Assembly (NCBI GenBank): GCA_015063135.1
Contig: SUTA01000002.1
Coordinates: 1 to 64,000 of the forward strand
Length of the DNA: 64,000 nt
Source: Thermoplasmata archaeon
GTDB taxonomy: Archaea > Thermoplasmatota > Thermoplasmata > Methanomassiliicoccales > Methanomethylophilaceae
Reading direction: 5' to 3'
Part shown: positions 1 through 64,000 of the stretch, piece after piece
Position numbering within the stretch: position 1 is the stretch's first letter
Layout of the letters: every line of letters starts with the position of its first letter
Notes under the pieces: model-generated
What the model saw: the letters and a program-made list of their open reading frames with translations, nothing else
What the model was told of the DNA's origin: nothing
The model's database searches: none
Position numbers and translations under genes: made by a program

Positions 1-110
1 ATGTCATGCGGGCCAGGGCCCGCATGACCGACGCCGCGGAGGCGGTACAGATGGTCAGAATCCTGAACATCTACAAGGAGTGCAGAATCTCAGCCAGGGG
101 GTCTGATCGA
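1..110 (+). CDS. 3' end of an unidentified gene (partial)
   Basis: The frame that starts at base 3 reads as a natural protein tail (about 35 residues, including RARMTDAAEAVQMVRILNIY) and then meets CGA at 108-110. After this the same frame becomes shadow-like and stays open to 854, overlapping the next gene on another frame. The helical tail has no motif I can name. The CGA end fits the stop-codon pattern seen throughout the window. The upstream part lies outside the window. Confidence 0.45.
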
Positions 111-171
111 ATTACCGAACACAGTTCCCAGGGTGGAAAACGGTTATATCGGTCGTTGAGAGTCTCGGTGC

Positions 172-1062
172 ATGGACCTCCGTCTGAGGACGTACCTGCT
201 ATTGGCGATATCCGTGCCTACACTGATGTCAATAATGGCCATCAGGATGTCCCTGGACTTCAATTTCGACGAGGTCAAGTACTATATCCTGATATGGTAC
301 GCCTGCCTCGTGCCGATCTACCTCCTCCTCTACGGGTTCCTGTTCGGGGAGGGGTACAGGCTGTTCAAGAGGGACCCGGCCAAGACGGAGATACCCGAGC
401 TCCGCTTCGTATCCTCCAGGATATGCTTCTTCGCCATGGCGTCATGCATCCTGGTTCTCTACGCCGCATCGCTCTGGCTGGTCGGGAGGGACGAGTACGT
501 CTACCCGCTCTACCTCATAGCCCCGGTGATGCTGCTCTCGCTGGTATGCGTGCTCTTCAGGAAGAAGCGCCGCATCGGGGACCATCTGCCCTCCACGCAG
601 ATCGCCGCCGTGATCTTCGTGAGCATGATAGCCTTGGTCCCATCCTATCTCATCCAGAACCACGAGGAGCGCGCCGACGAGGTCGAGGTCCAGGTGGTCT
701 TCGACGTCGTCAACCTCCAGGCGCCCATGGTGGAGGGGCACTACAACCTGAACTTCATCAACGAGTTGTTCTACGTCGAGGTGTTCGATACGGGGTTCGC
801 CACGTTCGGCTACGAGTCCGACAGGATCCGCTCCGGGGTATGGATGTCCTATGAGAATCCGTACTTCCTCGAGTTCACCCTCGCCGGTTACAAGTCGTGC
901 GATACGTACATTATAATAGTCGATACCGACGGCTCGGCGGTGGTCTTCAACCAGGAGACCGAGTTGGAAACCAAGGCGCTGTACGACAGGCTGGCCGCCA
1001 TCCACGGTGACGACCCGGCCGACGAACCGGACGAGCACCCCGACGAATTGGCCACCCTGCGA
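172..1062 (+). CDS. multi-pass membrane protein with soluble C-terminal domain
   Basis: Unrecognised 296-residue protein. It has about four or five hydrophobic segments within residues 1-165 (for example around 8-25, 35-58, 85-105, 112-130 and 145-163). A soluble region follows, ending in an acidic tail rich in Asp, Glu and Pro. A TTATAT element about 25 bp upstream supports the ATG at 172. The protein ends at CGA 1060-1062. Beyond that the frame is open to 1368, but the translation turns Arg/His-rich and overlaps the PPOx gene by 240 bases in another frame, so the extension is not credible. There is no CGA inside the 296 codons. Confidence 0.6.
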
Positions 1063-1126
1063 GCCCCTGGCTGCGCCACTCCGCCCACCGATACCGTTTT
1101 CTATCTTCCATGCGGATTCCGGCGGC

Positions 1127-1528
1127 ATGGCAAAACTCACCCCCGAGATCAAGGAGCTGATGAAGGGCCAGCGCATCTTCGCGTTCGCCACCGCATCCAA
1201 GGACGGCGTCCCCAACGTCGTGCCCGTCGGCATGCTCTTCGTCGCCGAGGACGACAACATATGGCTCGTGGACAACTTCCTGAACAAGACGCTCGCCAAT
1301 CTGAGGGAGAACCCCAGAGCGTCGTTCTACATCTGGTACCCCGACTGCGGCGAGTCCTATCAGGTTAAGTGCAGCGCCGAGATCCTCTCCTCCGGGCCCG
1401 ACTACGAGAAGGCCAGGGCCTTCGCCCACTCCATCAAGGAGACCTACCCGGCCAAGAACCTCGTCAGGCTGACCGTGGAGGACGTCTACTACGTCACCCC
1501 AGGCGACCACGCCGGGAAGAAGATCTGA
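1127..1528 (+). CDS. pyridoxamine 5'-phosphate oxidase-like flavin-binding protein
   Basis: A 133-residue split-barrel protein of the PPOx/FMN-binding family. The pattern is typical: an early FAFATASKDGVPNVVPVG strand, then a NIWLVDNFLNKTLANL segment and an NPRASFYIW strand. The family reduces or binds flavins, F420 or haem, and the substrate cannot be told from sequence. I chose the ATG at 1127 because residues encoded upstream are not family-like and include the tail region of the preceding gene. The gene ends in TGA. It lies 64 bases after the CGA end of the membrane protein and converges with the small gene at 1568-1744. Confidence 0.75.
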   Translation: MAKLTPEIKELMKGQRIFAFATASKDGVPNVVPVGMLFVAEDDNIWLVDNFLNKTLANLRENPRASFYIWYPDCGESYQVKCSAEILSSGPDYEKARAFAHSIKETYPAKNLVRLTVEDVYYVTPGDHAGKKI

Positions 1529-1550
1529 GAAAACCCTAAAAAGTTTTGAG

Positions 1551-1568
1551 ACGGGGGGCGACCCCCGT
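1551..1568. terminator. bidirectional hairpin between convergent genes
   Basis: The 7-bp inverted repeat ACGGGGG...CCCCCGT with a 4-base loop lies between the convergent PPOx gene (ends 1528) and the small membrane gene (ends 1568). It is a plausible shared transcription end, preceded by an A/T-rich stretch. No experimental support is possible here. Confidence 0.45.
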
Positions 1569-1744
1569 CAATCATCGTTGTCGTCGTCCTTCGGCTTGAG
1601 CATCTGGGGGGCCGCCCCCATGAGCGCGGTGAAGGGCACGAGGAGCATGCACCACCAGGTATTGCACATCAGCGAGAGCGCGACTCCCACGAAGACGCCC
1701 ACGATGGCGCCGAGGATCATGCCGTGCATGGCCCTAGTCTCCAT
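1568..1744 (-). CDS. small two-helix membrane protein
   Basis: A 58-residue hydrophobic protein with two membrane segments (about residues 8-26 and 29-47) and a C-terminal charged tail KPKDDDNDD that probably stays in the cytoplasm. It starts at an ATG overlapping the purB stop (TGATG), so it is probably translated by coupling in the purB transcript. It ends in TGA. I do not recognise the family. Its small size and its operon position behind purB are the only clues. Confidence 0.6.
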   Translation of the reverse strand: METRAMHGMILGAIVGVFVGVALSLMCNTWWCMLLVPFTALMGAAPQMLKPKDDDNDD

Positions 1745-3111
1745 CACTGCACCTCCCTTCCGGTGGCCTCCTCGGCCGCGGAGACCATCTTGTCGACGAT
1801 CTCCCTGCTCCCCCCGACGTAGTTGGAGGCGTCCATGGTGGCTGCGATCTCCTCGGGAGTGAGCACGCCCTTCAGGTCCTCCCTCTGCAGGAGGACGTCC
1901 CTCAGGTGCATGTTCTTCTCGACGGCGATCATCGAGGACTCCCTGATAATCTCGTGGGCGTCCTGCCTGCCGACCCCCTTCTCGGTGAGCTTCATCATGA
2001 GGGGCTCGGCCATGACCAGGCCCTGGGATGACTCGATGTTCTGGAGCATCTTGTCCCTGTGGACCTCCAGGCCCTCGAAGATCCAGTTCATCTTCTTCAG
2101 GATCTCGTCGGTCAGGATGAACACGTGGGGCAGGGTGAACCTCTCTGTGGAGGAGTTGGACAGGTCCCTCTCGTGCCAGAGGACCTGGCTCTCGAAGGTG
2201 GGGGTGACGAACGCCCTGACGACCCTGGCAAGCCCGCAGGCGTTCTCGGAGTTCATGGGGTTCCTCTTCTGGGCCATGGTGGAGCTCCCGACCTGCTTCT
2301 TGGCGTCGAAGTACTCGGAGGCCTCGCCGATCTCGGACCTCTGGAGGTTCCTGACCTCGGTGCCGTACCTCTCTATGGAGGTGGCGATGTTGGCCATGAG
2401 GCAGATTACCTCGGTGTACCTGTCGCGGCCGACCACCTGGGTGGCGGCTGGCTCGTAGGTCAGACCGAGGTCGTCCATGACGGCCCTCTGGATCTGGAAG
2501 AAGTTCTTGCCGAGCGCGGCGCCGGTCCCGACCGCCCCGGCCATCTTGCCGGCGCAGGCCCTGGGCATGCACTCGATGATCCTCTGCCTGTGCCTGAGCA
2601 TCTCCGCGATGTACCCGGCGATCTTGAAGCCGAAGGTTATCGGGATGGCGAACTGGGCGTGCGTCCTGCCTATCTCGAGGGTGTCCCTCTCCCTCTTGGC
2701 GACGACGGCCAGCGTGTAGATGAAGTTCTCCACGTCCTCCAGGATTATCTCCATGGCCGCCTTGATCTGCAGGGCGGTGGCGGTGTCGACGATGTCGTTG
2801 GATGTGGCGCCCAGGTGGACATACTTGCCGGCGTCCCCCTGGCACTTCTCGGTCATGGCCTTGACCATCGCCATCAGGTCGTGGCGGGTCTCGGACTCAA
2901 TCTCCTTGATCCTGTCGATGCTGACGACCTCCAGGCTGGCGACGCGGGTGATCTCCGCGGCATCCGCCTCGGATATGGTTCCGAGGGAGGCGTGCGCCCT
3001 GGCCAGGGCGGCTTCGACGTACATCTGGTTCTGGATGCGGCTCTCCTCGGAGAAGACCTGCTTCATCTCGGGGCGGCCGTACCTGTAATCCAAGGGACAG
3101 GAGTTGCTCAT
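1744..3111 (-). CDS. purB: adenylosuccinate lyase
   Basis: A 455-residue member of the fumarase/aspartase superfamily. It catalyses two steps of purine synthesis: SAICAR to AICAR plus fumarate, and adenylosuccinate to AMP plus fumarate. The family signature GSSTMAQKRNP is at about residues 275-285, the substrate-binding TSND at 103-106, and GRTHAQ at 148-153. Length is normal for PurB. Start ATG 3111 has a TTTAAAA box about 33 bp upstream. The stop is TGA, overlapped by the next gene. In-frame CGA is absent from all 455 codons although the protein has many arginines, which are encoded mainly by AGG and CGC. Confidence 0.95.
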   Translation of the reverse strand: MSNSCPLDYRYGRPEMKQVFSEESRIQNQMYVEAALARAHASLGTISEADAAEITRVASLEVVSIDRIKEIESETRHDLMAMVKAMTEKCQGDAGKYVHLGATSNDIVDTATALQIKAAMEIILEDVENFIYTLAVVAKRERDTLEIGRTHAQFAIPITFGFKIAGYIAEMLRHRQRIIECMPRACAGKMAGAVGTGAALGKNFFQIQRAVMDDLGLTYEPAATQVVGRDRYTEVICLMANIATSIERYGTEVRNLQRSEIGEASEYFDAKKQVGSSTMAQKRNPMNSENACGLARVVRAFVTPTFESQVLWHERDLSNSSTERFTLPHVFILTDEILKKMNWIFEGLEVHRDKMLQNIESSQGLVMAEPLMMKLTEKGVGRQDAHEIIRESSMIAVEKNMHLRDVLLQREDLKGVLTPEEIAATMDASNYVGGSREIVDKMVSAAEEATGREVQ

Positions 3112-3114
3112 TTG

Positions 3115-3147
3115 AATCGTGGCGACGATTGCATATCTCGTTTAAAA
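3115..3147 (-). promoter_or_regulatory. purB promoter with inverted repeat at the start site
   Basis: On the minus strand a T/A-rich box (TTTAAAA on plus, 3141-3147) lies about 30 bp before the purB ATG. A perfect inverted repeat AATCGT-GGCG-ACGATT (3115-3130) sits between the box and the start codon, where a repressor could block initiation. This is a sequence-only inference. Confidence 0.35.
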
Positions 3148-3174
3148 GGGTAGCCATGAGGGGGAAGGGGTTTG

Positions 3175-3194
3175 GGGCCCCCTATTGGGGGCCC
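3175..3194 (-). terminator. GC-rich hairpin behind the 3205-4191 gene
   Basis: GGGCCCCC-TATT-GGGGGCCC is a perfect 8-bp stem just past the stop of the minus-strand gene at 3205. It separates that gene from the purB promoter and probably ends transcription. Confidence 0.5.
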
Positions 3195-3204
3195 TGGAAA
3201 GGTT

Positions 3205-4191
3205 TCAGTGCGTGGTGACCGCGTCGCAGTCCTGCAGGGCGTAGGTGACTTCCAACTCCATGATGTGGCTGTCATCATCCGGGATGTGGTTGAGGACGGT
3301 GCACTGGTAGAGGACGTCGTCCTGGCCGTAGTAGAAGTCGTAGACGGCTTCGAAGCCCGGTCCGATGGCCACGCTGTACTTCTGGGAGGTGACCTGGCGC
3401 TCTCCGTAGGCGGTCATGATGGTGGGCGACTTCTTCTCGCCGGGGATGATTCCGTCGCCGTAGGTCTCGACGAGGAACTGGTAGGCTTCGCTGAAGGAGT
3501 AGAACTGCATCGCTCCGGCCTTGGAGACGGTGGTCTCCTCGCCCTTGAACTTGTACTGGTCGCCGGTGATGCTCTCGAGCTCCATGGCCTTCCTGGACTC
3601 GCCGGTCTGCTGCATGTGGTAGGCGTACTTGTAGCCGCCCATGAGGGTCTCGGTGATCTTGATGGAGAGCTCTCCGGTGACGAGGGTGGTGCTCTCCTCG
3701 GTGGGTGCGAGCATCTTCACATCGTACTTGTAGAAGGAGTCGTTGGAGATCTCCTGGTCCTCGATGCCCTTGGTGACGTCGAGGTTGGTGTCGGCGAGGG
3801 TGGCGTTCTTGTCATCCCCGGCCATCTTCAACATGACGCCCGATTCCTTGATGATATAGACCTCTCCGGTCTCCTCATCATCGGTAACCTCATACACGTA
3901 GCACTCGTAGTCGGTGCCCTTGTACCTCATGGTCTGTTCGCCGGTGAGGGTGCCCTCTCCGTCGAAGTAGAGCCACTCGAGGAAGTCGTTCGCCTGGCCG
4001 CTCTCCTCGTAGTTGAGGGTTACGGTCACGCTGTTTTTAAGCTCGATCTCGTCCCCGACCGCGATGTCCCTGAGGGTCTCGTAGTGGTCGGCGGAGTCCT
4101 TGTCCTTGTTCAGGACGAAGACGTAAACGCAGGCGCCGGCCACGATGAGGATGGCCACGACTGCAATCGCGATTATGGCTTTGGAATCCAT
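3205..4191 (-). CDS. membrane-anchored extracytoplasmic protein, unknown function
   Basis: A 328-residue protein with one N-terminal hydrophobic helix (about residues 5-28, followed by Lys/Asp), so it is anchored or secreted by that helix. The rest is a beta-rich, acidic, Thr/Tyr-rich domain as seen in archaeal surface proteins. It has no cysteine pair or catalytic motif I can name. Promoter: ATTATAAA on plus 4211-4218, about 25 bp before the ATG, suggesting a nearly leaderless message. It ends in TGA followed by a strong hairpin, so it is probably a single-gene transcript. Confidence 0.6.
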   Translation of the reverse strand: MDSKAIIAIAVVAILIVAGACVYVFVLNKDKDSADHYETLRDIAVGDEIELKNSVTVTLNYEESGQANDFLEWLYFDGEGTLTGEQTMRYKGTDYECYVYEVTDDEETGEVYIIKESGVMLKMAGDDKNATLADTNLDVTKGIEDQEISNDSFYKYDVKMLAPTEESTTLVTGELSIKITETLMGGYKYAYHMQQTGESRKAMELESITGDQYKFKGEETTVSKAGAMQFYSFSEAYQFLVETYGDGIIPGEKKSPTIMTAYGERQVTSQKYSVAIGPGFEAVYDFYYGQDDVLYQCTVLNHIPDDDSHIMELEVTYALQDCDAVTTH

Positions 4192-4210
4192 GGCTCCGAA
4201 TCGAAGTTGG

Positions 4211-4218
4211 ATTATAAA
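4211..4218 (-). promoter_or_regulatory. TATA box of the 3205-4191 gene
   Basis: ATTATAAA (read on plus; TTTATAAT on minus) is centred about 24 bp upstream of the ATG at 4191. This is the usual archaeal TATA-to-start distance for leaderless genes. Confidence 0.5.
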
Positions 4219-4292
4219 GGTCTTACTTGACGATGTTCAAATGGGATACGTCGCGATATATGCCCAGATGCCGGAAGTCGTGATGCAAACAC

Positions 4293-4312
4293 TTATATGC
4301 GAGTCCTATATG
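4293..4312 (+). promoter_or_regulatory. TATA boxes of the coiled-coil gene
   Basis: TTATAT at 4293-4298 and a second box, CTATATG, at 4306-4312 precede the ATG at 4379. They would give a leader of about 45-60 bases. Confidence 0.4.
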
Positions 4313-4378
4313 TGCTTTAATTAAAGTGGACCGTGCTTACTCATGGTCGCGTCGAATACGAATTGAGTGTGAAAATTT

Positions 4379-5350
4379 ATGGATAATGATTTGGAGGCAA
4401 CTCAGCAGCAGATTTCTCAGGAAGAGGAGCAGATCCAGGCGACCGAAGAGGCAGTCGGGGAGACCGTCGAGACGGAGGCCGTCGAATCTACCGAGGAGCT
4501 GGAAGACAAGGCCGCGACCAACGAGGACGCGGAGGAGCACAGGAAGCGCAGGGACGAGCTGAACAACCAGACCAAGGAGTGGAAAGCGAAGAGGGATGCC
4601 CTCAACGCCCAGGTTAGGGAACTCGTCGACGAGGCCGGAAAGTGCAGGGAGGAGCGCGACCAGCTCAACCAGAAAGTCAGGGAGACGAAGGAGCTCAGGG
4701 ACGAGTGGAACCAGAAGGTCACCGCCCTCAAGGAGCAGCTCGCCCCCTACAGGACTGAGAAGAGCGAGGAGAAGGACCAGGTCCCCCTCAAGCAGCTGAA
4801 GAAGCAACTCCAGGATCTCGAGTACACTCAGCAGACCAAATCCCTCAGCTCCGAGAAGGAGAAGGAGGTCGTCAAGCAGATCGGCATCCTCGCCAAGCAG
4901 ATCCAGGAGAGGGAGAAGGCCTACGAGCAGAACGATGAGATCAAGACCCTCGTCGCCCAGCTCAGGGAGGCCAAGGCCCAGGCCGAGACGTACCACCACC
5001 AGGTTTCCGAGTACGCCGAGGCTGCTCAGGCCGCCCACGACAGGATGATCGGCTACTACGAGCAGGCCGATAAGCTCAGGAAGGAGGCCGACGCTGCACA
5101 GGCGAAGTTCATCGAGTGCAAGCAGGCTGCCGACGAGGAGCACAAGAAGCACATCGAGCAGATCAAGTCCCTCCACGAGATGGACAAGGGCGCTGCCGAC
5201 AACAGGGGAGGCAAGAAGAACTCCGTCCGCAAGAAGAAGACGGACGCCGACGGCAAGAAGGAGGCCAAGGAGATCTTCGAGCGCTTCAAGGCTGGAGAGA
5301 AGCTCTCCACCGAGGACCTCATGGCCCTCCAGAAGTCCGGATACCTTTGA
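4379..5350 (+). CDS. coiled-coil protein (COG1340-like)
   Basis: A 323-residue, highly charged protein that is almost wholly predicted coiled coil (about residues 40-260), rich in Glu, Lys, Gln and Ala heptads with no hydrophobic core domain. A basic stretch (GGKKNSVRKKKTDADGKK) near residues 277-295 is followed by a short helical C-terminus ending KSGYL. This architecture matches the archaeal coiled-coil proteins grouped as COG1340, whose function is not established. It ends in TGA and is followed at once by a hairpin terminator. Confidence 0.7.
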   Translation: MDNDLEATQQQISQEEEQIQATEEAVGETVETEAVESTEELEDKAATNEDAEEHRKRRDELNNQTKEWKAKRDALNAQVRELVDEAGKCREERDQLNQKVRETKELRDEWNQKVTALKEQLAPYRTEKSEEKDQVPLKQLKKQLQDLEYTQQTKSLSSEKEKEVVKQIGILAKQIQEREKAYEQNDEIKTLVAQLREAKAQAETYHHQVSEYAEAAQAAHDRMIGYYEQADKLRKEADAAQAKFIECKQAADEEHKKHIEQIKSLHEMDKGAADNRGGKKNSVRKKKTDADGKKEAKEIFERFKAGEKLSTEDLMALQKSGYL

Positions 5351-5359
5351 GACTTTCAA

Positions 5360-5377
5360 GGGGGCCTTAAGGCCCCC
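5360..5377 (+). terminator. hairpin terminator after the coiled-coil gene
   Basis: Perfect 7-bp stem GGGGGCC-TTAA-GGCCCCC starting 10 bases after the stop, then a T-rich tail (AAACTTTTTAG and TTTACTTTTC). Confidence 0.6.
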
Positions 5378-5464
5378 ACTTAAACTTTTTAGCTTTCACG
5401 TTTACTTTTCATTTTCATCGCTTTATTGACAAAATCATTATATACTCATCCAACTAATCGTAGG

Positions 5465-5545
5465 GTTGCAGGGAACGGCCAGGCTGTAGAGTGCATCCCA
5501 TCCCTTCTTATTTCTGGCCGTCCCCCAAGTCTCCTGATTTTCTCC
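5465..5545 (+). ncRNA. candidate small RNA between the coiled-coil gene and srp54
   Basis: A TATA-like box (CATTATATAC, 5436-5445) predicts a transcript start near 5465. The following bases form a 12-position stem with one mismatch: GGGAACGGCCAG (5471-5482) against CTGGCCGTCCCC (5514-5525), with a 31-base loop. A T-rich stretch (TGATTTTCTCC, about 5533-5545) could end it. No ORF with coding character covers it. I cannot match it to SRP RNA, RNase P, tRNA or an H/ACA guide (no ACA box at the 3' end). It could also be a leader element for srp54. Confidence 0.35.
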
Positions 5546-5584
5546 CCTGATTGTATCACTTTCCCCGTGCGTGCGCATGATAGG

Positions 5585-5592
5585 TTATTATA
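5585..5592 (+). promoter_or_regulatory. TATA box of srp54
   Basis: TTATTATA about 30-35 bp before the ATG at 5622. An alternating CGCGCG/ATTATACGCG stretch follows up to the start. Confidence 0.4.
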
Positions 5593-5621
5593 GACGCGCG
5601 CGATTATACGCGTGATTTGCA

Positions 5622-6974
5622 ATGGTCATGGAAGGATTGGGAAAATCCCTCAGGAACGTGCTCGGCCGCATCGGTGGCGCATCATCGGTCGACGACGAGC
5701 TCATCAAGGACATCTGCAAGGATCTCCAGCGCGCCCTGCTCGAAGCCGATGTGAACGTCCAGCTGGTCCTGGATCTTACCAACAGGGTCAAGGACCGCGC
5801 CACCAACGAGCCCCCCGCCGCAGGCAGGAGCCTCAAGGACCACATCACGCAGATCATCTACCAGGAGCTCGTCAGGCTCGTCGACAATGGCGAGGGGCTG
5901 GAGCTCAAGCCCCAGACCATCATGATGGTCGGATTGTACGGTCAGGGTAAGACCACGACCACCGGCAAGCTGGCGCTGTACTTCTCGAAGAAGGGATTCT
6001 CGGTCGGCCTGATCGGAGCCGACGTCTACAGGCCCGCCGCCCTGGACCAGCTAAAGCAGCTCGGCGAGAAGGTCGGCGTCGAAGTCTACGGGGAGCCCGG
6101 GGAGTCCGACGCGGCTGGTATCGCCAAGAGGGGTATGGAGCACTTCAAGGACAAGAAGATCGTCATCATCGATACCTCCGGACGCCACGCGCTCGAGGAC
6201 GACCTCATCCAGGAGATCAAGGACATCGCCGCGGTCACCAAGCCCGAGGAGAGGATCCTCGTGCTCGACTCGCAGGTCGGTCAGCAGGCCGGACCGCAGG
6301 CCCAGGCCTTCCACGAGGCCGTCGGGGTCACCGGCGTCATCCTCACCAAGATGGACGGTACGGCGAAGGGAGGAGGCGCGATCTCGGCCATCTCCAAGAC
6401 CAACGCCAGGATCGTCTTCCTGGGAACCGGGGAGCACATCCGCGACCTGGAGCCCTTCGACGCCAAGAAGTTCATATCGAGGCTCCTCGGAATGGGGGAC
6501 CTCTCGTCCCTGGTTCAGCTCGCATCCGAGGAGATCGACGACCAGGAGGCAGCCGAACGCGTCGGACGCGCCATAATGAGCGGCAAGTTCACGCTCAACG
6601 ACATGTACTACCAGATGGCCGCCGTCGGCAAGATGGGCACCCTGGACAAGATCATGAGCATGATCCCCGGCATGAGCAACATGGAGGACAAGATCGACTT
6701 CGAGGCCTCCCAGAAGAGGCTCGAGGTCTTCAGGACCATCATGGACTCCATGACCAACGAGGAGAAGGAGGACCCCAGCATAATCAAGTCCCGTCGCATC
6801 GAGAGGATCGCCGACGGGTCTGGTGTCACCCCCCACGACGTCAGGGAGCTGCTCAAGCAGTACAACCAGAGCAAGAAGATGATGACGTCCATCGGCAAGA
6901 ACCGCAAGATGAGGAAGCAGTTCCTCAAGCAGATGGGCGGAATCGACCTGGACAGCCTCCAGGACCTCCAGTGA
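5622..6974 (+). CDS. srp54: signal recognition particle 54 kDa GTPase
   Basis: A 450-residue SRP54. It binds signal peptides of nascent membrane proteins and, with 7S RNA and FtsY, delivers ribosomes to the Sec translocon. It has an N-terminal helical bundle, then the NG GTPase with G1 GLYGQGKTTTTGK (about residues 107-119), a DTSGRH motif in place of the common DTAGR, TKMDG, and a Met-rich M domain from about 330 (MIPGMSNMEDK, then the RRIERIADGSG RNA-binding helix). Normal length; TGA stop. The trmY gene follows after 4 bases, probably in the same transcript. No CGA codon occurs in 450 codons. Confidence 0.96.
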   Translation: MVMEGLGKSLRNVLGRIGGASSVDDELIKDICKDLQRALLEADVNVQLVLDLTNRVKDRATNEPPAAGRSLKDHITQIIYQELVRLVDNGEGLELKPQTIMMVGLYGQGKTTTTGKLALYFSKKGFSVGLIGADVYRPAALDQLKQLGEKVGVEVYGEPGESDAAGIAKRGMEHFKDKKIVIIDTSGRHALEDDLIQEIKDIAAVTKPEERILVLDSQVGQQAGPQAQAFHEAVGVTGVILTKMDGTAKGGGAISAISKTNARIVFLGTGEHIRDLEPFDAKKFISRLLGMGDLSSLVQLASEEIDDQEAAERVGRAIMSGKFTLNDMYYQMAAVGKMGTLDKIMSMIPGMSNMEDKIDFEASQKRLEVFRTIMDSMTNEEKEDPSIIKSRRIERIADGSGVTPHDVRELLKQYNQSKKMMTSIGKNRKMRKQFLKQMGGIDLDSLQDLQ

Positions 6975-6978
6975 TCTG

Positions 6979-7581
6979 ATGCGCTACTTCGTGATCACCG
7001 GCCACAGGGCCTACACCACGGGCAACTTCAAGCTCGACGATATAGCCGGCGGCGCCGGCAGGCTGGACATACTCGTCCGCTGCGTCAACTCCGCGTTCTT
7101 CCTCAGCCACAACCTCAGGAAGGACGTCGAGGCATACCTCGTCCTGGAGGGCGGGGAGGACGCGCCCAAGACGGTGATATTCAGGGGCGAGGAGCTCAGG
7201 TACCTCAACCCCGACGAGAGGAGCACGGCGTCGCTGATCAGGAACGCCCTCATGAAGCAGGTCGGGAAGGACCAGGAGGTCAGGGCCTCCCCCGGGGTTT
7301 ATGTGACCCGGATGTCCTTCGCCGACGTCATATCCAAGCTTGCCGGCCTCGGGAGCTTCGTCTACCTCAAGGAGGACGGCATAGACTGCAGGGAATACGA
7401 GTTCCCGCAGAATCCAATCTTCGTCCTGGGGGATAACCAGGACCTTACCGAGGCGGAGGAGGAACTCCTCGTCTCGCACGATCCGGACAGGATCAACATC
7501 GGGCCAAGGAGCCTGCATGCGGACCACTGCATGATCATCGTGCACAACGAGGCGGACCGCAGGGAAGCGGAGGAGCGATAA
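6979..7581 (+). CDS. trmY: tRNA pseudouridine(54) N1-methyltransferase
   Basis: A 200-residue SPOUT methyltransferase of the archaeal TrmY family. It makes N1-methylpseudouridine at position 54 of the tRNA T-loop from S-adenosylmethionine. Signature features are the N-terminal MRYFVITGHRAYTTGNFKLDD and the cofactor-knot strand FVLGDNQDLTE near residues 147-157. It lies 4 bases behind srp54 and 1 base ahead of the zinc-ribbon gene. The last sense codon before TAA is CGA (7576-7578). If CGA is a stop here, this is a tandem stop and the protein has 199 residues. Confidence 0.93.
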   Translation: MRYFVITGHRAYTTGNFKLDDIAGGAGRLDILVRCVNSAFFLSHNLRKDVEAYLVLEGGEDAPKTVIFRGEELRYLNPDERSTASLIRNALMKQVGKDQEVRASPGVYVTRMSFADVISKLAGLGSFVYLKEDGIDCREYEFPQNPIFVLGDNQDLTEAEEELLVSHDPDRINIGPRSLHADHCMIIVHNEADRREAEER

Positions 7582-7582
7582 T

Positions 7583-7786
7583 ATGGCAGAGTTCACGGAG
7601 AAGATACCCCAGCACAGGCACTGCGCCGGATGCGGGAAGGCGTTCGTCGGAGATGGAAGGTTCTGCAGCGAAGGCTGCCAGGCCGAATCCGCCAAAGAGG
7701 TCAAGGGCAAGCTGAAGAAGCTCGTCCTCATCTGGGTGGCCATCGTCGTGGTAACGGTCGTCCTCGTGGTGGCAGTCGGGTTATGA
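7583..7786 (+). CDS. zinc-ribbon single-pass membrane protein (DUF2116-like)
   Basis: A 67-residue protein with two CxxC-like pairs (CAGCGKAF and CSEGCQ, about residues 14-34) that probably bind one zinc ion, then a basic linker (KGKLKK) and a C-terminal membrane helix of 20 hydrophobic residues. This matches the small DUF2116 family common in archaea; its role is unknown. It ends in TGA overlapped by the next ATG (TTATGA), so it is translationally coupled to the CoaD fusion gene. Confidence 0.75.
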   Translation: MAEFTEKIPQHRHCAGCGKAFVGDGRFCSEGCQAESAKEVKGKLKKLVLIWVAIVVVTVVLVVAVGL

Positions 7787-8724
7787 AGGTAGCCGCAGTA
7801 GCAGGCACTTTCAACGTCATCCACGATGGCCACAGGGCGCTGCTCCGCGAGGCGTTCTCCCGCGGGGACAGGGTGCTCGTCGGCATAACGTCCGACGCCA
7901 TGGCGGCCGAGGGCAGGGCGGAGTACGTCCCGCTTTCCATCAGGGAACCCGCCCTCAGGAGGGAGCTTGACGGGATGGGCGAGTACGACATCTACGTCAT
8001 CGACGATCTTTACGGCCCCCCAGAGATGGATTCGGTCGACGTCCTCGTGGTCTCGGAGGAGACCAGGGGCAATGCCGAGCTGATCAACGAGAGCAGGATA
8101 TCCAGGGGCGTACCGCCGTTGGAGATAGATTGCATCCCGCTCCTCATGGGCGATTCCGGGAAGATCTCGGCATCCGATATCCTCCGCGGCGATTACGGCT
8201 CGTCGGGGAGGAGGGACGTCCTCGACGTCGCGGTGGGTTCAGCCAACAGGGTCAAGGTCGAGGCCGTCAGGTCCGTTCTTGCGAGGATCTACGGCGATGT
8301 CCGCGTCACGCCCATGGACGTCCCCTCAGGGGTCCCCCCGCAGCCTTTCGAATCCGATGTGCGCCGGGGGTCCGAGAACCGCGCCAGGGCGGCACTCCCC
8401 GGCCATGACATGGCCGTCGGCATAGAGGCCGGCGTCTTCGAGATGGAGGGCGGCCTCTACGACATACAGCATTGCACGATAATTGACCGCGATGGGAAGC
8501 TCACGCACGGCCAAGGCTCCGGGTTCAGGTACCCCGATGCGGTGGCCGACCTCGTCAGGAAGGGAATGACCGTGGGCGAGGCCATGCGCGAGGTCTACGG
8601 CGAATCTAACATCGGCAAGGGGAGGGGCGCCATCGGCCTACTGAGCAAAGGCCTCCTGGACCGCAAGACCCTCACCGAGCAGGCGGTCATCGCGGCCATG
8701 ATACCGCGCATCTGGGATGAGCGA
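7783..8724 (+). CDS. fused phosphopantetheine adenylyltransferase and inosine/xanthosine triphosphatase
   Basis: 313 residues in two domains. Residues 1-145 are an archaeal CoaD-type nucleotidyltransferase (GTFNVIHDGHRALL with the HxGH motif, and ISASDILRG near the end), which converts phosphopantetheine and ATP to dephospho-CoA. Residues 148-313 are a DUF84/YjjX-like house-cleaning NTPase (VGSANRVKVEAVRSVL at the start, ending AVIAAMIPRIWDE), which hydrolyses ITP/XTP. The family C-terminus coincides with CGA 8722-8724. The frame stays open to 9060 but is then only a shadow of the FAD oxidase. The next gene starts inside this overlap. Confidence 0.85.
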
Positions 8725-10258
8725 TATGTTCTTCAGGCACAGGATAACGGATATGTCGGGGCTCTCGGACGAGTCCAAGCTGAGCGGGAGGGCAGAGAAC
8801 CGCATCGTCCCGCTGGACGAGAACGAGCTCCGCGGGGCGCTGATCTACTTGAACAACCGCTCGCTTCCGGCCAACATCGTCGCCATGCGCACCGGCGTGT
8901 GCGGCGGCGCGGTACCCCAGGGAGGGGACGTCATCGAGCTCACGAACCTCACCGGCATTACCGGGGTCGGGAAGGACGACAGGGGGTTCTACATACGCGT
9001 CAGGCCGTGCACGACCCTCGACGAGATCGACGCCCAGCTGCTGTCTGGGCTGACGGATGACACCCCGGAGCTCTCGGATGGGGCGCTGTCGGAGTTCAGG
9101 GCCACCGGCCCGTACTTCTATCCCGTGGACCCCACCGAGACCGGCAGCTCCATAGGCGGGAACATCGCCACCAACGCATCCGGGCCATTGACTTTCCGCT
9201 ACGGCCCAACCAGGGACTGGGTGAGGGCGATCAAGATAATGTTCGCGGACGGCGGTTATACCTGGATCAACAGGGGCGCCGTTCACGCAGACGGCATGAG
9301 GATGTCCTTCTGCGCCGGCAGGAGCTTCTACTCGTTCATGGTCCCCTCCTACGATTCCAGGACCGGCGTCAAGAACGCGGCCGGACCGCTCATCTCCGAG
9401 AACATGGACCTCATAGACCTCTTCATCGGGTCCGAGGGCATATTCGGGGTCATCTGCGAAGCCGAGATATACCTCGCCCCGCGCAAGCGCAACCTGGCGC
9501 TCGTAGCCTTCTTCCCCGGCGACGCTGAGGCTCTGGCCGCAGCGAAGGGGCTCAAGGCGGGATGCGGCTTCCTCGAGTTCCTGGAGTACATGGACGGCAG
9601 GTCCCTCGAGCTCCTGCGCAGGGTCACCGCCGGCGACCCCGCGTTCCTCGGCCTGCCCGCCTTCCCGGAGGGCGCCGGATCATCGCTGTTCTTCGACATC
9701 CCCGCCGATTCCCCCCTCGACGGAATTATCGCGATCCTCGGGGAGCACGGCTGCTCCCCGTCGCATGTCTGGTGCGCCTCGGAGCCTTCCGACGCCGCAA
9801 GGCTCAGGAGGATGCGCCATTCCATACCCCGCACCATATTCGAGTACGTGGCATCGCTCAAGGGAGAGATGCCGGCGATCCACAAGATGGGCACCGACAT
9901 GTCCGTCCCCGATGCAGCCGCCGACGAGATGATGGCGTTCTACGCGAGGAGGCTAAAGGAGGAGGGGCTGGAGTACGTCATGTTCGGCCACATCGGGGAC
10001 AACCACCCGCATGTGGAGATCATCCTGAAGTCCGTGGAGGACTTCGAGAAGTCCAAGAGGCTCTACGACGAGTTCGCTGCCAAGGCCGTCGAGCTCGGCG
10101 GGTCCCCGAGCGCGGAGCACGGGATCGGGAAGATCAAGACCCACTACATCACGATGCTCTACGGCGACCGGGCCGCGGAGGAGCTCAGGAAGGTCAAGTC
10201 CGTTCTGGACCCCAACATGATCCTATGCCCCGGCAACATCATCGGGGGTGCGAGATGA
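8717..10258 (+). CDS. FAD-linked oxidase (GlcD/D-lactate dehydrogenase type)
   Basis: A 513-residue member of the FAD_binding_4/FAD-oxidase C family, which oxidises 2-hydroxyacids such as D-lactate or glycolate. The PCMH-type FAD domain includes PYFYPVDPTETGSSIGGNIA (about 135-155). The C-terminal part carries HIGDNHPHVEI (about 430) and the EHGIGK motif (about 470). It forms an operon with etfB (ATGA overlap) and etfA, as in lactate dehydrogenase/Etf complexes that pair 2-hydroxyacid oxidation with electron-transfer flavoprotein. The true substrate is unknown. An ATG at 8726, one base after the upstream CGA, is an alternative start. TGA stop; no CGA in 513 codons. Confidence 0.88.
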   Translation: MSDMFFRHRITDMSGLSDESKLSGRAENRIVPLDENELRGALIYLNNRSLPANIVAMRTGVCGGAVPQGGDVIELTNLTGITGVGKDDRGFYIRVRPCTTLDEIDAQLLSGLTDDTPELSDGALSEFRATGPYFYPVDPTETGSSIGGNIATNASGPLTFRYGPTRDWVRAIKIMFADGGYTWINRGAVHADGMRMSFCAGRSFYSFMVPSYDSRTGVKNAAGPLISENMDLIDLFIGSEGIFGVICEAEIYLAPRKRNLALVAFFPGDAEALAAAKGLKAGCGFLEFLEYMDGRSLELLRRVTAGDPAFLGLPAFPEGAGSSLFFDIPADSPLDGIIAILGEHGCSPSHVWCASEPSDAARLRRMRHSIPRTIFEYVASLKGEMPAIHKMGTDMSVPDAAADEMMAFYARRLKEEGLEYVMFGHIGDNHPHVEIILKSVEDFEKSKRLYDEFAAKAVELGGSPSAEHGIGKIKTHYITMLYGDRAAEELRKVKSVLDPNMILCPGNIIGGAR

Positions 10259-11031
10259 GGTTCCTCGTCGCGGTCAAGCAGGTCCCCGACACCGGCAGGA
10301 TGTCGATAGATGCGGACGGCAATCTTGTCAGGAGCGGCTCTGCCGGGATGCTCGACCCGTACTGCGAGTCCGCCCTGCTGAGCGCCCTGTCCCTCCGCAC
10401 CGAGGGCGATACGGTGGAGGTGTTCACCATGGGCCCTCCCCAGGCTTCCACGACTCTCAGGAGGTGCCTGGAGATCGGGGCCGACGCTGCATACCTGATC
10501 TCCGACAGGGCCCTCGCCGGGTCCGACACATGGGCCACGTCCAGGGCCTTGGAGGCGTTCCTCTCCCGCTACGGCTGCGATGCTGCCCTGGTCATATTCG
10601 GGAGGCAGACCATAGACGGGGGGACCGGCCAGGTGCCGTTCCAGACCGCGAGGCTCCTGGACGTCCAGCAGTTCGCATATGTGGATTCCGTCAGGAGGGA
10701 GGGAGAGGGTTTCGTAGCGGTGCAATCGTACGACGGCCTCACGCGCACAGCCAAGGTGCCCTTAGGCTCCGTCGTCTCCTTCGGGGGCATCGACCTCAGG
10801 GGGGCCATCCCGACCCTCCAGGGCCATCTGGATGCCCAGCGGAAGGAGATCGTCGAGGTCGACCGCGTGAAGCTCGGCCTCGGGCTGTATTCCGTGGGGA
10901 TCAAGGGCTCCCCTACGAGGATCGTAAGGACCCAGCCCAACGCCCCCGAGAGGAAGAACAGGATGGTCATGATCAACAACCCGGCCACCGCCGCCGACCT
11001 GCTCAGGCAGGAGATGGAGGGATTGAGATGA
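10255..11031 (+). CDS. etfB: electron transfer flavoprotein beta subunit
   Basis: A 258-residue EtfB/FixA protein that starts MRFLVAVKQVPDT and has the typical nucleotide-binding core (SALSLRTEGDTVEVFTMGP, VIFGRQTIDGGTGQVPFQTA). It forms a heterodimer with EtfA and carries FAD or AMP. Here it presumably takes or supplies electrons for the oxidase encoded just upstream. It is joined to both neighbours by ATGA overlaps. Whether it bifurcates electrons cannot be judged by eye. TGA stop. Confidence 0.92.
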   Translation: MRFLVAVKQVPDTGRMSIDADGNLVRSGSAGMLDPYCESALLSALSLRTEGDTVEVFTMGPPQASTTLRRCLEIGADAAYLISDRALAGSDTWATSRALEAFLSRYGCDAALVIFGRQTIDGGTGQVPFQTARLLDVQQFAYVDSVRREGEGFVAVQSYDGLTRTAKVPLGSVVSFGGIDLRGAIPTLQGHLDAQRKEIVEVDRVKLGLGLYSVGIKGSPTRIVRTQPNAPERKNRMVMINNPATAADLLRQEMEGLR

Positions 11032-12077
11032 GCGGCTGCTCCGGAGGTTCCTGCTCCACATGCGGCGGAGGGGAGCCGGATCCCGACAGGCTGCCGCCCG
11101 GCATGCTCAAGAGGTACGACCTCAACCAGTCCACCGCCGACGGGACGCTCGTCTGGGCCGAGGTGAAGGACGGCGAGATATGCAGGCCGTCGCTCGAGAT
11201 GGTATCATACGCTTCGGAGAAAGGTGAGGGGCGCGTATTCGCCGTTGTGTTCGGCGGCCCTGAGCTCAAATCCTGCTACCCCGCTCTCTTCGGCCATGGG
11301 GCCAACACAATCTATCATGTCCGCGGCGAAGGCACGGAGAGGTACGACCCCGAGGCCTATTCCGAGTGCCTCGCAGAGATCTCCGAGCGCGTCGTCCCGG
11401 CATCGATACTGATCGCCGCCACCGACCGCGGCAGGGAGGTCGCGCCGCGCCTCGCAGCGGCCCTAGAGACCGGCCTGACCGCGGACTGCACCCAGATCGA
11501 GTTCGACGGCAGGAGGATGGTCATGACCCGCCCCGCGTTCAGCGGGAACCTCATGGCCGAGATAGAATGCACCAAGTTCCCGCAGATGGCCACCGTCAGG
11601 CCGGGCGCGCTCCCGCTCGGGAAGCCCGTCGAGCGCACCGGCACAGCGATCTACTGGCAGTACTCGAAGGGCCCGGTCAAGGACATCGTTAGCGATGACG
11701 TCCCGGAGGCCGTGGATATCGACATCTCAGAAGCCAGGGTCCTGATATCCCTCGGCGGAGGCATCCGCGATGCCGAGACCGTGGAGATGGCCTACGAGGT
11801 GGCCGAGAGGATGGGCGCCCAGGTGTCCTGCTCCAGGGCCCTCGCCGACAGGGGCCTCATGCCGAGGACGCGCCAGGTCGGACTGTCCGGTCGCACCGTA
11901 GCCCCGGACCTGTACATCGCCATGGGCGTATCCGGCAGCGTGCAGCATATGGCCGGATGCAGGAACTCTAAGAGGATCATAGCCGTGAACACAGACAGGG
12001 ACGCCCCCATCCACGGCTATGCGGACCTCAGCCTGATATGCGATGCCAAGCAGGTCCTGAGCAAGCTGCTCGAGCGA
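11028..12077 (+). CDS. etfA: electron transfer flavoprotein alpha subunit with Cys-rich N-terminus
   Basis: A 349-residue EtfA/FixB. The C-terminal FAD-binding signature VAPDLYIAMGVSGSVQHMAG (about residues 290-309) and the DAPIHGYADLS segment are intact. The first 20 residues (CSGGSCSTCGGG) carry four cysteines, an extension that could bind a metal or iron-sulfur centre. The protein ends at CGA 12075-12077 after LSKLLE, a normal EtfA C-terminus. The frame is otherwise open to 12260, running antisense through bcp. It converges with bcp on the palindrome CGATCG. Confidence 0.9.
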
Positions 12078-12545
12078 TCGGGACTTCGCGAGCTTGACTG
12101 CCATGTCCAGGACCTTCTGGACGTGGCCGGCGACCTTGACGTTGCGCCAGACGAACTCCACGGTGCCGTCCTTTCCGACGATGAACGTGGACCTGATGGT
12201 GCCGACAGTCTCCTTGCCGTAGGACACCTTGGTGCCCCAGGCTCCGACCTGCTCCATTAGCGTGTGCTCGGGATCGCTGAGCAGCTTGACCTTCAGCTGG
12301 TGCTTGTCAGCGAAGTTCCTGTGGGATTTCACGGAATCCTTGCTGACCCCGATGACCGGGATGTTGCGCATCATGAAGTTGGGGAAGGCGTCGGTGAAGT
12401 CCTTGGCCTCCGTGGTGCAGCCGGCGGTGTTGTCCTTCGGGTAGAAGTAGATGACGTACCTGATGCCCTCGAGCTGCCTGCTGTCGAACTCCTCTCCGTT
12501 CTCGTCCTGAAGGACGAATGCCGGGAACCTATCTCCTTTGTCCAT
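12078..12545 (-). CDS. bcp: peroxiredoxin, Bcp/PrxQ type
   Basis: 155 residues. A thioredoxin-fold peroxidase that reduces H2O2 or organic peroxides through the peroxidatic Cys in YPKDNTAGCTTEAKDF (about residue 44). The usual Bcp resolving Cys five residues later is replaced (CTTEAK), so it looks 1-Cys. ATG 12545 has a good ribosome site (GAGGAG, 5 bases upstream). The frame continues upstream without a conventional stop into pheT, broken only by CGA 12557-12555. It ends at CGA (12080-12078 on minus) after LAKS, although the frame stays open to 11727. Confidence 0.9.
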
Positions 12546-12554
12546 GCTATCTCC

Positions 12555-14210
12555 TCGGAAAAGCGTGTCCTTGCGCTCGGACAGGATGGTCGCGAGGTCC
12601 AGCTCCATGAATATGATGGGATGGGTGATCTCGTATCCCACTACGACCGATGGCGCGACCTCGCCGAATATGCCGATCCTCCTGCCGCCGGAGACCACGT
12701 AGGCGCCCCTGCCGGCCACGAAGGTCGGGAGGTCGCAGGCCTCCAGCGTGTAATCGACGCCGAGCTCCCTGAGCACGGATTCGGTGATAGATTTGATCGA
12801 GGTGAAGGATGTCGCCGCGGCGGTCTCCATGGCGCACAGGTGGGGGACGACCTTGGTGTCCCTGATGACGTTGCCGACCTCGAAGATCCTCTGGGGGAGT
12901 CCCCTGTGCTTGTTGTGCCTGAGGATGCGCACGAGGCTGGGCATGAGGTAGGCGCGGAGGCAGGTGTGGTCCTCGGTGATCGGGTTGAGGACGCGGACGG
13001 TGTCGACCTCCGGGAGCCCGGAGAGCTCGAACTCGTCCCTCTGGTTGCTGAGCGTGAGGGTGGTGACCTCCGTGAACCCGAGGCCCAGGAGGACATCCCT
13101 GATGCCGTCGCTGAACGTGGTGATCTGGTCCAGGCCTCCCGCGGTCTGCTCCAGCTTGTAGGGGCCTCCGAAGCGGTCGAAGCCGTAGCCGGTGGCGACG
13201 TCCTCGAAGATGTCCACCTTGTGCATGATGTCGAGCCTGGTGCAGGGGTACCTGACGCGGATGGTGTCGCCGTTCGCGGTGGCGTCCATGCCCATCCTCC
13301 TGAGGCAGTCGACGGCGCCCTGGGGCCCGAGGCTGATGCCGAGGAACCTGTCGCACTCCTTCGAGGAGATGGAGATCTCGGTGGGGGAGAGGTCCGGGGA
13401 TGTGAAGTTGATGGGGCCGTCGTGCATCCTGACGGTCATGATCCTCCCGCCGCGCTCCGCCAGGGAGGTGGCTACGATGTCCAGGGCGCCCTTCACGGCC
13501 TTCCTGTCGTAACCGGTGACGTCGATGAACAGGTTCTTGGTAGAGGTGGTGACCGTGGTCAGCGCCCCGTTGATGATCGGTGGGAACGAGAGGACCTCGC
13601 CGTTGGCGTCGAGGATGATGGGGTACCTGTCGAACCCCTCGAGCAGATGGGCGTAGTCGCGGCCCTTCTCGTGCTTGGCGAGGATCTCCTCCATGTCCAT
13701 CTCCTCGGTCTTGGCGAGGGGGACGAATCTGATGGAGTGGGGGTCCACGGCCTTGTACGTGAACGGGGGGGTGACCTTGTCCAGGTCGTGGATGCCTATC
13801 GCGAGCTTGCTCCTCTTCCTGCCTATCGTGATGTGGAGCTTCTCCTGCATCTCCATGATGGACCTGAGCATGTTGTCGTCGATGTCTACTCCTAGGACCA
13901 CGCCGCACAGGAAGTACGGGCGGACGTCCTTGACGGACCCGTCGATGTACACGTCGGCGTCGTAGGAGCCGACATCGTAGGTCTTCATGCCGGGCTCGAT
14001 GTCCAAAAAGGCCCTCATGCCCCTGGCGACGCCCTCGACGCTGTAGAGGTCGGGGCGGTCCGGGAAGAATTCCACGGACATCTCGTCGGTGCCCTCCTCG
14101 GTGTCGCCCATATCGGCGCCGATCATCGGGATGCGCTCTACAAGCGTCTCCTGCGGGACGTCCCCTAGCATCGTGCGGAGGTCGCTGTACTTGAAGTTTA
14201 TGACAGGCAT
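12555..14210 (-). CDS. pheT: phenylalanyl-tRNA synthetase beta subunit
   Basis: A 551-residue archaeal/eukaryote-type PheT, which pairs with PheS (not in the window) to charge tRNA-Phe. It has the archaeal N-terminus MPVINFKYSDLRTMLG, B3/B4-like editing and B5 regions, and a C-terminal catalytic-like core with RIFEVGNVI and a THPEV-like end (ITHPIIFMELDLATIL). The conserved end is followed within a few residues by CGA (12557-12555) and then the bcp ribosome site. Under the standard code PheT and Bcp would be one 700-residue fusion. All 551 codons were read and none is CGA. Confidence 0.95.
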
Positions 14211-14230
14211 GCTGTCGGAGATTCCCGACC

Positions 14231-14242
14231 CCTTATATAAGG
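14231..14242 (-). promoter_or_regulatory. pheT promoter (TATA box)
   Basis: CCTTATATAAGG, a palindromic TATA element centred 27 bp upstream of the pheT ATG, which predicts a leaderless mRNA. It starts 7 bases beyond the CGA end of hmgA. Read under the standard code, hmgA would run straight through this promoter. Confidence 0.65.
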
Positions 14243-14248
14243 ATAATA

Positions 14249-15403
14249 TCGGCGCCCGAGCGCCGCGTGCGCGGAGCCGAGCTGGCCTGCGGCCTGGGCG
14301 GCGAGAGTGGAGAGCTCTCCGGCGAGAACCGTGGCACAGACGATCTCCGCCAGCTTGCGGGCCTTACCCTCGCCGAGGCAGTCTATCATGGCCAGAGCCT
14401 CCCTCTGGCAGGGCAGGCGGGTGCCCCCTCCGACGGTCCCGACCTCCACCGTGGGCATGCGGACGCATATGTACAGGTCCCCATCGAGGTCCTCGCATGT
14501 TGTCATGGCCATGCTGCCTCCGACGACCTGCGCGGGGTCCTGCCCGGTGGCTATGAAGACGGCCGCGACCATGTTGGCGGCATGGGCGTTGGCGCCCAGC
14601 GTGCCGGCCATGCTCGATCCGACCAGGTTCTTCCTGTAGTTGGTCTCGACGATCGCGGATGCGGTGGCGTGGAGCTTCCCCTCGACGATGTCCTTGGGTA
14701 TCCTCGCCTCGGCGACGGCGGTCTTGCCCCTGCCGTTGATCATGTTCATGGCGGCGGGCTTCTTGTCGGAGCACATGTTCCCGGACACCGAGACCATCAC
14801 GGCACCGGTCTCCTTCTCCAGCAGCCTGCAAACGGCCTCCGATGCGATGGTGGCCATGTTCATGCCCATGGCATCGCCGGTCTCGAAGAGGAACCGCAGG
14901 TGCAGGCTCCTGCCGTTGGGGTACTTGTCTATGCGGTGGAGCTTCCCGTGGCTGGTGGTGGACGCTACGGCCGCCTGAATCTCGTCGGGGTGGGAATCTA
15001 TCCACTGGCACACCTTCTCGGAGTGCTCTATCCCCTCGACCCTGAGCACGGGTGCGCGGGTCATGTAATCGCCGTACACGGCGGTCCTCGCACCGCCGCC
15101 GGCGTTGATCACCGACATGCCGCGGGAGATGGATGCGACGAGGGCGCCCTCGGTCGTGGCCAGCGGGACGAGGTACTCCCCGTCCGCGTAGGAGCCCTTT
15201 ATCCTGACGGGGCCGGCGTATCCCAGGGGGATCTGGACGGTGCCGATCATGTTCTCGATGTTCTTGGAGGCTCCCTCCGGGTCGATAGCGTACCTGGAAA
15301 CCGTGTCCAGGGACACCCCGGTGAACTTCTCCGCCGCCTCGCGGCGGTCCTCGACATCTTCGCGCGAATACCCGCGGTTCTTCAGACCGGCCTTCTCCGC
15401 CAT
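14249..15403 (-). CDS. hmgA: 3-hydroxy-3-methylglutaryl-CoA reductase, class I
   Basis: A 384-residue NADPH-dependent HMG-CoA reductase. It makes mevalonate for archaeal isoprenoid ether lipids. Motifs: catalytic Glu in TTEGALVASISRG (about 84-96), ETGDAMGMNM, SGNMCSDKKPAAMN with the catalytic Lys, and the Asp of GQDPAQ. The protein ends GSAHAALGR, as expected for the family, then CGA at 14251-14249. Under the standard code it would add 17 residues encoded by the pheT promoter and start. TATTATAA on plus 15426-15433 is its TATA box. Confidence 0.95.
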
Positions 15404-15425
15404 GGTTCCGGGTAGGACCGCCGGA

Positions 15426-15433
15426 TATTATAA
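15426..15433 (-). promoter_or_regulatory. TATA box of hmgA
   Basis: TATTATAA on plus (TTATAATA on minus), about 26 bp before the ATG at 15403, consistent with a leaderless transcript. Confidence 0.5.
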
Positions 15434-15473
15434 GGTGTTCGGACGCTGGCCCGCGCGCTGCTGGACGATAGGG

Positions 15474-15505
15474 TATATAAGCCGAATCGACTCTTTCCGA
15501 TTCGG
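15474..15505 (+). promoter_or_regulatory. TATA box and inverted-repeat operator ahead of 15506
   Basis: TATATAA (15474-15480) lies about 29 bp before the ATG at 15506. Directly behind it is a perfect 8-bp inverted repeat, CCGAATCG (15482-15489) and CGATTCGG (15498-15505), spanning the expected transcription start and touching the start codon. The position suits a repressor site. Confidence 0.45.
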
Positions 15506-16675
15506 ATGTCGAAAGGACGCCGTATTGACCTCAGCAACCGCATCGAGTCGGCTAATGCGACAGTCGACGGCATAGTATCCAGATTCCACCCTGACGAGGA
15601 GGAGCGCATCCGCAGGATGAATCAGGAGAGCGAGGTCCGTATCCTGAGGTTCTTCCCCTACATCGTAGCGCTGAGCGTCATCGCGTGGGTGGCCATCCTC
15701 ATCGTCAACAACGATTACTCCCTCGGCTACATGATCATGGACCTGTGCCTGGTGTTCGTGTTCGTCTTCACCGTGCTTGGCATGATCCTGTTCCCGCTGT
15801 CCACGCCTGGGCCGTTCCCCAAGCTCATGGTCGTCTTGATCGCCATAATACTGGCCCTGTTGCAGTGGATATCCGGCCAGGCCCTCGGGGTCTCCGTCTA
15901 CATCGAGACCGCGGACAAGATCCTGGGCGCGCTCGGGATCCATCTGGACAACCTCCTCCTGGACATCTTCACCATTGTGGCCGTCTTCTGGGTCACCCTC
16001 TTCACGTCCTACGGGGTCCTGTCCGTCACGGTCAGCTACCTGAGGACCGACCTGTCCAAGGTGTTCCTGTCCATGCAGAAGAACGCCATGAGGGGGACCA
16101 GGGGCAGGGCCGAGAGGTTCTTCCAGGTGCCCGACATCATAGACGTCAAGGAGATCGTCCTGGAGCCGGAGATAGAAACCCACACCTTCGACCTGAAGCT
16201 TATGATCGACATGGCTTGGTCCAACATTCTCCTGGGCATCACCCTCTCGTCGTACCTCTTCATCAACCCGCTGTTCCTGGAGACCATAGACGTCAAGCTG
16301 CTCGTGTCCATCATGATCCTGCTGTCCATGTTCGTTCCGATCCTCGTGGTCATCTGGCTCTCCGTCAGGACCGTCGGCGCGAAGGCCATATCCGACGCCC
16401 CCAGGCCGTTCTACCTGTGGACCGGCGCCAAGAGGAAGCTCGTGTACTCGTTCTTCGCCCTGGGTGCCTTCGCGGTCATGCTGTGGCTCTCGCTCTATTA
16501 CGGCCACTCCCTGCTCACGATCATCGAGAACTACGTCAGCTTCGTGATCCCCCTGGTGATGCTGAGCCTGATGTTCTCGTTCGCTTTCGTGAACAACTAC
16601 AGCGATCCCCTCAAGGTCTCCGTTTTCAGGAGATTCATCGAGGGGAAGGAAAAGCTAAGCGGTTTCCTCCATTAA
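15506..16675 (+). CDS. polytopic membrane protein, 3' end altered by IS insertion
   Basis: A 389-residue protein with about eight or nine membrane segments and a cytoplasmic loop near residues 180-225. Function not recognised. The last two codons (CAT TAA, 16670-16675) belong to the left inverted repeat of the IS110-type element, so the present stop is IS-derived. If the element is removed, the frame can rejoin at about 18032, add roughly eight hydrophilic codons and end at CGA 18056-18058. That CGA faces the CGA stop of the convergent gene on a CGATCG palindrome. No CGA lies within the 389 codons. Confidence 0.65.
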   Translation: MSKGRRIDLSNRIESANATVDGIVSRFHPDEEERIRRMNQESEVRILRFFPYIVALSVIAWVAILIVNNDYSLGYMIMDLCLVFVFVFTVLGMILFPLSTPGPFPKLMVVLIAIILALLQWISGQALGVSVYIETADKILGALGIHLDNLLLDIFTIVAVFWVTLFTSYGVLSVTVSYLRTDLSKVFLSMQKNAMRGTRGRAERFFQVPDIIDVKEIVLEPEIETHTFDLKLMIDMAWSNILLGITLSSYLFINPLFLETIDVKLLVSIMILLSMFVPILVVIWLSVRTVGAKAISDAPRPFYLWTGAKRKLVYSFFALGAFAVMLWLSLYYGHSLLTIIENYVSFVIPLVMLSLMFSFAFVNNYSDPLKVSVFRRFIEGKEKLSGFLH

Positions 16676-16689
16676 AAGTGGCCTCTTGC

Positions 16690-16931
16690 GATATCATTCT
16701 TCAGTTGCGAGAAAAAGCTTTCGCTGATGCGAAGGTTTTTCGAGCATGTCGCAGCAGAACCTTCACTGAACGGGCCAATCGGAATGCCATTTTCCCTACC
16801 CCGCGGTCACAGCCGCAAAACCTCTTCGCGGTCACGTCCCATCGGACCTCCCAATCGTTCCGGTTCAGTGACAGGTCGTTGCCTGTCCCTATGGACGGAC
16901 TCCGCTCGCGGAGTCCCGATTGAGCGTTGTG
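16690..16931 (-). ncRNA. candidate bridge/seek RNA region of the IS element
   Basis: Non-coding end of the element, downstream of the transposase stop. It contains several self-complementary segments, including a perfect 8-bp stem with a CTCG loop (16897-16916) and a 5-bp stem ACAGG/CCTGT (16871-16886). In IS110-family elements this kind of region encodes the RNA that pairs with donor and target DNA. Location and structure are consistent; guide loops are not assigned. Confidence 0.4.
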
Positions 16932-17972
16932 TCAGGCTTGTGCCACAGGCCGTAATCTGTATGCTTGCTTCTTGGTAAGCATAGCCCAGATTATGCATGT
17001 GAGTTTCCTCATCGCTGCGGTCACGGCCTTCCAATGCGGCATGACATCAGCCTTTTTCCTATAGAACTGGGACAAGTCACTGTCCTTGCACCACATGTTC
17101 TGCTGCATCACAACATTAGCCAAGTATTTCCTCACGAGAGGATCACCTTCCTTGGTGATCACACCGATCTTGACCTTCTTCCCTGCAGATTCTTTGTGCG
17201 GGACGGCCAGTCCGAAGAACGAGACGAGCGATTCCGGTGTTTCGAATCTGTATATCCCGTCGATTGCAGTCACTATCGTGACCGCCGTCAATGCGGATAC
17301 GCCCTTGATCGTCATCAATAACCTGGCATCCTCGGACATCCTTGCATATCTCCCGATCTCGGAATCGGCATATTCGATCTGCTAGATTGCAGAACACATC
17401 ATGTTAACCATGACTGTAAGGGCCGGATCCTTCATATCCAGAAGATACTGGCTGTACTTCCGTCCCTTGACATCCTTGTATCTGGGATGTTCAGGGATAT
17501 TGTGAAGGTTCATGTACTCCATGATACGGAGATACATCTCATCGCGGATGTTCGTACACTCGTTATGGATCCTGACCAGACCTTTCATCCTCATCACATC
17601 GTCCTTCGAAAGATGGGAGCGTCTGATGAATTTTCTCCCGGTCCAGATGTCCTTGCATACAAGCGCCAGCTTGTATGCGTCTATCCGATCGGTCTTGAAA
17701 TTGCTGTTAGCAATTTCTTTCATGCATCCGTGTCCTGTGTGTGCAACATCGACAGCGTAGCCCCTGTCCCAAAGATAATGGAACACGAAATGAGCTCTTC
17801 CGAGGTTCTCGAAAACGATTCTACAATCTTCCGGAGGATACTGCTCGATGAAATCGTCGAGTCCTTTTTCGTTGGTCGGAGAATCGATGATCTCTCCGAT
17901 TACCTTTTCATTGTCATCCAAAACACAAACTGTGAAGATGCGTTTATGTACATCAATTCCTATGAATTTCAT
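16932..17972 (-). CDS. IS110-family transposase with one in-frame TAG
   Basis: 346 residues if TAG is read through. The N-terminal RuvC-like DEDD domain starts MKFIGIDVHKRIFTVCVLDD (first catalytic Asp at 7) and continues to about residue 190. The C-terminal Transposase_20 domain contains LLMTIKGVSALTAVTIVTAIDGI and FFGLAVPHKESAGKK. Codon 197 is TAG (17384-17382), and the frame continues directly with normal family sequence on both sides and no gap. This fits pyrrolysine decoding; a nonsense mutation is the alternative. It ends in TGA and contains no CGA codon. Confidence 0.85.
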
Positions 17973-18058
17973 GGCCTCTTGCCTCTTTTGTTTCTTTCAC
18001 TTCAAACGAAGCAAGAGGCCACTTTTAATGAAATCGTTTGGGGAAGGAAGAGGAACGA

Positions 18059-18451
18059 TCGGCTGCTCTCCTTCTTCGGCTCGGCGCCCTTCTTCTTCTC
18101 CTTGCGGCGCTTCAGCAGCATCGTGATGCCCAGGGAGATAAGGAGCATGATGATCGGGATGATCGCCTTGGTGACGTCGCCGAGGAGCCAATAGGCGAAG
18201 ATGAGCCCGATGACGCCGAAGACGCCGCAGAGCCTGAGCACCATCGTGCCCCCCAGAATCACCATGAATCCGATGAGCACGGCCCACATGAGCAGGTTGG
18301 CCAGCATCTCGGAGGACAGCATGAGGAAGGTGTTGTCGCCGACCATGTCCACGATCCACGGGTTGATGTAGACGCTGCAGATGGCGGGGACTATGAGCGC
18401 CAGGATAAGGGTCATCACGACCCCTCCCGCGAATGAAGTCACTATTCCCAT
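18059..18451 (-). CDS. four-helix membrane protein
   Basis: A 130-residue protein with four hydrophobic segments (about 8-28, 45-65, 68-90 and 95-112) and a basic/acidic cytoplasmic tail RRKEKKKGAEPKKESS. Family not recognised. It ends at CGA (18061-18059). The frame is open to 18002, but those extra residues are encoded by IS inverted repeat and flank sequence. A GTATATAC element (about 18472-18479 on plus) lies about 25 bp upstream of the ATG. Confidence 0.6.
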
Positions 18452-18551
18452 GCCAGTGGCGATGCCGTACGCGTATATACGGGTTCCACCGGCGCATCTG
18501 GGAACTGCATCCAGCTTGAGGATTGCCTCAACAGTTTAGGTGCACTGTTTA

Positions 18552-18606
18552 CAATGTTGCAAGTTCATTGACACCTCAATAAATCCATGGGTCAATCATA
18601 TTATAC
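18552..18606 (+). promoter_or_regulatory. rubrerythrin promoter with possible operator
   Basis: Inverted repeat CAATG-N9-CATTG (18552-18570), followed about 30 bp later by a TATA element, TATTATAC (about 18599-18606). The predicted start near 18625 lies before the rubrerythrin ATG at 18638. Confidence 0.35.
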
Positions 18607-18637
18607 TCGCGACCCCATGGCCAGCCGAGGCATGATT

Positions 18638-19177
18638 ATGGAACTGAAAGGATCCAAAACAGAGCAGAACCTGATGGCCGCCTTCGCCGGCGAGTCCCAG
18701 GCCCGCAACAAGTACACCTACTACGCTTCCCAGGCCAAGAAAGAGGGCTACGAGCAGATTGCAGACATCTTCATGGAGACCGCCGAGAACGAGAAGGAGC
18801 ATGCCAAGATCTGGTTCAAGCAGCTCCACGGCGGAGTCGTCCCCAAGACCGTCGAGAACCTCAAGGACGCAGCCGAGGGAGAGAACTACGAGAACACCGT
18901 CATGTACGTCGAGTTCGCGAAGACCGCCAAAGAGGAGGGCTTCGTCGAGATCGCCAAGCTCTTCGAGATGGTCGGCAAGATCGAGAAGGAGCACGAGGAG
19001 AGGTACAGGGCGCTCCTGAAGAACATCGAGGACGGAGTCGTCTTCAAGAAGGACAAGGTCGTCATGTGGAAGTGCCGCAACTGCGGGTACATCCACGTCG
19101 CCGAGGAGGCCCCCAAGGTCTGCCCCGTCTGCAAGCACGCCCAGTCCTTCTTCGAGGTCAGGGCCACCAACTGGTGA
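18638..19177 (+). CDS. rbr: rubrerythrin
   Basis: 179 residues. An N-terminal ferritin-like diiron domain (EGs in [22 protein letters not shown] and [25 protein letters not shown]) and a C-terminal rubredoxin-like domain with two CxxC pairs (CRNCGY and CPVCKH). It reduces peroxide with electrons from rubredoxin and protects anaerobes from oxygen. I chose the start [10 protein letters not shown]. Longer in-frame starts are possible, but their extension contains CGA (AGC CGA GGC), so under the inferred code translation must begin after it. TGA stop, then a strong hairpin. Confidence 0.93.
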
Positions 19178-19184
19178 TCAAACC

Positions 19185-19212
19185 GCCTCCCGTTCGGACG
19201 GGAGGCTTTTAT
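19185..19212 (+). terminator. hairpin terminator after rubrerythrin
   Basis: Perfect 9-bp stem GCCTCCCGT-TCGG-ACGGGAGGC followed by TTTTATCTTT, starting 8 bases after the stop. Confidence 0.65.
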
Positions 19213-19251
19213 CTTTCCATTTTATTCATTGTTCTGAAAAAGGCAACCGAG

Positions 19252-19521
19252 ATGAAACAGGTCGCATTGACGGTCGGACAGACCTTCGTATTCGAATTGG
19301 ACTCGAACCCGGCAACCGGATACTCCTGGATGGTCATGAGCTCGGACGGGCTCACCGTCTCCGAGGAGTTCAGGGAGGCCGAGGACGGCACCGGGAAGCA
19401 GCTTTTCATGATCCACGCGGACCATCCCGGGGAGTACGTCTTCGAGCTGCAGTACCGCAAGCCCGACGACGACATGGCCGTCGACGGGATGATAGCCGAA
19501 GTGACCGTCACCTCAGCCTGA
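19252..19521 (+). CDS. chagasin-like cysteine protease inhibitor (I42)
   Basis: An 89-residue single beta-sandwich domain. The loop motif NPATGYSW (about residues 19-26) matches the NPTTGY signature of chagasin inhibitors, and FELQYRKP sits where the last inhibitory loop is expected. The family blocks papain-type proteases. There is no obvious signal peptide, so it could act in the cytoplasm. The TGA stop lies inside the end of the convergent fttA gene, a 14-base overlap. Confidence 0.75.
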   Translation: MKQVALTVGQTFVFELDSNPATGYSWMVMSSDGLTVSEEFREAEDGTGKQLFMIHADHPGEYVFELQYRKPDDDMAVDGMIAEVTVTSA

Positions 19522-21412
19522 TGGTCTCCAGGTTCTGCGGGGCCTTGGTCTCGATCCCGTACTTCTTGTAGATGGAGGACGCCAGGTCGGTGCACTTGCG
19601 GTCCTCCCCGTGCCCTATGATGATCCTGTCGGGCTTGGGCTCCAGGGAGCTGATGTAGCGCATGAGCTGCTTGCGGTCCGAGTGACCGGAGAATCCGTCC
19701 ACGGTCTGCCTCTGCATCCTGATGTTGAGGTTGATCGTCTGGCCGCGCATGTTCATGCTGATCTCGGACCTGCCCCTCTGGATGGACCTCCCAATACTGC
19801 CCTCGCTCTGGTAACCCACGAAGAGCAGCCAGTTGTTGGGGTCGTCGGCCCACTCGCGGAAGTACTCCATGACCGGTCCTCCGGACATCATACCGCTGGT
19901 CGCGAGCACGATGCACGGGTCGGGCGAGTGGCAGATCTCCTCCCTCATCGCCGCGGTCTCCACCCTCTTGAAGATTGGGGACAGGAACGGGTTCTCGTTC
20001 TGCTGGAAGATCTGGGTCCTCAGCTGGCTGTTGAGGTACTCGGGGTATGCCGTGTGGATCGCGGTGGCCTCCCAGATCATGCCGTCTAGGTAGACGGGGC
20101 ACTGGGGGATCCTCTTGGTCCTCATGAGCTCCTCGATGACGAGCATGACCTCCTGGGACCTGCCCACGGCGAAGACGGGGATCAGGACCTTGCCGCCGTG
20201 CTCGGTTGCGCTCTGGAGCAGGCTCCCCATCTCCTCCGACGCGTCGGCGCGGGAGGGCTGGATGTCCTTGCTCCCGCCGTAGGTGGACTCCAGGACGAGG
20301 GTCTCCAGCCGGGGGAACCTGTTGGTGGCAGGGTTGAACAGCCAGGTCTTCTCGAACTTCGTATCGCCGGAGAATGCGACGTTGTGCAGCCCCTCTCCGA
20401 TGTGGAAGTGGGCGATGGCCGAGCCGAGGATGTGGCCGGCGTTGTGGAACGTGAGCCTGACGTCGGGCGCGATGTCCGTCGTCTCGTTGTACCTGAGCGG
20501 GATCGTGTGCAGGATCTCCTGCCTGACGTGCTGCGCCTCGTAGGGGGTCTTCTTGTTCTCCCCGAAGCCGAGCTTGATGTTGTCCAGCTGCAGGAGCGCC
20601 ATGAGATCCCTGGTGGGGGGCGTGCAGTAGACGGGGCCCTTGTAACCGTACTTGAAGAGGGCGGGGAGCGTCCCGCAGTGGTCGAGGTGGGCGTGGGTGA
20701 TGACGACGGCGTCGATGTCCGTCAGGGGCTGCACCTCGGGGATCGCGAAGTAGGGCGTGGCGTCAGAGCCGGGGTCCAGACCGCAGTCGATGAGGATCTT
20801 GCTCTCCCTGGTGGTCAGGAGCGAGGCTGACCTGCCGACCTGCCTGAAACCGCCCATGGCGGTCACCCTCACCCACTGCTCCCCCTCCAGCTTGGGCCTG
20901 GCGATCCTCCTGGCGACGTAGGTGAGCATCTCCTGCCTCTCCTCGTGGTTCGCCCTGAGGTATCCCCTGACATCGGACACCGTCTTGGACTGGATGGGCG
21001 GTGCGCGGATGACCTTGACGTTCCAGCCGGACTCCTTCCTGAGGTCGGCCAGCAACTGTCCCTCCTTCCCGACGACCTCGTTGGGGTTGACGGCCTCTAT
21101 GATGGCCTCCCCGGTTTCGTCGATGAAGTTGATGTCGTAGATCTCAGCGGCCTCGGGTATCATTGCCCTGATCTTCTCCTCGACCTTGGCGGCGTCCTCG
21201 AGGCCGGCGGGGTCGGGCCTGATGTCCACCCTGCGGTGTATGCTCTGAGCGAGCATGCGGGCAATCGAGTCGTTCTCGGAGAACTTGTCGTAATCGCTGG
21301 TGTAGACCACCACAAGGGGCCCCTCGAATTTGATCGAGGTGATCTTCATGTCCTTGGGCACGCGCCTGGTGACCTCTTCCGTTAGGGATTCGAACAGCTT
21401 GTCTACGTTCAT
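19508..21412 (-). CDS. fttA: KH/beta-CASP ribonuclease, transcription termination factor FttA (aCPSF1)
   Basis: 634 residues, the usual length. Two N-terminal KH-type RNA-binding domains (residues 1-170), then a metallo-beta-lactamase domain with THAHLDHCG (about 240) and a beta-CASP domain (VFAVGRSQEVMLVIEEL, GMMSGGPVMEYF, and the C-terminal SGHSDRKQL and IIGHGE). It cleaves nascent transcripts at U-rich sites and ends transcription in archaea. The C-terminus and TGA stop overlap the chagasin-like gene. psmB ends 68 bases upstream of its start on the same strand. Confidence 0.95.
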   Translation of the reverse strand: MNVDKLFESLTEEVTRRVPKDMKITSIKFEGPLVVVYTSDYDKFSENDSIARMLAQSIHRRVDIRPDPAGLEDAAKVEEKIRAMIPEAAEIYDINFIDETGEAIIEAVNPNEVVGKEGQLLADLRKESGWNVKVIRAPPIQSKTVSDVRGYLRANHEERQEMLTYVARRIARPKLEGEQWVRVTAMGGFRQVGRSASLLTTRESKILIDCGLDPGSDATPYFAIPEVQPLTDIDAVVITHAHLDHCGTLPALFKYGYKGPVYCTPPTRDLMALLQLDNIKLGFGENKKTPYEAQHVRQEILHTIPLRYNETTDIAPDVRLTFHNAGHILGSAIAHFHIGEGLHNVAFSGDTKFEKTWLFNPATNRFPRLETLVLESTYGGSKDIQPSRADASEEMGSLLQSATEHGGKVLIPVFAVGRSQEVMLVIEELMRTKRIPQCPVYLDGMIWEATAIHTAYPEYLNSQLRTQIFQQNENPFLSPIFKRVETAAMREEICHSPDPCIVLATSGMMSGGPVMEYFREWADDPNNWLLFVGYQSEGSIGRSIQRGRSEISMNMRGQTINLNIRMQRQTVDGFSGHSDRKQLMRYISSLEPKPDRIIIGHGEDRKCTDLASSIYKKYGIETKAPQNLETIRLR

Positions 21413-21480
21413 CTGTATCCAGTCCGGGATTGTTCATTGTCAGTAGAAAAATGGGTTTGGGAAGGGGTTTCGATGGATTC

Positions 21481-22113
21481 TCAGTTGGGGAAGTTGATTC
21501 CCAGCCTCTCGCAGCGGTCCTTGATCTCATCGAGGTCGATGGACTCATAGCCGTCGGGGCCGATGTAGGACACGAGGAAACCGTCGCCGGTGCAGTTGTC
21601 CCTCTTCCTGGCGGAGTTGAGGGCGGTGATGGCGACATCTATCGCCTCGTCCTTGCCCATCTCGGGCTTGTAGGCGGCCTCGAGGGCGCCCAGGGCGAAG
21701 AGGGAGCCGGATCCGACGGAGGTGTAGTTGTCCTCGATGTATCCTCCGGCGCCGTCGATACTGAAGACGTGGCCGCCGGTCTTGTCGTACCCGCCGACGA
21801 TCAGCCCGAGGTAGAAGCCGTTGCGCATGACGCCGCCGATGTACGTGGCAGCCGCGGAGACGGACATGGGTGAGCCCTTCTTCATCTGGTAGATCGAGAT
21901 CTCGCTCTGCATGTAGCGGACCATGAGCTGGGCGTCTCCGACGACCCCCGCGATGGTCATGCCGATGTTGTCGGACAGCTTGTAGACCTTCTGGACGTGG
22001 CTGTGGGCGATGAGGTTGCCCATCGTGGCCCTCTGGTCGGAGGCCAGGATGACCCCGTCCTTGATCTTCATGCCAATCGTCGTTGTTCCGGTTTTAAGCG
22101 CATCCTCGGTCAT
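21481..22113 (-). CDS. psmB: proteasome beta subunit
   Basis: A 210-residue Ntn-hydrolase. A short propeptide MTEDALKTG is removed to expose the catalytic Thr of TTTIGMKIKDGVILASDQRAT; the active-site Asp/Lys region and the SGSLFALGALE strand are present. It assembles with PsmA (outside the window) into the 20S core for ATP-dependent protein breakdown. A TATA-like TATTATAAA on plus near 22181 could drive it with a leader of about 45 bases. TGA stop. Confidence 0.95.
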   Translation of the reverse strand: MTEDALKTGTTTIGMKIKDGVILASDQRATMGNLIAHSHVQKVYKLSDNIGMTIAGVVGDAQLMVRYMQSEISIYQMKKGSPMSVSAAATYIGGVMRNGFYLGLIVGGYDKTGGHVFSIDGAGGYIEDNYTSVGSGSLFALGALEAAYKPEMGKDEAIDVAITALNSARKRDNCTGDGFLVSYIGPDGYESIDLDEIKDRCERLGINFPN

Positions 22114-22212
22114 GTGAATCTCCCTAGTGAGTGAGAAAAGTGCTCGACTCCTCGTCGTGCTGTTCCAACTAATAGCGCCATATTATAAAAAGTTGCCCGA
22201 AAGGCGCGCGCG

Positions 22213-23316
22213 TCGCAAGGATTCCTCGTATACGCGGCGGATGTCGGCCTCGGAGAGATCCACGGGGTGGCGGGACAGCTTGGACCCCCTGTTCCTGATG
22301 GCTGAGCCCGTGAGCCAGGGGATGTCGTCGCGGCCGAAGCCTAGGTCGGACAACGGCCTGTCCAGGCCCAGCTCGCGGGAGATCGACAGCATGGCGGAGT
22401 CCAGGCCCTCGCCGGGCATCCCGAGCAGCGCGGCGGCCTCGCGGAACACTTCCGGGTGACCGATGCGGTAAATGGCCGGGGAGACGGCCGCGAGGCCCTC
22501 CCCGTGGGGTATGTCCCTCAGGCCCGAGAGGGGATGCTCGATGGCATGGCCCGCGGTGGTGCCAGCTATGTAGATGGCGATACCCACGGCGGTGGATGCC
22601 ATGGCGACCCTGGACAGCGAGTCCGGGTCCCCGCGGTTAGCGGGGATCAACGCTTCTGACAGGCATTCGAGGCCCCTCCTGCATATCTCGTCCGTCCGCG
22701 GCGTGGAGGCCGAGCTCATGAATGACTCCACCAGGTGGCAGAGGGTGTCGTAGGTCACTGAGGCCAGGACCCTCGGGGGCATGGTCTCCATCAGCCCGGG
22801 GTCGACGAAGGCCCTGACAGGCACTACCGATGGGCTGGTGACACCGGCCTTGTCGTGGGTGACCTCGTCGGTCAGAACGCATATGCCGTTGACCTCGCTC
22901 CCAGTGCCGCATGTGGTCGCCACGGCGACGACCGGGAGTGCCTTCACGTCCGGGGAGGACGCCCTCCCGCCGGTATAATCCCGGATGGAGCCGCCGGAAG
23001 CCGCGACCAGGGCCATGGCCTTGCCCGCATCCAGCTGGCTGCCGCCGCCCACAGCGACCACGCAGTCGCATCCCGCCGACACCGCCGCGGCGGCACCCTC
23101 GTCTATGGAGGCGAGCTTCGGGTTGCTGCCCGCCCCGTCGAACCTCACATAATCGATCCCTGCCGCGTCGAGGGCTGCCGCGACGGCCTCCCTCGCGGCC
23201 CTGGTGCCGCTCCCTGAGCTGCAAACCAGCAATGGCCTCCGGCCGGGGACCGCGGATGCCACGCCGGATGCGCATCCGCGCCCGAACACAACGGAATCTG
23301 GGAGGAGGTCCATCAT
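22213..23316 (-). CDS. iron-containing alcohol dehydrogenase family protein
   Basis: A 367-residue dehydroquinate synthase-like/Fe-ADH fold. Markers are the NAD-binding GGGSQLDAGKAMAL (about 95), TTCGTGSEVN (about 134) and metal ligands in YDTLCHLVESF and GHAIEHPLSG (two His). Substrate unknown (alcohol or aldehyde). It ends at CGA (22215-22213) after VYEESL. Under the standard code it would have ten extra basic residues to a TAA at 22185-22183. Its ATG overlaps the ppx end (CGATGATG), so it is coupled to ppx. Confidence 0.85.
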
Positions 23317-24863
23317 CGCAGGTCCCCCTTGGCCAGGCCGTAGCTGTCATGGACCCATTCGGCCTTTAGGCCCAGGCCGAAGACCCTCTTGAAATCCGAT
23401 TTGTGCTTCTCCAGGCGCCAGATCTCCATTCCGGGGTCCGTATCGCTCCAGATCCTCACCGAGATGTCCTTCTCCCCGGCCTCCAGCTCCACCCTGGAGA
23501 CGGCCGAGGTCCTGTGGCCGTCCAGGACGTCCGCGACCCTGAGCATCTCGGCACATCTTATCACGTCCCTCAGGTCCTCCTTCGGGACCTTGGAGTACAC
23601 CGAGTCCTTGGCGGAAGGGAGCTTCTTGTGGTGAAGCCGCACCATGAGGCCCATGATCCGGGTCTCGGTCAAAGTGAATCCCGGCATGTTGGTCCATTCG
23701 ATGATGGACTGCGAGATGACGTGGTGGTTCTCGTAGCTCACGAACTCGCCTATGTCGTGCAGCACGCAGGCGTATCCCAGGAGGTCGCGCATGTCGTCCC
23801 TGGGCTCGATGATCCCCAGGGCGGCCATCTGGTCGTAGATGCTGAGGGCCTTGTCCCTGACGTTCTCGGCATGGAGGCGGTCGTAGCGGCAGCGCTCGGC
23901 CAGCGCGATGACGGAGGACTCGCGGGCGCCCATCCACTGGATGCCCTTCCTCATGACGTAATCCGTCTGCATGCCCTGTTTTAGCCCCTGCCTGGAGATC
24001 TCGATCCTGTCCGTCCCCAAGAGCCTCATCATGGTCTCGGCGATCGCTCCCCCGGGGATTATGATGTCCGAGCGGTTCTTGCCCATGCCCGGGACCTCGA
24101 GCCTCGCCTCGGCGTCGAGGGCCCTGAGCCTCTTCATGAGCTCGGTCAGCTCGTCGAGCGTCATGTACGATGCGTCCCCGTCGCCCCTGCGGGCGGCGCA
24201 CATCTCGGCCAGGTTGATCATCGTACCGGAGGAGCCGACGAACCTGGCGAATCCCAGCGCCCTCAGGGTCTTGACGGCATGGTACGACGATGCCTCGACG
24301 CTCCTGCAGATGTTCCTGTAGTCCTTGTCGGACACCTTCTTCGTGCAGTCCACCCCGAGGCCGTAGGCGTAGCGCACCGTGCCCATGGCGAGGCTGTCCC
24401 TGAAGTACGTGTCCTTGCCCTCGGCGAGGACCACCTCGGTGCTCCCGCCGCCTATGTCCATGACCGCCGACCTCTCGGCCGGCCCCTCTGGCCCGAAGAC
24501 GCCCAGGGCGATCAGCCTGGCCTCCTCCGGCCCGGATATCACCTGCACGTCGGCGTGCCTGTGGAGGACGTTCATGAGCACATCGGAGTTGGATGCCTCC
24601 CTCGCGGCACAGGTGGCGTACGCGACGATCGTCTCCGCCCCGAGGCTCCTGGCCACGCTGACGAACCTGGAGACCACCATCGCGCTCTTCATTATGGTGG
24701 AATCGTCTATCCTGCCCGTTGAGTACAGGCTCTTGCCGAGCCTGACGGCCTCCTTGTCCTCGAAGACCGGGGAGCCCGCGGACCCGCGGTAGAACCTCAC
24801 CACGAGCACGTGTATGGAGTTCGTGCCCACATCGATGAAGCCGACGGTCTCGCTGGCGCCCAT
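23313..24863 (-). CDS. ppx: exopolyphosphatase/pppGpp phosphatase family with HD domain
   Basis: About 515 residues. The N-terminal actin-like Ppx/GppA domain (GFIDVGTNSIHVLVV at the start, VMDIGGGSTEVV about 140) cleaves terminal phosphate from polyphosphate. A C-terminal HD-type domain (CVLHDIGEFVSYENHH, about 360) follows. It overlaps ppk upstream and Fe-ADH downstream, forming a ppk-ppx-adh transcript. The last codons are CTG CGA TGA, a CGA immediately followed by TGA. If CGA stops translation the gene ends at 23316, and CGATG overlaps the next start in the same way as the common TGATG. Confidence 0.92.
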   Translation of the reverse strand: MGASETVGFIDVGTNSIHVLVVRFYRGSAGSPVFEDKEAVRLGKSLYSTGRIDDSTIMKSAMVVSRFVSVARSLGAETIVAYATCAAREASNSDVLMNVLHRHADVQVISGPEEARLIALGVFGPEGPAERSAVMDIGGGSTEVVLAEGKDTYFRDSLAMGTVRYAYGLGVDCTKKVSDKDYRNICRSVEASSYHAVKTLRALGFARFVGSSGTMINLAEMCAARRGDGDASYMTLDELTELMKRLRALDAEARLEVPGMGKNRSDIIIPGGAIAETMMRLLGTDRIEISRQGLKQGMQTDYVMRKGIQWMGARESSVIALAERCRYDRLHAENVRDKALSIYDQMAALGIIEPRDDMRDLLGYACVLHDIGEFVSYENHHVISQSIIEWTNMPGFTLTETRIMGLMVRLHHKKLPSAKDSVYSKVPKEDLRDVIRCAEMLRVADVLDGHRTSAVSRVELEAGEKDISVRIWSDTDPGMEIWRLEKHKSDFKRVFGLGLKAEWVHDSYGLAKGDLR

Positions 24864-26943
24864 GCCAGATCCCCTTGTTCTCCAGGAACCACTTCTGGGA
24901 GCGGAGCTTCTCCTCGCCCCTGGCCCTCTTCACGGGGATGTAGCTTCCGTCCGGCTGCAGCACCCTGGCCTTGACGTTGTCGGCCAGGTGCGTCTTGAGT
25001 ATGTACTCCCTGATGGCCATCATCATGTCAGGGTCCCTCACAGGGAACAGGGTCTCGACCCTGGCCAGGAGGTTCCTGGGCATCATGTCCGACGACCCCA
25101 TGTACATCTCCGGCGAGCCGCCGTTCTCGAAATAGTAAATCCTGGCATGCTCGAGGAACCTGTCCACGATGCTGGTGACCCTGATGTTCTCGGAGACCCC
25201 GGGGATCCCGGGCCTGAGGCAACAGAGCCCCCTGATGTTCAGGTCGACCCTGACGCCGGCGTTCGATGCCTTGTAGAGCGATGCGATGATGTCCGAATCG
25301 ATCAGCCCGTTCGCCTTGAGGGCGATGTACCCTGAGCCGGTCTCCTTGCAGACGGCGATCTCCCTCTCGATCTTCTCGATGATGGCGGTCTTGAGGGTCA
25401 GCGGAGCGACCAGCAGGTGCTTGTACATCCTGGGGCCGAAGAACCCGGTGAGGGCGTTGAAGAGCTCGCCCACGTCCTCCCCCATCTCCTGGTCGGCGGT
25501 GAGGAACGAGATGTCCCCGTACTGCTTGGCGGTCGAGGGGTTGTAGTTCCCGGAGCTCATGTGGGTGTACCTGACCAGCCTGTTGCCCTCCAGACGGACG
25601 ACCTGCAGGAGCTTGGAGTGCACCTTGAGGTCCACGGGGCCGAAGACCACGTGCACGCCGATCTTCTCCATCTCCCTGGCCCAGAGGATGTTGTTCGACT
25701 CGTCGAACTTCGCCCTGAGCTCCATGAGCACGGAGACGTTCTTGCCGTTCTCCTTGGCGCGCATGAGCGCCTTGACGATGGACGGGTCCTTGCCTATCCT
25801 GTAGAGGCATATCTTGATGGACTGGACGTTCGGGTCGTCGGCTGCCTGGTTCACGAACCTGACGATGGTGCCGAAGGTCTCGTAGGGGTGGTAGAGTATC
25901 CAGTCCCTGGACCTGATGGCCTCGAAGATGTCCATGCCCTCGGCCAGCTCCGGCGGGGTGTAGGGCTCGAAGGGCTTGTCCTTGAGCTTGGGGTGGTTGA
26001 GGCCGACTATCTGCCAGAGGTCCTCCGTGAGGATCTCCTGGGCGCGGTGGATCTGCAGGGGGGTCAGCCCCAGGTTCCTGCCGAACACCTTGACCATGTC
26101 GTCGGGCATCTCGGCCTCGACGACCATCCTGACCGGGAAGCCGATGTCCCTGTCGTCCAGGGACTCCTCCACGGCGGTCATGAAGTCGCACGCCTCGTCT
26201 ATCGTCACCTTGACGTCCGCGTTGCGGGTGACCCTGAAGGTGTACGCGCCCTCGACCGACAGGCCGGGGAACAGCGACGAGATGTGGTTCTCGATGATAT
26301 CCTCGATGAAGACGTAGGCCTCTTCCCTCTTGGACTGGGTGGGGACCTTGACGAACCTCGGGAGCACGCCCGTGGGCACCTTGACCCTGGCGTACATGTT
26401 GCCGTCGTCGTCCCTGCTCTGGAGCTTGACGGCGATGTTGAGGACGTTGTTGGAGATGAACGGGAACGGGTGGGACACGTCGAGCGCCAGAGGGGTGAGC
26501 AGCGCGTGCACCCTCTCCCTGTAGAACTCGGCCACCCATGCGCTCTGGTCTGGGTTGAGCTCGGATACGCGCATGATGCGTATCCCCTTGTCCGAGAGCT
26601 CGGCCCTGAGGGACATCCAGCACAGCTCGTACTGGGCGATGAGGTCCCTTACCTCCTCGGTGACCTCCTCCATGAGGCTGTTGTAATCCACGCCGGAGTA
26701 GTCCGGGCCGGGGATCGGGTTCTTCTTCATGATGCCGGGGACGCGGATCATGAAGAACTCGTCCATGTTCGAATGGCATATGGCCAGGAACTTGACGCGC
26801 TCCAGCAGGGGGTTGGATTTCTCGAACGCCTGGTCCAGGCACCTGCGGTTGAACCCCAGCCAGGAGATCTCCCTGTTGATGTAGTACTTCTCGTCGTAGA
26901 GGTCCACGGGCTCGTCGGCTGCGGCCTTCTTACTCCTCGCCAT
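24850..26943 (-). CDS. ppk: polyphosphate kinase
   Basis: 697 residues, the normal PPK1 length. It reversibly polymerises the ATP gamma-phosphate into polyphosphate. Regions: the N domain DLYDEKYYINREISWLGFNRRCLDQA, a head domain, and two PLD-like catalytic domains with the phosphorylated His in YTHMSSGNYNPSTAKQYGD (about 430). The protein ends NKGIWHGRQ at CGA (24852-24850), 14 bases into ppx. Under the standard code the frame runs on about 500 codons as an Arg/Gly/His-rich shadow of ppx to 23347, which cannot be real. It overlaps the hisD end by 14 bases. Confidence 0.94.
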
Positions 26944-28192
26944 CGTCCTCTCTCCTGACCCTGACTGAATCGCGGTGGGCGTACAGCCCCTCGGCTTCGG
27001 CGATGGTCTCGATGGTGGGGGCGATGGACGCCAGGCCCTCGCGGGTCAGCATCTGGACGGTGGAGGTCTTCATGAAGTGCGCCACATTAAGGCCGGAGGC
27101 CGTGGAGGCGTGGCCCGCGGTGGGGAGCACGTGGTTGGTGCCGGAAGCGTAGTCGCCGGCGGCGACCGGGGTGTACGGCCCGACGAATATGGAGCCGGCG
27201 TTCCTGACCTTGCCCAGGACGTCCAGCGGGTCGCGGACCTGGATGGACAGGTGCTCGGGGGCGATGCCGTTCATGATCTCGATGGCGAGGTCAAGGCTGT
27301 CGGCCACGATGTAGCCGGAGTTGTCCATGGCCTTCTCGATGATCTCCCTCCTGGGAGTGTTGGCTATCTCCTTCTCCATGAAGGGCCAGACCTTGTCCGG
27401 GAGCGAGGGGTCGTCGGTGACCAGGATGCATGCGGAGGACGGGTCGTGCTCGGCCTGGGCAACAAGCTCGTTGGCCACGAGCATGGGGTTGGCGGAGGAG
27501 TCCGCCAGCACGGCGACCTCGCTGGGGCCGGCCGGGAAGTCGATCTCGACCTTGTTGCGGAGCATCATCTTGGCGGCGGTGACGAAGACGTTGCCGGGCC
27601 CGACGATCTTCTGGACGGGCTCGACGCTCTCGGTGCCGAGGGCCATGGCCGCGATGGCCTGGGCGCCCCCGCTCTTATAGATCTCGTCGACGCCCGCGAT
27701 GTCCGCCGCGACCAGCGCGATGGGGCTGATGGGGGCGGGGGTGAACAGGACGATCTCGTCCACTCCGGCGACCCTGGCGGGGATGACTGTCATGAGGACG
27801 GTGCTGGGATAGAACGCGCGGCCGCCCGGGGCGTAGCATCCGACCCTCTCCAGGGGGGTGGTCTTCACGCCCAGGGTGATGCCTGGCTCGACCTCGGACA
27901 GCCACATTCCTGCCGGCTTCTGCATCTGGTGGAAGCGCTCTATATTGTAGGCCGCGTTCTCGAGCTCCTCGACGAGCTGGGGCGGCACCTTCTCGTAGGC
28001 CTCCTCGATCTCCTCGCGGGTGACCTCAATGCTCTTGAGCTTCTGCTTGTCGAACTTCTCCGCCAGCTCGATGAGGGCGGCGTCGCCCTTGGTGCGGACC
28101 ATCTCGATGATGTCCCTGACGGTATCGTTGACTGAGTCTACCTTGGATTCGCGATTCTTCGCCCAGAAATCCTCGCTGACTTGCTTCCACAT
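26930..28192 (-). CDS. hisD: histidinol dehydrogenase
   Basis: 420 residues. It catalyses the last two steps of histidine synthesis (histidinol to histidine, NAD-dependent, Zn). Markers: APGGRAFYPSTVLM (about 110), the KSGGAQAIAAMALGTESV loop, the signature FPAGPSEVAVLADSSA (about 235), the AEHDPSSACIL metal/catalytic His region, and TSGLNVAHFMK near the end. I chose the ATG 28192 (MWKQVSEDFWAKN). A 16-residue longer start is possible, but a TATA-like stretch lies there. One of only two native TAA stops in the window. Confidence 0.93.
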   Translation of the reverse strand: MWKQVSEDFWAKNRESKVDSVNDTVRDIIEMVRTKGDAALIELAEKFDKQKLKSIEVTREEIEEAYEKVPPQLVEELENAAYNIERFHQMQKPAGMWLSEVEPGITLGVKTTPLERVGCYAPGGRAFYPSTVLMTVIPARVAGVDEIVLFTPAPISPIALVAADIAGVDEIYKSGGAQAIAAMALGTESVEPVQKIVGPGNVFVTAAKMMLRNKVEIDFPAGPSEVAVLADSSANPMLVANELVAQAEHDPSSACILVTDDPSLPDKVWPFMEKEIANTPRREIIEKAMDNSGYIVADSLDLAIEIMNGIAPEHLSIQVRDPLDVLGKVRNAGSIFVGPYTPVAAGDYASGTNHVLPTAGHASTASGLNVAHFMKTSTVQMLTREGLASIAPTIETIAEAEGLYAHRDSVRVRREDDGEE

Positions 28193-28391
28193 GGTCGAGC
28201 GTAACGCGCACGCAATAGATAAAGCATCACCACGGGCCATCTGTCAGCGGTTGTGGATGCAACACTCAATTTTTTACACGTCTGGCTATGTTGATCGGGC
28301 CCCCTCGATGGGGAAGGAGCCGGCCCTGCAGAGCGCCCTCGGGGCCCAGCGGTCCGCCGGGGATGCTGGTGCGGCAGCCGAATCCCCTAAA

Positions 28392-28399
28392 TTATATAT
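28392..28399 (+). promoter_or_regulatory. TATA box of trkA
   Basis: TTATATAT about 28 bp before the ATG at 28424, suggesting a leaderless trkA-trkH message. Confidence 0.55.
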
Positions 28400-28423
28400 G
28401 GCACGGGAACCGTCGGGACGGCG

Positions 28424-29758
28424 ATGAAGGTCATCATCGTCGGCGGCGGAAACGTCGGTTACATTGCCGCCGAGACAATTTGCGACATCCACGACGTCCT
28501 GGTCATAGAGAAGGACGACCAGACCGCCGAGTCGGTGAAGTCCAGGCTCAACGTGTCCGTTCTGCACGAGGACGGGACCAACCCCAAGAACCTAGAGTAC
28601 GCTCTCGAGGAGCACGGGGCCGAGATCATAATCTCCACCCTCGACGACGATGCATCCAACCTCTTCATCTGCATGTACGCCAAGAGCCTGTCGCCGGAGA
28701 TCAAGACCATCGCGTCCATCAACAACCCTGATTACATGATCGAGAAATCCGCGGGCGTCGACGTCCTGATCTCGCCCGAGGTCATCACGGCCAAGAAGAT
28801 GTACCGCCTGGCCACGCTCGAGAACGCCGTGGACTTCGAGGAGATCGAGAGCCTCGGCCTCTGCATCGCCATCTTCGCCGTCGAGAAATGGCACGACATC
28901 GTCGGGAAGATAGTCATGGACATCGACTCCTCCGCCGGATTCTCCATTTTCGGCGTATACCGCGACGACTCCCTGATCCTGGAGGTCGATTCGCTGGAGG
29001 TGCACCCGGGGGACAGGGTGTGCGTCATCGGGACCCCGGACGGACTCGAGGCGTTCAACGCCATCGTCGGCATTGAGGAGGAGACCAGGGAGTTCACCAT
29101 CCTGGGCGGCTCCGTGCTGGGCATGATCCTCGCCAGGCTGCTGGTCGAGGATCCCGTCAGGAGGTACGTTAAGATCCTCGAGAAGAACCACGACAAGTGC
29201 GTGGAGCTCTCCAAGAACCTGAACGGGGTCAGCATAGTCAACGCCGACTACACCGAGCCGGAGGTCCAGACGCAGGAGAACGTGTTCAAATCCGACTGCA
29301 CCATCTCCACCTCACACCAGGACGATACCAACCTCCTGATGTGCATGTCGGCGCAGAAGTTCAACGCCAGGAAGATCGTGTCCAGGTACTTCAAGAAGGA
29401 ATACCAGGACATCTTCACCTTCACCGGCCTGGAATCCATCATCGGTTACCACAAGATCGTTTCCAACGAGATCACGAAGTGCACCGTGTCCGATGAGATG
29501 GCGATCATCCGCCTCAAGAACCATAACGAGCTGTTCTTCAAGCACACGGTGAGCAGCGGCTCCAAGCTCCTGGACGTCCGCAACGGCGACATCAGGATGC
29601 CCCCGGGCATACGCATCGTCGCCCTCAGGAGGGAGGGGCAGCTCAGCTTCCCGCGCCTGGACATCAGGTTCCAGGAGGGCGACGAGGTCATCGTGTTCAC
29701 GAACGTCACCAAGGAGAGCGAGCTCTTCAAAGTGTTCGGGAAGAACCTGTCCGAGTGA
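28424..29758 (+). CDS. trkA: Trk potassium uptake regulatory protein TrkA
   Basis: 444 residues with two RCK units, each a Rossmann NAD-binding domain plus a TrkA-C domain. The first starts MKVIIVGGGNVGYIAAETI; the second is near 225 (FTILGGSVLGMILARLLVED). It binds NAD(H)/ATP and gates the TrkH channel at the membrane. It ends in TGA six bases before the trkH ATG. Confidence 0.93.
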   Translation: MKVIIVGGGNVGYIAAETICDIHDVLVIEKDDQTAESVKSRLNVSVLHEDGTNPKNLEYALEEHGAEIIISTLDDDASNLFICMYAKSLSPEIKTIASINNPDYMIEKSAGVDVLISPEVITAKKMYRLATLENAVDFEEIESLGLCIAIFAVEKWHDIVGKIVMDIDSSAGFSIFGVYRDDSLILEVDSLEVHPGDRVCVIGTPDGLEAFNAIVGIEEETREFTILGGSVLGMILARLLVEDPVRRYVKILEKNHDKCVELSKNLNGVSIVNADYTEPEVQTQENVFKSDCTISTSHQDDTNLLMCMSAQKFNARKIVSRYFKKEYQDIFTFTGLESIIGYHKIVSNEITKCTVSDEMAIIRLKNHNELFFKHTVSSGSKLLDVRNGDIRMPPGIRIVALRREGQLSFPRLDIRFQEGDEVIVFTNVTKESELFKVFGKNLSE

Positions 29759-29763
29759 TCGAT

Positions 29764-31311
29764 ATGGGCCTGAACGCGAAGATCAAGAACCCCGTGCGCC
29801 CCCGCTGGCGCAGCACCACCGCGAAGATGCTGGGGTTCGTGATGTTCGCCCTGGGCCTCGCCCTCGCCATCCCCACGGTCTGCGCGCTCCTGCTCGGCGA
29901 GGACTCGATGTATTTCGCACCGCTCGTCCCGCCCCTGCTGATCATCGGAACGGTGTGCTACCTCCTGTTCGGGGCCAGCACCTCGTTCCGTGCCGTGAAC
30001 GGACTGCTCCTCGTCGGCATAGCGTGGCTGCTGGTGTTCATCGTCGGGTCGCTGCCCTTCCTACTCTACGGCCTGCCCGTGGTCGACGCCGTCTTCGAAT
30101 CGGTGAGCGGGTTCACCACCACCGGATCCACGGTCATGAACCTGACCGGAGACGTCCAGTACAGCATGCTCCTCTGGCGCGCCCTCAGCCAGTGGATCGG
30201 CGGTTTGATGGTCATCTTGATTTTCATGTACATGCTGCCCAGCTTCGGCATCGGGCGCAACCTCTTCATCAACGAGCTGTCCGGCTCCGGGTCCGCCACC
30301 TACACGATGAAGATTACCAACGCGGCCCGCTCGTTCATCATCGTCTACTTCCTGCTGACCTTGATGAACTTCGCGGTGCTCATCGTCCTCGGGAGCCCCG
30401 TGGAGAACGCCACCACCCTGGCCCTGACCACCATATCCACCGGCGGGGCGAGCTCCATGAACGACAGCATGGTCCACGAGTCCTCGGCCATCCAGCTGGC
30501 CACCATGGCATTCATGCTTATGGGCGGACTCAACTTCTACCTGCACTTCACCACCATCTTCAAGCACACCTTCGGCGCCTACAAGAACAACTCGGAGTTC
30601 CGCCTGCTGTTCATCTGGCTGGTCAGCGCCTCGGTCATCATCTACCTGCTCCTGCTGACCAGCATCCCCGGCGCCATGGCCTTCGACCTCCACGATCACC
30701 TGAAGCTGCTGAAGGAGGCGGCCTTCACCACCGTCTCCATGGGCACCACCGCCGGATTCTACTGCGTGGACTACTGCCAGTTCCCGCCGCAGTGCATGTT
30801 CTTGCTGTTCCTGGTCACATTCTTCGGAGCATCCGCCGGGTCGACCTCCGGAGGAGTCAAGTTCAGCCGTCTCATCGTCATCTTCCAGTTCGTCAAAAAT
30901 TCCGTCAACAGGGCCCTCAGCCCCAATGAGGTCAGCACCGTGAAGATCGACGGCCAGCCCATCGACGCGACCTCCGTCCACTCGGCGATCGTCATCTTCA
31001 TCATGTACACGGTCACCCTGCTGGTCGGCGCTACCCTTATAATGATGTTCGGGGAGAACTTCGTCGAGGCCATCGGGCTCTCCCTGTCCGCTGTCACGAA
31101 CGTCGGGCTTGGGTTCGGCGAGTACGGCCCCGGGGACTCCCTGATATACCTGTCTTCGCCCATCAAGATCGTCCTGATGATCCTCATGTGGCTGGGTCGT
31201 CTGGAGATCATCATAGCGCTGACGTTCATAAGCCCCCAGTTCTGGAGGGAGATCTGGTTCAGCCACCGCGCCAGGAAGAGGTCCAAGCTGGCGAAGAAGC
31301 TCCGCGTGCGA
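29764..31311 (+). CDS. trkH: Trk potassium transporter membrane subunit TrkH
   Basis: 515 residues with about ten to twelve membrane helices in four M1-P-M2 repeats. Selectivity-filter-like segments: ESVSGFTTTGSTVMN (about 105), TTISTGGASS, STMGTTAGFY-like and SAVTNVGLGFGEYG. It imports K+ with TrkA. I chose the ATG 29764 over a GTG at 29755. It ends at CGA 31309-31311 after KKLRV; a TAG two codons later is the only conventional stop nearby. It converges with the TPR-like gene on CGATCG. Confidence 0.92.
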
Positions 31312-32139
31312 TCGCTCTAGATAGCGGATGATCTCCATGGCGGATTTGTGTCCCGGGGAGATCTCGTTGATGGCGCCTGCGACTATCCTCGCCTTCTCGG
31401 CCTCGCCCTTCCGCGCCAGGCAGATCCCGAGGGTCTCCATGGCGCCGATGTGCTTCTGGTCGATGTTGATGGCCCTCATGGCGTAGCCGACGGCGGACTT
31501 CTCCTTGCCGCTGATGCGCATGACGTAGGCCGCGATGGCATTGCCGTCGGCATCCTTGGCCTTGAGGCGGTCGCGGGCGTACTTTATCGCTTCCTTCTGC
31601 CTGCCGGCCATCATCAGGGCGTCGACGTAGCGGACCATGGCATCGTAAAGGCCGGGATTCTCGTGCTCGACGAGCTCCGCGAGCTCGACGGCCTTGGCGT
31701 GCTCCCCGAGCGAGGAATAGATGCGGGAGAGCATGATGCGGTCGTAGACCGTGGTGTCCTGGATCTGGACCAGCTCGTCCAGGGCGGTCTCGTACTCCTC
31801 CATGTCCACGAGGCAGGTGGCCGTTATGCGGTGGATCGGGTCCCCGCCATCCATCCCCTTCAGGATCCTGTAGGCGACCATGGGGAATCCCAAAGCCCTC
31901 AGGGCGCCGGCGGCCTCCGCCCTGCGCTTCGGGTCTTCCCCGACGAGGGCTCCGGCCTTCTCCGCAGCCTGCGAGGCCAGGTCGGCCTGCCCTGCTACGG
32001 TGATGATGGAGGTCAGCTGTATGAGCTCGAACGTGTCCTCGGAAGCGGATACCGCATCGGAGGCGGTGCTCCTGAACTCGTCCATGTTGCGATCGGACAG
32101 GGCCTTTGACATGGCCGCCTTGGACTCCTCGAACTCCAT
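31312..32139 (-). CDS. helical repeat (TPR-like) protein
   Basis: A 275-residue all-alpha protein with degenerate 34-residue helix-turn-helix repeats (for example YETALDELVQIQDTTVYDRIMLSRIYSSLGEHAKAVELAELVEHENP), typical of TPR scaffolds that bind other proteins. No enzymatic motif. It ends at CGA (31314-31312) after EIIRYLE, although the frame stays open to 30061 as a shadow of trkH. It is transcribed divergently from the AAA ATPase gene, with a palindromic TATA-like element between them. Confidence 0.7.
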
Positions 32140-32160
32140 GAGGACCCGAATCGGGGACGC

Positions 32161-32170
32161 GGTTATAACC
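32161..32170. promoter_or_regulatory. shared palindromic TATA-like element
   Basis: GGTTATAACC lies in the gap between the divergent TPR-like gene (ATG 32139) and the AAA ATPase gene. It is 22-30 bp from the TPR start and could serve both directions. Confidence 0.4.
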
Positions 32171-32228
32171 GTGATGGTGCCCGCCGATGCAACAGATTAT
32201 GAACATCCACCGGCATCCTACCTCGCAT

Positions 32229-33266
32229 ATGATCGTCCAAAGCGTCCAAGTCTACGGCCTGTTCGGCGAATTCGACTACCGCCTTGACTTCAGGGAAGGG
32301 CTCAACTTCGTGCACTCCCCCAACGGTTACGGGAAGAGCACCCTGATGCACATGGTCTACAGCGCCCTTCGCGGCGACCTGGGGTACCTCAAGGAGACGC
32401 CCTTCCAGCGCCTCGACATAATCTTCAGCGACGGCTCCGCCATGATCATCGAGAAGGACGGGGACATGCTCGTGCAGATGCAGAAGAACGAGCTCGAGAG
32501 CGCCGTGGGGCCGGACGAGATGTCCTCGGTCTGCAAGTGCCTCTACATCGGCCCGGAGAGGACCGTCATCAAGAAGGGCGACGGCCACCTGGTCCCCGCC
32601 CTCGAGGCCTACGCGAAGGAGCTCTCGGAGACCCTCCGCTCCGCCAAGGAGCACACCGAGCTCGTCGACACCGACGGCTCCAGGCTCGCGGAGATGTCCG
32701 ACGCCCAGCTCGAGGGGCTGTCCAAGGATATCAAGGCCAGGATGGAGTTCCTGGCCGATGCGGGGTTCGTCCCCAAGATCCCTGGGGGATACCGGTTCCC
32801 GCCCTCCAGGTACGAGCTCTCGGAGTACAGGGACGATTACATCAGGATCATCGCGGGCCTGGACGAGTACACCTCCAGGAACCGCCTGCTGGCCGAGTCC
32901 GTCGTCGTCTTCAAGGACATCGTCAACGACCTGTTCGTCAACAAGACCCTCACGATCTCGGACACCGGCAAGATCGTGGTCGCCATGGACAACGGGGCCG
33001 CCGTCCAGCTGTCCAAGCTGTCCTCCGGCGAGAAGCAGGTCATGATACTGGTTTACAACCTGCTGTTCCACTGCCCCCCGGGCACCCTGGCGATCATCGA
33101 CGAGCCGGAGATATCCCTGCACGTCTCCTGGCAGCAGAAGCTGTCCACATACTTCTCGGACATATGCCGCATCAGGGGCATCCAGATGATCGTGGCCACC
33201 CATTCCCCGCAGATCATCCATGACAAGTGGGACCTGGCCGTGGAGCTGAGGCCTTCAGATGCGCGA
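32229..33266 (+). CDS. AAA/ABC-type ATPase (AriA-like partner of DUF4435)
   Basis: 345 residues. An AAA_21/SMC-like ATPase: Walker A NGYGKST (about 30), signature LSSGEKQ (about 266), Walker B LAIIDEPEISLH (about 290) and switch His ATHSPQ (about 322). I chose the start MIVQSVQVYGLFGEFDY because it aligns with the family N-terminus; ATGs at 32187 and 32199 are possible. It ends at CGA 33264-33266, overlapping the DUF4435 gene by 8 bases; the frame is otherwise open to 33356. An ATPase plus DUF4435 pair is the layout of the PARIS anti-phage system, but AriA is usually longer. Confidence 0.75.
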
Positions 33267-34110
33267 ATACCTCTCGGGCGAGGACATCGCCAACCAGATC
33301 TGCATGCTCAGATCTACCTGCAAAGGGGCCGTCCTTGTGGTGGAGGGGTCATCTGACCTTAAGATGTACGCCAGATTCGCCGACCCGTCCGTCTCCATAA
33401 CCATAGCCCACTCCAAGGAGATGGTGCTGGAAGTCGTCAAGCTGATGAGGGATAAGCGCAACGAGGACAAGGTCCTTGGCATCGTGGATTCGGATCTGGA
33501 CCTGGTGTTGGGGAAGAAGAGGGACCCGCCGGTCTTCGCCACCGACCTCCGCGACATGGAGATGATGGCCATATCCAGCCCGGCCTTCGACAGCGTGATG
33601 ATCGAGTACGGGCTCAGGAACAAGATCGATTCCTTCCAGAAGCGCAGGGGACCTCTGGCCCAGGCGGTCGTCGACGCGTGCTACGCCGTCGGCCTCCTGA
33701 TGAGGATATCCCACGACAGGGCGCTGTCCCTCAGCTTCAAGGACCTGGATTTCGGGACCTTCGTGGACCCCTACAACCTGACGGTCGACGTCAGGAAGAT
33801 GGTCAGGGAGGTCATCAGATGCTCGAGGTCCCCTAGGGTCTCGGAGAAGGAGCTGGTCCGCGAGATAACCGAGACCGCCGTCACCCCAGAGGGGAGATGG
33901 CTCTACGCCAGGGGTCACGACGCGGTTGAAGTGATGCTGCTTGCACTGCAGGGCGGTCTTGGATCGCCTAGCGCCCAGCACATCGGGCCCGCGGCCATCG
34001 GGTCGGGGCTCAGGATGTCCTATGAGAGGTCATTCTTCGAGAGGACTCGCCTGTACGAGGACAGCGAGAAATGGGCCGAATCCAGGGGCATGCCGCTCTG
34101 GATCGCTCGA
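33259..34110 (+). CDS. DUF4435 (TOPRIM-like) protein
   Basis: 283 residues. The N-terminus has the DUF4435/TOPRIM pattern: GAVLVVEGSSDLKMYARF (about 24-41, catalytic Glu) and VLGIVDSDLDLVLG (about 73-86, DxD), then TDLRDMEMMAIS. This is the predicted nuclease partner of the overlapping ATPase. In PARIS the equivalent AriB is released as a toxin when an anti-restriction protein is sensed; here that role is inference. It ends at CGA 34108-34110 after MPLWIA. The frame is open to 34146, and the convergent xseB ends on CGA five bases away. Confidence 0.7.
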
Positions 34111-34354
34111 AATCCTCTTCCTTCAGGCCGTCCGCCGTCTCCATGATCTTCTTGATGCGCCTCTCGCTGTCGTCGAGGATGGCTTTGCAGCGGTCCCTCA
34201 GGACCACCGCCTGCTCATAGATCTCGATGCTGCGGTCCAGGTCGATGCCCCCCTGCTCCAGCTCGCCCACGAGCGATTCAAGCCTGTCCATGGCCTCCTC
34301 GAAGCTCATCTCGGCCACTTCGTCCTCGAAACTCCTCTCTTCCTTCTTGCTCAT
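34103..34354 (-). CDS. xseB: exodeoxyribonuclease VII small subunit
   Basis: 83 residues, close to the usual 80. A helical hairpin with the family core MSFEEAMDRLESLVGELEQGGIDLDRSIEIYEQAVVLRDRC. It binds XseA to form the ssDNA exonuclease. It ends LKEEDFE at CGA (34105-34103), matching the family's normal end, though the frame is open to 34010. Its ATG overlaps the xseA TGA stop. Confidence 0.9.
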
Positions 34355-35751
34355 CCCTTCATCTCCTTCTTCGTTACCTTGGTTCCCAGGGTCCCGTCGC
34401 GGAGATGGACGACCAGGTCGTTCCCCTCCTCGATGCCCCCGGCGGAGACCAGCACCCTGCCGTCCCCTGATGTTACCATGGCGTAGCCCCTGCCCAGGAC
34501 GTTCTCCGGGTTGAGGCCCTCCATGCGCTTCGACAATGATTCCAGGTCGCCCCTGGCCTTGGCCAGGGACGCCGATATCGCCCTGTCCGCCCTCGGATGG
34601 ACGGCGGAGAGCCTGCTCCTGGATGCCGACAGGGCGTGGTCGGCCTCCCTGGCGGCCGATGACGACAACGATTCCACCCTCGATTTCAGGGCGTCCATGC
34701 GCTCCAGGCTCCTCTCCGGCGTCAGCCTGTAGGATGCGGCCTCGTACCTGCGGCGCATCTCGGCCAGGGCATCCCTCGGGCCCCTGCCGGCCCTGGCGAA
34801 CAGGTCGTCCAGCCTTATCCCGGCGTTCCCGATGTCGTCGAGGGCCCTCCTCGGAGAGACCTTGGCGCTGGCAATCTCAAGCCTGCCCCTCGACTCCCCT
34901 ATGGCCTGCGACAGCGCCCTTCCGGCCCTGTAGGCCATGTTGTCTATGTCCGCCTTGACATCCGGCACATCCCTCAGTACGATGGCCGCCGCGCCCGTCG
35001 GGGTGGGGGCCCTCCTGTCGGCCACGAAATCCGCTATGGTGAAATCCGTCTCATGGCCGACGGCAGATACGACGGGTATCCTGGATGCGGCTATGGCCCT
35101 GGCCACGGACTCCTCGTTGAAGGTCCAGAGGTCCTCTATGGACCCGCCTCCCCTGCCGACGATTATGACGTCGACGCCCACCCTGTTGAGCATCTCTATG
35201 CCCCTGACCACGGTCGCGGCGGAGCCCTCCCCTTGGACCTGGGCCGGAACCAGCAGGATGTCGGCGGGGAACCTCGTGGCCGAGGTGGTAATTATGTCGT
35301 GGATCACCGCCCCCGCCTCCGAGGTCACGACGCCGATCCTCCTGGGGTACTTGGGCAGGGGCCTCTTCCTGGACTCCGAGAACATCCCCTCGGCCTCAAG
35401 CTTCCTCTTGAGCTTCTCGTACTCCAGGTACAGGTCTCCGATCCCCGACTGCCTCATGGTCTCGGCTATGAACTGGTAGCCGCCGTTGGGGACGTAGATG
35501 TCCACCCTGCCGAAGGCCGAGACCTTCATGCTGTCCCTGGGCTCGAAATTGACCCTCATGCGGGACCCGGCGAAAAGGACCGCCCTGATCTGGCTCCCAG
35601 AGTCCTTGAGCGTGAAATAATAGTGCCCGCTGGGGTACTTCTTGAGATTGGATATCTCCCCGCTGACCCATATCTCCCTGAGACCGGGCGACTGGCCCAG
35701 CACGTCCTTAACGCGGGTGTTCAGCTGGGTTACTGTCAACGGCTCCTCCAT
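34351..35751 (-). CDS. xseA: exodeoxyribonuclease VII large subunit
   Basis: 466 residues. An N-terminal OB-fold (VTQLNTRVKDVLGQSPGLREIWVSGEISNLKKYPSGHYYFTLKD), a central catalytic domain (IGVVTSEAGAVIHDI, DVIIVGRGGGSIEDLW, AVGHETDFTIADFVADRRAPTPT), and a C-terminal coiled region with FGRGYAMV-like sequence (LGRGYAMVTS). With XseB it degrades single-stranded DNA. ATG 35751 was chosen because the OB-fold starts there. TGA stop. Confidence 0.92.
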   Translation of the reverse strand: MEEPLTVTQLNTRVKDVLGQSPGLREIWVSGEISNLKKYPSGHYYFTLKDSGSQIRAVLFAGSRMRVNFEPRDSMKVSAFGRVDIYVPNGGYQFIAETMRQSGIGDLYLEYEKLKRKLEAEGMFSESRKRPLPKYPRRIGVVTSEAGAVIHDIITTSATRFPADILLVPAQVQGEGSAATVVRGIEMLNRVGVDVIIVGRGGGSIEDLWTFNEESVARAIAASRIPVVSAVGHETDFTIADFVADRRAPTPTGAAAIVLRDVPDVKADIDNMAYRAGRALSQAIGESRGRLEIASAKVSPRRALDDIGNAGIRLDDLFARAGRGPRDALAEMRRRYEAASYRLTPERSLERMDALKSRVESLSSSAAREADHALSASRSRLSAVHPRADRAISASLAKARGDLESLSKRMEGLNPENVLGRGYAMVTSGDGRVLVSAGGIEEGNDLVVHLRDGTLGTKVTKKEMKG

Positions 35752-35769
35752 GCCGACGGGGAAGGCGGG

Positions 35770-35786
35770 GATGATATACATACTTT
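35770..35786. promoter_or_regulatory. divergent promoter between xseA and the thioesterase gene
   Basis: The A/T-rich stretch GATATACATACTTTGAT lies about 20-40 bp from both the xseA start (35751, minus) and the thioesterase start (35813, plus). It is the only TATA-like sequence in this 61-base gap. Confidence 0.35.
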
Positions 35787-35812
35787 GATAACCCCGACGC
35801 ACATGACCGAGC

Positions 35813-36244
35813 ATGGATATCGAGGAGCTCAGGTCCCGCATGTCGCCGGACGTACAATGCTACGCAGAGCGCATCATGGACATGTACAACGCCCCGTTCG
35901 CCCGCTTCCTCGGGATCGACATCGTATCGGTCACGGCCGATTCCGCGGAATGCTCCATGGAGATGCTCCCCGAGCACATGAACAGCATGGCCAGGGCCCA
36001 CGGCGGAGCCGTCTACACCGTCATGGACCATGCGTTCGGCGTCGCGGCCAACCTCACCAGGGACTGCACGGGCTCCTCCGCCGAGATAAAGTACTACAGG
36101 CCCTCCACCGGCAGGATCAGGGCGGTCGCCACCATCATAAACAGGTCCAGGAGCATGGAGATGTACGACGTCAGGGCGTACAGCGAGGAGGGGAAGCTCC
36201 TCGCCTCGATGACCTGCACCGCATTCGCCATCAAGAGGGACCGA
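35813..36244 (+). CDS. PaaI-type hotdog thioesterase
   Basis: 143 residues, the family's normal length. Hotdog fold with NAPFARFLGIDIVSVTADSAECSMEMLPEHMN and the active-site segment ARAHGGAVYTVMDHAFGVAAN (about 62-83). It hydrolyses acyl- or aryl-CoA thioesters; the substrate is unknown. It ends TAFAIKRD at CGA 36242-36244, one base before the next ATG (CGATATG). The frame otherwise stays open to 37246 through two other genes. Confidence 0.85.
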
Positions 36245-36245
36245 T

Positions 36246-36677
36246 ATGGCAGACAGGCGCTGCCCCTACTGCGGGGAGCTGGTCCCCACCAACTCCATCA
36301 CCTGCCCCAAGTGCTTCAAGAAGATCCCGGTGGAGCCCGCCCCCCAGCCCAAGGAGGACAGGGCGGGGCCGAGGGAGGAGGGCGCCAAGAGCCAGAGGCT
36401 GGCGCTCATCCTGGCCATCGTCTTCGGCATCTTCGGGTTCCTGGGCGTAGGCAGGATCTACCTCACCCCGAGGGAGTCCAGGGGGTACATCATAATGCTC
36501 ATCGGGCTGCTGTTCTTCATCCCGGCCATACTGCTGGCCACCAGCCTGATGCCGTCCCTGTTCGGCACGGTGCTGACCACGCTCCTTGCGATCCCCCTGT
36601 TCATAATCTACGGGCTGCTGTTCATCGCATCCCTGGTGGACGTGCTCCTGGGGTCGATGATCCGCATAAGGCTTCGA
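36246..36677 (+). CDS. zinc-ribbon multi-helix membrane protein
   Basis: 143 residues. An N-terminal zinc ribbon with two CxxC pairs (CPYCGE, CPKCFK), a Pro/charged linker, and three hydrophobic segments (about 55-75, 83-105 and 112-135) with a TM2-like FGFLGVGRIYL turn. Function unknown. It ends IRIRL at CGA 36675-36677. This CGA overlaps the CGA stop of the convergent DnaQ-like gene in the four bases TCGA. The frame is open to 36854. Confidence 0.65.
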
Positions 36678-37219
36678 TACAGCCCTTCCTCGCGGAGCCT
36701 CTGCACTATCGACGCCGACATCTGCGCCAGCCTGAGGGCCCCCTGCTCCTCCAGTATGCCGGCGTCGTCGTCGGGGAACAAGGCGCTGTATGCCGCCGAG
36801 ATCGACGATGCGGCGGAATCCCCCCTCACCGCATCTGGGAGCATGAGGCGGTAGGATGGCAGGACCTCGACCTCCCTGGCCGTATCCCAGGGCTCAAAGG
36901 ACAGGAACCTGCCGAAGGTGAAGCCGACGTCGTAGGAGCAGCACTCCTTGCCGTAGACGGCCCCCTGGAGGCCCTTTGCGACCTCCTCCTCGGGGTCCCC
37001 GGCATAGAGGGACTCGGCGGTTATGCCGTACTCGGACTCCAGATAATCCAGGGCGTCCTTGCCTATGTCCAGGGGATCCAGCATGACCTTCCCGTAGAAC
37101 ACGGTCTCGAACTCCGAGCCGTCCCCGGGCAGGAGGCACACGGCCGCCTCGGCGACGGCGTCCGCCGGCATTCCCTTGGGCCCGGTGGCGGCGATCTCGA
37201 CTACGTAGAGGTCCTCCAT
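36674..37219 (-). CDS. degenerate DnaQ-like exonuclease-fold protein
   Basis: 181 residues. The N-terminus VVEIAATGPKGMPADAVAEAAVCLL has the shape of the DEDDh motif DTETTG...VxEIG but lacks the two acidic residues. CSYDVGFTFGRFL and LRLAQMSASIV resemble the later motifs of the intact exonuclease at 45651-46262 (SYNIEYDMNKFL, HRALSDARMAS), again without the key His and Asp. It is probably catalytically inactive. It ends at CGA (36676-36674) after REEGLY; the frame is open to 36608. Confidence 0.5.
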
Positions 37220-37320
37220 GGCCGCATAATAGCCAGGCTCCTTTAAGCAATTGCCGTCAGACGGACGATTAACATCGCTAACGTGCGTTGGTTTATACCC
37301 TTCCATTGAATCGGGGAATC

Positions 37321-39942
37321 ATGAAGCGTGCGAAGTCCATCGATGAGATTTTCCAGGAGGTAAAGGGCTATGACCTTGTAGTGACCAACGACGCCGCGCT
37401 GGCCACCGCCCTGAACGCCAGGATAGAGGACCCCGTGGTGGGGTTCTTCGCCATGACCCCCAAGCAGATCGCCGCGGTCGTGGCAGCCGATTTCCTCAAC
37501 GGGGGCACCGTCGGGGAGCTCGAGGCCATCTCCATCGTATGCGAGGAGACGGGCATGGGCCCGAAGCACGTTCACAGCGAGATAGACAACATCAAGGAGA
37601 TAAGGGAGCACACTAAAGACGTCGTCGGCAACCTCTACTCCCGCTCCGCCCGCACGGTGTACAGGTCCTACGAGAAGGTCAACACTATCGAGAGGGCGAT
37701 GGCCCTTTTCGACCCGGACAAATCCGATTTCTTCAAGGGCAAGCGCGTGGCGGCGGTCTGCGTCGACTGGTTCAACGACCTGGACAAGCACTTCCTGCCT
37801 ATTGGCTGCGATATCATAGAGGTCTACGGCGACGGCGAGTACTCCATCGACACCGTCTACTGCATAGGCAACGACAGGCAGATCGCAGAGAGCGTGGCGT
37901 CCATCATCCCCCCGGAGGATGCTGAGGACTACGCCATCGTCCTCGACTCCGCATCCCCCCTCACCGAGGCGTTCCGGTGCGCATTCTACCGCCGCGGCAT
38001 CCATTTCATCAACAGCATGGGAGTAAGGGACCTCTCGCAGATACGCGACTTCCTGCAGTTCGTGACATTGTCGCTCACCTACGACACTCTCCGCGTCAGG
38101 CACGTAAGGGAGCTGTTCTCCAATTTCAATTCAAAGATAAACGAGTCAAAGGACATGTACCTGCTCTGCAAGCTCACGGATGACGAGCTCTCCCCCTCGG
38201 CCAGGAGGCTCAGGACGCTGATGGCAGGCATCAGGGGGAGCACCTTCCTAGAGGCGGCCGACATCCTCTGGCCAGACGGCCAGCCCCAGGTCAGGATGGT
38301 CCTGGGCGAGATGGGGATGCAGGATTCCAAGATCACCGCCCAGGGGGTCAACTGGCTCTCCTATGCGGTAGACAACATCGCCGAACTGGAGCACAACGAG
38401 CAGATCCCCGATTACGAGAGGGAGGGCGTCCTGCTGGCGGACGTCAACCGCTCGGTCTACATCGACCGCCCGGTGGTGATATACGCAGGCATGGGCCACG
38501 AATGGGACTGCAAAGTCCGCTCCCAGAAGTACCTGGACATGGAGCGCGAATCCGAAATCGCGGCCGAGAAGCTCTCAGTCATACTGCAGCAGGGGGCCAG
38601 GCGCATTTACTGCGCCAACCTGGCGAAGGGGGGCAAGCCCGCCAGACCCTGCCTGATGTTCGACACCCTGTTCTCCAAGCCCTGTGACAGATTCAGGGAC
38701 ATATGCGGAGATGTAATTGAGGGGCCGTGGGTCGCCGAGACGGAATCCGTTCTGCCCTCGCACGGGGCCGTCGACGTCTCTGGCGAATGCCTGGACGACG
38801 CTTTCTCGAAGTCATCCTTCGACAAGTTCATGTCCTGCCCCATGGCATACTTCTTCAACAGGTTCATCAAGACCTCGGACAACGAGGCGACCGCCTTCGG
38901 CGACCTCATCCATATGTTCGCCGAGACGTATGTCTGCTATCCCGAGGAGGTGCGCAGTCTCGGCGTGGACCACTTCGTGGACATGGTTTCCGGAACGTAC
39001 TCTGGCCTCTCCTCCCCCATGATGGAGGAGGTCGACACGGACAGGATCAGGGTCGCCATGGCGAACACGATGGCCTACATAGACACCCTCGGGATATCCG
39101 GCCAGCCCATGAATGTGGACAACGGCACCAGGAAGCACCCGAATATCTTCATAGAGGCCCTGGGCAAGGAAAAGTCCTCGGAGATCTGCGAGACCTCCGA
39201 CAAGATGACCAGGTACCCCGTCCACGGCCATTTCGACCTGTTCTGGAACGGCACCGTCGTCGACTACAAGACGGGGAAGCCCAAGTCCGCGACGGATATG
39301 TGCGAGCTCATGGACGAGTCCGAGCGCCATGAATTCGGCCCGGAGTATCAGCCACTGATCTATCTGGCCCTAGCCATGGCCGACGGTTCCCCGGGGCGCT
39401 TCAGGCAGTTCTACATGATGGACAACGATATGGAATCGCTGTCCGGGGGATACGACATCGGGCGCAGCGTGCGCAGCGTGGACGTCGTGGAGTCCGACCT
39501 TATGGGGATCCTCAGGACCGACGCCGGCCTCAGGGAGGCCGTGAGCGGCAAGCTGAAGAAGGACTACAAGGAGCGGGCCGGCGACATCCTCGCCGCACTG
39601 GCGGACTCCGCGGATGGCGAGCCCTCGACGTGGGCGAAGCAGATTGCCGTCAAGAACACCATGCGCCAGAGGGGGATAGAGGAGGATTACGTCGAGACTG
39701 CCGTCGGCCATGTGGTAAAGTTCATCCACAGCGGAATGGTGGCCTACGGCGACCGCATTCTGGTCCCCCGGGAGAGGCTCTGCTCGTTCATGGCTGACCT
39801 CTCGAAAGCTCACGAGGCGGCTATGGAGATGAGCCGCACCGGGTTCATCATAGACCCAAAGATCGACTGCACGAAGTGCAGCTTCTACTCCGCCTGCACC
39901 AAGGCGGGCATCCAGGGAGGCGACGATGATGGTTCTGAATGA
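37321..39942 (+). CDS. AddB/RexB-like PD-(D/E)XK nuclease with iron-sulfur cysteines
   Basis: 873 residues. The C-terminal 330 residues form a RecB-type nuclease: GHFDLFWNGTVVDYKTGK (the D...xK motif), preceded by MSCPMAYFF and closed by CTKCSFYSAC. The four cysteines match the 4Fe-4S clasp of AddB-type nucleases. The N-terminal two thirds look like a degenerate helicase with no Walker A. Start MKRAKSIDE follows a TTTATA element at about 37291. The TGA stop overlaps the next gene by 17 bases; the pair should act together on DNA ends. Confidence 0.75.
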   Translation: MKRAKSIDEIFQEVKGYDLVVTNDAALATALNARIEDPVVGFFAMTPKQIAAVVAADFLNGGTVGELEAISIVCEETGMGPKHVHSEIDNIKEIREHTKDVVGNLYSRSARTVYRSYEKVNTIERAMALFDPDKSDFFKGKRVAAVCVDWFNDLDKHFLPIGCDIIEVYGDGEYSIDTVYCIGNDRQIAESVASIIPPEDAEDYAIVLDSASPLTEAFRCAFYRRGIHFINSMGVRDLSQIRDFLQFVTLSLTYDTLRVRHVRELFSNFNSKINESKDMYLLCKLTDDELSPSARRLRTLMAGIRGSTFLEAADILWPDGQPQVRMVLGEMGMQDSKITAQGVNWLSYAVDNIAELEHNEQIPDYEREGVLLADVNRSVYIDRPVVIYAGMGHEWDCKVRSQKYLDMERESEIAAEKLSVILQQGARRIYCANLAKGGKPARPCLMFDTLFSKPCDRFRDICGDVIEGPWVAETESVLPSHGAVDVSGECLDDAFSKSSFDKFMSCPMAYFFNRFIKTSDNEATAFGDLIHMFAETYVCYPEEVRSLGVDHFVDMVSGTYSGLSSPMMEEVDTDRIRVAMANTMAYIDTLGISGQPMNVDNGTRKHPNIFIEALGKEKSSEICETSDKMTRYPVHGHFDLFWNGTVVDYKTGKPKSATDMCELMDESERHEFGPEYQPLIYLALAMADGSPGRFRQFYMMDNDMESLSGGYDIGRSVRSVDVVESDLMGILRTDAGLREAVSGKLKKDYKERAGDILAALADSADGEPSTWAKQIAVKNTMRQRGIEEDYVETAVGHVVKFIHSGMVAYGDRILVPRERLCSFMADLSKAHEAAMEMSRTGFIIDPKIDCTKCSFYSACTKAGIQGGDDDGSE

Positions 39943-42808
39943 CTCCCAGACGAAGCTCGCCGAGACCAGGAACGGCATGATCGTCGTCGATGCCGGCCCC
40001 GGGACCGGGAAGACCAAGACCATAGTCCAGCGCTACATCAACATCGTCTCCCAGCCTGATGTGGAGATGAGGGACGTCCTCATGCTCACCTTCACCAACA
40101 ACGCTGCGAAGGAGATGGAGGAGAGGATCAAGGCAGGGATAGCGGCCAGCGGGGATCCCAGGCTCATGAAGAACGCCAACCTGGTGCAGGCCAGGACTTT
40201 CGACTCGTTCTGCCTCGCGGTGGTGATGGACGCCCCGGAGGCGGTCAGCGACTTCTTCGGGATAGACGAGAAGCTCACCCGCAGCGCGAGGATGGTGGAG
40301 AACGAGACCGTGAACCGCGAGGACTTCTCCAGGTTCCTGGACGGCTTCCTCCAGGACAGGGGCGAGGATTACGGCGATGCGGCCATCATCGCCAGCGACG
40401 AGGCCGGTTCGCTGCTTTCCCTCATCAACAAGCTCATGTCCCGCGGAATCGTCCCTCTGAAGGGGGGCTGGTTCGGCCTTGGCTTCGAGCGCGACCTCGT
40501 CGGTGACACGGAATGGCTGATCGACCAGATGGCGAAGGTCAACGAGAGGGGCAGGACATCGAAGCTGCTGAATCCGCTGAAGGATCTTGCAGATGCCGGC
40601 CTCCCCGTGGACGTGGACCGCAAGAGGGTCTCCCCTGAGGAGATCGAGCAGGCGGCCCGCGGATCGAGGGACGAGCTCCTGAGGTTCGTTCACGACCTCT
40701 ACTACGCCTACATCAGGCACATGGTCGCCGAGAACCGCCTGACATTCGGACTCGTGGCCCTGTTCGCCTTCACGGTCCTGTACAACAACGAGAGCGTCAG
40801 GGACAACCACAGGTTCAGGTACGTGATGATAGACGAGTTCCAGGACACCAATGCGAACCAGCTCATGATGTCCCTGATGGTGCTCAGCGAGCCCAACCTA
40901 TGCGCCGTGGGCGACTGGAAGCAGGGAATCTACAGCTTCAGGTTCGTCTCCATCGATAACATCGTCTATTTCGAGGATAAAGTGGTGCAGTTCCGCAGGT
41001 TCCTCAACGACGACAGGACCAGGGTCCCCTTCAGCATACCCGAGATCCAGAAGATGTCCCTGGACGTCAACTACAGGTCCTCGGCGCTGGTCATCGAGAA
41101 GTCCTTCGACACCCTGTACGTCAGGGCCACGAAGGACGAGGACGTCTCACCTGGCGGTAATGTCGTTATGCTCGAGCAGGGGCGCGAAGACATCGGCGGC
41201 GACACTGGTGCGCGCTATTGCCTGGCAGACTCCAAGGAGGCGGAGCCCTCCCTCGTAGCCAGGGCGATCAAGGACTACGTAGCGGGAGGGTACACCATCC
41301 ACGACGAGGACGGCCCCCGCCCGGCCGGATTCGGCGACATCTCCATCCTGAGCCGCAACACAAGGGACTGCAGGCTGATACTCGAGGCTTGCCAGTCCGA
41401 GGGCATACCCGCGTACCTGTTCGGCGACATGCCTATAATGGCTTCCCGCGAGGGGAAGCTGGCCCTGGCTTGGCTGAGGCTGGTCAACAACGAGCAGGAC
41501 CCCAGGGGATTCGTGCCCATCCTCCAGGACCTGGGCTACACCCTGATAGAGATACAATCAATGTACCGCACCGATCCTAGGGGGATCACGGTATTCGAGG
41601 CCCCGGCTGACATAAGGAAGCTCCGCAGGGATCTGCGCAACAAGCGCAGGAGGATATCCGAGCTGCTGAGCGCCATATTCGCCATCTACAGCCTGGACAA
41701 CGACTACACCCATGCCATAATATCCACCGTATCATCCGCCCACCGCGGCTCGCTGATGACGATAGCCGATGTGATCGGCATGATCGAGGCGGACATCCAG
41801 GACAGCAACGTGTACCCTGTGGAGAATCCCGTCTCCGGCGGCGCAGTCAGGATAATGACCATGCACAAATCCAAGGGGCTGGAGTTCCCGATCGTGATAA
41901 TCCCGTTCCTGGACAGGGCCAGGATGCCCTCGAGCCAGACGGACAAGAGCGTGTTCCGGTTCCACGAGAAGCTCGGCATCCGCTGCACGAAGAGGGTCTT
42001 CAGGACCGAGGGGTACTCGAAGATCATCAACGACCAGGACACTGCCATGTGCAGGACCGTCATCAATAAGGACTACGACGAGGATAGGAGGCTGTTCTTC
42101 GTGGCCGTCAGCCGCGCCAAGCAGTACCTGACGTTCATCGCGGCCGACCCGTCGAACTTCATGACCGATATCAGCAACGGCGATTATTCAGAGATCCCGG
42201 ACCGCCCGCTACCCAGGTCCGCCCTCTCCCAGACGCTGACGCCTTCCCCGGATATCGGAGGGTACGCCAAGCGCCGCATAAAGCTCGGCGTCCACGAGAT
42301 CATGGACTTCGCTGCCGAGGACGGCACCGGAGGGACCGCCGAGGGCGACGAGGTATGCGGCAAGGGCAAGGAGTACGGGACCAAGGTCCATGAGCTTGCC
42401 TATCTACTCATGAGGAAGGGCGCCCTCCCCGAGAGGGACTTCGAGGAGTACCCCGAGCTAGCACGCGCCAAGGAGGTCCTGGATGGCCTGGAAGGTGCAG
42501 ACCTGCTTGAAGGCGAGATAGACTGCGGGCTCCCGCTGGGCGACCCCGATGCAGTCCTCAGGGGCAGGATCGACCTGCTGGCCATCTATCCCGACAAGGT
42601 GGAGATCCACGACTGGAAGACCGACGCCTCCGACAGGTTCGAGCCCGAGTACAGGCTGCAGCTGTCGGTCTACGCCCATGCCGCGTCCTCCTTCTACAGG
42701 AAGCCGGCGGTGTGCATCATCGACTATCTGGGCCTCGAGCGCAGCGTGAAGTTCGACCCGATGCCGCTCGATACGATACGGGAGAGGACGTTGGCTAGGC
42801 TCAAATAA
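39926..42808 (+). CDS. UvrD/AddA-like helicase-nuclease
   Basis: 960 residues. SF1 helicase motifs: I VVDAGPGTGKTKTIV (about 22-36), II YVMIDEFQDTNANQ (about 305), a YRS motif, V MTMHKSKGLEFPIVIIPF (about 645) and VI LFFVAVSRAKQYL (about 725). A C-terminal PD-(D/E)XK nuclease follows with GRIDLLAIYPDKVEIHDWKT (about 880). With the preceding AddB-like protein it forms an AddAB-type end-resection complex, a bacterial-style machine. Native TAA stop (CTC AAA TAA). Confidence 0.85.
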   Translation: MMVLNDSQTKLAETRNGMIVVDAGPGTGKTKTIVQRYINIVSQPDVEMRDVLMLTFTNNAAKEMEERIKAGIAASGDPRLMKNANLVQARTFDSFCLAVVMDAPEAVSDFFGIDEKLTRSARMVENETVNREDFSRFLDGFLQDRGEDYGDAAIIASDEAGSLLSLINKLMSRGIVPLKGGWFGLGFERDLVGDTEWLIDQMAKVNERGRTSKLLNPLKDLADAGLPVDVDRKRVSPEEIEQAARGSRDELLRFVHDLYYAYIRHMVAENRLTFGLVALFAFTVLYNNESVRDNHRFRYVMIDEFQDTNANQLMMSLMVLSEPNLCAVGDWKQGIYSFRFVSIDNIVYFEDKVVQFRRFLNDDRTRVPFSIPEIQKMSLDVNYRSSALVIEKSFDTLYVRATKDEDVSPGGNVVMLEQGREDIGGDTGARYCLADSKEAEPSLVARAIKDYVAGGYTIHDEDGPRPAGFGDISILSRNTRDCRLILEACQSEGIPAYLFGDMPIMASREGKLALAWLRLVNNEQDPRGFVPILQDLGYTLIEIQSMYRTDPRGITVFEAPADIRKLRRDLRNKRRRISELLSAIFAIYSLDNDYTHAIISTVSSAHRGSLMTIADVIGMIEADIQDSNVYPVENPVSGGAVRIMTMHKSKGLEFPIVIIPFLDRARMPSSQTDKSVFRFHEKLGIRCTKRVFRTEGYSKIINDQDTAMCRTVINKDYDEDRRLFFVAVSRAKQYLTFIAADPSNFMTDISNGDYSEIPDRPLPRSALSQTLTPSPDIGGYAKRRIKLGVHEIMDFAAEDGTGGTAEGDEVCGKGKEYGTKVHELAYLLMRKGALPERDFEEYPELARAKEVLDGLEGADLLEGEIDCGLPLGDPDAVLRGRIDLLAIYPDKVEIHDWKTDASDRFEPEYRLQLSVYAHAASSFYRKPAVCIIDYLGLERSVKFDPMPLDTIRERTLARLK

Positions 42809-42837
42809 ATAATAATAAGAAGGCATTCCCGCCACCT

Positions 42838-45366
42838 ATGACGGGGCTCACCAGCGCGGAAGTCGCGGAGCGCAAGGCCAGAGGAGAGGTAAACCAGTCC
42901 GAATCAGTCACCGGAAGGAGCTATCTCGACATCCTGGTGAAGAACGTAGCCACGCCCTTCAACCTGCTGCTGTTCATCATAGGCGCTGCCTTGGCACTGC
43001 TCGGTAACTGGATCAGCGCCATATCGGCCACCGGCATCATCATCTTCAACATCCTGATCTCCACCATCCAGGAGATGCGCGCCAAGCGCCGCCTGGACAA
43101 GATAGCCCTGCTCACTCGCCCCAAGGTCACCGTCATCCGCGATGGGCAAGAGACCACGGTGGATCAGGACGACGTGGTCAAGGACGACCTGGTGGTCCTC
43201 AGGAGCGGCGACCAGGCCCTGGTCGACGGCACCCTCGAGAGCGTCAACTCGCTGGAGATGGACGAATCCGTGCTCACCGGCGAGTCCCACACCGTCAGGA
43301 AGAACGCAGGCGACCCCATCCTCTCCGGAACCGTATGCGTATCCGGCGAGGGGATGTTCAAGGTCACCGCCTTCGGCGACGACTCGTACGCCAACAAGAT
43401 GCTCGCCGATGCGAAGAAGTTCGTATCGAAGTCGACGCCCCTCCAGATGGAGACGTCCACCATCACCAAGATCCTCATGGTCCTTGCCGGCATCCTCATC
43501 ATCCTGTCCCTGGCCATGGAGCTGTTCCGCGGTCATGACATCGATGAGATCCTCGAGGTCATGGTTCTGTGCCTGGATGTGGTCCCCATCGCCCTCTTCC
43601 TCCTGGTCACCCTGACCTATATGCTGGCAGCCGTCCGCATGTCCAAGACCGGCGTGCTGCTACAGAACTCCAATTCCGTGGAGTCGATCAGCCATGTCGA
43701 CACCGTCTGCATGGACAAGACCGGCACCATCACCACCAACAAGCTCCTGTTCGAATCCGACAAGCCTTATATCGAGCCCAAGGAGGCCGCCAGACTATGC
43801 TCCCTACTGGCATCCGCCACCGGGAGCCGCAACCGCACCATGCAGGCCGTTCTCGCCCACTACGGCGAGACCGATGCGAAGGCGGACGAGGAGATCCAGT
43901 TCTCCTCCGACCGCAAGTTCAGCGCGGTCAGGGTAGGCGATGACACCATCTACTCCGGAGCGTGGAACGTCCTGGAGCCCCACTGCAGGAACGCCGATGG
44001 CGTCGGGGAATACATATAGGAGCAGGCCAAGAAGGGCCTCAGGACAATCGTGGTCTGCAGATCCGATTCGAAGGCCCTGTACGAGGGCGATGAGCCCGCC
44101 ATCCCCGACCTGGAGGTCGCCAACATCGTGAGCATAAGCGACGAGATAAGGCCGGACTGCCGCGACACCATCCAGGTTTTCCTGGACAACGACATGGAGA
44201 TCAAGGTCATCTCCGGCGACGACCCCGTCACCGTCGATGCGCTGTTCTCCCTCGCCGGCATACCAGGCGACAGGAGGATAATCTCCGGCCCGGAGCTGGA
44301 CGCCATGTCCGAAGAGGAATTCAAGGACGCCGCCCTCAACTGCAACATCTTCGGCAGGATGAAGCCGGAGAACAAGGAGGCCGTCATCCGCGAGCTCAAG
44401 CACAACGGCCGCTACGTCGCCATGATCGGCGATGGAGTGAACGACGTCAAGTCCATCAAGACCGCCCATGTGGGGATCGCCCTGCAGAGCGGCGCCGCTG
44501 CCGCCAGGGGGGTATCCGACATGGTCCTCATGGAGGACAGCTTCTCCTCCCTCCCCAAGGCGATAGTCGAGGGCAGGAGGACCGTCTCCGGCATGAGGGA
44601 CATCCTCAAGCTCTACCTCTCCAGGAACTTCGCCCTGGCGATCATGTTCATCCTTGTGATGGTATGCGTGGGATACGTCCCGATGATCCCCATCCAGAAC
44701 ACGTTCTACGCCTTCGTGGCGGTCACGGTCATAGCATTCTTCATGACCGTCTTCGCGAAGCCCGAGAAGAACCGGGAGCTGGTGCTGCCGGATGTGCTGA
44801 AGTTCGTCATACCTGCTGCGATAACGATAGGCGCCCTGGGCGTCCTGGTCTACGCCGGGACCTGGATCCTCGTTGATCGCGGGGACCTCGTCGTGGACAT
44901 GGAGTACATGCTCCAGTTCGTGCCCGAGGACATGGCCTCCACCGTCGATGAGCTGTTCCTCATGCTCTCCTGGGGGGAGCCAAGCATGTCGGAGATCTGC
45001 GCAAGGTCCGCCATGGTGCTGACGGTATCGGTGGCAGGCGTCCTCCAGCTTGTGCTCATCTGCCCGCCGTTCAAATTCCTGTCCTACGACGGCAGGATCA
45101 ACAAGAGCATCCTCCCGCCCATCCTCATGCTGCTGATGCTGGGGCTGGTCGCCGCGATGCTATTGTTCCTCAAGCAGATAGCCATCGCCCTGTGCGGCTT
45201 CGTAATCTTCCCCAGCTGGTACTACGGCGTGATGTTCGGATGCGTGATCATCTGGCTGGCGCTGACGCTGCTCTTCCTCAAGCTGGACGTGCTCCACAGG
45301 CCCGTGGACCGCTTCGAGTCCTTCTACATGAAGAGGCTCGGCACGATCGGCGACGAGAAGAAGCGA
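42838..45366 (+). CDS. P-type cation-transporting ATPase with one in-frame TAG
   Basis: 842 residues if TAG is read. Parts in order: N-terminal cation ATPase domain, M1-M2, A domain with TGES (about 147), M3-M4, phosphorylation motif CMDKTGTITTNK (Asp about 293), nucleotide domain, MIGDGVNDVKSIKTAHVGIAL (about 530) and C-terminal helices. Codon 394 is TAG (44017-44019), between VGEYI and EQAKKGLRTIVV. Sequence on both sides is family-typical in the same frame, so it reads as pyrrolysine or an equivalent sense codon. The ion is not assigned. It ends TIGDEKK at CGA 45364-45366; the frame is open to 45606. Confidence 0.85.
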
Positions 45367-45591
45367 TCGCCAGAAGCACCATTCTTCCCTGGACACGTCA
45401 GCGACGACGCCGCTGCTGTCCTCGACGCGGATGTACTCCACGTTCGCCAGCTTGTTGTGGGAAATGTGGTGTTTGACGACGTCCGAGACTATCTCGCGCG
45501 CCTCGACCTCCCCGTGCAGCGTGTCCGGGCCCAGAGTGAAGAAGTCCGGAAGCTCCCAGCCCGTCGAATCTACAAGTGTTATCCTGGCCAT
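45367..45591 (-). CDS. small hypothetical protein
   Basis: A 74-residue acidic protein (MARITLVDSTGWELPDF at the N-terminus, ending EEWCFW) with mixed alpha/beta character and no recognised family. It ends at CGA (45369-45367), converging with the P-type ATPase on CGATCG. Without CGA as stop the frame runs to 45160 as an antisense shadow of the ATPase gene. It starts 59 bases from the end of the exonuclease gene on the same strand. Confidence 0.5.
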
Positions 45592-45650
45592 TTTCTCCCC
45601 GGTTAGTGGCAGGGGTTATGAAGTTAAAAGCGTAACCGTAGTTGGATGCA

Positions 45651-46262
45651 TCGGGGCCTGTAATCGTGATTGCGCCACATGGCGATCATGACGTAGGAGG
45701 CCATCCTCGCGTCGGATAGCGCCCTGTGGTCCTGCACCCCGTTGATGCCGGCGGGGTCCCCGTCCACGATCATGGAGTATGCTACGTCGAGCTTCGGGTA
45801 CCTGTACTGCCTCCCGTAGTACTCGCTGGGCAGCTTGCAGACGGGGGTGGCCGCCTTCATGATGTCCTCGCACTGGCGGAACGTCCCTCTGAGGAACCAC
45901 GGCTCCAGGTACAGGAACTTGTTCATGTCGTACTCGATGTTGTACGACGTGACCCACTTCCCCCTGAGGATCCTCCTGACGTCATCAATCACATACGGCA
46001 GCGGAGGGGCCTCGGCCACCATGTCCAGGGTGAGGTCGGTGTTCTCGAAGATCCACGCGTTGCGGCGGTAGTCGTTCCACTCCTCAACATCGTAGCCCAC
46101 CACCGAGGAATAGACGTCCTTAACTGTGCCCTTGGAGAGGGACACCCTCGTGATGCCTATGTCCACCACTACATCATCCGGGGCGCCCTTGAGGCCGGTG
46201 GTCTCGGTATCCAGGACGTAGATCTCGTCCTGGCAGAAATCGTCGAGGGTCAGCTCCGCCAT
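45651..46262 (-). CDS. DnaQ-like 3'-5' exonuclease
   Basis: 203 residues of the DEDDh family. ExoI motif VLDTETTGL (about 15-23), ExoII YNIEYDMNKFL (about 111-121), ExoIII DHRALSDARMA (about 180-190) with catalytic His and Asp intact. It would trim 3' ends of DNA or RNA. ATG 46262 follows a TTTATACAC-type TATA element. It ends NHDYRP at CGA (45653-45651); a TAA lies eight codons later. The frame upstream of its ATG is continuous with the YdeI-like gene, separated only by CGA. Confidence 0.82.
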
Positions 46263-46304
46263 ATCCGGAGTAATGCGTACGGTGTATAAACAGGGTTCCG
46301 CCGT

Positions 46305-46898
46305 TCGATAGTCCGAGAGCCTGCCGTAGTCGTCCCACTGGCCGTACATGTTCCCCTTGCGCGTCTCGGCTAGGAAGTGCTCCAGGGCCTTCTCGTATGA
46401 TACGGGATCGACGGCCTTGATGTTGGCCAGGTTGAACGCCCTGACGCGCCTGTAGAGCGGCGGGAACGACTGGAACCTGGTCCAGAGGCGGTGCTTCTTG
46501 AGGGCGGCCTCCAGCTCCGGGTCGATGCGGAAGCTGCGGGGGCCCATGGCCGGGAGCACCCTCCTGCCGGCATCTGTCATCAGGCCCAGCTTCTCCAGCC
46601 TGCGGACCCTCTCCTTGTTCAGCTCCGACCAGACGCCACCCTTCCTCCTGGGGGAGAACCTCTGGGCGCGGACGCCGCCGATGAGCGCGTGGGTGCTGTC
46701 GATCCACCCGAAGCACAGCGCCTCCTCCACCGCATCGATGTACCAGAACGTGCCCTCACCCTCGGGTCTGCCCTTCTTCACGGCCACCCAGCACTCTTCC
46801 GCCGTGGCGTGGTTCTCCTGGAGCCATGCCCTGAACTGGAGCCTGTCGGCGACATCGAGTAAGCAAGATCCTCTCGACTTGTCCTCTTCCGGTTCCAT
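46305..46898 (-). CDS. YdeI/OmpD-associated family protein
   Basis: 197 residues, matching the family's usual length. Typical segments: FRAWLQENHATAEECWVAVKKG, TFWYIDAVEEALCFGWIDSTH (about 52-72), RFSPRRKGGVWSELNKERV, and the C-terminal DUF1801/YdeI-type region ending YGRLSDY. The biochemical role is not established. It ends at CGA (46307-46305). The exonuclease promoter follows directly, and the same frame continues through it into the exonuclease, so under the standard code one 424-residue hybrid would be predicted. Confidence 0.8.
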
Positions 46899-47329
46899 AT
46901 GGCCGCCTCCGTTGATTGACGGGCATTACCCATACTCGCTATAATATACCATCGTGTTTCCTTTGTGGATTTTTGCGGGGGATGCAATCTAGGAATTCTC
47001 CAGAACATATGCGGACGCTCCGTAAGCCTTTGAAAAAGCCTCCTCTCGACCCGTGACGTGGATTACGGGGCGATCAGGACGACCCGTCTTCCTGGTCCCT
47101 GGAATCCGCCGAGCCCTCCAAAGCCGAGGAGGATCCGATTTGCACCTTACCGCTGCACCATAATCGCCGCGATCATCGCAGGCATCGCAATCGCTGTCAC
47201 CAGATGGCAGTGAAAACATAGCCCATGCCCTCGGGGCGTGGGCCAAACCCCTTCATCCCCCATTCCGATGCGATTCCATCAAACATTATCTCAAATAGCT
47301 TAAATATCGGCTTGATGTCACGGATTTGT
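46899..47329. other. gene-poor stretch
   Basis: 431 bases without a convincing gene. The left edge has the YdeI gene promoter (TATAATATA, 46940-46948, read on minus). The right edge has the promoter of the 47330 gene (TTAAATATC, about 47300). Short open frames in the middle contain in-frame CGA and lack coding character. A hydrophobic stretch around 47160-47210 has no usable start codon. It may be decayed sequence. Confidence 0.4.
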
Positions 47330-48061
47330 ATGTCTAGGAACGCCTTCCTTATGCTCGCCTTGGCGGCTGCGGTGATAGCCTCAGCCGTGGCTGTGTGCGG
47401 CGTTCCCGACGATGCATCCGCCGTAGCTGCGGACCCGGAGCCCTTCGGACCGGAACCCGGTCCCCGCGAGATGAAGGGTCCCGAGCCCCGCGATCCAGGG
47501 ATGCCCCCTGCTAGGGAGCCCCAGCGCTACGTCATCGACGCCCCCGACCGCCTCGAAGGCGGTCCTGACAGGATCATCGACGACTACGGCAGGATGTTCG
47601 AGGAGAAGCGCCACCTGGAGGACCAGGGAGCGGAGGTCTTCGTCTTCGACCCCGTCCTCGAAAGGGATGCGGGCAGCGAGCTCGCCGGAGCGATCAATGC
47701 CGTCTTCGACGGCGCTGTGGTCTCCGAGAGGCCGGCCGATTCCGAGCCTTCCCCGCTCCAGCTTCCCGAGTCGTTCGACGTATCGTTCCTGGAGGAGATG
47801 CTCGAGCAGGTCGAGGACGACACCATGCTGGCCCAGCTCCTCTCGGTCATGATCTCCCAGTACACGGCATCCGGCAGCGGGTCCGGCAGCCTCGCACCGT
47901 CCAACGGCCGCGAGGACGAGGTACCCGACGTGCCCGATGAGGTTGTCGAGGAGGACGACTCCGAAGAGCCCGTCCTATTCGTAGAGGACGTCCCGGAGCA
48001 CATCCCGTCATCGGTGGAGTACATCACAGTGCACGGATTCGACGGCGGCACCTTCTTCCGA
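47330..48061 (+). CDS. secreted acidic protein of unknown function
   Basis: 243 residues. Signal peptide-like N-terminus (MSRNAFLMLALAAAVIASAVAV, Ala-rich cleavage region near 30), then a Pro/Glu-rich segment (PEPFGPEPGPREMKGPEPRDP) and an acidic helical domain with a Gly/Ser linker. I recognise no domain. It ends HGFDGGTFF at CGA 48059-48061; base composition changes clearly after that point although the frame is open to 48214. It precedes the DUF4956-VTC-beta-helix cluster and may belong to the same surface function. Confidence 0.6.
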
Positions 48062-48197
48062 GCGCCGATAGGGCCCTTGGGTTCGCTTGTTACCACGGCA
48101 CCGTATCGGCACCACAGCTCATCAGCAACAGCGCTAACCGTCTTTTTCCACCAGAAAAGAAACCGGATCCGAAGAGGACCGGGGAGAAGAAGATACG

Positions 48198-48881
48198 ATG
48201 AGCATATTCGATAGCATATTCGAAGCAGCGGACTCGGTGGGACCCGAAGGGTTCCTGCTGAGCGTTGTCACGGCCCTGGCATCGGGGATGATCCTGTCCG
48301 GGCTGTACATATTCCGCAACCGGCACACGGACAGCTATGCCGTGGCCGTGGCGGTCCTACCGCCGATAGTGGCAGCAGTGATAATGGCGGTCTCAGGGGA
48401 CATAGGCGCGGGAATCGCGGTCGCGGGGGCGTTCAGCCTGGTCAGGTTCCGCTCCGCGCCCGGATCCGCCAAGGAGATGGCGGTGCTGTTCCTAGCGATG
48501 GCCTCCGGCCTCCTGTGCGGCATGGGCCTGGTGACCTACGCCCTCCTGTTCTCGGTCTTGGTGGGCCTGATAATCTTCGCCCTCACCTCCGTCAACTACG
48601 GGGGCACCAAGAAGAACGAGGCCGACAGAATCGTGAGGATCACCATCCCCGAGGACCTGGACTACAACTCCGAGATCGAGTCCGTCCTGGACGAGTACAC
48701 CTCCAGGTACGAGCTCACCTCGGTGAGGTCCGTGAACATGGGCAGCATGTTCAAGCTGACGTACAAGGCGACCCTCAGCGACGTCTCCAGGCAGAAGGAG
48801 ATGATCGACAAGGTGAGGGTCAGGAACGGGAACCTGGAAGTCGCCGTCCTCCGCGAGGAGGCGGAGGCCCACGGGCTGTGA
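48198..48881 (+). CDS. DUF4956 membrane protein
   Basis: 227 residues. Four hydrophobic segments in the first 135 residues with the family motif AGAFSLVRFRSAPGSAKEMA (about 73-92), then a soluble ferredoxin-like C-terminal domain. DUF4956 genes typically sit beside VTC-domain polyphosphate polymerase genes, as here (4-base gap). TGA stop. Confidence 0.85.
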   Translation: MSIFDSIFEAADSVGPEGFLLSVVTALASGMILSGLYIFRNRHTDSYAVAVAVLPPIVAAVIMAVSGDIGAGIAVAGAFSLVRFRSAPGSAKEMAVLFLAMASGLLCGMGLVTYALLFSVLVGLIIFALTSVNYGGTKKNEADRIVRITIPEDLDYNSEIESVLDEYTSRYELTSVRSVNMGSMFKLTYKATLSDVSRQKEMIDKVRVRNGNLEVAVLREEAEAHGL

Positions 48882-48885
48882 TACC

Positions 48886-49635
48886 ATGGAGTACAAATCT
48901 GTGTTCAAGAGGTACGAGCTGAAGTACCTGATGGACGAGGACCAGGCGGCGGCCGTGAGGGAATCCCTGATGGAGCACATGGCCCCCGACCGCTACGACC
49001 ACAGCGTCATCAGGAACGTCTACCTGGACACGCCGGACTTCCTCCTGGCGAGGCGCTCCATAGAGCGCCCGCTCTACAAGGAGAAGCTGAGGTTCCGCGC
49101 GTACAGCAGGCCCTCCGAGGATGACGACGTGTTCGTCGAGCTGAAGAAGAAGAGCAACTCGGTCGTCTACAAGAGGCGCCTCACGATGCCGTTGGGCGAG
49201 GCGGAGGCATGGTTCTCCGGCCTCGGGGAGGCCCCGTCCGGCCAGATAGCCGAGGAGATCGACTTCATGAGGGTCCGCTACCCCGGGATAGCCCCGGCAA
49301 TGTTCCTGTCCTACAGCAGGGACGCCTACTGCGCCAGGGGAAGCGGCGATCTGAGGATTACAGTCGACAGCGACATCCGCGCCCGCACCGAGGACCTGGA
49401 CCTCTCGTCCGAGGTGTACGGCCGCGAGGTCCTGCCGGCGGGCTACACGCTCCTGGAGATCAAGACCATGTACGGATACCCGTTCTGGCTCCTGGAGCTG
49501 CTGAACTCCCAGCACCTGTACAAGTCCAGCTTCACGAAGTACGGCAATGCGTACAAGGAGATCGTCCTGGGGAAGGTCCCGGAAGAGTTCCTTCCCATCC
49601 GCACCAGATCGGCCGTGCCGATGGAGGTGGAGCGA
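48886..49635 (+). CDS. VTC-domain protein (polyphosphate polymerase-like)
   Basis: A 249-residue tunnel-fold triphosphate enzyme related to the Vtc4 catalytic domain. Features: FKRYELKYLMDEDQA at the start, RNVYLDTPDF, KEKLRFRAYS, VFVELKKKSN (tunnel Lys/Arg/Glu) and TLLEIKT with catalytic Glu near 198. Vtc4 makes polyphosphate from ATP; the activity here is inferred. It ends PMEVE at CGA 49633-49635, whose A is the first base of the next ATG (CGATG). A TGA lies seven codons farther on. Confidence 0.82.
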
Positions 49636-51512
49636 TGTCCTCCTCCACCACGGCACTGATAGCGATACTGCTCGCGGCCGCCATCGGCGGAGGCGCCATC
49701 GCATGCGTGGCGACCGGCATGTTCGACACCCAGACCGCCGACGACTCCGAGACGGTCGTCCCGGACGTCCCCCAGCAGGAGGACCAGGAAGAGGAGGCCC
49801 CCTCCTCGGACCCCGAGGAGGACACCGATCCCGTGACCGAGCCCGAAGAACAATCCGAAAGCGTATCCGGGCTGACCATCACATGCGTGTCCGGGACGGA
49901 TGGATGCTACACCATCACCCAGAGCTCCTCCACCGGGGAGTACACCCTGACCTTCGCGAACGTATCCGAGGACACCGAGTACAAGCTATCCGGCACCCTC
50001 AGCGGATGCATCGTCATCAATGCCGGTGACGACTACGACTTCAAGCTGAGCCTGAGCGGCGTCAGCATAACCAGCTCCTACAGCGCGCCGATAGTGTGCA
50101 CCTCTGCGAACAACCTGACCATCTCGGCGGCCAAGGGCACGGTGAACACCGTGACCGACAACCGCTCCGAGCAGACCGACTCCGATGCCATCAACGCCTC
50201 CATCTACTGCACCTGCGACCTGAAGGTCCAGGGCAACGGGGCCCTCACGGTGGTGTCGAAGAACAACAACGGGATACAGTCCAAGGACGACCTCAAAGTC
50301 AAGAACCTCACGCTGAGCGTCACCTGCGTCGACAACGCGCTCAAGGGCAACGACAGCGTCACCATCGAATCCGGGAACATCAGCCTGACAGCCACCTCCG
50401 GCGACGGCATAGTCACCACCAGCACCGACGTAAGCTCCAAGGGGATCCAGAGGGGCACGGTGACCATCAACTCCGACGAGGGCGACACCGTGCTCGTCAT
50501 CAACTCCTACTGCGACGGGATCGACGCCGCCTACGACGTCCTGATCGACGACACCGAGGGGAACAGCGTGACCGTCACCATAACCACCTATGCCGGAGCC
50601 ACCGCATCCGAGGTAGGCACCATCACTGATGCAGGATTCGGCCCAGGCAGTGCGCCGGGCAGCGGATGGGGCGGTAACCGTGGAGGCCCCAGCTTCAACC
50701 AGCCCGGGCCCGACAGCAACCCCAGCCCCAGCGTCTCGTTCTCCTGCAAGGGAATCAAGGCGGACAACTCCGTGACCATCGCCGGGGGCACCGTCACCGT
50801 GGCCTCCTACGACGACGCCGTCCACGCCAACGGCGATGTGCAGCTGGAGTCTGGATCCTACGGGTCGGGAAACGTGACCATCTCCGGAGGCACTGTGACC
50901 CTCTCCTCCTCGGACGATGCGATTCACGGCGACGGGGCCGTCAACATCAGCGGCGGCAACATGTCCATCTCGAAGTCATACGAGGGCATCGAGGGTTCGT
51001 CCGTTACCGTGAGCGACGGCAGCGTCTACATCAGGTCATCCGACGACGGCATCAACTCCAGCGGGACCATCACCCTCTCGGGAGGGTACGTGATGGTGTA
51101 CGCCGGCGGCGACGGGATCGACTCCAACTGCTCCACGAGGTACAAGGCCATCGTGTTCAGCGGAGCCGTCGTGGGAATCGTCAGCACGTCCGGAGGCAAC
51201 TCCGCCATCGACACCGACAGCGGGTACACCTTCAGTGGCGGAGAGGTGCTGGTCATCTGCCCCCAGGGCATGACCAACGAATGCCTCAACTGCAGCGGCG
51301 GCGTCAACAGCGTAGGGACCTACTCCACGGTCTCCGCCTCGTCCGGCTCCTACCTGACGGTGAAGTCCTCTTCGAAGTCGCTGATGGCCATCGAGATGCC
51401 CGTCTCTCTGAACAACGCGTTCGTCCTCTACCTCGGATCGAACTCCGCGTCGTTCTCGACCGCATCCTCCTCCAGCGGGCTCTCCGAGGTCGCCGAGAGG
51501 CTGTACGCCCGA
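49635..51512 (+). CDS. secreted carbohydrate-binding beta-helix protein (Cthe_2159-like)
   Basis: 625 residues. N-terminal membrane or signal helix (about 6-28), an acidic Asp/Glu/Gln/Pro stalk (to about 75), then Ser/Thr/Gly-rich repeats of right-handed beta-helix type (NGIQSKDDLKVKNLTLSV, DAIHGDGAVNISGGNMSISKSYEGIEGSS, DGINSSGTITLSGGYV). This is the polysaccharide-binding repeat pattern of DUF-type carbohydrate-binding proteins. It ends RLYA at CGA 51510-51512. A perfect hairpin with a T-rich tail follows 16 bases later, inside a frame that stays open to 51800. Confidence 0.78.
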
Positions 51513-51528
51513 ACGACCCGACCAAAAC

Positions 51529-51556
51529 AGGGGCCATCCGGCCCCTTTCAACTTTC
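51529..51556 (+). terminator. hairpin terminator after the beta-helix gene
   Basis: Stem AGGGGCC-ATCC-GGCCCCT (51529-51546) then TTCAACTTTC. It starts 16 bases past the CGA end, which is normal spacing for a gene that stops at CGA. Confidence 0.65.
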
Positions 51557-51645
51557 TTTCAGCGATCGGATGCTAACATCGCTAACATGCCACCATCCAA
51601 ATACGCGCCACCCCTTACTTCATCCGTCACCTTGGAGGAGAGAGA

Positions 51646-52020
51646 ATGGGTGTTGGATATCTGGTGTCATGCAGGAAGTGCGGGATGAGCAAGGAGCTCA
51701 TGCTCGGGATGGGGGCCATCGATCCAAACCATTTCCGGCCAGACATCCTCGATGGGAAGTTCGGAGAGGATGCGAAAGCGTACCTAGAGCAGAACCCTGA
51801 TGCGTTCTTCCTGGTCTATCACGTGCCCTATGGCTGCAGCTGCGGGTACGTCACCGAATTCGGAGAGGTGGAGTTCCCCGACAGGGACATCTTGATCCGG
51901 AAGAAGCCACGCAAGTGCAGCAACTGCGGGAAGAGGATGAAAAGGAACAACTGGGGCTCCGGGAAGTGCTGGATGTGCGGCGGCGACCTGGCCACCATGG
52001 AGAACATGATGTGGGATTGA
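51646..52020 (+). CDS. zinc-ribbon protein, unknown function
   Basis: 124 residues. Cysteine pairs at CRKCG (near 10), CSCG (near 65), CSNCG (near 90) and CWMCGG (near 108), enough for two zinc sites. No other domain recognised. It ends in TGA two bases before the next ATG, so the two are co-transcribed. Confidence 0.6.
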   Translation: MGVGYLVSCRKCGMSKELMLGMGAIDPNHFRPDILDGKFGEDAKAYLEQNPDAFFLVYHVPYGCSCGYVTEFGEVEFPDRDILIRKKPRKCSNCGKRMKRNNWGSGKCWMCGGDLATMENMMWD

Positions 52021-52021
52021 C

Positions 52022-52393
52022 ATGTCCTTCGTCGATATAGAGTTCGGGCCGATGAACAAGGCATTCATCGCGGCCTACAGGAAGGGCGAAGTCCAGAACG
52101 GCACCGCATTCGGCAGGTGGAAAGGGGAGGACGAGGTATTCGAGAAGAGGATGCTCCTGTACCGCAAGTATATGAGCGGCTGGAGCGAGGTGATGTACAA
52201 CTGCGACCATCCCAAGGATTGGGAGCACTACTGGCTGCACGGTCAGTTCGAGATCTTCCTCGCATCCAGGGGCGAGTTCGCCCTCATGATCGAGAGGGCT
52301 GGCTACAAATTCAGCGGGAGAAACGGCCTGACCGCGGACACATTGGAACTCCCACCAGGTGAATTGTACGGCCTGACATACTGGCATCTGCGA
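52022..52393 (+). CDS. hypothetical protein
   Basis: A 123-residue, mixed alpha/beta protein rich in aromatic residues (for example MLLYRKYMSGWSEVMYNCDHPKDW). I do not recognise it. It ends GLTYWHL at CGA 52391-52393; the frame runs on to 52882 as an antisense shadow of the acyltransferase. It is co-transcribed with the zinc-ribbon gene just upstream. Confidence 0.55.
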
Positions 52394-52498
52394 CCAACGG
52401 AGATCCTGATGCCCAATGGAGGCGGGGACTCGGATTCAGTATTTGAAACTGCGAACAAAACATCGGGTAGCGGTCAAAGCTTTGAATCGATGTCTGAC

Positions 52499-53629
52499 TC
52501 GGCTCTCCGCTTCTTTTTTGCGTACCCTGCCAATCACTTTGGGTCCGTACCTGCAGATGACTATGCACAGTATGAGCGTTGCGAATGCCACTATCGCCCT
52601 CTGCACCATGGTCATGTCCGTGGGGAACCAGCTCGTCGTAGGTATGACGAAGAACGGAGCGATGAGGATGGTCGCGATGAATCCGTGCAGGAGCAGGATC
52701 CCCATGCTGTGCTGGCTTGCGATCACTATCGGCTTGGACAGCATAGGAATCTTCGAGAAAAGCAAGGCCAGATAGAGGTAAACGACGAACATGCAGACCG
52801 CTTCTACAACATACGGGAACAGGGACCATACGCCGTACTCTCCGAACTCCAGATAATCGAACTTGACTCCCGGGGGGAATAGGAAGCTCAGGCCTACGCC
52901 CACGGCCAGGCATACAATCAGGGGGAGCCAGTATCTTCCCGACCTCCATTCGAAGGATTCGATCCTATCCAAAAGGTCGACCTTGGCCAGAGTAGCCCCT
53001 ATCAGCATGAAACATGCTGCTATGGGCGCCAGGTGGATCTGGAACGGCATCTTGACGTCCCAGAATATCATGATCAGCGCGGTCACACCCAGCAGCGCGG
53101 CGATGGCGACGGCTATCTTCCTGTAGTCCTCCATCACATAATTCGCAATAGTGTAGAAAATCAGGAACCCGCCCATCATGGTCCAGAGATAGTAGTAGCC
53201 GACAGATGTGCAGCATGCGGCATGGGTGGGATCCAGACCCGCTTTCACGAAGAGATCGTTCAGATTCATGGACTCTATGAACGCGTCGAAGATGTTCGAG
53301 ATGTCGGAGGACTGTCCCATCAGCGCCAGCCAGCAGTATGTTATTACGGGCAATGCGACAGAACAGATGACGAGCGCCACCAATAGCTGGAGGGCACGCT
53401 TCTTGATGTTATCCATTATGGTCCTGCCAGGCCTGTAGAAGTATCCAGACAGCAGGAAGAACACCATCAGGCCGAGGTACAGGATCTGCATAACGAGCGG
53501 TTTTGTCCTTCCCTCTTCGCTTCCGGTGTTGGCCAGCAGCACGATGTGCACCAAGACGACGAGGACTATGACGATGCCTTTCAAAGCATCGGGCGAAGCG
53601 TAACGCACATTGGCTGCTGGACCGTCCAT
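52499..53629 (-). CDS. acyltransferase family 3 membrane protein
   Basis: 376 residues with about ten membrane helices. The N-terminal DALKGIVIVLVVLVHIVLLA carries the conserved His of O-acyltransferases that modify surface glycans or lipids; FFLLSGYFYRPG and SQHSMGILLLHGF are further family signatures. I chose the ATG 53629. A longer frame start includes CGA a few codons upstream and is excluded under the inferred code; a CTCCTCC-type box also lies just before this ATG. It ends KKEAES at CGA (52501-52499); the frame is open to 52436. Confidence 0.8.
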
Positions 53630-53873
53630 GGGAGGAGAATCCCGTCGTCTGTTATTAAGGATGGCATCAACTCTGCAGATACCCAAGTGCGATATGGTTC
53701 AAAACCGGAGGATTCCGGTAGAGATGGCGATTTCTCGGGAATTGCCTGGATAGATAACCTACCTAATTTTATGTACAGAAGTCGCGTATATCGGTTAGGC
53801 GCCGTGATTCAGATGGATTCGGGAAGACTGTCCAACAAAAAGCGCTTGTTTTCAACTGTTGCATTAGCCCTGC

Positions 53874-54218
53874 TCATGCCTTCTCGTCCCCTCCTGAGAC
53901 GAGGTTCATGCCGACGACTCCGGCTACGATCATCCCCAGGCACAGGAGTCCCTCGTTACCGATGGCTTCACCGAACACGGCCAAGCCGACGATGATTGAG
54001 CCCAGCGCCCCCACCCCCACCCAGACGGCATAGCTGGCGCCCACGGGAAGACCCGTCTTCAAGCCCATGTTCAGCAACCATGTGCTGATGAACAGGAGCG
54101 ACAGCGTCAGAACGTCGAACACAGGGTCCGTGAAGCCGTCCGACATCCTCATCGTCGCCGACCACCCGGTCTCGAAGACCCCTCCCAGCAGTACGGGGGT
54201 CCAGCCATTCATCCTCAT
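53874..54218 (-). CDS. small multidrug resistance (SMR) transporter subunit
   Basis: 114 residues with four membrane helices. The catalytic Glu is in GGVFETGWSATM (about residue 16), and helix 3 has the GASYAVWVGVGALGSIIVG signature (about 60-78). SMR proteins export cations or guanidinium as dimers. It is paired by an ATGA overlap with the second SMR gene, suggesting an asymmetric two-protein transporter. TGA stop. Confidence 0.88.
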   Translation of the reverse strand: MRMNGWTPVLLGGVFETGWSATMRMSDGFTDPVFDVLTLSLLFISTWLLNMGLKTGLPVGASYAVWVGVGALGSIIVGLAVFGEAIGNEGLLCLGMIVAGVVGMNLVSGGDEKA

Positions 54219-54523
54219 GCGGATGCCCCCGAGAACAGCTCGATGCCGATGACGCCCGCCACTATCAGCGATGCGAAGCCGATCTTCCTGAGATCCATGT
54301 CGTCATGGTACATCAGATACCCGACAGCGAGCGTGGCCACCGCCCCCACCCCTGTCCAAATGGAGTAGGCTATGCCCATCCCCATGTCCTTCATCCCGAA
54401 GGAGAGGAACAGGGGGCTCAGTATCATGAACGTCCCCGCGAACAGAATGTTGGGAAGTGTCCTCCTCTCGTTCAGCCTCTTCAGGCCGATCACCCATACC
54501 GGCTCCAGGAACCCTCCCGCCAA
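54215..54523 (-). CDS. second SMR transporter subunit
   Basis: About 102 residues with four helices: AGGFLEPVWVIGLKRLNE (catalytic Glu at about 7) and GIAYSIWTGVGAVATLAVGYL. The usual SMR N-terminus begins about seven residues earlier, but no in-frame ATG is present. A TTG at 54523 is the best visible start; a sequence error or unusual start is possible. The stop overlaps the first SMR gene. A TATA-like CGTATAGTAC on minus (near 54610) precedes it. Confidence 0.78.
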   Translation of the reverse strand: MAGGFLEPVWVIGLKRLNERRTLPNILFAGTFMILSPLFLSFGMKDMGMGIAYSIWTGVGAVATLAVGYLMYHDDMDLRKIGFASLIVAGVIGIELFSGASA

Positions 54524-54622
54524 TACCCATATTAATGCCGTGTCCGTCTTATCATCCCCGGTTCCGACCCATCCGGAACGGGTCCGATCATTACGGGTGG
54601 CTGTACTATACGTTTACTCCCT

Positions 54623-54634
54623 GGTGTATACACC
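54623..54634. promoter_or_regulatory. palindromic operator between SMR genes and regulator
   Basis: Perfect 12-bp palindrome GGTGTATACACC between the divergent SMR operon and the winged-helix gene. Its core overlaps a TATA-like sequence. It is the natural binding site for the adjacent regulator. Confidence 0.5.
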
Positions 54635-54688
54635 TTACAGCACCGTTTCCACTATCTGGTTTTTCTATCCGGTAGACGATTCCAACGC

Positions 54689-54958
54689 ATGGGCTATGAG
54701 CTGCTGATGTTCGAGAAGAAGCACATGCTCAGCATACTGCTGTTCGTCCATGACAGAGGCGGATGCACGCGCATGGAGCTGTACAACGGGGTCGCCAACA
54801 ATGACGGGATGCCCGGCAAGTTGGCCGTCCTGGAGGAGCACGGCCTCATCAAGCAGAGCCTGGTCCCGATATCCCATGCGATGCAGATAGACCTGACCAG
54901 AAAAGGCGACCAGGTGGTGGAGCATCTGAAGGCCATAGAGGGTCTCATCTCCGTTTGA
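54689..54958 (+). CDS. winged-helix transcriptional regulator
   Basis: An 89-residue single winged-helix domain of the ArsR/MarR-like archaeal type: HMLSILLFVHDRGGCTRMELYNGV then KLAVLEEHGLIKQ (recognition helix and wing) and a C-terminal dimer helix. An ATG at 54707 is an alternative start. Transcribed away from the SMR pair across a palindrome, so it probably controls that pair and itself. TGA stop. Confidence 0.7.
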   Translation: MGYELLMFEKKHMLSILLFVHDRGGCTRMELYNGVANNDGMPGKLAVLEEHGLIKQSLVPISHAMQIDLTRKGDQVVEHLKAIEGLISV

Positions 54959-55036
54959 TGCTGAACTTTTCATTAATGCATCATCAGATACCTTCAAAAA
55001 AAACTGGCAGTATCTCTGAAACAGTGCGTGTTGCAC

Positions 55037-55720
55037 ATGTATTACAAGCACATCGAAAGTGGAACATTCATAAGCCGCCCCAACAGGTTCATCGCCAAGG
55101 TTGAGGTCGGAGGCCGCACGGAAACGGTCCATGTGAAGAACACCGGCCGCTGCAATGAGATTCTCGTTCCCGGGGCCAAAGTGATCCTGGCCGGTCCTTT
55201 CGAAGACAGGAAGACCGCTTACGACCTCATCGCGGCGTACAAGGGCAATCTGCTGATTAACATCGACTCCCAGGCCCCGAACAAGGCTTTCGGCGAGTAC
55301 ATCCTGAAATCCGGCTTCTTCGGGGAGCATCCCACAGTGCACCCGGAGCATACCCACGGGGATTCCAGGTTCGATTTCTACATAGAATCCGGGGAGAGGA
55401 GGATCTTCGTCGAGGTCAAGGGCGTGACCTTGGAATGCGACGGCCGCTGCAGATTCCCCGATGCCCCCACGGAAAGGGGCAGGAAACACATCAGGGGGCT
55501 AATGGAATGCGTGAGGGAGGGCTACGAGGCCTACGCGGCGTTCGTCGTCCAGATGCCGCACATGAGATCCTTCGCCCCGAATTACGCCACCGACCCCGAG
55601 TTCGGGGAGGCGCTGGAGGAGGCGGAGAAGGCCGGGGTCGGCATCCTGGTGCTGGGGTGCGATGTCGGCGTGGACTCCATGAGGATATCCTACGCCATCC
55701 CCCATGACTTCCAGCGCCGA
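55037..55720 (+). CDS. sfsA: SfsA family DNA/sugar-fermentation stimulation protein
   Basis: 227 residues. An N-terminal OB-like region (FISRPNRFIAKVEVGG...VHVKNTGRCNEILVPGAKV) and a C-terminal PD-(D/E)XK-like nuclease domain (DSRFDFYIE then RIFVEVKGVTLE). SfsA binds DNA; its cellular role is unsettled. I chose the ATG 55037. It ends AIPHDFQR at CGA 55718-55720, the normal family end; the frame is otherwise open to 56038. It converges with the ABC permease on CGATCG. Confidence 0.9.
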
Positions 55721-56476
55721 TCGGAACTTCCTCGTCTTCAGCAGGTAGTAGTTTATCAGGAAGAACGCCACCATGAAGCACACCATCACCAGAGCCGAGA
55801 CCCACTCGAAGTCGAGGTAATCCGGCAGGGCGGCCGACCTTATGGCCAGGCTGGAATGTGTGAGCGGGAGGCAGTACAATATGCCCTGGAAGACGGGGTC
55901 CAGGGAGGACACCGAGAAGAACGTGCCGCACAGGAAGGTCATCGGCAGGATGACCAGGCTGTTGAAGGTGGCCATGCTCTGATGGGATTTCGCCAGCATC
56001 GCGGCCATCAGCCCCAGCATGGAGAACGTCACGCATGACATTATCACCATGACGATGAGCAGCGGGTTCAGGGACAGCTCGGGGGCCAGGAAGAGCCCCA
56101 GGGCATACATTATGAAGCAGCTGATCAGTCCGCGGATCAATCCGAGGGTGCTCTTCCCCAGGATTATGGCGGTCAGGCTCAGCGGGCACAGCATCATCTC
56201 GTCGAAGCTCTTGTAGTACAGCCTCTGGACGTTCAGCCTGGTGGATGTAGATGCGAACGACGAGGACAGCGAAGACAGGGCGACGATACCAGGGATGACG
56301 AAGGCCACGTAGGACACGCCGATGTCGGTGGACCCGCTCCTGAGCCCGTAGCCGAAAGCTATAAGGTACAGGAGGGGCGTCATGACGCTCATCACCAGGA
56401 TGTTCAAGAAGTTGTGCTTCAGGAACATAATGTCGCCCCAGGCGACGTAATATGTCTGCAGCAGAACGTTGCTCAT
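55721..56476 (-). CDS. ABC-2 type exporter permease
   Basis: 251 residues with six membrane helices: MTPLLYLIAFGYGL, VSYVAFVIPGIVALSSLSSSF, the CPLSLTAIILGKSTLGLIRG loop, and a PMTFLCGTFFSVSSLDPVFQ segment typical of DrrB/ABC-2 proteins. It works with the ATPase upstream to export a drug, lipid or polysaccharide. It ends YLLKTRKF at CGA (55723-55721); the frame is open to 55499 as a shadow of sfsA. Its ATG overlaps the ATPase stop. Confidence 0.87.
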
Positions 56477-57333
56477 TTCTGCGACCCCACGCTTGTTCCG
56501 GTCATCTCGACGAACACGTCCTCGAGGTTGGTGTTCCTGATGGTCACGTTATCCGCATCGTCCAGGGAGGAAACGAACTCCTTGGCCTCCTCCCTGCTCT
56601 TGAAGTACCTGTACTGGGTCTTGCCGCCTTCCATGTACTCGACCGCCGTCGACCCGACACGGTCGCAGAGCACCCTGGGCTCGTCCAATGCTATGACCTT
56701 GCCGTGGTTGATGATCCCGACGCGGTCGCACAGGGACTCGGCCTCCTCGATGTAATGGGTGGTCAGGAAGATGGTGGTCCCCCTCTGGTGGAGGCTCCTC
56801 AGGACGTCCCAGAGCAGGCGCCTGGCGTTGATGTCCAGGCCCGATGTGGGCTCGTCGAGGAAGAGGACCTTGGGCTGGTGCAGCATGGCGCAGACGATGG
56901 CGGCGCGCTTCTTCCAGCCTCCGGACAGGGAGTCCACGGGCTTGTCCAGGTACTCCTGGAGCCCGAAGTACTCGGTGAGCTCCGCGATGCGCTTCTCCCT
57001 CTCCTTCTTCGGGATCAGATGGTACATCGCATGCGATATCATGTTCTCCCTGATGGTCAGGTCCTTGTCCAGCGAGATCTGCTGCTGGATGACGCCCATG
57101 CGGTCCTTGGCCCTTATAGGGTCCTCTGATACGTCGATGCCGTCCACGAAGATCCTCCCGGAATCGAAGCGGACGAGCGTGGAGATGCATCTGACGGTAG
57201 TGGTCTTGCCGGCGCCGTTGGGCCCGAGGAATCCGAAGAACTCGCCCTCCCCGACCCTCAGGTCGAGGCCGTCCAGCGCCCTCTTGTCCCCAAAGGTCTT
57301 GACGAGGTCCTCGATGACGATTATGTCCCCCAT
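56473..57333 (-). CDS. ABC-2 type exporter ATP-binding protein (DrrA-like)
   Basis: 286 residues. Walker A GPNGAGKTTT (about 37), Q-loop, signature LSGGWKKRAAI (about 138), Walker B VLFLDEPTSGLD (about 158), switch TTHYIEEAE, and a C-terminal DrrA-type extension. It powers the neighbouring permease. TGA stop in an ATGA overlap. A TATA-like stretch near 57371-57383 on plus precedes it. Confidence 0.93.
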   Translation of the reverse strand: MGDIIVIEDLVKTFGDKRALDGLDLRVGEGEFFGFLGPNGAGKTTTVRCISTLVRFDSGRIFVDGIDVSEDPIRAKDRMGVIQQQISLDKDLTIRENMISHAMYHLIPKKEREKRIAELTEYFGLQEYLDKPVDSLSGGWKKRAAIVCAMLHQPKVLFLDEPTSGLDINARRLLWDVLRSLHQRGTTIFLTTHYIEEAESLCDRVGIINHGKVIALDEPRVLCDRVGSTAVEYMEGGKTQYRYFKSREEAKEFVSSLDDADNVTIRNTNLEDVFVEMTGTSVGSQK

Positions 57334-57394
57334 CGTATGTCACCGTGTACTATCGCCTGGATTATTCTTCCAATACATAAATCAAACTAACTAT

Positions 57395-57488
57395 CCATGA
57401 TGCTGGTCATGGCGACCGCCCGTCAGGGTAAATATATCGCATCGGAGATAACATCCTAATTGGAGATTGCATCCAACAGAGCGGAGGA
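57395..57488 (+). promoter_or_regulatory. cobN promoter region
   Basis: TATA box AATATAT (57431-57437) predicts a start near 57460 and a leader of about 35 bases with a GGAGGA ribosome site (about 57483-57488) before the ATG at 57495. Upstream lies an inverted repeat CCATGA-N6-TCATGG (57395-57412) that could bind a regulator shared with the divergent ABC operon. Confidence 0.45.
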
Positions 57489-57494
57489 GAGCGG

Positions 57495-60400
57495 ATGAGG
57501 TACGTCAACATCTCGATCGGCACCAGCGACAGCTACCTGATGAACAAGGCGGTGTCAGATGTCATCGGCATGGGGTACGACGTCGAATACCGCAACTTCG
57601 ACGGCCCGGAGCTGGACGAGGACCCCCTTCTGCTCGCAGAGGCATTGGGAATCATAGCGAAGGCCGACTTCGTGACCATCAAGGTCCACGGCGACACCTC
57701 CTACTGCAAGAAGTTCGACAGGATCGAGGAGGCCCTGATCACCTATCGCGTTTGCACCCATCTCGTCTGCACCGACAGGCCGGTCACGGAGAAGTACAGG
57801 CCGTTGTTCCTGTGCTCCGATTCCGACTACGACCTGGTGATGGCCTACTCCGTGCTCGGGGGCGAAGGCAACTTCAGGGGCATCGTCGAATGGGCACTGA
57901 ACAGGTTCGGCGGCCAGGAGATCCCGCTGCCGGAGCCGGAGCACCCGCTGACCGAGGGCATATACATGCCCGGGTCGGACGACCACTCGATCCCGGATTT
58001 CATCGACAGCCTGGATCGCTCAAAGGTCACCATAGGCATATTCTTCCACCAGAAGCAGTGGACCAACGGCAACACCGACCACATAGACGGTCTGATCCAG
58101 GCCGTCCAGGAGCTAGGCGGGAGCCCCGTCCCCCTGTTCTTCAACACCCAGGAGGACAAGATCGACCGCTCCAAGGGCATCAAGAGGCTGCTCGGCGAGG
58201 ACCTCACCAGGGACGGCGAGCCCGTCCTGGACTGCATAATCAACACCATGAGCTTCAGCCAGACCCTCATCGCCACCCCGGGAGCGGGAGAGCAGGTCAG
58301 CGAGGACAATTTCTACATGAGGTACGGTGTGCCCGTGCTACAGGCCATGATACTCAGCTCGTCCGAGGAGACATGGGCGGACGGCCTTGAGGGCCTCAGC
58401 CCCTCCGAGGTGGCGTACAGCGTGGCGCACCCGGAGTTCGACGGCCAGATAATCACCGTCCCCTGCTCCAGCACCGAGACCGGGCCGGACAACAGCCGCT
58501 GCTGCAGGAGCATATCCGACAGGGCCCTCCGCATAGCGGATATGGCCATAATGTGGGGGAGGCTACGCCGCAAGGCCAATAGCGACAGGAGGGTGGCCAT
58601 CCTCCTTTACCAATACCCCGCGAAGAGCGCGGACATGGGCGGGGCCAGCGGCCTCGACACCTTCGCCAGCGTCGTGAACGTCCTCCGCAGCATGAGGGAG
58701 CGCGGATACGACGTGGGGGACCACATACCCGAGGACTCCGAGGAGCTCGTAGGGATACTGCAGGCCGGGCTCACTAACGACACCCAATGGCTGTCCGACG
58801 GCGAGGTCAGGAAGCGCTCCGTCGACCTCATCCCGCCGGAGCAGTACGACGTATGGTACAGGGAGCTCTCGGAGAAGGCCAGGGATGCGATTGACAGGGA
58901 CTGGGGGAAGCCCCCGGGAGACGTCTACACCTCTGGGAAGGACATCATCGTGCCGGGCACCGTCTTCGGCAACATCCTGGTGGGCTTCCAGCCGGACCGG
59001 AGCAGGAACCTGCAGGCCGACTACCACGACCCCAACGTCGTCCATCCGCACCAGTACTACGCCTACTACAAGTGGCTCCGCCACGACTTCGGGGCGGACG
59101 CCGTCATCCACGTCGGGACCCACGGGACCCTCGAATGGCTGCCCGGCAAGGCCGTGGCGCTCGGGGAGGACTGCTGCCCCGATTACATCCTCGCATCGCT
59201 TCCGGACATCTACCCGTACATCATAGGGAACCCGGGGGAGGGGACCCAGGCCAAGAGGCGCTCCGCGGCCGTGATCGTCGACCACATGATCCCGTCCATG
59301 GCCCGCTCCGGGAGCTACGACGACATCCTGGAGCTGGAGGGCGTCCTGCAGAACTACATGGCCGCCAGGACCCAGATGCAGACGGAGAACCAGGCCCTCA
59401 TCCTCGGGAAGATCAGGGAGGTCCTGGGCAGGATGGAGATGTTCGACGACGCCCGCCTGTCCCCGGACTGCACGGACGAGGAGCTGGACGGCGCCGTAGA
59501 CAGGATCTACGACTACGTCATCGACATCAAGGAGAACCTCATCAAGGACGGGCTTCACATCCTCGGCGACGTCCCCGAAGGCAAGAGGCTCCAGGAGAAA
59601 GTCTACAGCATGGTGAGGGTGGACAACGGGGAGGTCCCCTCCCTGCGCCGCGCCATAGCCGAATCCCTGGGATACGACATCCTGGACATCCAGAACAACC
59701 CATCCCAGACCGACGGGCGCACCGGGCTCCTCAAGGGGCAGGTCCTGGAGGACGTGGAGACCAGGACGGAATCCCTCATAGAGTCGTTCGACGCGGCCGG
59801 ATTCCGCGAGGAGGACTGCCTGAGGCTCGCAGAGGGCTACCATTCCGGGGACGTCGATTCCGCCGTCTCGTTCATATGCGGCAGCATCCACCCCAACCTG
59901 ATGAGGATGGGCGACGAGATATCCAGCGTAATGGACGCCCTCGAGGGCAAGTACATCGAACCGGGCCCGTCGGGATGCCCCACGAGGGGCAGGGCCCAGA
60001 TCCTCCCCACCGGCAGGAACTTCTACTCCCTCGACCCGGACTCCGTCCCCTGGCACTCCAGCTGGGAGATCGGGAAGCGCATGGCCGACCAGATGATCCA
60101 GAGGTACGTCGACGAGCACGGCGCCTACCCCAGGAACATCGGCATAGTGATGTGGGCCACGGACACCATGAAGACCGGGGGCGACGACACCGCCTACGTC
60201 CTCTGGCTGCTGGGCATCCGCCCGGTCTGGACCGGCTACGCCGGGAGGGTCAAGGACCTGGAGGTCATCCCCGTCTCCGAGCTGGGCAGGCCCAGGATAG
60301 ACGTCACTCTGAGGATCAGCGGGCTGTTCAGGGACACCTTCCCGAACCTCGTCAGGATGATCGACCGCGCGGTCCAGAAGGTCATGGGGCTGGACGAGTC

Positions 60401-61223
60401 CGAGGAGGAGAACTACATACTGGCGAACCTCCGCCGCGACATAGTGCTGGCGATAGAAGAGGGCATACCCGAGGACAGGGCCAGGGAGGATGCCGCGTTC
60501 CGCATATTCGGGGACGCCCCCGGCACATACGGCGCCGGGTCCAACATCCTGGTAAGCACCTCGGACTGGCAGGACAGGGGCGAGCTCGGCCTGATCTACC
60601 GCAACTACGGGGAGTACGCCTACGGGGTCGGCAGGTACGGTGACAGGAGGGCGGACGCGTTCAGGCACAGGCTGATGAGCATGGACGTCACCGTGAAGAA
60701 CAGCGTCAGCAGGGAGTACGACATGTTCGACAACGACGACGTGTACACCTACCTCGGGGGCCTGAACGCCGCGGTCATGTCCGTGAAGGGGGAGATGCCG
60801 GAGTCCATGATAGGGTTCTCAGCGGATACGTCCAACCTGAAGACCAGGACCATCGACGAGGAGGGCAGGTACATCTTCCGCAGCAAGATCAACAACCCGA
60901 AGTGGGTCGAGGGCCTGAAGCCCCACGGGTTCAAGGGCGCCCAGGAGATCTCCAAGATGACCGAGTACGTCTTCGGATGGGACGCCACCTCCGACATAAT
61001 CGAGGGCTGGGAGTACAAGTCGATAGCCGAGAACTTCCTCTTCGACAGGGAGAACGCCGAATGGTTCAGGGATGCGAACCCGTACGCCATGATGGAGGTC
61101 GTCTCCAGGCTGCTGGAAGCCATAGGCAGGGGGATGTGGGACGCCGACGAGGACATGAAGCGGAGGCTGCAGGACCTCTACGAGGACCTGGAGGGGGACC
61201 TCGAGGGCCTCAACGACAGCCGA
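57495..61223 (+). CDS. cobN: CobN/BchH-type metal chelatase large subunit
   Basis: 1242 residues, the normal size of CobN. The catalytic subunit that inserts cobalt (or Mg in BchH) into a tetrapyrrole. Family segments: HVGTHGTLEWLPGKAVALG (about 535), GTYGAGSNILVSTSDWQDR (about 1015), NPKWVEGLKPHGFKGAQEIS and WDATSDIIEGWEY near the end. It works with the ChlI- and ChlD-type ATPase subunits encoded next. It ends GLNDS at CGA 61221-61223, the expected C-terminus. The frame is open to 61346 through the chlI promoter. The first 560 codons were read and contain no CGA. Confidence 0.92.
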
Positions 61224-61299
61224 GCTGGATTAATCCCCCAACATGATTATAACCGCGGTACCGTTACCTGGTGTCATAATCCAGCAAGACTAGCTCGGC
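61219..61299 (+). promoter_or_regulatory. chlI promoter with nested inverted repeats
   Basis: Between cobN and chlI there is a TATA element ATTATAA (61246-61252). Two nested inverted repeats surround it: GCCGAGCT (61219-61226) with AGCTCGGC (61292-61299), and GCTGGATTA (61224-61232) with TAATCCAGC (61277-61285). They could form a long hairpin or operator controlling chelatase ATPase expression. Confidence 0.45.
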
Positions 61300-61309
61300 G
61301 GGTGAAAAG

Positions 61310-62335
61310 ATGGAGAAGACGCTGTTCCCATTCGTATCTATCGTAGGCCAGGAAGACATGAAGCTGGCACTGCTTCTGAACATAGTGGATCCCAGCATCG
61401 GAGGGGTCCTCGTCAAGGGCGAGAAGGGCACCGCCAAATCCACCACGGTGAGGTCCCTCAACCAGGTCCTCCCCGACGTGACCTCGGCCGACGGATGCCC
61501 GTTCAACTGCGACCCGTCCCGCCCGGACAGGCTCTGCCCCTACTGCGAGGGGAAGCTCTCCGCCGGCATCGACCTGAAGCCCGTAACCAGGAGGATGAGG
61601 GTCATCGAGCTCCCTCTGAGCGCCACCGAGGACCGCGTGGCCGGCACTTTGGACATAGAGCACGTGCTCAAGACAGGGGAGAAGAAGTTCGAGCCCGGCG
61701 TCCTCGCCCAGGCCAACGGGAACCTCCTGTACGTGGACGAGGTCAACCTCCTGGACGACCACATAGTCGACCTGCTCCTGGATTCCGCCGCCATGGGGGT
61801 CAACTACATCGAAAGGGAGGGCGTGTCGTTCTCCCACCCGTCCCGCTTCATCCTGGTGGGGACCATGAACCCGGAGGAGGGCGATCTGAGGCCGCAGCTC
61901 CTGGACAGGTTCGGCCTCTCCGTTGAAGTGCGCGGCGACCGCGACATGGAGCAGAGGATGGAGGTGGTCCGCAGGAGGATCGCCTTCGACTCGGACCCCG
62001 AAGGGTTCCTGAAGGCTCACAGGAAGGAGTCCGAAGAGCTCAAAGCCTCCCTGGAGAAGGCCCGCTCCATCCTGCCGGATGTCACATCCGATGACGGCGT
62101 CCTCAGGGGCATAGTGTCCGTCACCACCAGCTTCGGCATAGACGGCCACCGCGCAGACATCACGATGATGAAGGCCGCGAAGGCCAACGCGGCCCTCGAG
62201 GGGAGGAAGGCGGTCACGAAGGACGATGTCCGCAGGGTCGCCCCGCTGGTCCTCTCCCACCGCATCAGGAGGCGCCCCTTCGAGGAGGCCGCCTTCGACA
62301 CCGAGGAGCTCGAGAGATGCCTCCAATCGATGTGA
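61310..62335 (+). CDS. magnesium/cobalt chelatase ATPase subunit ChlI
   Basis: A 341-residue AAA+ protein. Walker A KGEKGTAKST (about 35), a CPFNCDP...LCPYCEG insert with four Cys (zinc-like, as in archaeal and CobS/ChlI proteins), Walker B LLYVDEVNLLDDH, sensor GTMNPEEG, and the arginine-finger region LLDRFGLSVEVRG. It energises CobN together with the ChlD-type subunit. TGA stop; overlaps the next gene by 19 bases. Confidence 0.92.
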   Translation: MEKTLFPFVSIVGQEDMKLALLLNIVDPSIGGVLVKGEKGTAKSTTVRSLNQVLPDVTSADGCPFNCDPSRPDRLCPYCEGKLSAGIDLKPVTRRMRVIELPLSATEDRVAGTLDIEHVLKTGEKKFEPGVLAQANGNLLYVDEVNLLDDHIVDLLLDSAAMGVNYIEREGVSFSHPSRFILVGTMNPEEGDLRPQLLDRFGLSVEVRGDRDMEQRMEVVRRRIAFDSDPEGFLKAHRKESEELKASLEKARSILPDVTSDDGVLRGIVSVTTSFGIDGHRADITMMKAAKANAALEGRKAVTKDDVRRVAPLVLSHRIRRRPFEEAAFDTEELERCLQSM

Positions 62336-64000
62336 GCTTCCCGTTCACGGCCGTCTACGGCATGGACGATGCCAAGCGCGCCATAGAGTGCGCCCTGGTG
62401 AACCCCAGGATCCGCACCGTCCTCATCAGGGGAGGCCCGGGGACGGCCAAGACCGTGCTCTCCAGGGCCATGGGAGGCATCTCCGGGAGAAGGATCGTCA
62501 ACATCCCGCTCAACGTGACCTATGACCAGCTCTTCGGCGGCATGGACATGGATTCCACCGTGCGCGTGGGGCGGGCGGTGGCCCAGAACGGGCTGCTTTC
62601 CCGCGCCGACGGGGGGATCGTCTACGTCGATGACATCAATCTGATGGACCAGGCCATGCTATCCGAGCTCCTGGACAGCGTCGTCTCGGGGCACGTCGTC
62701 CTCGAGAGGGAGGGGGTCTCGTCCGATTATTCGTTCGATTCCATCCTCGTGGCCACCATGAATCCCTCGGATTCGGACATCAGCCCGCACCTCCTGGACA
62801 GGTTCGACGTGTGCGCATATGCGATCCCCCCGGACGTGGAGGGGTCCCACGAGGAGATCCTAAGAAGGAACATCGCATTCTACGAGGACCCGGAGGGTTT
62901 CCGGGAGCTGTACTCCGAATCTGAGAAGGCCGAGCGTGAGAAGGTAGCTAGGGCCCGCAGGCTCCTGCCCCTGGTCCGGATATCCGACGACCTACTGGCC
63001 GTCGCGGTCGAGCTGACCGCGAAGGTCGGCGCGGATGGGTTCCGCGGGGACCTCGCCATGGTCAACGCCTCCATGGCCCTTGCCGCGCTCGACGGCAGGG
63101 ACGAGGTCGTAAAGAAGGATGTGGAGGAGGCCGCCATGATATGCCTGGCGCACCGCCGCAACCCGTTCCAGCAGCCTCCCCCCGCGCCGCCGCAGCCCCC
63201 AGAGGAGCAGGATGAGGGTGAAAGAGAGGAGCCCGACGACCCCCAGCGGGACGACGACACCCCGCAGAACGAGGACCCGCAGGATGGGGAAGACGGGGAG
63301 AGGGAACCGCCGCAGCCCCCGGACATGCAGGACTTCCAGCAGATGCTGGAGGACATGGTCTTCGAGATCGGGGAGCAGTTCAGGGTCATCGACTACCTGG
63401 CCGACGGGAATGTGAGGATCGCCCGCACGTCCAGCAGGAAGGGCCGCAGGGCCATGGCCGAGAGCTCGGACTCCACGGGCCGCTACTGCCGCAGCCGGAT
63501 CCCCGACGGGAAGACCCACGACCTGGCCTTCGATGCGACCATAAGGGCCGCGGCGCCGTATCAGCGCACCAGGGACCACGGCGGGCTGGCGATATCGATC
63601 CAGCCCCAAGACATCAGGGAGAAGGTCCGCGAGAGGCGCTCCGGATGCACCATACTGTTCCTGGTCGATGCCAGCGGGTCCCTCGGAGCGAGAAGGAGGA
63701 TGGCGGCGGTCAAGGGAGCCGTCCTCTCCATGCTCCGCGACAGCTACGTCAAGAGGGACAGGGTCGGGATGATGGCCTTCAGGAGGGACTCCGCCGAGCT
63801 CATACTCCCGCCGACCAGGTCCGTGGAGTACAGCTACAGGAAGCTGGAGGAGCTTCCGACCGGGGGGAAGACCCCGCTGTCCGACGCCCTGGTCACCGTG
63901 GGGGAGTTCATGACCTCCTACTCCCGCTCCCATCAGGGGGAGGCGTGCTACGTCGTCCTGATATCCGACGGGCGCGGGAACGTGACGTTCAGGGAGGGAT
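62317..64000 (+). CDS. chelatase subunit ChlD (AAA+ plus VWA), cut by the window end
   Basis: At least 561 residues, no stop before the window ends. An N-terminal AAA+ domain with Walker A GGPGTAKTVLS (about 33), Walker B IVYVDDINLMD and ATMNPSDSD, an acidic Pro-rich linker (about 285-335), then a von Willebrand A domain with the MIDAS motif LVDASGSLG (about 448) and VVLISDGRGN near the edge. It bridges ChlI and CobN. The start ATG 62317 lies within the end of chlI. Confidence 0.9.
   Translation, partial: MPPIDVSFPFTAVYGMDDAKRAIECALVNPRIRTVLIRGGPGTAKTVLSRAMGGISGRRIVNIPLNVTYDQLFGGMDMDSTVRVGRAVAQNGLLSRADGGIVYVDDINLMDQAMLSELLDSVVSGHVVLEREGVSSDYSFDSILVATMNPSDSDISPHLLDRFDVCAYAIPPDVEGSHEEILRRNIAFYEDPEGFRELYSESEKAEREKVARARRLLPLVRISDDLLAVAVELTAKVGADGFRGDLAMVNASMALAALDGRDEVVKKDVEEAAMICLAHRRNPFQQPPPAPPQPPEEQDEGEREEPDDPQRDDDTPQNEDPQDGEDGEREPPQPPDMQDFQQMLEDMVFEIGEQFRVIDYLADGNVRIARTSSRKGRRAMAESSDSTGRYCRSRIPDGKTHDLAFDATIRAAAPYQRTRDHGGLAISIQPQDIREKVRERRSGCTILFLVDASGSLGARRRMAAVKGAVLSMLRDSYVKRDRVGMMAFRRDSAELILPPTRSVEYSYRKLEELPTGGKTPLSDALVTVGEFMTSYSRSHQGEACYVVLISDGRGNVTFREG

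Follow-up and report, generated by a model that had tools for sequence, protein, structure and literature searches.

CGA encodes arginine in nearly all other organisms. The 64,000-nucleotide stretch of DNA analysed here (the window) raises the question of whether this codon instead ends proteins in its host, an uncultured gut-type methanogen of the Methanomethylophilaceae. Known changes of the cellular code make sense codons out of stops or, in a few cases, swap one amino acid for another. The source genome of the window, G000, is a MAG of 1.86 Mb, 87% complete and with a GC content of 61%. Its sequence points strongly to CGA being a stop codon beside TGA and TAA, with aRF1 as the probable reader, and CGA appears to close roughly as many genes as TGA. 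In close relatives of G000 the same change seems to be half made. A search limited to the open-access literature found no sense-to-stop change in a cellular genome, with CGA or any other codon.

The preliminary description of the window had placed 32 of 59 gene ends at an in-frame CGA. All ten of its example sites are in-frame CGA ends (last nucleotide at 1062, 8724, 12077, 36244, 45366, 51512, 55720 and 61223 on the plus strand, and at 14249 and 24850 on the minus strand). A mechanical choice of non-overlapping ORFs, which by design breaks at every CGA and takes in some spurious ORFs of low GC3, yielded 52 ORFs ending in CGA (29), TGA (16), TAG (4) or TAA (3). Genes of the window that end in CGA are listed in Table 1; their Pfam domains extend nearly to the CGA (for example to profile position 368/368 in HMG-CoA reductase and 1089/1090 in CobN).

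Table 1. Window genes that end at an in-frame CGA.
Gene or product	Position	Strand	Gene end
ORF, no Pfam family	172..1062	+	CGA 1060-1062; a standard stop comes 101 codons further on
RNA methyltransferase (Methyltrn_RNA_2)	6979..7578	+	CGA, TAA immediately after
CTP_transf_like + NTPase_I-T (DUF84)	7783..8724	+	CGA 8722-8724
EtfA (ETF, ETF_alpha)	11028..12077	+	CGA 12075-12077; palindrome CGATCG common with convergent gene
AhpC/TSA peroxiredoxin (Bcp-like)	12078..12545	-	CGA 12080-12078
PheT-like (tRNA_synthFbeta, B5, B3_4)	12555..14210	-	CGA; 275 codons open beyond
HMG-CoA reductase	14249..15403	-	CGA; Pfam match to profile position 368/368
Fe-ADH-type dehydrogenase	22213..23316	-	CGA
Ppx/GppA phosphatase	23316..24863	-	CGA, TGA immediately after
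Polyphosphate kinase	24850..26943	-	CGA; 500 codons open beyond, across next gene
TrkH transporter	29755..31311	+	CGA; palindrome CGATCG with next gene
TPR protein	31312..32139	-	CGA; 416 codons open beyond
AAA ATPase (AAA_21)	32187..33266	+	CGA
DUF4435 protein	33259..34110	+	CGA
DUF4442/4HBT protein	35813..36244	+	CGA; 333 codons open beyond
Zinc-ribbon protein	36246..36677	+	CGA
P-type ATPase	42838..45366	+	CGA 45364-45366; single frame with in-frame TAG 44017-44019
OmdA-type protein	46305..46898	-	CGA 46307-46305, at most one codon from where a G014 protein of 49% identity stops; RNase_T gene (46262-45651) next, same frame
VTC-domain protein	48886..49635	+	CGA
Cthe_2159-type protein	49635..51512	+	CGA 51510-51512
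Acyltransferase (Acyl_transf_3)	52499..53629	-	CGA
SfsA	55028..55720	+	CGA 55718-55720, within one codon of the TAA that ends its G014 homologue (65%)
ABC-2 membrane protein	55721..56476	-	CGA; meets the SfsA end in CGATCG
CobN/Mg chelatase, 1242 aa	57495..61223	+	CGA 61221-61223; no internal CGA

To lessen the bias from ORF calling, standard-code proteins of the complete sister genome G014 were aligned to 364 kb of G000. Of 153 raw matches, 90 were removed (63 below 40% identity, 26 that failed the position-3 test and one overlapping), leaving alignments in which codon position 3 changes fastest and the references are called genes. CGA is reached first at 29 of 58 gene ends and stands exactly at the G014 stop at 18 (binomial P = 5e-15, CGA background 0.026), with 27 CGAs lying at most two codons off. 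At the CGA-first ends the next standard stop follows 3 to 272 codons later. Homology supports the CGA stop in 10 of the 16 aligned stretches. Comparison with a sister genome, one of the checks that had been proposed, finds CGA at homologous gene ends and supports its role as a stop. Under a stricter filter, whose reference genes came from gene calling that treats CGA as a stop and could mask sites where the reference carries CGA, 45 homology-supported ends comprised 18 CGA, 26 standard stops and one neither. The earlier statement that TAG is not used was incomplete, as 4 of these 45 ends lie at TAG and the TAG inside the P-type ATPase gene is probably a sense codon.

On the interior of genes, the preliminary description had reported no CGA, and the same holds in alignments of G000: none of the 671 arginine codons among 11,354 aligned G000 codons is CGA under the stricter filter, which excluded 30 residues at the start and 3 at the end of each query. 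Reassignment to another amino acid would place CGA inside proteins opposite one kind of residue, and under this filter G000 shows no such internal CGA. The trinucleotide itself is not rare in the window (1681 on the plus strand), and its in-frame absence is therefore frame-specific. The looser comparison with standard-code G014 references left nine CGAs within alignments, five of them in a single alignment with a TAA in it as well and four close to N-terminal edges or to the last residue. Two other approaches were rejected. A coding-score scan of all in-frame CGAs with small training sets was too noisy (44 "internal" and 173 "terminal" in G000), since in GC-rich DNA shadow frames also receive coding scores. 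Homology counts made without the third-position filter, or with unfiltered six-frame references, were contaminated by shadow ORFs; one such unfiltered count gave 96 "internal" CGAs, with TGA, TAG and TAA within several of the same alignments.

The predicted loss of tRNA-Arg(UCG) is compatible with the tRNA repertoire. Of the 42 distinct anticodons of G014, 41 were found in G000, Arg-UCG being the one not recovered. Neither the Rfam model nor one trained on 18 sister tRNAs found this tRNA in G000, a MAG whose missing part, at 87% completeness, could hold the gene. The sister-built model gave a separate match in 27 of the 31 genus genomes, with 19 anticodons read in all and 19 of the 27 matches being its own input sequences or identical to one. 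Every one of the 17 genus genomes with a completeness of 90% or more shows such a match, with the anticodon read in 11 and the score alone as basis in 6. Like G000, the genomes G013, G016 and G017, each less than 90% complete, gave no separate match. A blastn search with a single tRNA was discarded: in 13 of 31 genomes it gave no strong match, and 9 of these were matched by the later model, because tRNA-Arg(UCG) has diverged (70% between G014 and G007, with the anticodon read in G007). In G000, G016 and G011 the hypE-side tRNA site has lost its synteny, which makes this site uninformative on tRNA loss.

The aRF1 gene of G000 itself ends in CGA (...RYKVS-CGA), and the 26 sister aRF1 genes read end in TGA (25) or TAA (1). 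Unusual residues had been predicted in the codon-recognition loops of aRF1, and two were found just after the NIKS loop, which reads codon base 1. K66N and N67H occur in G000 alone among 106 distinct aRF1s: all 103 other rows have K at residue 66, at residue 67 they have N (90 rows) or A (13), and the N-H pair is confined to G000. By the same criterion (a change in at most one other row, in a column with a majority above 50%), the only further G000-specific change is at residue 6. Both residues align to positions 69 and 70 of human eRF1, where the PDB eRF1 alignment is gapless, and the genus rows show no NIKS change common to the whole genus. At E 0.001 the eRF1_2 profile has only one match in the G000 genome, which does not point to a second release factor. 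Among the values computed by Lind et al. (PMC5681627) is an eRF1 penalty against CGA of about 6 kcal/mol; on removal of Arg68, which holds the NIKS loop, the penalty for C at the first position falls to 1-2. By analogy with that neighbouring human residue, we infer that K66N may loosen the loop. The single aRF1 of G000 would then read CGA through a NIKS loop that no longer discriminates against C at position 1, discrimination having been lost via K66N and N67H in an order already lacking Arg68. If no tRNA competes for the codon, a change from T to C at a TGA stop would be neutral, which would have let CGA take over roughly half of all stops.

Alternatively, CGA might be unassigned, with stalled ribosomes cleared by a Pelota/ABCE1-type rescue that ends the protein. 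The tRNA not found in G000 and the lone eRF1_2 match would suit such a scheme, but about half of the genes, including those for aRF1, PheT and CobN, would then end by rescue, and the unique aRF1 changes lie beside the very loop that reads base 1; we regard it as unlikely. Somewhat less probable still is C-to-U editing of mRNA that turns a terminal CGA into UGA, as might be suggested by orthologous CGA and TGA stops that differ by one C/T. However, a comparison of 145 CGA stops with 136 TGA stops revealed no strong motif in the flanking bases of the former. T stands at position +4 in 63/145 CGA versus 40/136 TGA stops, and A just before the stop in 8/145 versus 42/136, an excess before TGA that is taken to reflect ATGA start-stop overlaps, which are forced to keep T. 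Moreover, editing leaves the aRF1 changes unexplained. That CGA is simply arginine and the proteins are extended C-terminally would preserve the standard code, and the sisters do retain tRNA-Arg(UCG) and must read through aRF1 codon 78, but the 18 exact ends, the frames that continue into neighbouring genes and the absence of CGA from 671 arginine codons make this hardly credible. An artefact of sequencing or assembly that writes CGA for TGA is just as implausible: G000 is a single MAG, but the TGATCA motif shows no depletion in G000, at 40.7 per 100 kb against 37.9 in G014, which led us to reject an error via this motif, CGA ends are spread over 10 of 16 stretches, CGA-for-TGA swaps also occur in assemblies of other species, and the tRNA and aRF1 differ independently.

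Beyond what the window alone can reveal, the sister species already avoid CGA inside genes and carry CGA in their own aRF1 gene. In samples of 20 kb around aRF1, codon 78 is CGA in 26 of the 27 genus genomes read, G000 being the exception, and among 2718 columns only this and one other show a conserved rare codon. All 25 internal CGAs in sisters lie at this codon (83,387 codons, stricter filter); in G014 it is the single internal CGA in 12,986 codons. Other internal CGAs number 0 versus 4,905 arginine codons in sisters and 5 versus 600 in family outgroups (Fisher 1.5e-5); one in G021 (residue 448 of 454, 57% identity), seen in a looser pass, was lost under the stricter filter. CGA is rare in the family anyway, with none internal in G032, G033 and G034 (references likewise called with CGA as stop), and its absence alone therefore proves little. 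A second in-frame site lies at the GmhA-GmhB junction, which has CGA in 17 of 25 and TAG in G000 and G020; in 3 it has TAA, and GmhB lies in a different frame. Some orthologous stops have CGA for TGA, for example CGA in G021 versus TGA in G008 within nearly identical surroundings. CGA ends amount to 15/260 in other genus members versus 0/35 in outgroups, a difference that is not significant (Fisher 0.23).

These patterns suggest that CGA in the sisters may be a leaky stop read by aRF1, with CGA78 possibly serving a prfB-like self-regulation, although the sisters' aRF1 has the ordinary K66 and N67, which would not account for leakiness. A +1 frameshift in sister aRF1 is not needed, as the same frame runs on past CGA78. 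The aRF1 tree, drawn open, places G000 as sister to all others (support 88/86), so that loss of CGA78 in G000 and its gain in the others are both possible. We give even odds to a genus-wide double meaning, a leaky aRF1 stop and arginine at a few programmed sites, from which G000 would have moved to a full stop. The sisters would then combine leaky CGA with a weak, fast-changing tRNA-Arg(UCG) retained for those sites. CGA78, a probable autoregulatory site, would have been kept and let the release factor sense its own activity, and CGA at GmhA-GmhB would give a short and a fused protein. G000 would have loosened its NIKS loop and lost the tRNA, with an aRF1 lacking CGA78 and TAG at the GmhA-GmhB fusion. 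If true, this would be a cellular sense-to-stop change seen midway, together with an archaeal counterpart of prfB autoregulation.

AGA and AGG are stops in vertebrate mitochondria. Other organellar cases include UUA/UUG in pedinophyte mitochondria and UUA and UCA in pedinoflagellate plastids (PMC12574857). As these cases are described, they resemble G000 in that the former sense codon is confined to gene ends, the cognate tRNA is absent (in G000, not found) and the codon-reading part of the release factor is changed; G000 differs in being a cellular archaeal genome with a single aRF1 rather than RF1/RF2 types, and in having C at position 1. The reassignments reported with Codetta include CGA/CGG to Trp, CGG to Gln or Trp and AGG to Met (PMC8629427). 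There, too, a CGN codon had become rare, and tRNA-Arg(UCG) is missing in three Firmicutes clades, but those codons gain an amino acid, the CGA/CGG ones in low-GC bacteria, whereas in our archaeon CGA would become a stop. Since Codetta picks among 20 amino acids, it could miss a stop. The aRF1 gene of the sisters shares with bacterial prfB (RF2), as its autoregulation is outlined in PMC12421855, a conserved in-frame codon that its product would read as a stop; it differs in the archaeal factor, in CGA rather than UGA and in same-frame read-through rather than a +1 frameshift, the case for the sisters being drawn from sequence. Pyrrolysine use is described in Methanomassiliicoccales (PMC4153887), the same order, and G000 has PylS and a TAG within a gene, but that change makes TAG a sense codon, the opposite direction to CGA. 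The two changes are possibly linked, as G000 has TAG where 17 sisters have CGA at GmhA-GmhB.

Standard-code gene calling would give about half of the G000 genes false C-terminal extensions. If the reading of CGA as a stop is true, a major stop codon derived from a sense codon in a cellular genome would show that cellular stops need not begin with U, contrary to what is assumed, and would reveal the release factor contacts that enforce U at the first position. The order would then hold a series in which CGA goes from an ordinary arginine codon, in three genomes of other families, to a rare codon, a leaky stop and finally a full stop, opening a change of the genetic code to stepwise study.

According to the preliminary description, CGA appears to be a translation stop codon in this archaeon, and the ten gene ends cited there as examples were all in-frame CGA ends on re-reading. 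When 52 non-overlapping ORFs of the window were chosen mechanically, 29 ended in CGA, 16 in TGA, 4 in TAG, and 3 in TAA. Since circularity was to be avoided, standard-code proteins of G014, a complete genome of a sister species, were compared with 364 kb of G000, the MAG holding the window, and alignments were kept if codon position 3 was the fastest-changing (63 of 153 matches). The first stop met at 58 gene ends was CGA in 29, TGA in 28, and TAA in 1. Of these 29 CGA ends, 18 coincided exactly with the G014 stop and 27 lay at most two codons from it; reading on past CGA, a standard stop came 3 to 272 codons later. CGA ends occurred in 10 of the 16 aligned stretches. With a stricter filter, whose references were genes called with CGA as a stop, 45 ends comprised 18 CGA, 26 standard stops (21 TGA, 4 TAG, 1 TAA), and 1 of neither kind. 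No internal CGA was found under this filter among 671 arginine codons (11,354 aligned codons of G000, after trimming 30 residues from the start and 3 from the end of every query). The looser filter, with the standard-code G014 references, gave nine CGA codons within G000 alignments: five in a single alignment also holding TAA, the rest close to N-terminal edges or on the final residue. An arginine reading of CGA, with C-terminal extensions, is excluded in practice by these internal counts and by the ends defined through G014 homology.

Several local features accompany these data (Table). The palindrome CGATCG is common to both genes of three convergent pairs, and therefore both end in CGA, back to back. 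An in-frame TAG within a P-type ATPase may encode pyrrolysine or have another sense reading, because PylS was found in the G000 genome.

Table. Positions of features in the window and at other loci
Feature	Location	Position	Strand	Remark
CGATCG palindrome	window	12075-12080		convergent pair
CGATCG palindrome	window	31309-31314		convergent pair
CGATCG palindrome	window	55718-55723		convergent pair
CGA-TAA	window	7576-7581	+	tandem-stop-like, standard stop at once after CGA
CGA-TGA	window	23318-23313	-	tandem-stop-like, standard stop at once after CGA
ORF(s)	window	16932-17972		third-position GC 0.49-0.74 (both regions) vs ~0.9; probably acquired DNA
ORF(s)	window	51860-55489		as preceding row
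In-frame TAG	window	44017-44019		P-type ATPase; halves match different Pfam domains, one frame
tRNA-Pro(UGG), two near-identical	G000, locus L038	2150-2225 and 3852-3925		one scores low (33 bits), 5' end changed
SIS-HAD fused frame	G014, locus L323	13496-14536	-
SIS-HAD fused frame	G000, locus L388

G014 has 42 distinct anticodons, of which Rfam plus ARAGORN recovered 41 in G000 (1.86 Mb in 40 contigs; completeness 87.5%, contamination 0.05%), and the sole one not found in this MAG was Arg-UCG, as the preliminary description had anticipated. A second model, built from 18 sister tRNA-Arg(UCG) sequences, was run on 31 genomes of the genus (single-contig: G014, G007, and G030). It gave a match distinct from tRNA-Arg(GCG) in 27, and in all 17 genomes at least 90% complete; no distinct match was found in G000, G013, G016, or G017. 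Eighteen of the 27 had supplied the model sequences, and that of a nineteenth, G014, is identical to that of G015; the anticodon was read in 19 and the other 8 were assigned by score. This tRNA evolves far faster than the other arginine tRNAs of the genus (70% between G014 and G007 vs 88-100%; alignment A1, loci L251 and L358), and most species have a form some two bases shorter around the D-loop.

Unusual residues near the codon-recognition site of aRF1, the single archaeal release factor, had also been predicted. The database entries most similar to the aRF1 of G000 are named Candidatus Methanomethylophilaceae archaeon, which marks G000 as a methanogen of the order Methanomassiliicoccales. 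Among 106 distinct aRF1s, we searched for residues of G000 shared with at most one other row in columns with a majority residue. Three emerged (6, 66, and 67), of which the last two directly follow NIKSKTTM. Residue 66 is N in G000 and K in 103/103 other rows; residue 67 is H in G000, N in 90 rows, and A in 13. A gapless alignment to human eRF1 places M-N-H of G000 over R68-L69-S70. In human numbering, position 68 is M or N in the order rows inspected and position 69 is K in all but G000, whose aRF1 has no basic residue at either. Excerpts of a computational study of human eRF1 give a penalty near 6 kcal/mol for first-position C, CGA included, which stems largely from Lys63 and the rigid NIKS loop and drops to 1-2 upon loss of Arg68 (PMC5681627). 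We infer that K69 substitutes for Arg68, and propose that the aRF1 of G000 would recognise CGA as a stop. The G000 aRF1 gene itself ends in CGA; 26 sister aRF1 genes end in TGA (25) or TAA (1).

Alternatives were weighed against CGA as a stop (ALTERNATIVES). Stalling at CGA followed by rescue is possible but unlikely, and it leaves the aRF1 changes unexplained. C-to-U editing of the terminal CGA in the mRNA is improbable, as flanking-base differences are limited to more T at +4 (63/145 CGA stops vs 40/136 TGA stops) and fewer A just before the stop (8/145 vs 42/136), the latter probably reflecting ATGA overlaps, which are obliged to keep T. A sequencing or assembly artefact writing CGA for TGA is hardly credible, given that TGATCA is not depleted and that the same CGA/TGA swaps occur in other species.

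Some sisters, sampled mostly over 20 kb flanking aRF1 in each genome, have CGA in place of TGA at orthologous stops. CGA ends numbered 15/260 in other genus members, 1/42 in G014, and 0/35 in outgroups, the excess of other genus members over outgroups not being significant alone (Fisher 0.23). Clear cases are an acetyltransferase (G000, G011, G021, G027) and two genes that we take to be kinase-like (G000, G001, G009, G027) and pseudouridine-synthase-like (G001, G026).

Inside genes of other genus members, 83,387 aligned codons held 25 CGA codons, each of them at aRF1 codon 78; the reference genes here, as in looser versions that agree, had been predicted with CGA treated as a stop. The one internal CGA of G014 (12,986 codons) is at the same codon. 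A further one in G021 (residue 448 of 454, 57% identity) was removed by the stricter filter. Internal CGA against arginine codons numbered 5 vs 600 in family outgroups and 22 vs 169 in order outgroups. Of the 27 genus genomes read, 26 carry CGA at codon 78, and G000, the exception, has CGC. The preceding codon ends in T in 25/25 sisters read (GCT or TCT), despite Ala/Ser alternation, and the following codon is CTN. Among 2718 columns, one other holds a conserved rare codon. Outside the genus, CGA also occupies codon 78 in seven further members of the order, without the NCT context. The aRF1 tree, drawn open, places G000 as sister to all other genus members (88/86).

A frame fusing SIS and HAD domains, which we take to be GmhA-GmhB, offers a natural read-through series in its junction codons. 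Of 25 genomes, 17 have CGA at the junction, G000 and G020 have TAG, G010 has AAG, and G006 has AGA; in G005 a CGA lies one codon before this position. G003, G011, and G012 have TAA there, and their second part lies in a different reading frame. Read-through of the junction CGA is likely in nine of the 17, because the seven codons past it contain no ATG, GTG, or TTG; in the other eight a GTG is available, from which the second part could start. In G005 and G010, CGA also stands at the Arg position of a DRD motif a few codons past the junction, so it can be read there as Arg or as a stop.

Sense-to-stop changes exist in organelles (PMC12574857, in excerpt), and the Codetta survey describes changes of arginine codons to amino acids (PMC8629427, likewise). 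Our searches of the open-access literature showed no report of a cellular CGA stop, which does not prove that none exists.

Because CGA78 is conserved in the sisters, our analysis suggests that their aRF1 may limit its own synthesis through this codon. The proposed control resembles that of bacterial RF2, a release factor limiting its own synthesis, whose loss of the autoregulatory site is tied to high use of its stop in the excerpts of PMC12421855; those of PMC13245932 report no significant such correlation in phylogenetically informed analyses. Unlike in RF2, control of the sister aRF1 would go by read-through.
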